Virus record (IMG/VR): IMGVR_UViG_3300005910_000316
Coordinates: 1-37,195 of that record
Origin: a virus
Direction: 5' to 3' (one strand)
Length of the DNA stretch: 37,195 nt
In this document: positions 1 through 37,195 of the stretch, one piece after another
Position numbering within the stretch: the first letter of the stretch is position 1
Layout: the number at the start of each line of letters is the position of its first letter
The notes under the pieces: generated by a model
What the model saw: the letters and a program-made list of their open reading frames with translations, nothing else
The model's database searches: none
Told to the model about the DNA's origin: nothing
Made by a program: the position numbers and the translations under genes

Positions 1-1560
1 GATCCTACAAGAACTGGATATGTATTTAGCGCATGGGATATATCAATTCCAGAAACAATGCCTGCGGCAGTAGTAACAATCCAAGCGATATATACAGCAG
101 AACAACATGTATTAAGCTTTGAAAGCAATGGTGGTTCAGCAGTAACATCACTTACACAAGACACAGGTTCAGCAGTGGTTCAACCAGCTAACCCAACTAA
201 AGAAGGATATGTATTCGATGATTGGTACAATGAAGTTGGATTATCAACAGCTTATGTATTTGATACAATGCCAGCAGTAGATACAGAAATCTATGCAGGT
301 TGGACAGTAGTTCAATATACAATTACTTTTGATAGTAATGGCGGTACAGTTGTAGCACCAATTACACAAGATTTTGGTACAGTAGTTACTGAACCTGCAG
401 ACCCAACTAAAGCAAACCTAAACTTTAGAGTATGGTCTTCAGATGCAGAGTTGACTCAAGAATATATTTTTGATACAATGCCTGCAGAAGACATCACCGT
501 ATATGGATATTGGTATGCCGTTTTAACTTATGATTCAAATGGTGGTAGTGCAGTAGCTCAAGAAAATGTTGGCGAAGGCAATACACCAGTAGAGCCTGAT
601 GCACCGATATTCGCAGGATATACATTTAATGGGTGGTATATAGATGATAATACATTCTTAGTGCCAGTTGATTTTGAAACTCCACTTACAGCAGATGAAG
701 TATTTTATGCTGAATGGGTAGCAGTTCTTTATTCAGCACAATATTTAGATTGGGACGGGGCAGTTCTTCAAACAGCTAACTATGAATTCGGAGCAGATAC
801 AAGCGGAGTAACACCTCCAGCTGAACCAACTAGAACAGGTTGGACATTTACAGCTTGGGATTCAGTAGCACCAGCGACAATGCCAGTTGACGGAATAACT
901 ATTACAGCTACTTATACAATAGATGTAATCACAATGACATTCGATACAGGTGTAGGTTCAGTAGTAGCACCGTATGTTCAAGACTATGGGACACCTGTAG
1001 TAGAACCTACAACTTCTGAAACTGGTTATACATTTGATGGCTGGTTCGAAGAAGCAGAGTTTACAACTCCTTACGTATTTACAACAATGCCTGCGGCGAA
1101 TTTAACAATTTATGCTAAACTTACAGAGTTGGTATTTAATATTACTTACGTAAATGTATTAGGAATAGCACACACTAACCCTGCAACATACGAGTCAGAT
1201 ACGCCTGTCACATTCACAGACCCAACAACAACAACAGGATATACTTTTAAAGGTTGGTATAATGCAATTAGACAAGGAACAGAAGTCTTAGGAACTACAA
1301 CAGAAACTATTGGTAGTTTCACAGTATATGCTCAATGGGTTATGGTAAATAATCAAATTGCAATACCACAAGTTAATGCAGATGACACAGATTTAAGAAT
1401 ACCTACTTCTGCTATCAGAATATCTGGTACAGCAAAAACACCAACAGGATATGCAATGTGGGTTGAAACAGATAGTTATAAAAACTATACGTTCCCTACT
1501 AAATATGTTACATTGGCAGAAGCAGTAGCGGCTAGAGATGCTTTCTTAGCACTATTATAA
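1..1560 (+). CDS. InlB-type repeat surface/adhesion protein (5' partial)
   Basis: The frame is open from base 1, so the gene starts before the window; the ATG at 58 is internal. The product is a chain of about six 60-75 residue repeats of the Listeria-Bacteroides (Flg_new/InlB B-repeat) type. Each repeat shows a 'F-x-SNGG' strand, a 'P-x-x-P' turn, 'GY-x-F-x-x-W' and a closing 'Y-A-x-W' strand. This family forms extended beta-rich stalks on exported proteins of Firmicutes and Mollicutes. The C-terminus (last ~70 residues) is not repeat-like and has no LPXTG or membrane anchor. In a phage it could be a virion-attached adhesin or an exported protein that alters the infected cell; which is inference. 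It ends in TAA just before a strong terminator. Confidence 0.8.
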   Translation, partial: DPTRTGYVFSAWDISIPETMPAAVVTIQAIYTAEQHVLSFESNGGSAVTSLTQDTGSAVVQPANPTKEGYVFDDWYNEVGLSTAYVFDTMPAVDTEIYAGWTVVQYTITFDSNGGTVVAPITQDFGTVVTEPADPTKANLNFRVWSSDAELTQEYIFDTMPAEDITVYGYWYAVLTYDSNGGSAVAQENVGEGNTPVEPDAPIFAGYTFNGWYIDDNTFLVPVDFETPLTADEVFYAEWVAVLYSAQYLDWDGAVLQTANYEFGADTSGVTPPAEPTRTGWTFTAWDSVAPATMPVDGITITATYTIDVITMTFDTGVGSVVAPYVQDYGTPVVEPTTSETGYTFDGWFEEAEFTTPYVFTTMPAANLTIYAKLTELVFNITYVNVLGIAHTNPATYESDTPVTFTDPTTTTGYTFKGWYNAIRQGTEVLGTTTETIGSFTVYAQWVMVNNQIAIPQVNADDTDLRIPTSAIRISGTAKTPTGYAMWVETDSYKNYTFPTKYVTLAEAVAARDAFLALL

Positions 1561-1569
1561 TATAGATTG

Positions 1570-1604
1570 TGCGACTTTTGAATAAAAAGTCGCATTTTTT
1601 ATTA
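1570..1604 (+). terminator. Rho-independent terminator
   Basis: A perfect 10-bp stem TGCGACTTTT / AAAAGTCGCA (1570-1579 and 1585-1594) with a 5-nt loop is followed by a run of six T. It closes the InlB-repeat gene. Confidence 0.9.
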
Positions 1605-1633
1605 TTGACTTTTTTCCAATTTTGTGATATAAT
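1605..1633 (+). promoter_or_regulatory. Sigma-70-type promoter
   Basis: TTGACT at 1605-1610 and TATAAT at 1628-1633 are separated by exactly 17 bp. It lies directly after the upstream terminator and would start the leader RNA of the TasA-like gene at about 1640. Confidence 0.85.
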
Positions 1634-1650
1634 AAATTATAAAGATGTAA

Positions 1651-1740
1651 AGGTAAAGTTATTGGGAAATAACTACACAAAATTAAGAGCCTAGAACAGG
1701 TAGTCTGATTGCCACTTTAAATCAAAAAACTTAAAGGTGG
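1651..1740 (+). promoter_or_regulatory. Structured 5' leader; candidate c-di-GMP-I-like riboswitch with RBS-masking hairpin
   Basis: Seen: GGTAA (1652-1656) can pair with TTGCC (1709-1713). Inside this is a hairpin GTTATT/AATAAC with a GGGA (GNRA) tetraloop (1658-1673), then ACACAAAA, then a CCT/AGG hairpin. This order resembles the GEMM/c-di-GMP-I class: P1 closing on GGxAAA...TTGCC, a GNRA-capped arm, an ACGCAAAG-like joint and a second arm. Several consensus bases are missing, notably in the joint. Downstream, CCACTTTAA (1712-1720) pairs with TTAAAGGTGG (1731-1740), which holds the Shine-Dalgarno site. CC at 1712-1713 is shared by P1 and this masking hairpin, so closing P1 would free the RBS, as in a translational ON switch. 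The ligand is inference. Confidence 0.4.
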
Positions 1741-1746
1741 TTTAAA

Positions 1747-2220
1747 ATGAAAAATTTAAAAAGAAAACTTATTGCGACATTCACAGTAATGATGTTTGCC
1801 TTACTGGCAACAATTGGAACAACTTATGCTTACTGGAATTACTTTGTACATACAGAGTCTAGTATTACAGTAGAAGTTGGAGTAGCCGACAGAATAGTCG
1901 TAGCAATTAACACAACAGGTGCAGGTGCTTTAGTCCCAGCAGGACAATCTACAGGTGCTGAAGTTGAATCTATTGTATTGACTTATGATGTTTCAGTTAC
2001 ACAAGGTGCAGTTGACAGTGGTATTACAACATTATCTGTAACAACAGCAAATGAATCAACAGCATTAGTTAACATCTCTGTTAGCGCGCCAACAACTTTA
2101 ACAGTGGCTAATCAAACAGTTACGGTTACAGTTACATTAGATTCCCCAGCAGACCAAGCGGCTTATGATGCTTTAATTGCAGCTGGGATTACATTCGACT
2201 TAGTTTTTACTATAGCGTAA
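1747..2220 (+). CDS. TasA-like exported protein with SipW-type signal
   Basis: A 157-residue protein. Residues 1-30 form a signal peptide: positively charged KNLKRK, a hydrophobic stretch, then 'TYAYW'. The A-Y-A/Y-W ending is typical of TasA/camelysin-like ('alternate signal') exported proteins of Firmicutes. The mature part is rich in Thr, Val, Ala and Ser, has no Cys, and looks like a beta-sandwich; it may assemble as a fibre or surface decoration, which is inference. AAAGGTGG lies 6 bases before the ATG, inside the leader hairpin that could mask it. The small carbohydrate-binding protein gene follows after 8 bases, so both are probably under the same leader control. No signal peptidase gene is present in the window. 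Confidence 0.65.
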   Translation: MKNLKRKLIATFTVMMFALLATIGTTYAYWNYFVHTESSITVEVGVADRIVVAINTTGAGALVPAGQSTGAEVESIVLTYDVSVTQGAVDSGITTLSVTTANESTALVNISVSAPTTLTVANQTVTVTVTLDSPADQAAYDALIAAGITFDLVFTIA

Positions 2221-2228
2221 GTCAGAAT

Positions 2229-2498
2229 ATGGCGAAAAGAATAGCAATCATTTGGCTTGTTATTGGAATGTTATTCCTAATGGGGATAAATCAAACTTAC
2301 GCATATTCTTGGAATATATTACAAGAAACAAAAGCTAGTCAAATAACAGTTGGAGCATGGGATTATGCGCCTCAATGGAATTCTACAACAACTTACTTAA
2401 GGGGAGATATCGTAGAATATAATGGAATTAAATATGAGGCTAAAAAAACTAGTACAAACCAATTACCAACGAACAATAAATATTGGAGAACAGTTTAA
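2229..2498 (+). CDS. Secreted small carbohydrate-binding (CBM5/12-like) protein
   Basis: 89 residues. Residues 1-25 are a hydrophobic signal peptide ending 'TYAYSW', like its upstream neighbour. Residues ~48-89 match the chitin-binding CBM5/12 (ChtBD3) pattern: W-N-x-x-x-x-Y-x-x-G-D-x-V-x-Y-N-G-x-x-Y-x-A-K, then P-x-x-x-x-x-W. The conserved aromatics that bind polysaccharide are all present. There is almost no Shine-Dalgarno site before the ATG, and the stop of the upstream gene is only 8 bases away, so translation is probably coupled. It may target a host-surface glycan; the ligand is unknown. Confidence 0.65.
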   Translation: MAKRIAIIWLVIGMLFLMGINQTYAYSWNILQETKASQITVGAWDYAPQWNSTTTYLRGDIVEYNGIKYEAKKTSTNQLPTNNKYWRTV

Positions 2499-2505
2499 TA
2501 CGAAC

Positions 2506-2535
2506 GCGGTTACCTTCGGGATAGCCGCATTTTGT
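2506..2535 (+). terminator. UUCG-capped terminator
   Basis: GCGGTTACC / GG-A-TAGCCGC forms a stem with one bulged A and a TTCG tetraloop, followed by a T-rich tail. It ends the exported-protein pair. Confidence 0.8.
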
Positions 2536-2544
2536 TATTTAGAT

Positions 2545-2573
2545 TTGATTATTTTTATAATCTATGTTATAAT
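2545..2573 (+). promoter_or_regulatory. Sigma-70-type promoter
   Basis: TTGATT at 2545-2550, a 17-bp spacer and TATAAT at 2568-2573. The -10 box is followed by ATAAGTATAAG, a tail shared with the promoters at 12481 and 18952. Confidence 0.85.
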
Positions 2574-2600
2574 ATAAGTATAAGAAAGGAGAATTATAAA

Positions 2601-2900
2601 ATGAAAAAATGGATTTTAGATACTTTATTTGCTTTAACACATATCCAACATTGGGTTAGGAATCATTCAACAAGTAAAGAGTTAGACAAGTGGTTTAACA
2701 AGGAAATAGAAAAAGGAACAAAGTTTAAAAGAGTTTATATATACGATACTTTAGATGAATACTGTGCGGAATTTGCTGGAATAGACTTATGGATAAAAAA
2801 TATACCTTATGCTTGTTTTGTTATTAATGGTTTTATGCCAAAAAGAAGAACAGTCAATAAACTACAAAGGTTATTAATGGAGAGTTCATTAGATGTATAA
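2601..2900 (+). CDS. Hypothetical protein
   Basis: 99 residues starting MKKWILDTLF. The start at 2601 is chosen because AAAGGAGA lies 9 bases upstream and the promoter is at 2545; reading further upstream would cross the promoter. No recognised domain. It has one Cys-x(2)-E-F stretch and a basic C-terminal third. It overlaps the next gene by 8 bases, suggesting translational coupling. Its Trp codons are TGG. Confidence 0.7.
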   Translation: MKKWILDTLFALTHIQHWVRNHSTSKELDKWFNKEIEKGTKFKRVYIYDTLDEYCAEFAGIDLWIKNIPYACFVINGFMPKRRTVNKLQRLLMESSLDV

Positions 2901-3276
2901 AAATGTATTTACATATGAACCACATAAATACACATTAGCATTTATAGACTTAAACGGAACTATCTCGGGTGACCTTATGAAACAAATTAAATACCGCCAA
3001 CCAAAAGTTATAGAAAAAATGCATAATTTTATTTCTTCTGTAGAACTTTCTATAGGCGATAACTTTACTATAGATGATTATGTATTTATAATTTCTCGTA
3101 AACACTACCGTAATAAAACAAATCTAATATTAACAGAAAAGGCTCTTGAGGATTTAACTTTTAATCATATGAAAACAACTCTTGAAAATTTTCCAGAATT
3201 AAAACCATTATTAGATAAATTCAATATTGAAATTTATGAAACTTCGGAATGGGGAGTTTGGGATAAACGTGACTAA
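2893..3276 (+). CDS. Hypothetical protein
   Basis: 127 residues, ATG overlapping the end of the upstream gene. Mixed alpha/beta composition with no signal peptide or membrane segment and no motif I recognise. It ends in TAA; a weak AATAT/ATATT hairpin followed by seven T (about 3278-3304) may end this short operon. Confidence 0.65.
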   Translation: MYKNVFTYEPHKYTLAFIDLNGTISGDLMKQIKYRQPKVIEKMHNFISSVELSIGDNFTIDDYVFIISRKHYRNKTNLILTEKALEDLTFNHMKTTLENFPELKPLLDKFNIEIYETSEWGVWDKRD

Positions 3277-3310
3277 AATATCACATAAATATTCTTTTTT
3301 TATTCCAAAG

Positions 3311-3339
3311 TTGACAATTTTTTAAAATCGTAGTATAAT
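3311..3339 (+). promoter_or_regulatory. Promoter of the RNA/tRNA unit
   Basis: TTGACA at 3311-3316 (a perfect -35 box) and TATAAT at 3334-3339 with a 17-bp spacer: the best-matching promoter in the window. Predicted start is near 3346, so the folded RNA at 3360-3479 and the tRNA at 3501-3578 would be the first things transcribed. Confidence 0.9.
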
Positions 3340-3359
3340 ATTAATGTAAAGATAAGAAA

Positions 3360-3479
3360 TGCGGCGAAATTTAAACAAAAGAGCGAATATTTTATATTTC
3401 GGCAAAACACGTAAATTTCCGTCGTACCCCCGAACTGGCAGTACCAGTTTTGGTATGGGTCAAATAGGGCGGCGCCGCA
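3360..3479 (+). ncRNA. Folded RNA of unknown class upstream of the suppressor tRNA
   Basis: Not protein-like, and richer in G+C than its surroundings. TGCGGCG (3360-3366) pairs with CGCCGCA (3473-3479), closing a 120-nt unit. One arm is AAATTTA (3367-3373) with TAAATTT (3412-3418), capped by CGAATAT / ATATTTCG (3384-3390, 3394-3401). The other arm is GTACC (3424-3428) with GGTAT (3452-3456), holding a 6-bp hairpin AACTGG/CCAGTT (3433-3438, 3444-3449). It begins about 14 nt after the predicted transcription start. It lacks a T-arm and so is not a tRNA, and it does not match 5S rRNA, tmRNA or a T-box leader. Function unknown. Confidence 0.5.
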
Positions 3480-3500
3480 GATTTAGTCTTTATTTTTATT

Positions 3501-3578
3501 GGGAGTATAGTGTCAACTGGACAGCACGTCGGCCTTCAAACCCGTACAGCCCCAGTTCAATTCTGGGTACTCCTGCCA
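3501..3578 (+). tRNA. tRNA-Trp, anticodon UCA (UGA-decoding)
   Basis: A full cloverleaf of 78 nt. Acceptor GGGAGTA/TACTCCT (with one G-U pair), D-stem GTGT/GCAC with a 10-nt loop, anticodon loop CTTCAAA with TCA at 3536-3538, and T-arm CCCAG-TTCAATT-CTGGG. The variable loop is short, discriminator base G73, and CCA is encoded. G73 is the bacterial tRNA-Trp identity base, and UCA reads UGA (and UGG by wobble). Normal acceptor length and short variable arm exclude tRNA-Sec. Oddity: the anticodon stem has only three perfect pairs (CGG/CCG), with C-C and T-T mismatches at positions 31-39 and 27-43. It explains the in-frame TGA codons across the window. Confidence 0.93.
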
Positions 3579-3611
3579 ATATTACTGTCAAAGCGACGAG
3601 GGCGATACAAC

Positions 3612-4121
3612 ATGGATATTTGATTAATAATAGGAACAATAACTGGGCTTTTAGTAGGTATTACAGGGCTTTTAACATACTTTGAACATAGACGAGATGC
3701 AAAAGAGAATAAAAGAAAAAAAGCTACAATTGAAAAACAAGAGGAATTTAAAAAAGAAATAATAAATGAAGTAACTCATAGAACTGCTGAAGAAAGAGAA
3801 AGTTGTTTAGAAGAGAAATTGATCGATTATCTTGATAAAAAAACATACACTGAAAGACATGAAGAAGTTATTAAAGAAATACATAAATTATCAGGACAAT
3901 TAACCAAACACTACTCAGAATCAATAGAAACAGAAAGACAAAGATTGGCTTCTGAAATAATTAATTTTGCAGAAGATATAAAAAATAAATTGCCAAAATC
4001 TTCAGTCGCATATGAACATATACATATATGTTATAAACGATATAAAGATATTGGTGGAAATCATTATATAGATAAAGTGTTTGAATATATACAAAATAGC
4101 ATGGGTGAAGATGATGTTTAA
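3612..4121 (+). CDS. Small membrane-anchored coiled-coil protein (one TGA=Trp)
   Basis: 169 residues when TGA at 3621-3623 is read as Trp; it begins M-D-I-W-L-I-I-G. Residues ~3-24 form one transmembrane segment. The rest is charged, rich in Lys and Glu, and predicted helical. The start ATG at 3612 is 33 bases after the tRNA, with GACGAGGGCG upstream as a possible ribosome site. With the standard code only a fragment from about 3819 would be called. It overlaps the next gene by 8 bases. The topology (short N-terminal membrane anchor plus a soluble coiled coil) resembles phage lysis accessory proteins, but there is no specific match. Confidence 0.75.
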
Positions 4122-4515
4122 AATTATTAGTTTTATCTGACAATTACCACAGAACTTAATAGGATTATTTTTATACTTGGTATTTGGAACTGCGAAACGC
4201 TATAAATATAAAGGAAAATATGTAGCTCATGCTAAAACAAACAAATGAGGTGCAATAAGTTTAGGAATGTTTATTATTTTCTTTGCTGATTACGGCGATG
4301 GAGAATATTATACAAATACAATAAATCATGAATATGGACATACAAAGCAATCAAAAATGTTAGGTCCATTTTATTTGTTAATAGTTGGATTACCTTCAAT
4401 AATTTGAGCTAGTTGTTTTAAAGGGTATAGGGTGTCTACGGGCGCAAGCTACTACTGATTTTATACAGAGCATTGAGCTGATAAATTAGGTGGAGTTTCC
4501 CGCTGTAAAAAATAA
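4114..4515 (+). CDS. Membrane protein with H-E-x-G-H zinc-site-like motif; all Trp encoded by TGA
   Basis: 133 residues, visible only when TGA is Trp: codons at 4138, 4246, 4405, 4456 and 4474 are all TGA and there is no TGG. Residues ~5-25, ~45-60 and ~85-98 are hydrophobic. The motif N-H-E-Y-G-H-T-x-Q-S lies at about residues 71-80. It is followed by a membrane stretch 'GLPSIIWA' and a 'Y-T-E-x-W-A-D-K-L-G-G' ending. I know this arrangement from small uncharacterised bacterial membrane proteins; H-E-x-x-H suggests a metal site, but protease activity is inference. Every TGA falls where an aromatic residue is expected. It ends TAA next to a terminator. It is the strongest single-gene evidence for the altered code. 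Confidence 0.85.
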
Positions 4516-4523
4516 CAATACGA

Positions 4524-4552
4524 AAAGCAAGTTTATGAAATTTGCTTTTTTT
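4524..4552 (+). terminator. Terminator overlapping the next promoter
   Basis: An 11-bp stem (AAAGCAAGTTT / AAATTTGCTTT, one G-T pair) with a 3-nt loop and eight following T. Its 3' arm contains the -35 box of the following promoter. Confidence 0.85.
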
Positions 4553-4570
4553 TATAATTTATGGTATAAT
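4542..4570 (+). promoter_or_regulatory. Promoter of the exonuclease-to-RNR block
   Basis: TTGCTT at 4542-4547 lies inside the 3' arm of the upstream terminator; then a 17-bp spacer and TATAAT at 4565-4570. Being read through by upstream transcripts could change hairpin folding but not the DNA element, so both can work at once. Confidence 0.75.
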
Positions 4571-4601
4571 ATATATATAAGATATGGAAATGGAGGTATT
4601 T

Positions 4602-5177
4602 ATGTTAGTTTTATTTAAAAATATGAAACAAGATAATATACTCGTTTTCGATGCCGAATATAATGAAGGAGACTTAATTCAATTTGCTGGGATATTATTT
4701 CGGAAAATAGAAGAAGATATTTTTCAAGTTCATAAATCAATTAATTTCTATGTAAAGTTAGATGGAACAAAAATTAATTATTTTATAGAACGATTTACTG
4801 GTATTACAGACGAGTATTTAGAAGAAGAAGGGATTAACCTTTCAGAAGCAAAAGAAAAAATAGATGAGTTATTAAGAGAATCTAATAACACATTAATAGT
4901 TAGCCACGGATTATATAACGATAGATTAACTTTAGAGAATAATGGTATCGATTTTTATGAAATGGAAGAATGCGTTACAGGACTATGTACATATAATATG
5001 TCCAAAAGAATATTAAAAAGAGATAATCATTTAAAATTAGAAGATGTTGCAAGTGAAGCGGGGATCTTCCTTTCACGCAAGCATAATGCTTTTGATGACA
5101 CCTGGGCAACGGTTGCGGTTTTTAGCCTATTGTGTAAACTTGATGCGGAGGAAACAGATGAAAAAAGTATTTTATAA
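4602..5177 (+). CDS. DEDDh-family 3'-5' exonuclease
   Basis: 191 residues from ATG 4602, chosen over ATG 4584 because GGAGG sits 5 bases before 4602. It has the DnaQ-like exonuclease signature. Motif I is D-x-E ('FDAEYN'), motif II 'SHGLYNDRLTL' supplies the second Asp, and motif III 'H-N-A-F-D-D' has the catalytic His and Asp. Such enzymes remove 3' nucleotides as proofreaders or in DNA/RNA turnover using two metal ions. A second enzyme of this class lies at 33546, beside the polymerase gene; that one is the better proofreader candidate. The end overlaps the next gene by 20 bases. Confidence 0.8.
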   Translation: MLVLFKNMKQDNILVFDAEYNEGDLIQFAGILFRKIEEDIFQVHKSINFYVKLDGTKINYFIERFTGITDEYLEEEGINLSEAKEKIDELLRESNNTLIVSHGLYNDRLTLENNGIDFYEMEECVTGLCTYNMSKRILKRDNHLKLEDVASEAGIFLSRKHNAFDDTWATVAVFSLLCKLDAEETDEKSIL

Positions 5178-5607
5178 TTATGATAAGATGGATTTAGAAC
5201 GAAGAAAATCCTATAAAAAGGTAGTTTTCAATTTGAATGTTCCGAACTTTTATGGAATGGAATTTTTTCAAGAGATTGATAAAAAGATAATAGAGTTTAT
5301 AAATGAACTAGATAAAAATGAGCCAACAGTAATCCAAATAGTTGGTGATTTTAGTTTGGTTAAAAATGAAGAGCCAGCAGATATTGAGGATTTTTTAACT
5401 TCAATCGTGGCTCTATTTATTTCTGCCATTCATATTAAAACGGAAAAATCAGATAGGGAGCATAGATTGGCAGTACCTCAAAAGTTAGCCAATATAAATC
5501 TGCCCTATACTTCAAAATTAAAAATAATAAATTATAAATTAAGACTTCCGATCTTTACGATAGAAATCTTAAATGAAAAGCAAGAAATTTTGCTAAAAAT
5601 ATTTTAG
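5158..5607 (+). CDS. Hypothetical protein
   Basis: 149 residues from ATG 5158, preceded by GCGGAGGAAAC; an open frame extends upstream to 5044 but overlaps the exonuclease gene and lacks a ribosome site. Lys- and Ile-rich, mixed alpha/beta, no recognised motif, no membrane segment. It is cotranscribed between exonuclease and helicase genes. Confidence 0.65.
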   Translation: MKKVFYNYDKMDLERRKSYKKVVFNLNVPNFYGMEFFQEIDKKIIEFINELDKNEPTVIQIVGDFSLVKNEEPADIEDFLTSIVALFISAIHIKTEKSDREHRLAVPQKLANINLPYTSKLKIINYKLRLPIFTIEILNEKQEILLKIF

Positions 5608-5615
5608 GTGATATA

Positions 5616-6107
5616 ATGAAAATATTATTATTAACAACTGTTGAGCCAACTCAAGCGGCTATAGACTATAGAGAATTAACTGATGTAATAGATATTAAAA
5701 ATATTAGTTTAATTTCAATACCATTTTTTGCTGAGATTGATTCAATGAATAATGGGAGATTATATCTTCCTACTTTATTTGCAATGTATAAAGCAATGAC
5801 AGATAAACCAACTCAAAAAAAGATATTTGATAAAAGGCATACATTGATTATTGGGAACTCATATAAGAGTGAGAAGTTTGATATGATTATATCTTTAGGT
5901 GATTCTTCAGAAGATACCTATACAAAAATGATAAGAGATTCACAAGAATATAAAGAGTTTAATTTATTAGTAGAAGCAGAAAAATTATACGACTGGCAAG
6001 ATGCAGAGTTAAACTTTCCTACAATAAGACACGTCATACTATTTTTAGAAGGAGTTATAAAAGATGGAACAATTCAACGAAAAGCAAAAACTAGCAATAC
6101 AATGTAA
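5616..6107 (+). CDS. Hypothetical protein
   Basis: 163 residues; TTAGGTGATATA precedes the ATG. The N-terminus 'MKILLLTTVEPTQAAIDY' looks like a first beta strand plus loop of a Rossmann-like fold, but no nucleotide-binding glycine motif follows. It overlaps the start of the helicase gene by 44 bases. Function not recognised. Confidence 0.65.
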   Translation: MKILLLTTVEPTQAAIDYRELTDVIDIKNISLISIPFFAEIDSMNNGRLYLPTLFAMYKAMTDKPTQKKIFDKRHTLIIGNSYKSEKFDMIISLGDSSEDTYTKMIRDSQEYKEFNLLVEAEKLYDWQDAELNFPTIRHVILFLEGVIKDGTIQRKAKTSNTM

Positions 6108-7332
6108 TGAAACAGAAATAGTTATTATCGCGCCTGCGGGAAGTGGTAAGACTACAACACTTGTTGGCGCAATTACAAGATATAAAAATGAAAATCCTGA
6201 TTCAAAAGTAGTGGCTATTACATTCACCCGTAAAGCCGCAGAGGATTTATCAAATAAATTAATGGAATATACTAATATAAGAACGTCAACTATTCATAGT
6301 TGGGCTTATACAGAATTAGATATATTATCAAAAAGAGTTTCAAAAGAGTTTCCTCAAAATACTTTTAAAGTAAAATTGTTAGAGGAAGATAGAATTAAAG
6401 AAATACTTAATAGTATCATTAAAAATAGAGGTTATAAATACTTAAATATGTATCAATTATATAGTTATGTTATGGGTAATTATAATATTGAGGTTAATGA
6501 TAAACTAAAAAGAGTATTTCAGTCAGTAAAAGATAGTTATGTAGCGTATAAAGAAGATAATGGTTTATATGATTTCACAGATTTACCACAATACTTACTT
6601 GATAAGTTAAATGACTACGGGTTAAACATTGAAAAAATAGATGCATTATTTGTTGATGAGTTTCAAGACGTAGATGAAACACAATTAGAATTATTTAATC
6701 GTGTTCCTGCGCAAAAGAAGTTTTATATTGGAGACCCACAGCAAGCAATTTATATTTTTAGAGGTGCTACTCCAGATGTTTTAGATAAGTTAGATGATTT
6801 TAAAACACACGATTTGAATATAAATTACAGAAGTTATCAAGAGATTGTAGACTTCGCAAGCAGTGTTCAAGATAAAGCAATGATTCAAGGAGTAAATTTC
6901 ACTATTGAAAAAGAATCATCAAGAAGTAATATTGAATGTATTAAAGGATATGGTGGAAATGTTTATACTCTTAATGCTTCTGGAGATGCATATAAAGTAA
7001 ATGAGTATATAAGAGTAAAAGGCATTGATGTCATACGTGGATTTATTATGAGAAATTCAATGATATTGTGTAGAAAAAATAAAGAAGTAAGAGCAATAAA
7101 GAATTTAGGTTATGATAATGTTTCAACAATACATCAAGCAAAAGGGTTAGAATACGAAAGTGTTATTATAACAAGTTTCGAACTAGCACCTGGTAATATG
7201 GAAGAAATAAATATTGCATATGTCGGAATGACAAGGGCTGAAGATTATCTATTAGCGGCTGACTACAACGCATTTATATATCTATTACCAAAAATTATGC
7301 CAGATTATAAAAAAGCAAATAGTTTATTTTAG
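6064..7332 (+). CDS. UvrD/Rep-type superfamily 1 DNA helicase
   Basis: 422 residues. Unwinds DNA 3' to 5' using ATP. SF1 motifs in order: Walker A 'APAGSGKTT' (residues ~23-31), motif Ia 'AITFTRKAAEDL', motif II 'VDEFQDVDETQLELF', motif III 'GDPQQAIYIFRGA', motif IV 'NYRS', motif V 'TIHQAKGLEYESVII', and motif VI 'YVGMTRAEDYLL'. It is shorter than chromosomal UvrD (~720 residues) because the 1B/2B insertions are reduced, as is usual in phages. It starts inside the end of the upstream gene and is followed after 13 bases by the ligase gene. A role in replication or repair is likely. Confidence 0.95.
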   Translation: MEQFNEKQKLAIQCNETEIVIIAPAGSGKTTTLVGAITRYKNENPDSKVVAITFTRKAAEDLSNKLMEYTNIRTSTIHSWAYTELDILSKRVSKEFPQNTFKVKLLEEDRIKEILNSIIKNRGYKYLNMYQLYSYVMGNYNIEVNDKLKRVFQSVKDSYVAYKEDNGLYDFTDLPQYLLDKLNDYGLNIEKIDALFVDEFQDVDETQLELFNRVPAQKKFYIGDPQQAIYIFRGATPDVLDKLDDFKTHDLNINYRSYQEIVDFASSVQDKAMIQGVNFTIEKESSRSNIECIKGYGGNVYTLNASGDAYKVNEYIRVKGIDVIRGFIMRNSMILCRKNKEVRAIKNLGYDNVSTIHQAKGLEYESVIITSFELAPGNMEEINIAYVGMTRAEDYLLAADYNAFIYLLPKIMPDYKKANSLF

Positions 7333-7345
7333 AAGGAGAAAGAAA

Positions 7346-8434
7346 ATGAAGATAAGTAAAGAAGAATTTAGAACAACTTACTGGAATATGCCTGCCATGA
7401 AATACTATGAAGGAGATTTATCAAAACAAAAAGCATTAGATATGATAGATAATAACAATAATAATTGTGTTGCTATGGTTAAGTGGGATGGCGAATGGAA
7501 TATGTCTATTATTGATGAAGATGAAACATTAATGAGAGGTCGTAATAAAACTGTTAGCGGCGACTATAAGAATCGCGCAGATTGGTTACCACATATAACT
7601 AAACAACTACAATCTATTTTTCCTTCTGGAACAGTTTTCTTAGGAGAGGTATCATTTAATGACATAACTAAAACGTCTAAAGACGTTGGAACAATAATGA
7701 GATGTAATGTTAGTAAAGCATTAGAGCGACAACAAAGAGGCCCATTATCATTCCATATTTTTGATTGTCTATGTTATGATTATGAAGACCTTCGGAAAAA
7801 AACATTTGAAGAAAGAATCCAAGTGGTCTACGATAACTATAAGCAAGTAATAGATTATATTTATCCCGTTGCTATTGTAAAAGAAAATTTTATGGATTTT
7901 GCAGAAAAAGTTTGGGCTAAAGGTGGAGAAGGAGTTCTTGTTATTAAAAGGAACGAACCTTATAGAGCTGGCTCAAGAAAAGCTTGGTCAAGTCTAAAAT
8001 TGAAAAAGAAACTTGGAGAAATTAAAGTAAAAGTAATAGACCTTATTGAACCAAATAGAGACCACGAGGGAACTAGTGGAGAAGCTTGGCAATACTGGTT
8101 AATACAAAAGAACATTAATTTCGGTGAAGTTGGTAGAGCTATTTGGATAGATGAAGAATTTTGTAAAACACGCAAAATGATTAAAGACCCATTCCATAGA
8201 ACTTTACCTGTAACTAAGCCATACTGGAATAAATGGAAAAATGGTGTTTTAGTTGAACATGAAGGAAATAGAATTAGAGTAGCGTCTGGATTAGACGATG
8301 CAACTAGAGAATGGCTAGCAACGCCTGAAGCGGCTGAATTGCTAGAGAAAGAAGAATTATTCGTAAATATAACTGGCATGGAAATTACTGACGACAGTAT
8401 CAGACATCCAGTATTTTTAGGAGTTATAAAATAA
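7346..8434 (+). CDS. ATP-dependent DNA ligase
   Basis: 362 residues; AGAAGGAG lies before the ATG. The nucleotidyltransferase core is clear. Motif I is K-W-D-G with the adenylated Lys at about residue 46, then 'LMRGRNK'. Motif III-like 'FHIFDCLCYD', motif IV 'GGEGVLVIKRNEPYRAG' and motif V 'SLKLKKK' follow. The C-terminal ~130 residues would be the OB domain. It seals nicks in dsDNA, for example between Okazaki fragments. An RNA ligase is less likely because motifs IV and V fit DNA ligases. Trp codons are all TGG (about 11), in contrast to the next gene. Confidence 0.9.
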   Translation: MKISKEEFRTTYWNMPAMKYYEGDLSKQKALDMIDNNNNNCVAMVKWDGEWNMSIIDEDETLMRGRNKTVSGDYKNRADWLPHITKQLQSIFPSGTVFLGEVSFNDITKTSKDVGTIMRCNVSKALERQQRGPLSFHIFDCLCYDYEDLRKKTFEERIQVVYDNYKQVIDYIYPVAIVKENFMDFAEKVWAKGGEGVLVIKRNEPYRAGSRKAWSSLKLKKKLGEIKVKVIDLIEPNRDHEGTSGEAWQYWLIQKNINFGEVGRAIWIDEEFCKTRKMIKDPFHRTLPVTKPYWNKWKNGVLVEHEGNRIRVASGLDDATREWLATPEAAELLEKEELFVNITGMEITDDSIRHPVFLGVIK

Positions 8435-8448
8435 ATACGAGGTGTATA

Positions 8449-9489
8449 ATGCAAGTTAAAAAAAGAAATGGAGAACTTGAAGATTTTAATTTAATGAAAA
8501 TCGCCAAGGCAGTATATAGAGCAAGGCTTGATGCGGGTTATGAAAAAGACTTAGAGCGTTGCGTTGATGAAGCAAAAATAATCATGAAAGATATTGTTAA
8601 TGGTAAAACTTTAGATATTGAAACAATTCAAGATGAGATAGAAAAGTATTTTATTAAAAATGATGATATAGAAGTATTTAAACTTTTCACTTTCTATCGT
8701 GAAAAAAGACGACAAGACAGAGCTAATCCATGAGCCAATAATGACGAGCGTCAAGATTTAATACTTCAAAAATATTTACTTCCAACAGAAACTAAAAAGG
8801 AATTTTTAGATAGAATATCACTTGGGAGAACAGACCTTCTTAAGATTTTTAGAAATCGAGAGGGTATTTGAGGTGGAAGAAACCTTTTTGCGATAGGTAG
8901 AGACGGTAATATTACTGGTTCTAATTGTTATGTTGCTGAAAATCCAACAGATAGTTTAGAGGATATTTATAGAGTAGCTTTTGATATTGCTAAAACTTAT
9001 AGTTATGGTGGTGGACAAGGTATGAACTTATCTAATCTTAGACCTAAGGGCGCTAAAGTAAATAATAGTAGTAATACGACACCTGGTGTCATGACTTTTG
9101 CAGAGTTATATTCATTTATTACTTTACACACACAACAAGAAAGTAGACGTGGAGCACTAATGCTTATGTTAAATATTGACCACCCAGATATAATTGATTT
9201 TATTACTTCTAAGCTAGACTTATCTAAAATTACAGGTGCTAATATTAGCCTTGCGATTACGGATGATTTTATGGAAGCATATAATAATAATAAAGATTGA
9301 AATTTAACTTTTGAAACGCCTTATGAGATGATAGTAAAAACTGTAAATGCAAGAGATTTAATGCATTTAATTAGTTACTCAGCTCATACAATGGGAGACC
9401 CAGGATTCATTTACATTGATAATGTTAATAATTATCATTTATTAAGTGAATATGATGAAGTAGAATTTACAGCTACAAACCCGTGTGGT
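8449..9489 (+). CDS. nrdJ: Class II (B12-dependent) ribonucleotide reductase, exon 1
   Basis: Codons 1-347 of a ~728-residue enzyme that reduces ribonucleotides to deoxyribonucleotides. Residues 1-90 are an ATP-cone ('QVKKRNGELEDF...KIAKAVYRA'). Then come 'NP-W-ANNDERQ', 'REGI-W-GGRNLFAIG', 'GSNCYV' (first redox Cys), and 'GGGQGMNLSNLRPKGA'. The exon ends in N-P-C-G, where Cys is the thiyl-radical residue. TGA codons at 8731, 8869 and 9298 are read as Trp; each falls at a conserved Trp or aromatic position. The NPCGEQPL signature and lack of a small-subunit gene nearby favour adenosylcobalamin-dependent NrdJ. With the standard code this gene is split into several pieces. Confidence 0.9.
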
Positions 9490-9816
9490 GAACTGCTTGC
9501 CTCACATTAAACATCGAGCAATATCGGTGAAGGCTTAACTGCTAATACCGAGATAAGTTACACTTTAATAGGTGTAACCATCGTAACGCATAGATAATGA
9601 AACTTTTGATACACCGCGTGCGGCGATCCGGACTGGTTCAAAAGAATATAATTTATCCACGAGTGCTCGATATATAATCCCCTACGGATTATATAAAAAT
9701 ATATGCTGACCTACCAGATGAATAAATCTGGAAAGCCGCGTCTAATTGTCATACGACAGTGGTTGAACGAAAGTTCTAGAAGTAGAGAATAAAAAGTCTT
9801 TACGATAACAATAAAG
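9490..9816 (+). other. Group I-like self-splicing intron in the RNR gene
   Basis: 327 nt without a reading frame, interrupting N-P-C-G / E-Q-P-L between GGT and GAG (phase 0). P1 is visible: the 5' exon end GTGTGGT pairs with intron GCCTCAC (9498-9504). This gives the U-G pair at the splice site, two G-C pairs, one T-T mismatch and three further pairs. The intron ends in G before GAG, as group I requires. Inside are ATCGGTGAAGGCTTAACTGC...ACCGAGATAAG, which resembles P3-region sequence of phage group I introns, and several hairpins, including CTTTTGA/TCAAAAG around 9603-9643. It has no endonuclease gene. Splicing would restore a perfect RNR active site. Subgroup not determined. Confidence 0.85.
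9607..9627 (+). repeat. 21-nt exact repeat, copy A (inside the intron)
   Basis: Begins TGATACACCGCG and ends TGCGGCGAT; identical to 27435-27455. Here it lies in the loop of a stem CTTTTGA/TCAAAAG. It contains a small self-complementary core CCG-CGTG-CGG. Confidence 0.85.
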
Positions 9817-10962
9817 GAGCAACCTTTAATGGCAAATGGTTCATGCAACCTCGGAAGTATTAACTTAAATGCTTTTGTAAGAAAAAATTTTACTGAAGAG
9901 GCGTATTTTGATTCTGGAAGATTTATTGAAGTAGTTAAATCTATGATTAGTGGATTAGATGAATTATTAGATATAATGGGTGAAAGACATGCATTGGCAT
10001 CTCAAAGAGAACATGTTATAGAATGGCGTGAAGTTGGATTAGGAGTTATGGGACTTGCTGATTTAGCTTTAAGTATGGGATTAGGATATGGAACATCTGA
10101 ATTTATTAAAGTTCTTGATGTGATTATGTCTACAATGGCTAATGCGGCGGCGCAAGCGTCGGTTGAATTAGCGGTAGAAAAAGGAACATTCCCGAAATAT
10201 GATTATGAAAAGATTTCTAGTTCAAGGTTCTTTAATGAAGTCTATTCAGAAGAAACAAAAAATATGATACAAGAGTATGGTTTAAGAAATAGTAGATTAC
10301 TAAGTATTGCACCAACTGGTAGTATATCAAATATTATTGGAGTTAGTGGCGGCGTTGAGCCTTATTTTATGCTTGGCTATCAAAGAACTATTAAGTCTAT
10401 GTTCGAGGATGAAAAGACAATTTGAATTTACGAAAAAACTCCGTTAAAAATGATGAAGTATTTCAAACTTGAAAATCATTATGATTTACCTGATTGGGCT
10501 AAAATAACTTCACAGAATATTAATGTTAATTCAAGATTAAAAGTTCAAGAGACTATTCAAAAATATGTTGATACAGCAATTTCTTCAACATTTAATTTAC
10601 CTAATGATGCTACAACTGGAGATGTCGAAGGTATTTATAAAAGCGCTTGGGCTAGAGGAATTAAAGGAGTTACAGTATTTAGAGATAACTGTAAAAAAAT
10701 TGGTATTCTTACAGGTGGTGGAGATAGTTTTGATAAACATCCTGCGGAAAAACCATCAATGGTTATTAAAGAGCTATGATATAATAAAGCGACTCAAGAA
10801 GAAAAACAATTTATTACTAATATCCAAATAGGAGAAAGTGATTATCAAGTTGAAAAAATTGGTTTAGAATATTGTCCAGAGTGTGGTAGTCATTTAGTTA
10901 AAAAGAATGGCTGTACTCAATGTAGTAGTAACGATTGCGACTACGAGAAGTGTGGAATATAA
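9817..10962 (+). CDS. nrdJ: Class II ribonucleotide reductase, exon 2
   Basis: Continues E-Q-P-L-M-A-N-G-S-C-N-L-G-S-I-N-L from GAG 9817; the ATG at 9829 is internal. Contains the catalytic Glu, 'EWREVGLGVMGLADL', 'SIAPTGSISNIIGVSGGVEPYF' (phosphate-binding), and a second Cys region. The C-terminus carries C-P-E-C ... C-T-Q-C ... C ... C, a zinc-ribbon-like redox tail of class II enzymes, which thioredoxin re-reduces. TGA codons at 10423 ('EKTI-W-IYEKTP') and 10777 ('IKEL-W-YNKA') are read as Trp, next to three TGG codons. The TAA stop overlaps the thioredoxin ATG (TAATG), so reductase and its reductant are translationally coupled. Confidence 0.9.
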
Positions 10963-11276
10963 TGGATTTAGATAAAAGCTCTTTAAAGAGAGCCAGTCAA
11001 AATCAAAAATTTATTCTTGACTTTTATGCAGACTGGTGTAAAGGGTGTCAAAAAATAAAACCAATCCTTGAAGAAGAACAAGAAGTTAGTAAAGATATTA
11101 GATTTATTTATATTAACGTTGATGACTTTGATAAAGAATTGTTAAAAAAACAATTTGGAGTCATAGCAATTCCTAACGTTCAATTCTGATACGAGGGCAG
11201 AAAAATGGATTTCACTGTTGGCTCTGTCGCTGAAGAAAAGATAGTAGGAAAAATAGAGAAGTTTAAACAAAAATAA
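10962..11276 (+). CDS. Thioredoxin
   Basis: 104 residues. Active site W-C-K-G-C at about residues 25-29, 'DFYADWC' strand before it, and the cis-proline loop 'AIPNVQF' after it, all in thioredoxin order and length. TGA at 11187-11189 is Trp ('VQF-W-YEGRK'); with the standard code the last beta strand and helix would be lost. The start ATG shares bases with the RNR stop, and this gene arrangement points to a dedicated electron donor for the B12-dependent RNR. The CKGC active site differs from the usual CGPC, as in other phage thioredoxins and glutaredoxin-like proteins. Confidence 0.92.
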
Positions 11277-11288
11277 GGAGAGCATATA

Positions 11289-11747
11289 ATGAAAATTATT
11301 AATCAAGATATTACTTTAATTGAAGAAGGGATTATTTGTCATCAAGTTAATACTTGGGGTGTAATGGGTTCGGGGTTGGCAAAGCAAATAAGAGCTAAGT
11401 TTCCTGACGTATTCGAATTCTATAATGGAGTTTGTGATAGAGCACCTAATAAAGACTCATTATTAGGGTCTGGCTTATTAGTTAACGTTAATAAAAAGTT
11501 ACAAATAGCTAATTTGTTTGGACAGTCTAATTATGGAACAAAAGGGCAATTCACTGATTACAGTGCGCTTAAGGACGCTTTTGAAGGTGTACTAAGAGAA
11601 GCTAATTCAACAGGTAAAAAAGTTTATGTGCCATTAGGAATGGGTTGTGGACTTGGCGGCGGGAGCTGGATGACAGTCCAAAGAATGATAGAAAATGCCG
11701 AAAAAGAATTTAACATTGAAGTAATAGTTTGTAGATATACAGTTTAG
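11289..11747 (+). CDS. Macro-domain (ADP-ribose-1''-phosphatase-like) protein
   Basis: 152 residues, one macro domain. It starts 'INQDITL', followed by 'ICHQVNTWGVMGSGLAKQIRAKFP' (ligand-binding loop 1), 'GQSNYGT' and 'VPLGMGCGLGGGSW' (loop 2). This is the Poa1p/ALC1-like (TARG1) branch, which binds ADP-ribose and can remove it from proteins, nucleic acids or ADP-ribose-1''-phosphate. AAGGAG precedes the ATG. In phages such proteins have been linked to NAD/ADP-ribose metabolism and to reversing host ADP-ribosylation; which applies here is inference. Trp codons are TGG. Confidence 0.88.
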   Translation: MKIINQDITLIEEGIICHQVNTWGVMGSGLAKQIRAKFPDVFEFYNGVCDRAPNKDSLLGSGLLVNVNKKLQIANLFGQSNYGTKGQFTDYSALKDAFEGVLREANSTGKKVYVPLGMGCGLGGGSWMTVQRMIENAEKEFNIEVIVCRYTV

Positions 11748-11768
11748 AACAAAAATAAATATTACGGG

Positions 11769-12425
11769 GTGAGAATTATTAGTGTTGTAGGTGTAACAAC
11801 TAAAGGCAATAATGAACAAGCAGAATTGGTTAGATTGATATTTGAAAACAATAGACCAATTATTTTTGGAACAGGTAATGCGGGGACAGGTAAGACTTTT
11901 ATAGCCTTAGCTTCAGCCTTACAGTTAGTAGCGAGAGATAGAAAGTACGGAAAAATTGTATATACTCGTGAGCCTGAAGAAGTGGGTAAGAGCCTTGGCT
12001 TTTTACCAGGGGACTTAGATGAGAAGTTCGAAGTATATATGAGAGGTCTACATGACAATATTGAGCATATTACTGCATATAGCGGCATAGGTAAAATGGA
12101 AGCTATGAAGTATATTGAATGTGTACCAATCCAATTTCTAAGAGGCGCAAGCTTTGAGAACACTATTGTTATTGTAGATGAAGCACAGAACCTAGAAATG
12201 AATAGTATTAAAACTGTCTTAACAAGGATAGGAAAATATTGTAAAGTCATATTGTTAGGTTCACTTAAACAAATTGATAATAAAGCACAACAGAAAAAAC
12301 AAAAATGTGATTTTCAAATCGCATTAGAAAAATTAAGAGGCCAGCCTTTTGCTGGAGAAGTAGAATTAATTGAGAGTATGAGAAGTCCATGGTGCTCAAT
12401 CATAGATGAAATACTAAGTGAATAA
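11769..12425 (+). CDS. phoH: PhoH-like ATPase
   Basis: 218 residues from GTG 11769, or slightly fewer. Walker A 'GNAGTGKT', Walker B 'IVIVDEAQNL', and sensor-like 'LLGSLKQID', with the PhoH spacing and 'YTREPEEVGKSLGFLPGDLDEKFEVY' characteristic of the family. PhoH proteins are ATP-dependent helicase-like enzymes of uncertain physiological role, common in phages. The start is unclear: GGGGTGAG at 11766 looks like the ribosome site itself, so a non-standard ATT start at 11775 is possible. There is no ATG nearby. Confidence 0.9.
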   Translation: MRIISVVGVTTKGNNEQAELVRLIFENNRPIIFGTGNAGTGKTFIALASALQLVARDRKYGKIVYTREPEEVGKSLGFLPGDLDEKFEVYMRGLHDNIEHITAYSGIGKMEAMKYIECVPIQFLRGASFENTIVIVDEAQNLEMNSIKTVLTRIGKYCKVILLGSLKQIDNKAQQKKQKCDFQIALEKLRGQPFAGEVELIESMRSPWCSIIDEILSE

Positions 12426-12460
12426 TTTTTATTTTATAAGAACTAAATAGCTCTAAAACA

Positions 12461-12492
12461 AGTCAAATTTAAACTGAAATTTGACTTTTTTC
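12461..12492 (+). terminator. Terminator overlapping the next promoter
   Basis: A perfect 10-bp stem AGTCAAATTT / AAATTTGACT with a 6-nt loop AAACTG, then six T. The 3' arm contains the -35 box of the promoter at 12481. Confidence 0.9.
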
Positions 12493-12509
12493 ATTATTTG
12501 TGATATAAT
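12481..12509 (+). promoter_or_regulatory. Sigma-70-type promoter
   Basis: TTGACT at 12481-12486 (inside the terminator arm), a 17-bp spacer and TATAAT at 12504-12509, followed by ATAAGTATAAG as at 2545. It should drive the block 12547-18933. Confidence 0.88.
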
Positions 12510-12546
12510 ATAAGTATAAGAAAAGAAAAAGGAGAATTATAACATA

Positions 12547-13350
12547 ATGGAAGAGAAGAGAACAAGTTGGTCTATGTTACCATTTGAAAATTTAACAATA
12601 GCTGAAAAAATAGAAGTCTGTAGAAGAATACAGAATGATGAAGAATGTGAAAAAGGATATATTGAATTTAATGCCGTTGAGAGGTCAGGTTTTGTAAATG
12701 TATCTGATGAGCAATATGAAAAGTATGAAGATTATGCTGATGGGACTAGAGAATATATGTATTCAAAAATGGACTTAATCCTAGATATATTAAGAAAGAA
12801 CGCTGGGACTACAATAACGTTTAGAGATAGAATAATGCCGTTAATGAAAAAATGTGCAATATATTTATATACTGATTTGACTGATAAACAAAAAGAACTA
12901 TATCATGAAAAAGAAGTGTATGGGAAAGATTTTAGTAAATTTAGAGGTTGTTGCATAGGTTGGGGACATTGCTTATTAATGTATCCTAAAGAAACTTATT
13001 ATAAAGACGAGTTAATTGAAATTTTTATTCATGACCAAAATGAAACTATAGAAAGCGCGGCTTGGATTCTTATGCACGAACTAGGTCATGCGATGATTAC
13101 AAGAGATTTCTCAGGGCCTTTGGGCGGTTTTATCCATGCAATGAAATGGACACATGAAGGCCATCTTAAGGCACAGAAAATAGACAGAGTAGAATATTAT
13201 AATACAGACGAAGGGCATGAAGCAGACCCCGAAGAACAATTCTGTAATATGATTGCAAATACATGGATTAATAAAAATCTAGATAGACATTGGTGGCGTA
13301 AGAATATGGCGCCAAAAGGAGAATTATATTATGAAAAGAGAAAGCACTAA
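12547..13350 (+). CDS. HELGH metalloprotease-like protein (ImmA/IrrE-like)
   Basis: 267 residues. The zinc-binding motif H-E-L-G-H starts at about residue 177 ('AAWILMHELGHAM'). About 50 residues later comes 'H-E-A-D-P-E-E-Q-F-C-N-M-I-A-N', which fits the distal Glu plus 'E-x-x-A-N' pattern of ImmA/IrrE-type gluzincins. The N-terminal ~170 residues are unrecognised. No signal peptide, so cytoplasmic. Phage ImmA-like peptidases usually cleave repressors, but no repressor gene is adjacent, so the target is unknown. AAAAGGAGAATTATAAC lies before the ATG. Its last 12 codons form one copy of a duplicated 41-bp gene-junction sequence. Confidence 0.7.
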   Translation: MEEKRTSWSMLPFENLTIAEKIEVCRRIQNDEECEKGYIEFNAVERSGFVNVSDEQYEKYEDYADGTREYMYSKMDLILDILRKNAGTTITFRDRIMPLMKKCAIYLYTDLTDKQKELYHEKEVYGKDFSKFRGCCIGWGHCLLMYPKETYYKDELIEIFIHDQNETIESAAWILMHELGHAMITRDFSGPLGGFIHAMKWTHEGHLKAQKIDRVEYYNTDEGHEADPEEQFCNMIANTWINKNLDRHWWRKNMAPKGELYYEKRKH

Positions 13351-13354
13351 AATG
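13314..13354 (+). repeat. 41-bp duplicated gene-junction sequence, copy 1
   Basis: AAAAGGAGAATTATATTATG plus the next 21 bases; 40 of 41 bases match 13831-13871. In each copy one frame encodes the end of the upstream gene (GELYYEK-x-KH, stop). The shifted frame gives the Shine-Dalgarno site and first codons (MKR-x-STKM) of the downstream gene. Confidence 0.92.
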
Positions 13355-13642
13355 TTAAATATTTATATTGACGAGTATATGGCTTTTACTGAATCAGCTT
13401 TAATAAGTAATTTTAAACATGAGTATGGATTAGAATTTGATGGTTGGTTTAAAATAATAATTGAGACAGGTAGAAGCGGAAAAAGAATAGACAGTTTGTT
13501 TATAACGCATACAGAAGGATTTGGTTCTGGAACGTTCTTCTTTCTAGAAGAATCAAAAAGATGGATTGGAACAGTAGCTAACAGTTTTGGTGAGTATGAA
13601 AATGAATTAATAGAAAAAACATTAAACGAGTTGGAGGAATAA
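13331..13642 (+). CDS. Hypothetical protein
   Basis: 103 residues beginning MKRESTKM; the ATG at 13331 follows GGAGA by 8 bases and overlaps the upstream gene by 20 bases. A second ATG at 13352 is possible. Acidic C-terminus, no recognised motif. Its start sequence is the duplicated 41-bp junction. Confidence 0.65.
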   Translation: MKRESTKMLNIYIDEYMAFTESALISNFKHEYGLEFDGWFKIIIETGRSGKRIDSLFITHTEGFGSGTFFFLEESKRWIGTVANSFGEYENELIEKTLNELEE

Positions 13643-13645
13643 GGA

Positions 13646-13867
13646 ATGGACAAAAAACAAAAGGTAGTTGATTACGATAGCTATGATAATCCATATATAG
13701 CTACTTTTATAGAAAAAGAATTGGATGAGGGTTATTTTATTATTGGGGTTTCTTCTCAATTCTATTATGCTTATAGTCCTCAAACAGGGGGATCAGAAAA
13801 ATTTACAGTAACAACTGTAATATATGAAAAAAAAGGAGAATTATATTATGAAAAGACAAAGCACTAA
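13646..13867 (+). CDS. Hypothetical protein
   Basis: 73 residues; GGAGGAATAAGGA precedes the ATG. Rich in Tyr ('QFYYAYSP'). Its C-terminal 12 residues (KKGELYYEKTKH) are nearly the same as those of the metalloprotease-like protein at 12547, because both ends lie in the duplicated junction. No domain recognised. Confidence 0.6.
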   Translation: MDKKQKVVDYDSYDNPYIATFIEKELDEGYFIIGVSSQFYYAYSPQTGGSEKFTVTTVIYEKKGELYYEKTKH

Positions 13868-13871
13868 AATG
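13831..13871 (+). repeat. 41-bp duplicated gene-junction sequence, copy 2
   Basis: Second copy of the junction at 13314-13354, differing by one base (C for G) that changes Arg to Thr in one frame and Glu to Gln in the other. Confidence 0.92.
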
Positions 13872-14042
13872 GAAAAGAATAAAACATTGAATAGTATATT
13901 GCAAGAAACTAATGAACTTGATTTCCTTGTAGAAAATATCGGAAGCTTAGCGGGCTTCTATGATTCAATGGAGCACCCTCAAGTTATTAGAATGAGAGAA
14001 CAATATGGAAAAAGAAAAAGAGAAATTATGAATGGAATGTAG
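13848..14042 (+). CDS. Hypothetical protein
   Basis: 64 residues from ATG 13848 (MKRQSTKMEKN...), with GGAGA 8 bases upstream. Highly charged, probably helical; no motif recognised. It overlaps the upstream gene by 20 bases, as does the gene at 13331. Stop is TAG. Confidence 0.6.
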   Translation: MKRQSTKMEKNKTLNSILQETNELDFLVENIGSLAGFYDSMEHPQVIRMREQYGKRKREIMNGM

Positions 14043-14053
14043 AGGTAGAAAAA

Positions 14054-14272
14054 ATGACTAAGAATAACGAATTAAAATTATTTGCTGGAGAAGAGCAAGT
14101 TATAGCTATTAAGAATGTTTTAACAATAGACTATCAACCATATAAAGAAGAATTTGGATATATTTTATATACGAAAGAATATAATGACTTAACGGTTTAT
14201 ACAAGAGAAATAAATTATACATTTAATATACCAATAACGAAAATAATATTAATCGAGGTACAAGATGAATAA
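14054..14272 (+). CDS. Hypothetical protein
   Basis: 72 residues, AGAGGTAG upstream of the ATG. Alternating hydrophobic residues with many Tyr and Ile suggest a small all-beta protein. The end overlaps the next start by 8 bases. Not recognised. Confidence 0.6.
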   Translation: MTKNNELKLFAGEEQVIAIKNVLTIDYQPYKEEFGYILYTKEYNDLTVYTREINYTFNIPITKIILIEVQDE

Positions 14273-14630
14273 AGAAGGACAAAGATTACTAGAAGAGATT
14301 CATGACGAATATAATAAATTAATGAAAAACTTTAGAAGATTTAAAAATACTGACAACCCTATAGACCGCCTTGAATTTTTCGGAGACGCCTATTCGGACA
14401 TATTTGTTTGGTTAAAATCTCTTAATAAGCTTATTGAAGATTGTTTAGATAACGATTTTGGTGATACATTTTATAGATATATGTTATCTTATATAATGAG
14501 TTTTGAGGACGGGACTGTAGAGGCAGAAACTATGTTTGAAGCAGTGCAACATCTAAGTGAAATAATACATCAGAATAAAGGTAAAGAAATATCAATAAAA
14601 TTTGAGGTGGAAGATGAGTTACACAAGTAA
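14265..14630 (+). CDS. Hypothetical protein
   Basis: 121 residues, mostly helical and acidic; GAGGTACAAG precedes the ATG. No recognised motif. Its last 17 bases overlap the topoisomerase B-subunit gene, whose ribosome site GAGGTGG lies within this gene, so translation is likely coupled. Confidence 0.6.
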   Translation: MNKEGQRLLEEIHDEYNKLMKNFRRFKNTDNPIDRLEFFGDAYSDIFVWLKSLNKLIEDCLDNDFGDTFYRYMLSYIMSFEDGTVEAETMFEAVQHLSEIIHQNKGKEISIKFEVEDELHK

Positions 14631-16482
14631 AAATATAACAACACTCGAGGGCATTGAGGCGATTCGCTTAAGACCAGCTATGTATATAGCTAATGTAGAT
14701 TCAAGCGGAATACATCACTTAGCACTTGAAGTTATTTCAAATAGCATTGATGAAGCTTTAAACAGCCATGCCGATGTAATAGAAATAACAACAAAAGGAA
14801 AAACAATAACAGTAACAGATAATGGCCGTGGAATACCTTTCGGTAAAACTAAAAATGGTAAAGAAGCGATAATTGAAATCTGCACAAGTTTACACAGTGG
14901 TGGTAAATTTGGACAAGGCGGATATTCAGTATCTGGTGGATTACATGGTATCGGACTAACAGCAGTTAATGCTTTGTCTGATTATTTTTACATTGAGTCA
15001 AGACGTGATAATAAAAAAGCAATGGTTGAAGCCAAAAAGGGAATCATTCAAGAGTTCGAAGTAGTTAATAAGGTTTCTAAAGATACTGGGACTACAATAG
15101 AATTTATTCCCGATACAGAAATATTTAAAAACGAAACATTTAATCTTAAAGAGCTTGAGAGAATAGTTCAAGAATTGAGTTTCTTGACTTCAGAAGCCAC
15201 CTTTATTTTAAATGGTAAGAAGTTTAAAAGTAAAGACGGTCTTAAGGAAATGATTAAAGACAAATCAAAGAAACCGCTTACCGATATTATTTACGTAAGA
15301 GGAGAAGAACCTGGCTTCATGGTAGAGCTTGCATTTCAATTTGAAGATAGAAGCATGGAAAGAATATATGCCTACACAAATAACATCCCCAATGAAGAGG
15401 GGGGAACTCACGTTACTGGATTTAAAACTGCGTTCACAAATTCAATAAATAAACTTGCAAGAAAATATGGTATGTTAGAAGAGAAAGATGAAAATCTAAA
15501 CGGAGATTTACTACGTATTGGATTGAATGCGGCTATCTCGATAAGGACAGCTGAAGCACCTATATTCAAAAGTCAAACAAAAAATAAACTAATGACGCCT
15601 GGAGCTCGTGGAGCAGTTAGTAGATTACTAACAGCTAACTTTGAAAATAGCATAACGAAAAAAGATTTAAAGATAATTGTAGACCGTGCTATATCTGAAC
15701 AGAAAGCACTTGATGCGGCTAAACGAGCTAGAGAAGCCGCAGGTAAAGTTAAGTCAGGCGGCAAGGACATGAATTCTATTAAAGACTTACCAAGTAAGCT
15801 TGTAGATTGTAAAGATAGAAATGGAGAAGTTTGGATTCTTGAAGGAGACTCAGCTGGTGGATTAGCTAAGATGTGTCGTAATCCAAAGAATCAAGCAATA
15901 CTACCTTTAAGAGGAAAAGTATTAAATACACATGGAAAAGAACTAGCAGACATTATAAAAAATAAAGAAATCAAGGATATGATTACAGCCTTTGGAACAG
16001 GCGTTGCTAATCAGTTCAATATAAGGAACTTCAGATACAGTAAAATAATTATACTCGCAGACGCAGACCCAGATGGGAAACACATCAATGTCCTAATACT
16101 AACATTAATCGCAATGCACCTGCCAGAACTAATCAAACAAGGTAAGGTTTATGTGGCTATACCGCCGCTATTCAAATCTACAACACCTAAATCAGTAAAA
16201 TATTTCTTTTCTACTGATGAGTTAGATAAAGCTAGCGGTAAAGGACAAGTTACACGATTCAAAGGTATTGGTGAAATGAATGCCGAAGACTTATGGGATA
16301 CAACAATGAATCCAGAAACAAGAAAGATTGTAAAATTAACTGCAGAAAACTTTGAAGATACATTAAAACTATTTGATACACTTATGGGTAAATCTTCAAC
16401 AGCTCGTAGAAATTTTATTATCCAAAATACAGATAAATTAAACGAAGAAGATTTCTTTGGAGATGGAGAGGATAGTGAATAA
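14614..16482 (+). CDS. Type IIA DNA topoisomerase, ATPase subunit (GyrB/ParE-like)
   Basis: 622 residues from ATG 14614, chosen because GAGGTGG sits 5 bases upstream; a TTG at 14602 is in frame but lacks a site. GHKL ATPase: 'NSIDEAL' with Mg-binding Asn, 'DNGRGIP', and 'GGLHGIGLTAVNALS' lid. The transducer 'QTKNKL' supplies the ATP-contacting Lys. The Toprim domain has E-G-D-S-A (Glu at about residue 410) and D-A-D-P-D-G (about 483-487), followed by 'RFKGIGEMNAEDLW'. The length matches bacterial ParE/GyrB. With the A subunit at 16663 it forms an A2B2 enzyme that relaxes or decatenates phage DNA. ParE versus GyrB cannot be decided from the sequence alone. Confidence 0.95.
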   Translation: MSYTSKNITTLEGIEAIRLRPAMYIANVDSSGIHHLALEVISNSIDEALNSHADVIEITTKGKTITVTDNGRGIPFGKTKNGKEAIIEICTSLHSGGKFGQGGYSVSGGLHGIGLTAVNALSDYFYIESRRDNKKAMVEAKKGIIQEFEVVNKVSKDTGTTIEFIPDTEIFKNETFNLKELERIVQELSFLTSEATFILNGKKFKSKDGLKEMIKDKSKKPLTDIIYVRGEEPGFMVELAFQFEDRSMERIYAYTNNIPNEEGGTHVTGFKTAFTNSINKLARKYGMLEEKDENLNGDLLRIGLNAAISIRTAEAPIFKSQTKNKLMTPGARGAVSRLLTANFENSITKKDLKIIVDRAISEQKALDAAKRAREAAGKVKSGGKDMNSIKDLPSKLVDCKDRNGEVWILEGDSAGGLAKMCRNPKNQAILPLRGKVLNTHGKELADIIKNKEIKDMITAFGTGVANQFNIRNFRYSKIIILADADPDGKHINVLILTLIAMHLPELIKQGKVYVAIPPLFKSTTPKSVKYFFSTDELDKASGKGQVTRFKGIGEMNAEDLWDTTMNPETRKIVKLTAENFEDTLKLFDTLMGKSSTARRNFIIQNTDKLNEEDFFGDGEDSE

Positions 16483-16676
16483 TGACTAAAGACGAATTAA
16501 GAAAAAAATATAGATATACTCACAGAGTATATAGACTGAATGAAAAAGAAGTTATGATTGAGGGGAATACACACGATACAATTATAACATATAATACAGG
16601 CGAGGAGTGTTTAGAAAACTTCTTGAGAATAAAAAATGAATTCAAGGAGGCTTGGCAATTTTATGGAGATAAATAA
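16482..16676 (+). CDS. Small hypothetical protein between topoisomerase subunits
   Basis: 64 residues; its ATG overlaps the upstream TAA and its end overlaps the A-subunit start by 14 bases. Charged and basic at the N-terminus (RKKYRYTHRVYR). Overlap on both sides suggests it is expressed in step with both subunits. Function not recognised. Confidence 0.6.
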   Translation: MTKDELRKKYRYTHRVYRLNEKEVMIEGNTHDTIITYNTGEECLENFLRIKNEFKEAWQFYGDK

Positions 16677-18933
16677 AAAGATATCAGAAGATTTTCTTGA
16701 ATACGCAAATGCGGTAATTACATCAAGAGCAATTCCTAAGGTTGAAGATAATCTAAAGCCTGTTCATAGACGTATTTTATATGCTATGGCAGAGAAAAAA
16801 CTATGGAATAATAAATCAATGATGAAATGCGCAAGTGTTGTTGGTGAAATAATGCACTATCATCCTCATGGAGATAAGGCAATTTACGACTCACTAATTA
16901 GATTAGGACAATCTTGGAAAATGAGATACCCTCTTATTGAAGTCGGTGGTAATAATGGTAGTATTTTAGGAGACAAACCTGCGGCTATGCGTTATACAGA
17001 GTGTAGACTTACAAAAATTGGTGAGTTAATGCTTGAAGATTTAAGTTCAGATGTTGTTTTATTCAAACCAAATTATGATGAAACCACAACTGAACCAATG
17101 ATGCTACCAAGTAAATTCCCGAATATCATTTGTAATGGCAACGCGGGAATCGCAGTAGGATTAAGTTCAAGCTTAGTTCCGCACAATTTAACAGAGGTAG
17201 TAAATGCAATTCTTGCATATTTAAAGAAACCTAATATGACAATAGAAGAATTAATGGAATACGTACCTGGTCCAGATTTCCCTACTGGGGGAGTTATAGT
17301 TGATAGCGAAAAATTAAAAGATATTTATATTTATGGTAGTGGAGCAGTAACGCTTCAGGCTAAATATGAAATAGAAAAAATTGGAACTAAACAGGCTATC
17401 CATTTCACAGAAATACCTTATTTGATTGATGTAGAAGAAGGCGTAGTTAAAAAAATCAAGAAGCTCGTTATTGAGGATGGATTCGATTTAATCGAAGATT
17501 ATGAAAATAACACTAACAAAGATGGTATTAGTTTGAGAGTATTTTTAAAGAAAGGCGCTAATGTTTACAAAGTGCTTGACACTTTATGGAAAAATACAAG
17601 ACTTCAGACAAGTCAAAGAATAAGCAATACTGTAATATATAAGGGAACACCAAAAGTATTAGGATTAATTGGTTTAATTGAACATTTTGTGAAATTTAGA
17701 AGCGAAATAATAGAAAACAAAAGTATAAAAGAGTATCAAGAAACTACAAGAAAGAGAGTTATTTCTGAAGGATTAATTAAAGCAATTGTTATTATTGATG
17801 AAATTATTGAGATGATAAAACAATCTGATGATAAAGCTTCAGCAAAATTAACTCTAACAGAAAAATATGGATTTGTTCCAGCGCAAGCAGAAGCAATTCT
17901 TAATATAAAATTAAGTAGTTTAAGTAAATTAGATAGTGAAAAAATTCATAAAGACTTATTAGACTCTGCAAAAAGAGCGAAAGAATTAGAAAAAATATTT
18001 ACTAGTGAAAAAGCTCGTTATGAAATTATAGCATCTGAATTAAAAGAAATTCAAAAGAATTTTGGAGATACAAGAAAAACTAAACTTTCAAATACTTCTA
18101 TCGCAACTAACAAACTTGCTAAGGAACCAGTGAATATCATTGTCTTTGAAAATGGGAAAGTATATACATCTCAAAATGATATAAATAAAATTCCTTTTGG
18201 TAAAAGAGGTTCAGTTTTGAACGATGCGGCTATAGCAGGAATTTTAAATGCTAAGCCAATTGATACACTTTCAACATTCTCATCAGATGGCGTTATAATT
18301 AAACATAAAATATTAAATCTAACTGTTGATGAGTTAGAAACATTAGATAATAGTATTGATGTTATTGCGGCATTTGATATAGAAAACTCAAAGAAAGATA
18401 TGGCTATTTTTGTTACAGCGAATGGAACTGTAAAAATGACAGATTTATCTGAATATGCTAAAGTAAAAACAACAACAAAAGCAATTAAACTTCGTGAAGG
18501 AGATAAATTAATTTATGTTGGACTCGTTAGTAAAAATGATGTTCTTTATATACTTGGAGAAAAAGGAAAACTAGTTAAGTATTCTATTTCAGAAGTAACA
18601 AAAACAAGTAGGCTTACAATTGGAACAAAAGGGATAAACGATAACGCCATTGCGGCTTTAGCGGCGAACCCAGCTGATAAAGTATTTTCTATTAATAGTG
18701 ATAACCAAGCAAAACTAACCGAAGGCAAAGATTTTAATATCACTGCTAAAGGTTCTAATGGGCAAGTAATTGCCGAAAATACAATAAAAATATTAAATGG
18801 TGAAAAAGATTATGTTATTATTTTTAGCGGGAAAAAGAATAGTTTAGTGAGTATAAAGACCCTAGCTGTTAAAAGTAAAAGTTCACTTGGAGCTAAAATA
18901 GCAAACGGCGATATTAGTAGCATAATTAACTAA
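16663..18933 (+). CDS. Type IIA DNA topoisomerase, cleavage subunit (GyrA/ParC-like)
   Basis: 756 residues from ATG 16663, with AAGGAGG 11 bases upstream. Breakage-reunion domain: 'SRAIPKVEDNLKPVHRRILYAM', 'VGEIMHYHPHGDKAIYDSL', then 'AAMRYTECRL', where Tyr at about residue 111 forms the covalent DNA link. 'GLSSSLVPHNLTEV' and a coiled-coil stretch follow. The C-terminal ~260 residues are blade-like repeats ('VIIFENGKVY', 'TANGTVKMT') of a beta-pinwheel. No clear GyrA-box (QRRGGKG) is visible, so a ParC-like decatenase is somewhat more likely than a supercoiling gyrase. Confidence 0.94.
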   Translation: MEINKKISEDFLEYANAVITSRAIPKVEDNLKPVHRRILYAMAEKKLWNNKSMMKCASVVGEIMHYHPHGDKAIYDSLIRLGQSWKMRYPLIEVGGNNGSILGDKPAAMRYTECRLTKIGELMLEDLSSDVVLFKPNYDETTTEPMMLPSKFPNIICNGNAGIAVGLSSSLVPHNLTEVVNAILAYLKKPNMTIEELMEYVPGPDFPTGGVIVDSEKLKDIYIYGSGAVTLQAKYEIEKIGTKQAIHFTEIPYLIDVEEGVVKKIKKLVIEDGFDLIEDYENNTNKDGISLRVFLKKGANVYKVLDTLWKNTRLQTSQRISNTVIYKGTPKVLGLIGLIEHFVKFRSEIIENKSIKEYQETTRKRVISEGLIKAIVIIDEIIEMIKQSDDKASAKLTLTEKYGFVPAQAEAILNIKLSSLSKLDSEKIHKDLLDSAKRAKELEKIFTSEKARYEIIASELKEIQKNFGDTRKTKLSNTSIATNKLAKEPVNIIVFENGKVYTSQNDINKIPFGKRGSVLNDAAIAGILNAKPIDTLSTFSSDGVIIKHKILNLTVDELETLDNSIDVIAAFDIENSKKDMAIFVTANGTVKMTDLSEYAKVKTTTKAIKLREGDKLIYVGLVSKNDVLYILGEKGKLVKYSISEVTKTSRLTIGTKGINDNAIAALAANPADKVFSINSDNQAKLTEGKDFNITAKGSNGQVIAENTIKILNGEKDYVIIFSGKKNSLVSIKTLAVKSKSSLGAKIANGDISSIIN

Positions 18934-18951
18934 GAGAAAGCTTAACTAAAT

Positions 18952-18980
18952 TTGATTTTTTGTTTAATTTAAAGTATAAT
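18952..18980 (+). promoter_or_regulatory. Sigma-70-type promoter (first of two)
   Basis: TTGATT at 18952-18957, a 17-bp spacer and TATAAT at 18975-18980, followed by ATAAGTATAG. The 18934-19202 gap holds no gene; it holds this and a second promoter 108 bases on. Confidence 0.82.
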
Positions 18981-19059
18981 ATAAGTATAGAAAGTTAAAA
19001 ATAAGTAAACTTTTTTACTAAGATTTTGGAATACAAAACTGGAGAAAGGTTTTATAAAT

Positions 19060-19088
19060 TTGACTTTTTAAGAAGTTTGTAGTATAAT
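19060..19088 (+). promoter_or_regulatory. Sigma-70-type promoter (second of two)
   Basis: TTGACT at 19060-19065, a 17-bp spacer and TATAAT at 19083-19088. It leaves a ~105-nt leader before the ATG at 19203. Two promoters in tandem suggest strong or staged expression of the DNA-binding and SSB genes. Confidence 0.85.
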
Positions 19089-19202
19089 ATTTATATAAGA
19101 GAAAAAACCTAAAATATTATATTTTATACGAGCGGTCTTGCCCACTGTTAGTATTTAAAACAAACTATAAAAAAATAATTACCAAACGGAGGAACACAAA
19201 AC

Positions 19203-19484
19203 ATGCCAAATGAAACAAAAGTAGAATTAACTGAAAAAGCTGCAGTAGTATTAGAGTTTTTACAAGGTCAAGAAGAAGCAATGACTGGAGCTCAAATTGC
19301 AGAAGCAACAGATTTAAACCCTAGAGGAATTCATGGCGTTCTTAACTCATTAGTAAAAAGATTATTTGTTGAAAAACCAGCAAAAATTACTATGAAAATT
19401 ATCAATAAAGATGGATTAGAAGAAGAACGCGCATACACTACTTACCAAGTGACAGCACTTGGAGCAGAATTCGTAGCTGAGTAA
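19203..19484 (+). CDS. Winged-helix DNA-binding protein
   Basis: 93 residues. The N-terminal half reads as a winged helix: helices 'TEKAAVVLEFLQGQ', 'TGAQIAEAT' and recognition helix 'NPRGIHGVLNSLVKRL', then a wing 'VEKPAKITMKI...YTTYQVTALG'. This resembles MarR/DprA-C-type domains. CGGAGG is 8 bases before the ATG. Two promoters upstream and a hairpin downstream suggest high expression, more like a DNA architectural or regulatory protein than a rare repressor. It may control the promoters of this phage; that is inference. Confidence 0.65.
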   Translation: MPNETKVELTEKAAVVLEFLQGQEEAMTGAQIAEATDLNPRGIHGVLNSLVKRLFVEKPAKITMKIINKDGLEEERAYTTYQVTALGAEFVAE

Positions 19485-19497
19485 TAATTTAACAAGC

Positions 19498-19529
19498 GAT
19501 ATGACTTTGTTGGGCTACTAAGTCATATC
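19498..19529 (+). other. Hairpin between winged-helix and SSB genes
   Basis: Perfect 10-bp stem GATATGACTT / AAGTCATATC with a 12-nt loop. No T-tract follows directly, so it is more likely an RNA-stability or processing element, or an operator palindrome, than a terminator. Confidence 0.55.
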
Positions 19530-19586
19530 ACAACATTATCTTAAAAAAACGAAAATAAAAATCTAAAAGAGGAGAAAAAGAAGAAA

Positions 19587-20435
19587 ATGGAAAAAACAAA
19601 CAAGACTTATGTTATTGGAACATTAAAAGATTTAGAAGTTAGACGTGATGAAAAAGATGGTAAAAACTATATTGCAGGTAAATTCACTGTTCACGTTTCA
19701 GAAACCAATCAAGTAGAACACAAGTTTTTCTCTTACGAGTTGACTAAGAAAGACGAACCTAACAAGCGTTATAGAAACTATAATGACTTAGAAGGATATG
19801 TTGACCGTAGAGTTAAAATTACTGGTGAAATAGGAAGTAGAGCTTTCTATAATACTACCGAAGGACAAGTAATTCCTTTTACCGAAGTTAATGCAGGATT
19901 TGTTAACTTAGCGAAAGACACTGAACCAAATGTAGCAACATTTGAACTTGGTGGATATGTAATCAAACCTATTCATGAAAGAATGAATAAAGAAGAAAAA
20001 TTAATTGCATATGAAATGGAAGTTGGTCAATCAGATTATTCTGGAAACAATTTAAGAGTTATTAAATTAACTGTTAAAATGGACAATACCAAAATGGTTA
20101 ATAACATTGAAACGCATTATACTAAAGGCACAACAATCTTTGTTAATGGAGAAATCAATTACAACACTACTATTGAAGAAGTAGTAGAAGAAGTTATGTT
20201 CGGTAAGCCGATTGTTAAACATTTCCCTAAAACTATTAAGGCATTTGAAATTGTTGGTGGAAAACAACCTATCGTTTCAGGAGAAGCTTATTCTAAAGAA
20301 CAAATTAGTCAATTAGAAAAATCTTATCAAGAATACCTATTAAATGTTGAAGAAGAAGGAAAAACAAGAGTACAATCTGGCGAATCAACTGTAAATAACA
20401 ATCCTGACAAATCTGGCGCAGGAAGCTTATTATAA
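19587..20435 (+). CDS. Single-stranded DNA-binding protein (two OB folds)
   Basis: 282 residues. Two similar OB-like regions: residues ~5-110 ('YVIGTLKDLEVRRDEKDGKNYIAG...VKITGEIG') and ~115-230 ('FELGGYVIKP...VKLTV... FVNGEI'). The C-terminal tail is Asn/Ser/Gly-rich with an acidic stretch before it ('EEEGK...'). Not the short E. coli SSB; it fits the longer SSBs of Firmicutes phages. Strong ribosome site GAGGAG. Its place directly before the Sak4-like ATPase and DnaB genes supports a replication/recombination role. Confidence 0.72.
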   Translation: MEKTNKTYVIGTLKDLEVRRDEKDGKNYIAGKFTVHVSETNQVEHKFFSYELTKKDEPNKRYRNYNDLEGYVDRRVKITGEIGSRAFYNTTEGQVIPFTEVNAGFVNLAKDTEPNVATFELGGYVIKPIHERMNKEEKLIAYEMEVGQSDYSGNNLRVIKLTVKMDNTKMVNNIETHYTKGTTIFVNGEINYNTTIEEVVEEVMFGKPIVKHFPKTIKAFEIVGGKQPIVSGEAYSKEQISQLEKSYQEYLLNVEEEGKTRVQSGESTVNNNPDKSGAGSLL

Positions 20436-20446
20436 TCAAAAAATGG

Positions 20447-20473
20447 GGGTTCTTACAAAAGAACCCTATTTTT
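20447..20473 (+). terminator. Intercistronic terminator/attenuator
   Basis: Stem GGGTTCTT / AAGAACCC with an ACAA loop, followed by TATTTTTA. Probably partial, lowering transcription from the SSB gene into the ATPase gene. Confidence 0.75.
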
Positions 20474-20493
20474 AAAAATGGAGATGAAAAGAA

Positions 20494-21465
20494 ATGAGTT
20501 TATTAGATATAAAACCTCATCAAGTTAGTAGTTCACCTTTAGACAAGGTATTTCTTATCTATGGCGAGCCTGGAACTAGAAAAACATCTGTTGCAGTTGG
20601 AGATATAGAACATACACTTTTACTTGCTTTTGAAGTAGGTTATAAGTTTATACCAGGCGTATACGCAAAGAATATTATGAATTGGGTTACTCTTAAACAA
20701 ATTTTAAGAGAACTGGACAATGATAATGTTAGAGAAAAATTTAAAACTATTGCTATTGATACAATCGGATTGGCATACAAAGCGTGTGTTAATTATATTT
20801 GTTCACAAAAGGGTGTAGAAGAAATTGGTAAAATCCCTTATGGACAAGGATACTCAATGGCTAAAAATGAATTTGAAAAAGTGATTAACTCAATCCCACA
20901 AAGAGGATTCGGGCTTATCATGGTTGCGCATTCTGACGAAGTAACAGACGATAATGGAATTTCAGTTAAAGTAGACATCAATAAAAGGCCTTCAAGTGTT
21001 ATTAAAGGTTTAGCGGACTTTATACTTTATAGTAGAAAGGAACAACTTGATGACAAACCTGAAGAATCAACAGTTTATGCTTACTCAGAAATTAGTAAAG
21101 GACATGTTGAAGTTAAAAAGAGAGCAAGATTTTTCCCGAAAAGATTTGAATTTACTTATGAAAATCTTATTAAAGGGTTAGAAGAAGCTATCAAAAAACA
21201 AGATGAATTCTTTGGAACGCAATCTATTGAAGAAGCAGACTTTAAAGTTTTTGTAGAAGAAAAGGAAGTTGATTTAAAAGCGTTGCAAGATGAAGTAGCG
21301 GCTTTAGCAAGTTCATTATTCGAAACTGCTGAAAAAGATATAACCATAAAAACTATTAAAGAACTATTACCTAATGTTAGAATCACTAAAACCAATAGAA
21401 ATCATATCTCAGCGTTATTCGCACTAAGAGAAAGATTAACTACACTTAAAAAAGGACTTAGATAA
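20494..21465 (+). CDS. Sak4/RecA-like phage ATPase
   Basis: 323 residues. P-loop 'YGEPGTRKTS' (residues ~24-33), Walker B-like 'FKTIAIDTIG' (~84-93), and 'GFGLIMVAHSDE' (~137-148) as a sensor strand: the plan of phage nucleotide-binding (Sak4) RecA-core ATPases that anneal or exchange single strands. The Walker A is unusual: Arg stands where Gly normally precedes Lys-Thr. The C-terminal ~90 residues are helical and acidic. It follows the SSB gene, as Sak4 genes often do. ATPase activity is likely but not proven. Confidence 0.72.
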   Translation: MSLLDIKPHQVSSSPLDKVFLIYGEPGTRKTSVAVGDIEHTLLLAFEVGYKFIPGVYAKNIMNWVTLKQILRELDNDNVREKFKTIAIDTIGLAYKACVNYICSQKGVEEIGKIPYGQGYSMAKNEFEKVINSIPQRGFGLIMVAHSDEVTDDNGISVKVDINKRPSSVIKGLADFILYSRKEQLDDKPEESTVYAYSEISKGHVEVKKRARFFPKRFEFTYENLIKGLEEAIKKQDEFFGTQSIEEADFKVFVEEKEVDLKALQDEVAALASSLFETAEKDITIKTIKELLPNVRITKTNRNHISALFALRERLTTLKKGLR

Positions 21466-21467
21466 AA

Positions 21468-21833
21468 ATGGAAAAAAAAGAGTTAGAACAATTTATTTGC
21501 TCTACTCTAGGAATAGAACTTATTAATGACACTATAAAAAGACAAATTAATAAATTCGTAACTAAGCGTGGGTTGGGATACGACGATATCGCCCGCGCTT
21601 TAACTTTCCATGTCGAAGTAAAGAAAGAAAAGTATGAACCGAGATATGGGATATCTTTTATAGAGTGGACAGCAGACGAAGCAAAAGAGTATTATGAAAA
21701 AGAAGAAAGAAGAGAAAAGGCTAAGTTGAATAGCCTTAAAAAAGAATCAACCAATATTATATTAAAAGCAGACAAGTTAAAAGAAAGAAAACCAATGAAA
21801 AAAATTGAAATAGGAGAATTAGGCGATGATTAA
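21468..21833 (+). CDS. Hypothetical replication-linked protein
   Basis: 121 residues starting two bases after the ATPase stop. N-terminal half mixed, 'RGLGYDDIARALTFHVEVKKEKYEPRYGI' resembles a segment seen in many uncharacterised phage proteins near DnaB. C-terminal ~50 residues are a highly charged helix, possibly a coiled coil. Position suggests a helicase loader or replisome accessory; inference only. Confidence 0.6.
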   Translation: MEKKELEQFICSTLGIELINDTIKRQINKFVTKRGLGYDDIARALTFHVEVKKEKYEPRYGISFIEWTADEAKEYYEKEERREKAKLNSLKKESTNIILKADKLKERKPMKKIEIGELGDD

Positions 21834-21853
21834 GAAATCGGGGGTAATGATTA

Positions 21854-23437
21854 ATGGCAGAAAAAACATTGTATGATTCGAATGCGATAATGTATGTGCT
21901 TGGAGTAATCATGCGTCAGCCAGATATAATCCATCAAAATGGATATATATTATCTACAACAGATTTTGAAGGATTACATGAAATTTTGTTTGGCGCCATG
22001 TACAATCTTTCGGTGGAAGGTTCAATTACACTTACGCCGGGGCAAGTAGACCTATATCTTAGACAGTTTACTAAACAATACGAGATATATACAAAAACAA
22101 ACGGATACGAATATTTACAACGATTAAACACGTTAGTAGATATAAATTTTGATAAGAGTCAATTTGACTATTATTATAATAGAGTTAAGAAATTTACTAT
22201 TTTAAGAGATTTTAGTAGAAGCGGTATAGACATAAGAGAATTCTATAACCCAGATGCAGATTTTCTGAAAATAGATGAAGAAAATGAAAAATTAAACAAT
22301 TTAGAAGTTAAACAAATCTTTGATAGAATTCGTGAAAGAATTGCGAATGTTGAAGATAAAAATATAAGTAAAGCAAATGTAAAAGCAATTCCTGTAGGTC
22401 AAGGACTACAAGAATTAGTAGAAGAATTAAGTGTCCATCCTGAAGTGGGGTACCCATTAGATGGCGAGATATTAAACTTTTCTACTCGTGGTGCAAGACT
22501 TGGAAAGTATTATCTTTATAGCGCTCCGACTGGACATGGGAAGACTCGTTTTATGGTTGGTAATGCTTGTGCACTATCAATGCCATATATCAAAGATGGA
22601 AAGATTATTATTAGAGACCATTTAAGACCAATACTTTTTATTGCAACTGAAATGGAGCCTGATGAAATTCAAACATTAGTATTAGCATATGTTAGCGGAA
22701 TTAATGAAGACAAGATACTTAATGCTACTTACAGTCCAGAAGAAAAGAAAATAATTCAGATTGCGATAAGGCTAATTCAAGACTATTCAGAAAATTTTAG
22801 AATTGAAAAGATTAGTGACCCAAACATCTCATTAGTGCGTAGTAAAATAATTAAGTATATATTGTCAGATAAAATCTACAATATATTCTACGATTATATT
22901 TTCACAACGCCTTCTTTAAACATGGAATTTTCTCGTACAGGATTACGCGAGGACGTTACATTAATGATGTTATCAAATACTTTGAAAGAGCTTGCGGCTG
23001 ACTATAATGTATTTATAATGAGCGGGACTCAAGTTAATAGAGGCTGGGAAAAACGTCAATTTAGAAATGAGAATAATATCGCTGGTTCAAAAGCGATTGC
23101 AGATAAAGCAGACTTTGGTATGATTGCATTAAAACTATTAGATACAGAGTTAGAAGAAATTGCAACTTATTTAAAAGAATTAGATTTACCAATACCTAAT
23201 GTGGTTATTGATATTTATAAAAACCGTAGAGGTAAAATTGTAAATGCAAAATTATTTAGAATATTTGATTATGGAACTTGTAGAGCAATAGACGTATTAT
23301 TAACAGATACTAATTATAATGTTATGCATAATCTAGGAAAAATTGAATATACTTATAAGGTAAAAGATTTATTAGAAGTTATAGTGGATAAACATAATAA
23401 GAAAAAAGATGATGATGATGAGGGTGGTGACAAATAA
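21854..23437 (+). CDS. dnaB: Replicative DNA helicase, DnaB family
   Basis: 527 residues. The N-terminal ~100 residues are a helical DnaB-N-like domain. RecA-core: 'RGARLGKYYLYSAPTGHGKTR' with Walker A at about residues 221-230, 'LFIATEMEPDEIQTLVLAYVSG' (DnaB motif after Walker A), 'NIFYDYIFTTPS' in the Walker B position, and 'MSGTQVNRGWE'. 'NIAGSKAIADKADFGMIALK' matches the DnaB arginine-finger/H4 region, and 'DIYKNRRG' follows. It unwinds the replication fork as a hexamer and works with the primase encoded next. The Walker B acidic residue is in an unusual context (FYDYIF). Its few Trp codons are TGG. Confidence 0.9.
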   Translation: MAEKTLYDSNAIMYVLGVIMRQPDIIHQNGYILSTTDFEGLHEILFGAMYNLSVEGSITLTPGQVDLYLRQFTKQYEIYTKTNGYEYLQRLNTLVDINFDKSQFDYYYNRVKKFTILRDFSRSGIDIREFYNPDADFLKIDEENEKLNNLEVKQIFDRIRERIANVEDKNISKANVKAIPVGQGLQELVEELSVHPEVGYPLDGEILNFSTRGARLGKYYLYSAPTGHGKTRFMVGNACALSMPYIKDGKIIIRDHLRPILFIATEMEPDEIQTLVLAYVSGINEDKILNATYSPEEKKIIQIAIRLIQDYSENFRIEKISDPNISLVRSKIIKYILSDKIYNIFYDYIFTTPSLNMEFSRTGLREDVTLMMLSNTLKELAADYNVFIMSGTQVNRGWEKRQFRNENNIAGSKAIADKADFGMIALKLLDTELEEIATYLKELDLPIPNVVIDIYKNRRGKIVNAKLFRIFDYGTCRAIDVLLTDTNYNVMHNLGKIEYTYKVKDLLEVIVDKHNKKKDDDDEGGDK

Positions 23438-24490
23438 ATGTCAAGCCAGATTAAAGAAATGAGAATGCAATTGACGCATACAGAAATTAAGAATATTTTA
23501 GGTCAATACGGCGTTCTACCATTTGACGAAAATGAAACAGAGATTATATTTCCTACTGCCTGTCATAATTTAAAAGGCGGCAGTCCGAAACTATATTATT
23601 ATAAAAACGAAAAGATGTTTAGATGTTATACAGAGTGTAATAAAATGTTTGATATATTTGATTTACTTATGAAGATGGACAAACTTCGTGGTATAGAAAC
23701 TAATTTATCTCAGGCAATAAGAACAACTGGGGTTGATAACAACAAACCTGTTGATGTGGAAATATATAAAGATATTGAGTTTCTACGTAAAGTAACGCAA
23801 AAAACATCATATGGTCAGACTGAATTAACAGTATATGATAAAGATGTATTAAATAGATTTAGTTATGATTTAAAAGGATTAAAGTCATGGATTGATGAAG
23901 GAATTACAGAAAGGGCTATGAAGAAGTTTAACATATTATATGATAGCTTCCTTAATGCAATAGTAATACCTAATTTTGACCATGCTGGTGATTTAATAGG
24001 AATCCGAGGTAGATTTCTTAATCCAGACTCACCATATAAATACTTGCCTCTAAAGTCTTATAACACAACTTATTCTTTTCCTACTGGAAAGGTGCTATAC
24101 GGACTTTATCAAAATCAAGAGAACATAAAGAAAAAGAAAACCATAATTATATTTGAAGGAGAAAAATCAGTATTAAAAGCAGATGAATATTTAAAAGGTA
24201 ATAATATTAGTGTTGCGACGCTAGGTAATAAAATCACATTAGACCATTTAAACTTATTATTATCATTAGAAGTTAATGAAGTTATGTTAGCATATGACAA
24301 AGATTTTACTAATAAGAAAGAAAGAGAAGAAACTATGGCAGAATGGGATAAATTATTAACTATATTAAAGCCATATTTTAAAGTTACATTTCTTATTGAT
24401 ACTGATAACCAATTAGATTTAAAGGATTCTCCTATTGATAAAGGAAAGGATGTTTTTATGGAATTAATAAAATACAGGGTGAAAAGATAA
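23438..24490 (+). CDS. dnaG: DnaG-type primase
   Basis: 350 residues, starting immediately after the helicase stop with GAGGGTGGTGA as ribosome site. N-terminal zinc ribbon: 'C-H-N...' and 'FRC-Y-T-E-C' (residues ~34-68). Toprim domain: 'IIIFEGEKSVLKADEYL' (conserved Glu) and 'VMLAYDKDFTNK' (D-x-D). Shorter than cellular DnaG because the C-terminal helicase-binding domain is reduced. It makes RNA primers for lagging-strand synthesis. Confidence 0.9.
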   Translation: MSSQIKEMRMQLTHTEIKNILGQYGVLPFDENETEIIFPTACHNLKGGSPKLYYYKNEKMFRCYTECNKMFDIFDLLMKMDKLRGIETNLSQAIRTTGVDNNKPVDVEIYKDIEFLRKVTQKTSYGQTELTVYDKDVLNRFSYDLKGLKSWIDEGITERAMKKFNILYDSFLNAIVIPNFDHAGDLIGIRGRFLNPDSPYKYLPLKSYNTTYSFPTGKVLYGLYQNQENIKKKKTIIIFEGEKSVLKADEYLKGNNISVATLGNKITLDHLNLLLSLEVNEVMLAYDKDFTNKKEREETMAEWDKLLTILKPYFKVTFLIDTDNQLDLKDSPIDKGKDVFMELIKYRVKR

Positions 24491-26274
24491 TGAGTAGTAA
24501 AATTAGATATAGAGTGAAACCGAACACGAGCATTAATTTGAATTCAGCTAATCCAGTAAAGGATTATTTAGAAGCACTTGGTATAGAGAATGCGTTCAGT
24601 TTTATAGAGAGACCAAGATTAGAAGACCAAGAATTTTACGGAAATTTAGACAATATTGAAGAGGCAGCAGAATTATTATATAAGGGATTTAAAGAGAACA
24701 AAATATTTTTCCTACAAGTCGATAGCGACGTGGATGGTATTACAAGTTCAGCAATATTTTATTCGTTTTTCAAAAGACTCTTTCCAGAAGCAAAAATAAG
24801 ATATAGACTTCATGAAGGTAAAGAGCATGGGGTTATAGTGGATACAGTTCCGCTAGATACAGATTATGTTATTATACCAGATGCGGGAACCATGCAATAT
24901 AAACAGCAACAAGAAATGGTTGAATTAGGTTATCAAGTTATTATTATGGACCACCATAATGCTGATGAATTTATAGAAATGGAAAACGTATGTGTTGTAA
25001 ATAACCAAATGTCCGAGAACTTTAATAACAAGAGTTTGAGTGGTGCTGGAGTAGTTTATAAAGTTATTCAAGCATTTAACTTTTTATATCAAGATGAATT
25101 TCCAATCATCTATCAAGATTTCGTTGATTTAGCCGCATTGGGGATTGTCGCAGATATGATGGATACTAGGAACTTAGATAACAATTATATTATTTATAAA
25201 GGTTTAAGTAATATTAAAAATCCTATGTTTAAAGCGTTATTAGAAAAGCAAGCTTATAGTGTCACAAGCACGGAGAATCCAACAAAGATAGACGTAGCAT
25301 TTTATGTAGCACCATTAATGAATGGAGTTATTAGATATGGAACTGAAAATGATAAAGCAGAATTATTTAAAGGATTCATTGATTACCATAATGAAGAAAT
25401 AATTGAAACAACTTATGCTGGCAATCTAAGAAGAGAAAAGTATTATGAGTTCGTTGCTAGAAATTCATATAATGTAAAAGAAAAACAGAATCGTGAGAAA
25501 TTAAAATTCATGAAATATCTTTGTGATAGAATTGATGCAGATAAAAGTTATGAGAATCAATTACTTATTGTAAAAGCTTCGAAAGAAGATGATGTAGCTA
25601 TACCAAAAACAATCACTGGTTTAGTGGCTATGGAATTATTAAAGAAATATAAGAAACCTACTTTACTATTAAGACCAAAAATGATAGATAACGAATTATA
25701 TTATGCAGGAAGTGGTCGTGGTAAACAGAATGGAGATTTTACTTCATTAATGCATTTCTTAAGAGAAAGCGGATTAGTTGAATACGCCGAAGGGCATGGA
25801 ATGGCGCATGGTGTAATGATAAGAGAAGATAATATTGATAGACTAATTGAATACGCTAATAAAAAATTAAAACACATTGAGTTTGATGTAAACTCATTGG
25901 AAGTAGATTTTATGTTCACAGAAATGAATATTAATAGAAATTTAATAACTCAATTTGGTTCAATAAATCATATTTATGGTAATGGAATACAACAACCTAA
26001 ATTTGCATTTGAATTAATGATAGATAAAATGGCAATTAATTTTATCGGTAGAGGAGAAAATACAGTCAAATTTAGAGTTAATGGGGTAGATTTTATTAAA
26101 TTTAATAATAAAGCTCTAGCCACTCAGCTAAAAGAGATTGAAGAACCAACAATAAAAGCTACCGTTATAGGTAGAGCACAAGTAAACGAGTGGGGTGGAA
26201 ATATAACTCCACAAATAATGATAGATGATATAGAGGTGGAAGGATATGAGCAAGAACTCAACAAACTCTTTTAG
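24490..26274 (+). CDS. recJ: RecJ-like ssDNA exonuclease (DHH family)
   Basis: 594 residues; ATG overlaps the upstream TAA. DHH phosphoesterase motifs in order: 'QVDSDVDGITSSAI' (motif I, ~77-90), 'VIIPDAG' (motif II), 'IMDHHNAD' (motif III, ~154), and 'AALGIVADMMD' (motif IV). DHHA1 follows with 'AGSGRGKQNGDFTSLMHFL' and 'EGHGMAHGVMI', then an OB-like end ('VIGRAQVNEWGGNITPQIMIDDIE'). This is the RecJ order. It degrades single-stranded DNA 5' to 3' in recombination and mismatch repair. Trp is nearly absent, and all codons are standard. Confidence 0.93.
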   Translation: MSSKIRYRVKPNTSINLNSANPVKDYLEALGIENAFSFIERPRLEDQEFYGNLDNIEEAAELLYKGFKENKIFFLQVDSDVDGITSSAIFYSFFKRLFPEAKIRYRLHEGKEHGVIVDTVPLDTDYVIIPDAGTMQYKQQQEMVELGYQVIIMDHHNADEFIEMENVCVVNNQMSENFNNKSLSGAGVVYKVIQAFNFLYQDEFPIIYQDFVDLAALGIVADMMDTRNLDNNYIIYKGLSNIKNPMFKALLEKQAYSVTSTENPTKIDVAFYVAPLMNGVIRYGTENDKAELFKGFIDYHNEEIIETTYAGNLRREKYYEFVARNSYNVKEKQNREKLKFMKYLCDRIDADKSYENQLLIVKASKEDDVAIPKTITGLVAMELLKKYKKPTLLLRPKMIDNELYYAGSGRGKQNGDFTSLMHFLRESGLVEYAEGHGMAHGVMIREDNIDRLIEYANKKLKHIEFDVNSLEVDFMFTEMNINRNLITQFGSINHIYGNGIQQPKFAFELMIDKMAINFIGRGENTVKFRVNGVDFIKFNNKALATQLKEIEEPTIKATVIGRAQVNEWGGNITPQIMIDDIEVEGYEQELNKLF

Positions 26275-26473
26275 TCTAGAAGGGTTATTTAGAAAAAGGG
26301 GTATTTCATTATATCACGCAGATGGTATTGAGAGAAGCCCTATAGATATAATTGAAGATTTATATATAAGACTTAACCAACGGGAATTAAGTACATTATT
26401 TTATGAAATTGGGGAAGAGGAAGATTTGGGAAATAACATTTTCCAAAGGGAGAGAGAACAGAATGAAAATTAA
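26246..26473 (+). CDS. Hypothetical protein
   Basis: 75 residues. Its ATG overlaps the end of recJ by 29 bases, with GAGGTGG upstream, and its end overlaps the dUTPase start by 11 bases. Acidic C-terminus; no recognised motif. Overlaps on both sides support it being a real, translationally coupled gene. Confidence 0.55.
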   Translation: MSKNSTNSFSLEGLFRKRGISLYHADGIERSPIDIIEDLYIRLNQRELSTLFYEIGEEEDLGNNIFQREREQNEN

Positions 26474-27020
26474 TTTAATTGAATTAATGCCAATACAACA
26501 AGAAGTAAATGATGTTGTTATTAAAAGACTTGGTAGAAAAGTATCAATAGATGAATACATATTAGCATTTAATGTAGAGTTATTTGAATACTTTAACGCA
26601 ATCGGGACTTGAAAATGGTGAAAACAAAGCCATAAACAAGATAGAGAAAAAATACTTGACGAGCTAGCGGATTGCTTTGCGTTTTTCTTATCTGTGCTTT
26701 TAAGGTCAGATGAAGTTATGGAAGAACGAGGTAAAAATAAGATGTCTAAAACTGCCGAAAGAGAAGTTGAAGATACGCTTAATTTACTTTTAAAAGACCA
26801 AGAAAGAGACAACATAGATACAACAAAATTAATAAATAGTTGGATTACTATGATTGCCTGTGACCATGAGACTGAAGATAATGTATTCACAACTCAAAGA
26901 TTCTCAGTAGCAATTTTTTTAGCAACACAATTATTTGAAAACATAACTTGAAGTGAAATTACTGAAGCATATAAACAAAAATCAAAGGTCAATATTGACC
27001 GACAAAACGGAGGGTATTAA
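26463..27020 (+). CDS. Dimeric dUTPase (MazG-like fold), three TGA=Trp codons
   Basis: 185 residues once TGA at 26610, 26619 and 26949 is read as Trp. The core 'N-x-E-L-F-E-Y-F-N' then 'GT-W-K-W-W-K-Q-S' then 'REKILDELADCFAFFLS' matches the all-alpha dimeric dUTPase/dUTP diphosphatase of Gram-positive phages. There, conserved Glu and Asp residues bind Mg and an aromatic W/F-K-x-W motif packs the base. It converts dUTP to dUMP, keeping uracil out of phage DNA and feeding dTMP synthesis. In the standard code the active site would be cut by two stops four codons apart. Of the four Trp here, one is TGG. Confidence 0.88.
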
Positions 27021-27022
27021 AA

Positions 27023-27430
27023 ATGAAAAAATTTATTAATGGAATGTGGGTAGCAGATAATCTAAACGAACCAGCACCTGAACAATTATCAGGAACTTTA
27101 TCAGCAACTGCAACTATTAGCGGGACGACTCTTAATTTAACAGATTATACTACTACTGATAGTGTTGATTGGAGTGGAACCTCTATTTCTGGTACAACTA
27201 CTTGCTGGCCATACTATGACGGATATCCATACTACTGGATTCCAAATTATGGTTGGTCTTATCATTCATGTGAACAACCAGCTTATCAAGCTCTTAGTTG
27301 GAATGGAACTACTATACTTTATCGTTTCTTAACTAACTGTATTGAATATGCAATTATTGAAGCTGGAGAAAGTATAGAATTTGCAACAGCAGATAAGTTA
27401 GAAGAAATTTTAACGTTACTAAGAGATTAA
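27023..27430 (+). CDS. Hypothetical Thr/Trp/Tyr-rich protein
   Basis: 135 residues; CGGAGGG lies 9 bases before the ATG and overlaps the dUTPase end. N-terminal Thr/Ser-rich repeats ('SGTLSATATISGT'), a central aromatic stretch with two Cys ('CWPYYDGYPYYWIPNYGWSY'), and a hydrophilic end. The composition looks like a virion or surface protein rather than a replication enzyme, but no family is recognised. All Trp codons are TGG, which is notable beside the TGA-rich dUTPase. Confidence 0.6.
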   Translation: MKKFINGMWVADNLNEPAPEQLSGTLSATATISGTTLNLTDYTTTDSVDWSGTSISGTTTCWPYYDGYPYYWIPNYGWSYHSCEQPAYQALSWNGTTILYRFLTNCIEYAIIEAGESIEFATADKLEEILTLLRD

Positions 27431-27434
27431 TTTC

Positions 27435-27455
27435 TGATACACCGCGTGCGGCGAT
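27435..27455 (+). repeat. 21-nt exact repeat, copy B (intergenic)
   Basis: Identical to 9607-9627 in the RNR intron. Here the flanks TTTCT (27431-27435) and AGAAA (27467-27471) can pair, giving a hairpin of similar size with a different stem sequence. It sits 5 bases after the stop of the gene at 27023 and ~90 bases before the GIY-YIG gene. Confidence 0.85.
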
Positions 27456-27467
27456 TTAAGCATGGTA

Positions 27468-27511
27468 GAAAATTTTCAACATTTTGCACAACCATAAAGT
27501 TGAAAATTTTC
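27468..27511 (+). other. Long inverted repeat before the homing endonuclease gene
   Basis: A perfect 13-bp stem GAAAATTTTCAAC / GTTGAAAATTTTC with an 18-nt loop. The 3' arm contains the -35 box of the endonuclease promoter. It could act as a terminator (TTTTCCTATTTTG tail) or a protein-binding palindrome. Confidence 0.7.
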
Positions 27512-27528
27512 CTATTTTGTGTTATACT
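27500..27528 (+). promoter_or_regulatory. Promoter of the GIY-YIG/DnaE unit
   Basis: TTGAAA at 27500-27505, a 17-bp spacer and TATACT at 27523-27528. The -35 lies in the 3' arm of the inverted repeat. Confidence 0.72.
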
Positions 27529-27548
27529 ATATGTATAGAGGTGATAAA

Positions 27549-28499
27549 ATGTTAGTTTATAAATTTATTAATACTGTTAACGAAAAATCTTACATAGGTA
27601 TTACAACAAAAATTTTAGAAGAGAGAAAATTATTACATATAAGAGACGCTATGAACCATAATACTAATTCTATTTTTCATAAAGCGATAAGAAAATATGG
27701 AATAAAGTCTTTTAAAATCGAAGTCTTAGAAGATAACATAGAGGATAAAGAGGAATTAAAAGAAAGGGAAATATTTTATATATTAAAATATAATACTCAT
27801 TATATTGAAGGATATGGTTATAATATGACTCATGGAGGAGATTTAATGAATTCAGGTGAAGACCATCCAAGCTCTAAAATGACAAACGATGAAGTTAAAG
27901 AGATAAGAGAATTACTTAAAAATACATCTTTGACGTATCCAGATATTGTTAAAAAATTAAACTTAAATGTAACAGGGAATCAAATCTATTACATAAACAA
28001 CGGCGAACAATGGAATGATTCGAATACAGAATATCCAATTAGAAAAAATCCAAAATCAATAAGTAAAACAGGGGAAAATAATCCAGCTGCAAAGTTGACA
28101 GATGAAAAAGTTTTAGAAATAATAGAGTTATTAAAAAATACTAGACTTAGCCAACAAGAAATTGCCGATAAATATAATATGCATAGGAATATGATTAACT
28201 ATATAAATACCTGTAAGAGTTGGAAACATTTACATAATTTCAAAAACAATATAAGACAGGAATCTGGTATGAGTACAGAGAATAGAAAAATGCGGATAGG
28301 CGATAAAAAGACAATAGAAATAATAGAACTTTTACAAACTAATATGTTACAAAAAGATATTTCAAAAAAAACTGGCATCGGTACTGTAACAATAAGTAAA
28401 ATAAACAACTGCAAAGTAGGAAAATATTTACACAAATTTAAAAAGAACATTCGTAGAGAATGGAAAGGTGGTGGTACGGGTTATGAAAAAGATAAATAG
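27549..28499 (+). CDS. GIY-YIG homing endonuclease with three helix-turn-helix modules
   Basis: 316 residues from ATG 27549 (AGAGGTGATAAA upstream). The N-terminal GIY-YIG nuclease domain is variant 'VYKFINTVNEKSYIGIT', with 'KAIRKYGIKSFKIEVLED' and the catalytic Glu in 'LKEREIFYILKYNT'. After residue ~110 come three tandem DNA-binding repeats of the NUMOD/HTH type: 'KMTNDEVKEIRELL...', 'KLTDEKVLEIIELL...' and 'KKTIEIIELLQTN...'. Each repeat ends near 'YINN/CKxWKHL'. Such enzymes cut DNA at a site lacking their own gene to spread. Its end overlaps the start of the polymerase gene by 17 bases. Confidence 0.9.
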   Translation: MLVYKFINTVNEKSYIGITTKILEERKLLHIRDAMNHNTNSIFHKAIRKYGIKSFKIEVLEDNIEDKEELKEREIFYILKYNTHYIEGYGYNMTHGGDLMNSGEDHPSSKMTNDEVKEIRELLKNTSLTYPDIVKKLNLNVTGNQIYYINNGEQWNDSNTEYPIRKNPKSISKTGENNPAAKLTDEKVLEIIELLKNTRLSQQEIADKYNMHRNMINYINTCKSWKHLHNFKNNIRQESGMSTENRKMRIGDKKTIEIIELLQTNMLQKDISKKTGIGTVTISKINNCKVGKYLHKFKKNIRREWKGGGTGYEKDK

Positions 28500-31400
28500 T
28501 TATACTAGTTTACATAACCATACGTAACTGATTATAGTAATTTACGTTTGATTGACTCAATAAACACGGTAGATAAACTTATAGACCGTGCTTTTGAGCT
28601 TAATCTGAAAGGTGTTGCTATAACTGACCATGATGCATTAAGCGGTCATGTAAAAGCAATTAACTATTATAACAAGAAGTATAAAGATGAAGATTTTAAA
28701 CTTATACTCGGTAATGAAATATATCTTACTCGTAGAGATTTAACTTCAGACAATCATGTAAAAGGCGAAAAGTTCTATCACCTATTACTTTTAGCAAAAG
28801 ATAAAATAGGACATAAACAATTAAGAGAAATATCAAGTAAAGCTTGGGGTAGAGCATATTATAAAAACATAATGAGAGTCCCAACTTTCATAACAGACCT
28901 ACAAAAGATTATAGGTAGAAGCCCAGGTCACTTAGTAGCAACTACTGCTTGTTTAGGTGGATATACTGGGCACATGTTCGCAATGAATGACTTTGATAAA
29001 ATTACAGAGTTCCTTTCAACTATGGAAGGAATATTCGGTAAAGGGAATTTCTTTGTCGAATTACAACCGTCAAATAGTGAAGACCAAATAGCATACAATA
29101 AGCATATGATTATTAATCATTGGAAAGATTATCCTTTTGTATTCACAACAGATAGTCATTATCTTAAAAAAGAAGATAGAGAAATGCATAAGAAATTCTT
29201 ACATAGTAAGAGTGGAGATAGAGAAGTAGATGCTTTCTATTCAGCCGCATATCTTATGTCATATCAAGAAGTCGTATCTTATTTTAATACATATATCTCA
29301 ATGCCAAAAATTGAAGATATGAAAAATAATACAAACAAAATACTTAATATGATTGAAGATTATGATTTAAACCATAGCCAAGTCGTTCCTAAAGTTAGAT
29401 ACGAACAAGAAAGATTTGACCAAGAAAAATTAAGAATAGTAAAAGATTTATTCAAAGAGAACAACTTAGATAAATACAAATACCTTAACCTGTTTATTAA
29501 TGGCCATTCAGCCGCGAACAGATACCTAATGGATTTAGTATTTGAAGGTTATTATGACAAGATATATTCTATTTCTTCTGAAATAACGATAGAAGAAAGA
29601 ATGAAAAGACTTGACTACGAATTAGAACAAATCTATGAAACATCAGTAAAAATCGACCAATCACTTTCAGATTACTTTATAACTATGGCAAAAATGATTG
29701 AGATTATTTGGAACGAAGCAGATAGTTTAGTTGGTCCAGGTCGTGGTTCAGCTGCGGGATTCTTAATCAATTATTTGATTGGTATTACTCAGTTAGACCC
29801 ACAAACACAAATGTTATACTTACCGCCATGGAGATTTATTCATGCCGATAGACCAGGGTTACCTGATATTGATGTTGATACTGAATCAACGAAAAGACTT
29901 AAAATATTCAATAAACTACAAAGTTATTTCAATAGTATCGGTGCAGACTTAATTAATGTTTGTACATTTGGGACTGAAGGAAGTAAATCAGCATTAAGAA
30001 CTGCTGGTAGAAGTTTAGAATTAGATGATTCATTCGTTGGATACTTAACATCAATGGTTCCTAGTGAGCGTGGGTTTGATTTAACTCTTACCCAATGTTT
30101 CTATGGTGATGATGAACATAAACCTGTAAAACAATTTTTAGAAGAAATGAATAAGAATCCTGATTTATGGGAACTTGCAATAGCAATTGAAGGATTAATA
30201 ACACGTATTGGGGTTCATGCCGCAGGTGTTTTAATCACGAATGAAGACCCAACCCTACATAGTTCAATTATGAAAACTAGTCGTGGTGTAGTTGTAAGTG
30301 CTTATAATCTTGATGATAGTGAACAAATTGGTGGGCTTAAATATGATATGTTAACTGTGCAAGCACTTGACAAAATTCATGCGACAATGAACTACTTACT
30401 AGATGACCATTCAATACAATGGCAAGGAACATTAAGAGATACATATAATAAGTATCTACTTCCAGCAAATCTAAATTATACTGAACCTGAAATGTGGAAG
30501 AAACTTGGAGATGGAGATATAGTTGATATTTTCCAATTTGATACTGCTGTTGGTTCACAAGCAATTGTAAAAATTAAACCACAAAATATTGGTGAACTAG
30601 CAGTTGCAAACTCTATAATGAGATTAATGTCGCAAGGTGAAATGGAACAACCACTTGAAACATATGTAAAATATAAAAATAATATAAGCCTTTGGTATAG
30701 AGAAATGGAAATGTATGGTCTTTCAGAAGAAGAAATGGATTCTTTAGAGAAGTACTTGAAGCCACTTTACGGAGTAGCAGATTCTCAAGAAGCAGTTATG
30801 CAACTTACAATGGAGCCAAAAATAACAAACTTTAATCTTACTGAAGCAAACTCATTAAGAAAAGCGATTGCTAAAAAGAAAGCAGATATTCTTGCTAAAA
30901 CAAAAACAATGTTTTATGATAAAGGTAACGAATTAGGAACAAGTCTTAATCTGTTAAATTATGTATGGAATGTTCAAATTGGTAGACAAATTGGATACTC
31001 ATTTAGTTTACTACATACAATGGCTTATTCAACAATCGCATTACAACAAATGAACTTATCATATTTTTATCCAGATATCTATTGGAAAACAGCATGTCTT
31101 TCAGTTAATGCTGGGGCGATAAATGAAGAAGATTATTATAATTTAGTTGAAGAAGGAATCATTGAATTAACAGATGAAGATGATGTCAGAACACAAACTA
31201 AAATTCAATACGGAAAAGTAGCATCTGCTATTAGTAATTTCCGCGGCGACATCAACATAAAATTACCAGACATAAATTTATCAAGATTGGGATTTACTCC
31301 TGATGTAAAAGAAAATACTATTCGTTATGGTATTAAAGGTATCTCAAGAGTTGGAGAACATATTATCCAAGAGATAATTTTGAATAGACCTTATACAAGT

Positions 31401-32390
31401 TTAGTTGATTTCTTAGATAAGTTAAATAATGGTAAAAAGAAAAAAGTTATTTCAAAAGAAAAAGTAGTTAATTTGATTAAAGCGGGAGCTTTTGATAAAC
31501 TTGAGGATAAACCAAGAGGAGAGATTTTAATTAATTTTATGCATATGATTGCAGACCAAAAGAAAAATCTTACTTTATCAAACTTCTTAATGTTAATTAG
31601 AAAAAACTTAGTTCCTATCGAATACGAAGAAGAAAAGAAATGTTATATGTTCACGAAATATATTCGTAAGAGTAGATATGATAACTCTTATGTTCTTGAC
31701 GAAGTAGCGCAAGATTACTTCTTTGAGAGATTCCCTAAAGAAAAAACAAAGACTTTAATTCAAGATGAAGAAGAAGTTATTGTAATTTCAGAAAGTTGGT
31801 GGGATAGTGTTTATAATACATTTATGAATAGAATACGTGAATGGTTAAAAATAAATAAAGAAGAATTATTAAAAAAACTAAATAATGAATTATATTTAGA
31901 AGAATATAATAAATATGCACAAGGTGATATTTTAGATTGGGAACTTCAATCAATAAACTTCTTTTATAGTGGACATCCGCTTAAAGATATTGAAATACCA
32001 ATAGAACATACAAAGCTTGCTGATGTAAATGACCCAGAAATAGTTGGATTTTTCCAAATCAAAGGTAAGCAAATTCCTGAGTTTAGACTTTATACTATAA
32101 TCGGAACGGTTATAGATAAAAATAGACAAAATGGTCATGTTACATTATCAACTCCTGATGGAGTAATTGATATTAAATTCTATAAATCACAATTCTCAAA
32201 GCTAGTTCATGAAGACGAAGAATTAGCCGAAGAAAACTATTTTGAAAAAGGAAATCATTTAATGATAACTGGTATGAAACGTGGAGACATCTTCGTACCA
32301 AAAGCATATAAGAAAACGGGTATTGATGCTGTTCTTTTAATGCACCTCGATGAAGATAGAAAATTTATAGGATTTAGAAAGAAAGCATAA
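28483..32390 (+). CDS. dnaE: DNA polymerase III alpha (DnaE-like) with an apparent frameshift near the N-terminus
   Basis: About 1300 residues. The natural start is ATG 28483 (AAAGGTGGTGG upstream), giving MKKINSYTSLHNHT with the PHP H-x-H motif. A TAA follows at 28525, and the rest of the protein continues in the -1 frame from 'TDYSNLRLIDSIN...' to 32390. The PHP domain has 'AITDHDALSGH', 'TTACLGGY' and 'TDSHYL'. The palm has 'GPGRGSAAGF' and the catalytic 'PDIDVDTES', then a helix-hairpin-helix and C-terminal OB ('IGTVIDKNRQNGHVTLS'). Joining the frames needs 5 bases (about 28525-28529) to be skipped or a -1 shift. About 14 Trp codons, all TGG. Confidence 0.88.
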
Positions 32391-33553
32391 TGAAAGTAAC
32401 TATTTGGGATATGGACTTTTATAATAAAAAGTCCTTCCTACCTAATCCAACATTAATGAAAATCTCTTCTTTTCATAAACAACAAGGGCACGTTGTTAAT
32501 TTTGTGGAAGAGAAACATCACCTTAGTATGGCTTATGATATTTTCTATATTATGAGAAAGAAAAGAAAAACACCTAGACCTTCGTCAAAATTAATAGACG
32601 ATAATAGAGTTAGATTACTTGGAGAAAGTTTTAAACCGTTTGATAATTATTGGGAAATAGATGCGGTTATTGCCGCTGTTCGCCCAGATTATATGCTATA
32701 CCCCGATGATGACAAACATAATCCTTACTATAACGCTAGCTTTGTTCAATTCTACCATGATGGAAAATTACTTACGATGAAACAACCATTTGAGAATACT
32801 AAGAAGTATCACAAAAAGACGGTTGTTATAGATGAAGACTTCTGGGAACATTCCGATGAAAATGTGATTTTATGTCTAACTGAGTTAACAACTTATAAAA
32901 ATGTTGCGTTTTTGGCTCCAATAAAGCTTAAAAAAATAATAGATTCAGAAGAAATTAGGAAATGTTTTCTAAAAATTATTTTTTCAAAAGGAACAATTTT
33001 TAAATTTCAAAACAATATAGGTTCTAGCTATAAAAACGCAAGCACCATGTTCGATTTTATTGAAGATTTAAAGGAAGTAAATGAGAAATGTAAGTTAGGA
33101 AGCGTACCTATCAGAATTGTATCTTCTAATCATTGGGAAGATAAACAGAATGCAGTTGACGATTTAGAGCGATGCTTAAAGATTATGTCAGAAGCAAAAA
33201 GAAGAAAGATACATATTATTCTTGTCTCACCTACACGAGAAGATTTTGAAACACCTTATTGGTATTATTTTGAAATCCTGCAATCTTGGAGTATAAATTT
33301 CTATGATAAAAGTTATATCGAACTAATGCTTTATAGTAGTGTATCTAGGTTTAATTTGCCGTGGTATGCTATATTGAATGATAGTATGAAGTGGAGTTTA
33401 CCTAACGCTAATCATTTATTAGCGGTAATTACGCAAAAAAGAGAATGGATAGAAAAATATGGTTATGTACAATGGGGCGAAAAAGAGTTAGAGAAGGAAT
33501 TAATAAATTGGAAAGAAATAGAAAAATTTACAGGAGGCGAGATAATTGATTAA
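32390..33553 (+). CDS. Unknown protein with B12-binding-like N-terminal domain
   Basis: 387 residues; ATG overlaps the polymerase stop. The N-terminus 'MKVTIWDMDFYNKKSFLPNPTLMKISSFHKQQGHVVNFV' is like the cobalamin-binding-type Rossmann domain that starts some radical-SAM proteins of phages. However, no C-x3-C-x2-C cluster motif is present, so it is not a working radical-SAM enzyme by sequence. The remaining ~250 residues are unrecognised. Placed between the polymerase and the proofreading-type exonuclease, and translationally coupled to both. Function not assigned. Confidence 0.6.
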   Translation: MKVTIWDMDFYNKKSFLPNPTLMKISSFHKQQGHVVNFVEEKHHLSMAYDIFYIMRKKRKTPRPSSKLIDDNRVRLLGESFKPFDNYWEIDAVIAAVRPDYMLYPDDDKHNPYYNASFVQFYHDGKLLTMKQPFENTKKYHKKTVVIDEDFWEHSDENVILCLTELTTYKNVAFLAPIKLKKIIDSEEIRKCFLKIIFSKGTIFKFQNNIGSSYKNASTMFDFIEDLKEVNEKCKLGSVPIRIVSSNHWEDKQNAVDDLERCLKIMSEAKRRKIHIILVSPTREDFETPYWYYFEILQSWSINFYDKSYIELMLYSSVSRFNLPWYAILNDSMKWSLPNANHLLAVITQKREWIEKYGYVQWGEKELEKELINWKEIEKFTGGEIID

Positions 33554-34109
33554 AGAGATGCATGTAGATATAGAAACAACAGGTTTTAGTAGAGAATGGG
33601 ATTTTATTTTAGAAATTGCGGCTATTATATATGATTCAGAAACAGATAAAGAATTGACTAGATTCCACGAATATATTAAACCAGGCAAAACTATATCAAA
33701 GAAAATTACAGATATAACTGGTATCACAAACGACCAAGTTAAAAACTGTAGAAATGAGTTTGAAGTCCTAACTGATTACATAGAATGGGTATTTATAAAT
33801 AAACCAGATGTAGAAATAGGACACAATGTAAAAACGTTTGACCATCAATTCTTTGCAAGAAAATGTGAAAAATATAGAATAACTATGTATGATATAGAAA
33901 TTATAGATACTTTAAAACTTGCAAGACAAATGAGTAAAGACGGAAAAATAAAAGTTGCTAATCATAAACAACCAACTATTGCACAGTATTTTAATATAGA
34001 CTACCAAGCGCATAGTGCGATTGAAGATATATTAGCAAACAGAAAAATGTATAAAAAAATGACAGTTGAAACCGGCGTGAAAAGTAAGAGAAAAGAGCTA
34101 GGTTTTTAA
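33546..34109 (+). CDS. DnaQ-like 3'-5' proofreading exonuclease (DEDDh)
   Basis: 187 residues from TTG 33546, chosen because GGAGG lies 8 bases upstream; ATG 33558 would be too far from it. Exo I 'MHVDIETTGF' (D-x-E), Exo II 'IGHNVKTFDHQFF', and Exo III 'HSAIEDILAN' (His and Asp): the DnaQ/epsilon pattern. Its place two genes after DnaE and the lack of an exonuclease domain inside that polymerase suggest it is the proofreading subunit. Confidence 0.88.
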   Translation: MIKEMHVDIETTGFSREWDFILEIAAIIYDSETDKELTRFHEYIKPGKTISKKITDITGITNDQVKNCRNEFEVLTDYIEWVFINKPDVEIGHNVKTFDHQFFARKCEKYRITMYDIEIIDTLKLARQMSKDGKIKVANHKQPTIAQYFNIDYQAHSAIEDILANRKMYKKMTVETGVKSKRKELGF

Positions 34110-34122
34110 CAGAGGTGATTAC

Positions 34123-34302
34123 ATGTCAAAATTAGATTTCACTAATATTAGTGATAAAGAATTATTAGAACTTGAGAAAAATGAAGATTCAGCGATTGGG
34201 AAAAAATTAATTAAAATGATTTATGACCCAGAACTTGGAGAACATTATGAAAAGTTAGAAGAAATCAAGCAAGAAAAAGACCGCAGAAATTTAGATGGCT
34301 AG
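34123..34302 (+). CDS. Small hypothetical protein
   Basis: 59 residues, beginning M-S-K-L-D-F-T-N-I-S; AGAGGTGAT precedes the ATG. Acidic and helical throughout. It fills the gap between exonuclease and resolvase genes and overlaps the resolvase start by 8 bases (TAG stop at 34300), typical of real genes here. Not recognised. Confidence 0.65.
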   Translation: MSKLDFTNISDKELLELEKNEDSAIGKKLIKMIYDPELGEHYEKLEEIKQEKDRRNLDG

Positions 34303-35035
34303 GTTAAGTAAAGCTCAATTCTTAGAAGAACTTGAAAATAAAAATCTGACTTTGGATACACAGTCAGAAGAATATAAAAATATAAGTTCTCCAATTCTCG
34401 TTAACTGTAAGGAAGGACATAGAATAGAAACTAATTTGAAAACAATTAGAAGAACTAATTTTAGATGTCCAGTTTGCGAAGGAGAATCGTCTACAGGATT
34501 GAGTACACCTAATCCGCAATCAGTTCCACCTAAAAAGGGATACAGAATTATTGGGATTGATAATGCGACGCAAAGTTTTGGTTTAAGTATATTCGAGAGT
34601 GGCAAATTAATTTATTATACGTTGTTGACTTTTAGCGGCGATACGACAGCACGATTAAATGCGATAAGAGATGCCATGGAGAATATGATTATACCAGTTT
34701 GAGAACCAGATTTTGTTCAGTTTGAAGACGTGCAATTACAAGGACAAGGATTCGGCAAAGGATTTAAAACTTATGAGGTTTTAGTTAAATTAGTTGGATT
34801 ACTTGAAATGAGTTGTGCTAGATTTGGAATTAGATATAGTAAAGTAAGAAGTAATATCTGGAGAAGTAATTTCTTAATTAATGGAAAGGGTAGGACTGAA
34901 GAAAAGAAAAAATCTATTGCAAAGGTAAAAGAAATGTATGGAGTTACACTTAATGATGATATTGCAGAAGCAATACTTATTGGGAAATACAGAGTTACAT
35001 TACATGAAAAAAGTGAACGAAAAGATTTATTTTAA
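34295..35035 (+). CDS. RuvC-like Holliday junction resolvase with N-terminal zinc ribbon (one TGA=Trp)
   Basis: 246 residues when TGA at 34700-34702 is Trp ('MIIPV-W-EPDFVQFED'). Residues ~30-65 are a zinc-ribbon-like motif: 'VNC-x-E-G-H' and 'FRC-P-V-C'. The RNase-H-like core follows: 'IIGIDNATQSFGLSIF' (first catalytic Asp), 'FVQFEDVQLQG' (Glu), and 'LNDDIAEAILIGKY' (C-terminal Asp pair). This is the order of phage RuvC-type resolvases that cut branched DNA before packaging. With the standard code it would appear as two half-proteins. It is the last plus-strand gene. Confidence 0.85.
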
Positions 35036-35041
35036 TAGAAA

Positions 35042-35075
35042 AAGACTTAGCAAAGGCTAAGTCTTATTTTTTTTA
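35042..35075 (+). terminator. Terminator between convergent gene blocks
   Basis: A perfect 10-bp stem AAGACTTAGC / GCTAAGTCTT with loop AAAG and eight T on the plus strand; A-rich sequence on the other side gives a weaker T-tract for minus-strand transcripts. It separates the plus-strand replication block from the minus-strand structural genes. Confidence 0.88.
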
Positions 35076-35387
35076 TACTTCTACATATTGTGACGCCTGT
35101 GCAGATATACTTTTACCAGTTGCTGTGGCTGTAGCATAAATTGTTGTATACGGAGTCGTAGAGCCTGCAACTATTTCAATAGTTTTTGATAGATAAGTAA
35201 TTCCAGTGTAGTCACTGCCGCCGCTATTAATTGTTGCCGTCACGGTGTCATTATTTTGTACTTTTCAGTAAACGTCATAGAATCTAAATCCATCATAAAC
35301 AATTGAATAGTCTGTTATTGTTGGAGTCGTAGTTGGCTCTTTTTGTTGACTTAATACTCCAAATAAGATAATACTAATTGTAATCAC
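35073..35387 (-). CDS. Small structural/exported beta-rich protein (one TGA=Trp)
   Basis: 104 residues on the minus strand from GTG 35387, stop TAA at 35073. N-terminal hydrophobic stretch 'ITISIILFGVLS', then Thr- and Tyr-rich beta strands ('TPTITDYSIVYDGFRFYDVYWKVQNNDTVTATI...'). TGA at 35267-35265 is Trp; otherwise the gene would be cut in half. It overlaps the fibre gene end by 14 bases. The size and composition suggest a small fibre-tip, head-decoration or Ig-like virion protein. The GTG start is weakly supported. Confidence 0.6.
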
Positions 35388-37195
35388 CTACTATATACCA
35401 CACTGTTGAAGTATAAGCAATTAATGTAACAGCCGCATATACAGTAGAGACGACTTTGCTTGCTGAAGAACCATTTAAAGTTACACCACTACATGCTATT
35501 GTAACATCATCACCAGAAGAATTAAATACAGTTATTTGTGTCCCAGCAGTTAGAGTCGACGGTATTGTTAATGTACATTCAGCATAGGCATTTACAAAGC
35601 CGTTATTATCTGTAGCTGCAAAATTCCTAGCTGAGCCCTGACCGTCTATGTGAGCGTATAATAGTCTGTATCCTGCCTTAACATGTGCTGTAGTTGCAAT
35701 CTGTGTTGTATCTGTACCCACTGCGGCTGTTGGGGCCGTAGGGGTTGAAGTTAAAGCTGCACTTGTAAACATCGTAGCTTTTGATTCATTCGTTACATTT
35801 TGTAAAAGTAAATCTGTTTTAAAGAGTGTTGCTGTAAGCAAACTAGCAACGCCTCCAGTTGTGATTTGAATATAACTAGTTGTAGCTGGAGTAGTTTTTG
35901 TGAATAAATCTTTTCCTACATCTGTACCGCCAAGTGACGTTCTACCTGTCGCCGCTACTAGGCCAGTACTACCACCGTCTCATTTAAGCCTATCTGTGTA
36001 GGCTGTAGACCAATTAGTCTGGTTTGTAGTCGTAGGTATACTGTATCCTGCAGTAAATGATAACGCTAATGTACCAGAACCTGTAATAGGTGAATTCGAA
36101 ACTGTTAAACCGGTAGGCGCAGATAATCCCACTGAAATTACTGTACCAGTATTATCTGTAGGTGTGAATCCTAAAGCCGTAGTGACATCTAATGAAACTA
36201 TAGCTGAAGTATAAGTAGGCACTCCACTATCTGTAACTTTATCATCATTAGTTTGAACTCTGTATTCAAGTTTTCTAAAACTGTCTAATATCGAATCTGT
36301 TGCAATTAAATCTGATGCACTACCGTAAGTTGTAAAGCCAGTTAAAGCCATGGCAATTACTTGAGCATTACTTAACTGTGTGTTAGGTGGTGCAGTAAAT
36401 GCACCATCTCCACGAAGATATTTAGTTGTAGCTGCTGCTGCAGGTACTAAGCCACTATTCCCTTCAGCGATTGCTGAAGAATACTGTATATTTGTAGAAT
36501 TAAAAGCATTACTTCCAAAACCTGAAGTTAAAGTATAATCACCGAGTGCAGTTGTTAAGTCTGATGTTACTAAATTTCCACTTGCTGTCCCTGTTAATGC
36601 TCCTTTAAAAGTTGTTGCAGTAATACTTTTATTATCTCTATTTATAGTTATACCAGTTGTAGAATAAACAGTGTCTCCTGAATTCCATACTATATTGTAT
36701 TCACCAGTTCCACTATTACTTGCATTTACATCTACTGTGTCCGCTCATTTTACATATAAATTATCAACCATTGTCGTTGATGCCACTGTAAACGGTGCTG
36801 TTCCAGTTACTATTGATGATTCAAGTATATTCGCTTTTAATGTACCAGTCGAACTTTGTATTTGGACATTTGTTGCTGAATATAAAGCATTCCCACTATG
36901 CCAAGGTACACTGTAAAATGTTGCATCAGTTCTACCAGTTGCAACTGCTGGGGGGAATGAGGTTCTACTATCAATTCCACTTCTTGAAACCATTGCTACA
37001 TTGCCAGTTCCTGCACCAGTTAATACATAACCATTTGTAAGTGTTGTTAATCCAGTACCACCATGAGTTACTGCAACTGTCCCAGTAACATTTGATGCGT
37101 TTCCTGTTATATTACTAGTAGATTGAATTGGTGTAAACCCTAACCCAGCAACTACTGCTGCACTTGTAACTACTGCAGTTTTAACACTTGCCAAG
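35374..37195 (-). CDS. Tail-fibre-like structural protein (5' partial, two TGA=Trp)
   Basis: At least 607 residues on the minus strand; the start lies beyond the window end. The frame is open across TGA at 36745-36747 ('LYVK-W-ADTVDVNAS') and 35980-35982 ('DRLK-W-DGGSTGLVAATG'), and ends at a true TAG (35374). It shows tail-fibre repeats: 'THGGTGLTTLTNGYVLTGAGTGNVAMV', 'FTPIQSTSNITGNA', 'GDGAFTAPPN', and 'GFTPTDNTGTVISVGLSAPTGLTVSNSP'. These are Thr/Ser/Gly-rich with regular strands. This is the usual make-up of phage receptor-binding fibres or collar fibres. Four or more Trp are TGG. Opposite strand to the replication genes, so probably part of the late structural module. Confidence 0.85.

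Follow-up and report, generated by a model that had tools for sequence, protein, structure and literature searches.

A tailed-phage genome in which UGA is probably read as tryptophan in some genes and avoided in others

Introduction

Among crAss-like phages UGA is read as tryptophan or UAG as glutamine (Yutin et al. 2021, PMC7886860), and in phAss-1 and the proposed Phassvirus UAG is read as glutamine with CTA suppressors (PMC10607447). Code-4 phages with RF1, a TrpRS and a suppressor tRNA were reported by Borges et al. 2022, as described in PMC10746230. A phage that switches its code with UGA as tryptophan is thus of a kind already known.

The DNA analyzed here, a window of 37,195 nt, is part of a longer contig of 123,582 bp (G001). 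It resembles the crAss-like phages in having one recoded stop, mostly in putative late genes, together with suppressor tRNAs and close branches that differ (PMC7886860), but G001 appears to fall in another terminase clade. In that work reassignment was read from stops in TerL, MCP, and portal, but here such stops are nearly missing from the capsid gene. The likeness to phAss-1 lies in a homologous TerL (28% identity), 36 tRNA genes, no matching synthetase, and a dUTPase that is recoded in two of three genomes there (PMC10607447). The present phage differs in reading UGA as tryptophan with a UCA tRNA, where phAss-1 reads UAG as glutamine with CTA suppressors; membership in the genus was rejected on these grounds, a TerL of only 28% identity and TGA, not TAG, as the recoded codon. 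As in the code-4 phages of Borges et al., a phage tRNA would read UGA as tryptophan in late genes (PMC10746230), but the 123-kb contig, possibly a fragment, gave neither an RF-1 family protein (PF00472) nor TrpRS (PF00579). Finally, a structured RNA adjoins the suppressor tRNA, as in the suppressor tRNAs linked to theta ribozymes, but lies 5′ of the tRNA, whereas the theta cleavage site is at the tRNA 3′ end (PMC10879173). That paper reports having seen no code-4 case among suppressor-linked theta ribozymes.

Results

Distribution of in-frame TGA

The window has 19 in-frame TGA among 2,280 codons, spread over nine ORFs. The first (3612..4121, + strand) codes for a protein with a hydrophobic N-terminus, has one TGA (3621), and matches PHROGs only weakly, a holin at E 0.032 among them. 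The hydrophobic protein that follows (4111..4515, +), with the motif HEYGH, has five TGA and no TGG, and matches nothing in Pfam or PHROGs. RNR contains three TGA in its first part (8449..9489, +; TGA at 8731, 8869, and 9298; Pfam ATP-cone and Ribonuc_red_lgC) and two in its second (9817..10962, +; 10423 and 10777; Ribonuc_red_lgC positions 225-522). Thioredoxin (10962..11276, +; Pfam Thioredoxin 3e-15), the start of which overlaps the RNR stop, has one (11187), the dimeric dUTPase (26463..27020, +; Pfam dUTPase_2 5.6e-22) three (26610, 26619, and 26949), and the RuvC-like resolvase (34295..35035, +; phrog_159 2.1e-15) one (34700). On the minus strand, one TGA (35265) lies in a small tail-region ORF (35073..35387) with no PHROG match, and two (35980 and 36745) in a tail-fibre-like ORF (35374..37194) that is cut by the window end and measures 712 aa in the longer contig. 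PHROGs place the latter only in a family of unknown function, and it is the preliminary description and ourselves who presume a tail fibre. The preliminary description had counted about 17 TGA in eight genes, with RNR taken once. Being code-4 ORFs, the nine are free of TAA and TAG by construction; over the whole window, TAA makes up 3.6% of triplets, TAG 2.0%, and TGA 2.2%.

The 29 TGA-free ORFs of the window have identical ends under tables 11 and 4; hence all end with TAA or TAG, and none of them uses TGA as a terminator. That all supported genes stop at TAA or TAG, as had been claimed, therefore holds for these 29, and for the TGA-containing genes it follows from how they were defined. The 63 curated genes of the longer contig stop at TAA (52) or TAG (11). 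The 29 genes are unbroken under the standard code, and the initial proposal that the full gene set depends on recoding is not supported. Standard-coded genes occupy 4584..8434 (+; exonuclease, UvrD-like helicase, and ligase; 0 TGA), where they are presumably early, and 27023..34109 (+), with a GIY-YIG protein, DNA polymerase III alpha (PolIII; 0 TGA/14 TGG), the gene at 32390 (0 TGA/11 TGG), and an exonuclease. Between them lies the cluster at 11289..26274 (+; 0 TGA), with a macro domain, PhoH, gyrase B, AAA_24, and what we take to be gyrase A, helicase, primase, and RecJ. In 19 of the 29 standard-coded genes TGA occurs at none of 7,563 codons in frame, against 128 and 379 times in the other two frames. 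Coding density does not serve as a test of the code: with a crude caller on the 123,582-bp contig, it rises from 0.695 to 0.796 when TGA is dropped as a stop, but also to 0.820 for TAA and to 0.738 for TAG.

Reassignment had been described as running across the phage genome, which is not the case. Over the 123,582-bp contig, 63 genes chosen by annotation or position were counted, leaving out several tiny window ORFs and the ORFs at 29.6-85 kb except ThyX and the nucleotidase. The 24 genes of the replication cluster have 0 TGA/76 TGG and the five genes left of the tRNA described below 0/25, against 59/40 in 25 structural genes, 14/11 in the nucleotide-metabolism genes plus RuvC, and 6/0 in the two genes behind the tRNA. 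The structural and nucleotide sets both differ from the replication cluster (Fisher, 4e-20 and 9e-11) and not from each other (0.82). The recoded set thus comprises the structural module, RNR, thioredoxin, dUTPase, ThyX, 5′-nucleotidase, RuvC, and the two genes behind the tRNA; TGA makes up about 60% of the Trp codons when they are pooled. The change between neighbors can be sharp: ligase has 0 TGA/12 TGG and, 14 bases further, RNR has 5/8. Early genes appear to keep the standard code, if the replication cluster is indeed early. The base at +4 is a purine after 65 of 79 TGA and after 107 of 152 TGG (p 0.057), so that a leaky-readthrough context is not significant. Among the ORFs at 29.6-85 kb, outside the 63-gene count, there is a GIY-YIG protein with 5 TGA/1 TGG.

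The amino acid at UGA

Homologous columns support tryptophan as the residue inserted. Over 44 TGA columns of four head genes of the clade, taken at half occupancy or more and without L081, L094, L109, and L119, BLOSUM62 scores are best for W (86.0), followed by Y (67.4) and F (40.8). Control TGG columns give W 214.9, and TAG columns score best for Q. In the gp12-like protein, W is found in 62 of 63 sequences at site 134 and in 40 of 61 at site 64. W is absent from the top five residues at G001 sites 161 and 424 of TerL, 108 and 385 of the portal, 82 of the gp12-like protein, and 193 of a 501-aa gene; portal site 108 has Y in 60 and F in 5 of 65. With phage homologues alone, F is commoner than W over 19 testable columns, and 10 control TGG columns do not separate W from Y (4.1 vs 4.2).

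All three dUTPase sites are W in the relatives L219 and L220, possibly a single phage given their likeness, and L125 has W (TGG) at both of the sites it covers. In the first part of RNR, homologues have W, L, M, H, and F at site 95, F, F, P, P, P, and G at site 141, and Y, F, W, W, W, and F at site 284; in the second, K, Q, R, E, W, and E at site 199 and Y, Y, F, and F at site 317. At the thioredoxin site, the five alignments shown have F, V, or L, and not Trp. The earlier statement that TGA falls at Trp or aromatic positions in these three families is thus borne out for dUTPase and for some sites only of the other two. PDB alignments of RNR, dUTPase, thioredoxin, and ThyX are too distant to decide most residues. 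The reading of UGA as tryptophan itself finds support in the columns, the dUTPase sites, and the tRNA with anticodon UCA.

A UCA tRNA and a split RNR gene

The TGA observation of the preliminary description is real, but that description lacked two elements. One is a predicted UGA-decoding tRNA-Trp with anticodon UCA at 3501..3575 (+), with loop CUUCAAA, G73, and CCA at 3576-3578. It scores 43.5 bits against Rfam RF00005 (gathering score 29), and ARAGORN does not report it at 3501-3575. It has 75 bases plus CCA and no long arm, a fully paired acceptor stem with one G-U, and mispairs at 27:43 and 31:39. Its acceptor stem is identical at 13 of 15 positions to that of the phage tRNA-Trp(CCA), the best among 40 phage tRNAs. 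Upstream lies a perfect sigma-70-type promoter, TTGACA-17-TATAAT (3311..3339, +), the sole 12/12 match in the window; the 123-kb contig has 13 such matches, where 40 Markov sequences lead one to expect 0.2, and ten of the 13 lie at 33-45 kb. The promoter of the tRNA groups with these ten, which speaks against a switch made late. Between promoter and tRNA is a structured leader (3345..3494, +; fold −45.4 kcal/mol, z −3.9, none of 200 shuffles as stable). No Rfam family besides tRNA was found in 3300-3900 (E up to 1), and no Rfam ribozyme family matches there or in the window. By blastn against G001 and loci L020-L138, leader and tRNA give, besides themselves, a 15-base match elsewhere in G001 and one of 18 bases in L059. 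When L125 and seven TGA-recoded records, most of them fragments, were searched with RF00005, two of the eight gave tRNAs, Lys and Thr only. The two TGA-recoded relatives analyzed as whole records, both of which may be fragments, showed no UCA tRNA.

The other element is a 327-nt insertion in RNR (9490..9816, +), probably an intron, to judge from the reading frame. The flanking reading, TNPCGE and QPLMANGSCNLGSINL, is continuous in relatives. The fold of 9495-9830 has z −6.0, and no Rfam family matches the insertion at E up to 5.

Recoded stops in the terminase clade

Among the best 80 of at least 524 TerL relatives, eight contigs have TGA recoded, 12 TAG, and 60 neither, as judged by stops within aligned stretches only, and with a single TAG in one TAG contig, L103. 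The gene of the major capsid protein, which has an HK97 fold, is exceptional under both recodings: TAG is found in 2/113 against 148/484 in the gp12-like, TerL, and portal genes, and TGA in 0/15 against 37/63. This comparison covers eight contigs with TAG and five phages with TGA, one of which is G001; L098, L103, and L108 were dropped for want of a capsid hit, L091 as partial, and L081, L094, L119, and L109 as near-duplicates. In tblastn-aligned stretches of 72 loci, near-duplicates included, PolIII has 0 TGA, 0 TAG, and 1 TAA in 36 loci (37,176 codons). Near-absence of the recoded codon from the capsid gene and from DNA polymerase is apparently less known. The exemption of replication genes is not general, since in the same set of stretches other relatives have recoded stops in RecJ (21 TGA and 10 TAG), primase (7 TGA), helicase (5 TGA), and AAA_24 (10 TAG). 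Exclusion from particular genes does recur: in L148, RecJ has 6 TGA/3 TGG and PolIII 0/18.

In L125 RecJ, one small ORF, and dUTPase stand in the same order as in G001. This disfavors horizontal transfer of dUTPase, and W (TGG) at both covered sites points to an origin of the TGA codons in situ. As a pointer to the host, a Eubacterium MAG in the bacterial genome collection, with one helicase relative at 32% identity, is too little to name one.

Discussion

We conclude, with a probability of roughly three in four, that the window comes from a large tailed phage in which the code is switched for some genes only. Were phage and host instead both to use code 4 throughout, as in Mycoplasma or Spiroplasma, one would expect what is seen in the 29 TGA-free window genes, none of which ends at TGA, and 22 of 27 INPHARED phages predicted to use table 4 do infect these two genera (PMC11210395); this is nonetheless very unlikely given TGA at 0/76 in the replication cluster and 0/25 left of the tRNA, against about 60% elsewhere, and given a terminase clade in which 60 of the 80 best contigs are not recoded and 12 use TAG. 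That UGA stands for another residue, Gly as in Gracilibacteria, Cys, or selenocysteine, is scarcely credible: TerL site 142 is C in 23 of 76 sequences, but W, Y, and F lead the pooled columns with W on top, the dUTPase sites are W, and the UCA tRNA has G73, a Trp-like acceptor stem, and no long arm. It is unlikely, too, that UGA is read mainly by the phage tRNA-Trp(CCA) (G001 68738) and that the UCA tRNA has decayed. The former has an A27-C43 mispair and an anticodon stem of only four pairs, and UGA is decoded by tRNAs of this kind in E. coli (PMC13092985), while the UCA tRNA has two stem mispairs of its own; yet a 27:43 mispair occurs in 4 of 40 phage tRNAs and is therefore not special to tRNA-Trp(CCA), and the UCA tRNA keeps its paired acceptor stem, G73, CCA, and a perfect promoter.

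Since UGA appears to be read as tryptophan in some genes and not in the main copying genes, it may serve as a brake on selected genes and not as a new genome-wide code. Tentatively, at less than even odds, recoded stops would be gene-by-gene translational gates and dosage limiters within gene runs that share a direction and are apparently co-transcribed, with RNR, dUTPase, RuvC, and low-copy head genes marked for translation that is delayed and limited by the tRNA, and polymerase, ligase, and major capsid protein unmarked, and with the same grading under UGA as Trp and UAG as Gln in one terminase clade. It is also possible, though short of an even chance, that UGA has no timing role, TGG having turned into TGA, once the phage possessed a tRNA for UGA, at places where little is lost by slow or incomplete decoding. 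The pattern would then reflect selection against inefficient decoding, with early and abundant proteins exempt. Avoidance graded by expected output (TGA near 0 in the capsid, intermediate in the 501-aa gene, high in TerL and portal) speaks for such tolerance, as do recoded genes with only some 60% TGA and the promoter type of the UCA tRNA. It accounts less well for the abrupt change inside one gene run, from ligase to RNR and with PolIII at 0/14, and for nucleotide-metabolism genes recoded as much as tail genes.

On the favored reading of a code-switching phage, the host would be standard-coded and the replication genes would be translated at once. Host TrpRS would charge the UCA tRNA with Trp; this tRNA would accumulate and compete with host RF2 at UGA, and only after this build-up would UGA-containing messages be read through. 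The genes free of UGA would then be those whose products are needed first (polymerase, ligase) or in the largest amount (major capsid protein). RNR, dUTPase, and RuvC lie inside standard-coded runs without a visible promoter and would thus be delayed or damped at translation, not transcription. With a tRNA promoter of the 33-45 kb type, it is accumulation, the structured leader, or something else that would have to cause the delay.

The clade contains unrecoded, TGA, and TAG contigs with a shared order of head genes; timing and tolerance can therefore be tested against each other gene by gene. Two features are candidate predictors of the time or level of expression: the capsid gene, nearly free of recoded stops whether TGA or TAG is recoded, and the abrupt changes from one gene to its neighbor. 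Applying one code throughout misdescribes the biology of such genomes, and the clade bears on the question of what advantage a recoded stop codon brings to phages.

Partition of UGA among Genes

Bases 3–37,195 of the window match bases 85,370–122,562 of G001 (the 123,582-bp IMG/VR contig IMGVR_UViG_3300025362_000004), with 100% identity over 37,193 bases; loci L011–L017 cover the remainder of G001. G001 is a large tailed phage, whose terminase (TerL) is related, at ~25–35% identity, to those of Geobacillus E3, Alicyclobacillus KKP_3916, Lactococcus 949, SPbeta-like phages, and the gut phage phAss-1. For DNA polymerase III alpha, the nearest relatives are in SPbeta-like phages (~42%), and the order of head genes is common to G001 and its relatives, as far as compared. 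The phage also encodes a protein that matches the Listeria-Bacteroides (InlB-type) repeat five times (58–1560; PF09479, 2.3e-63) and a c-di-GMP-I riboswitch (1642–1716, 49.1 bits), just downstream of which lies a small secreted-looking protein without Pfam match (1747–2220).

The preliminary description had UGA read as tryptophan across the whole genome. The window does contain 19 in-frame TGA codons, spread over nine ORFs, but the genome-wide scope does not hold, as TGA use is selective by gene. Across 19 of the window's TGA-free genes, TGA is found in frame at 0 of 7,563 codons; because it is frequent in the two other frames (128 and 379 occurrences), it is avoided there and not simply rare. 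Counting over 63 curated genes of G001, the structural module and fibres (25 genes) have 59 TGA and 40 TGG, the group of RNR (two parts), thioredoxin, dUTPase, RuvC, ThyX, and 5′-nucleotidase has 14 and 11, and the two genes behind tRNA-UCA, the predicted UGA-decoding tRNA, have 6 and 0. The replication cluster (24 genes) has 0 TGA and 76 TGG, and the five genes left of tRNA-UCA 0 and 25. The TGA/TGG ratio is no different between the structural and nucleotide/RuvC classes (p = 0.82); relative to the replication cluster, p is 4e-20 for the former and 9e-11 for the latter.

Genes differing this sharply in UGA use appear to share one message, since only 14 bases separate the ligase stop from the RNR start, the thioredoxin start overlaps the RNR stop, and no promoter-like match of at least 10/12 is present in the 2.8 kb before RNR (+ strand) or within 2.8 kb upstream of dUTPase and RuvC. 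A 10/12 match at 10935–10963 spans the thioredoxin start.

The RNR reading frame is broken twice over, by TGAs and by a 327-nt insert (9490–9816) between exon 1 (8449–9489) and exon 2 (9817–10962). The last residues of exon 1 are TNPCGE, and 327 nt further on the reading continues as QPLMANGSCNLGSINL; relatives are continuous across this site (e.g., NPCGEQPLPRNGACNLGSINL), and omitting 9490–9816 restores the family sequence. The insert, which is strongly structured (z = −6.0) and has no Rfam match, is probably an intron. In group I-type introns, exon 1 ends in U and the intron in G. The insert would fit this type, because the last base of exon 1 is U (9489) and that of the insert is G (9816). 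Separately, the helicase ORF of the nearest relative (L125:6376–8997) carries an intein-sized insert, with 873 aa versus 527 in the window phage; the sole relative of the helicase found in a bacterial genome (L139, 32%) comes from yak reticulum and belongs to a Eubacterium MAG.

What UGA Encodes

Homologues were compared with X put for TGA. Three or more phage homologues were available at 19 sites, where they have F in 25%, W in 19%, and Y in 11%; by BLOSUM62, Trp fits best (23.1; Tyr 18.4, Phe 16.0), but Trp and Tyr could not be told apart at the ten control TGG columns. The larger clade set, which draws 44 TGA columns from four head genes, gives a clearer Trp signal (Trp 86.0, Tyr 67.4, Phe 40.8), and Trp is best at its 44 control TGG columns (214.9). 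At 140 TAG columns Gln fits best (193.7), as it does at the CAA/CAG columns of those phages; UAG=Gln is backed by proteomics, according to an excerpt of PMC9523058.

Among the TGA sites of G001, W stands at gp12-like 134 in all but one of 63 relatives (62 of 63), while gp12-like 64 has W in 40 of 61 and F in 19. Portal 108 has Y or F in 65 of 65 relatives, which counts against Trp, and W is missing from the five commonest residues at TerL 161, TerL 424, portal 385, gp12-like 82, and the site in the 501-aa gene. The expectation of Trp or another aromatic residue at these codons was borne out in dUTPase, where W occupies three of three sites in the relatives L219 and L220, which look alike, and both covered sites in L125. 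In RNR it held at some sites only: the residues in relatives are mixed, and three further relatives (L212, L214, and L215) have no aromatic residue at these sites (H, K, E, or gap).

A Candidate Decoder and Its Promoter

The tRNA at 3501–3575 scores 43.5 bits in Rfam (gathering score 29), with no report from ARAGORN at this position. The aligned anticodon loop CUUCAAA gives anticodon UCA, which pairs with UGA; the acceptor stem is fully paired, with G73 and encoded CCA, whereas pairing fails at two positions of the anticodon stem (27:43 and 31:39). Among 40 other phage tRNAs, the acceptor stem is nearest to that of tRNA-Trp(CCA) (L014:8738–8812 of G001), with 13 of 15 positions and a difference only in the compensated pair 2:71; tRNA-Leu(UAG) comes second (12). 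This tRNA-Trp(CCA) has a four-pair anticodon stem (A27-C43), being one of 4 in 40 without a 27:43 pair, and by our own numbering A24, features linked elsewhere to UGA reading. Because a four-pair tRNA-Trp(CCA) can read UGA (excerpt of PMC13092985), it is possibly a second UGA reader alongside tRNA-UCA. Neither an RF-1 family protein nor TrpRS was found in G001. Its further RNA genes are 40 tRNA genes and a tmRNA (L013:6266–6342 and L014:3316–19614, at 46–80 kb), a second tmRNA match (L013:6486–6567), and, ~5.7 kb left of tRNA-UCA, a GOLLD RNA (L015:2645–3156; 150.4 bits, gathering score 150).

Upstream of tRNA-UCA stands a perfect promoter, the sole one in the window. G001 has 13 such promoters (TTGACA-17-TATAAT), against 0.2 expected from 40 Markov sequences; ten lie within 12 kb (33–45 kb; L012, L013), several directly 5′ of small genes, and those whose sequences were compared have a similar extended form. 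Because such promoters crowd at 33–45 kb, we call that of tRNA-UCA putatively early-type, by resemblance to this group. Between promoter and tRNA, 3345–3494 forms a closed stable 150-nt RNA structure (z = −3.9), which may act as a ribozyme or as a regulatory leader.

Recoding in the Terminase Clade

Among the best 80 of at least 524 TerL relatives from viral contigs, the aligned head genes contain TGA only in 8, TAG only in 12, and neither in 60; in these genes no contig mixes two recoded stops and TAA is absent. Under both TAG and TGA recoding, the recoded codon is nearly absent from the gene predicted to encode the capsid (HK97 fold, from a model at pLDDT 74, PDB capsids and encapsulins at ~1e-7, and viral capsid models down to 4e-16). 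Uncorrected for relatedness, TAG makes up 2 of its 113 Gln-type codons versus 148 of 484 in the gp12-like, TerL, and portal genes (p = 2e-13), and TGA 0 of 15 versus 37 of 63 (p = 2e-5). Values for the 501-aa gene lie in between (TAG 16/103, TGA 4/24). The TAG-recoded relatives L084, L093, and L094 have up to 17 in-frame TAG in TerL and 0 or 2 in the capsid gene.

In 72 replication loci, likewise uncorrected, RecJ has 21 TGA and 10 TAG, ligase has no recoded stop in 12 loci, and polymerase III (36 loci) has 0 TGA, 0 TAG, and 1 TAA in 37,176 codons, a pooled zero that overstates the strength because most loci are not known as recoded and some are near-duplicates. The contrast within one locus, L148, does not: TGA/TGG is 6/3 in RecJ, 2/1 in primase, 1/3 in helicase, and 0/18 in polymerase.

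Interpretation

Most probably, ribosomes insert Trp at UGA through tRNA-UCA, in competition with host RF2, with UAA and UAG staying terminators and the genes needed earliest or in largest amount kept UGA-free. With such decoding, UGA may be merely tolerated, without regulation, which we hold to be conceivable but less likely than not. A bolder reading is that UGA would gate expression as a timing device.

That phages with suppressor tRNAs recode UGA to Trp in their late genes is already published, as excerpts of PMC7886860 and PMC10746230 (citing Borges 2022) describe, and phAss-1, like the window phage, has a recoded dUTPase (excerpt of PMC10607447). Because this recoding is published, and the partial texts searched contained neither capsid or polymerase exclusion nor recoded nucleotide genes inside standard-coded clusters, both of which Borges 2022 may describe, we consider that the phage belongs to an already described type of recoding, to which it adds one pattern, possibly general.
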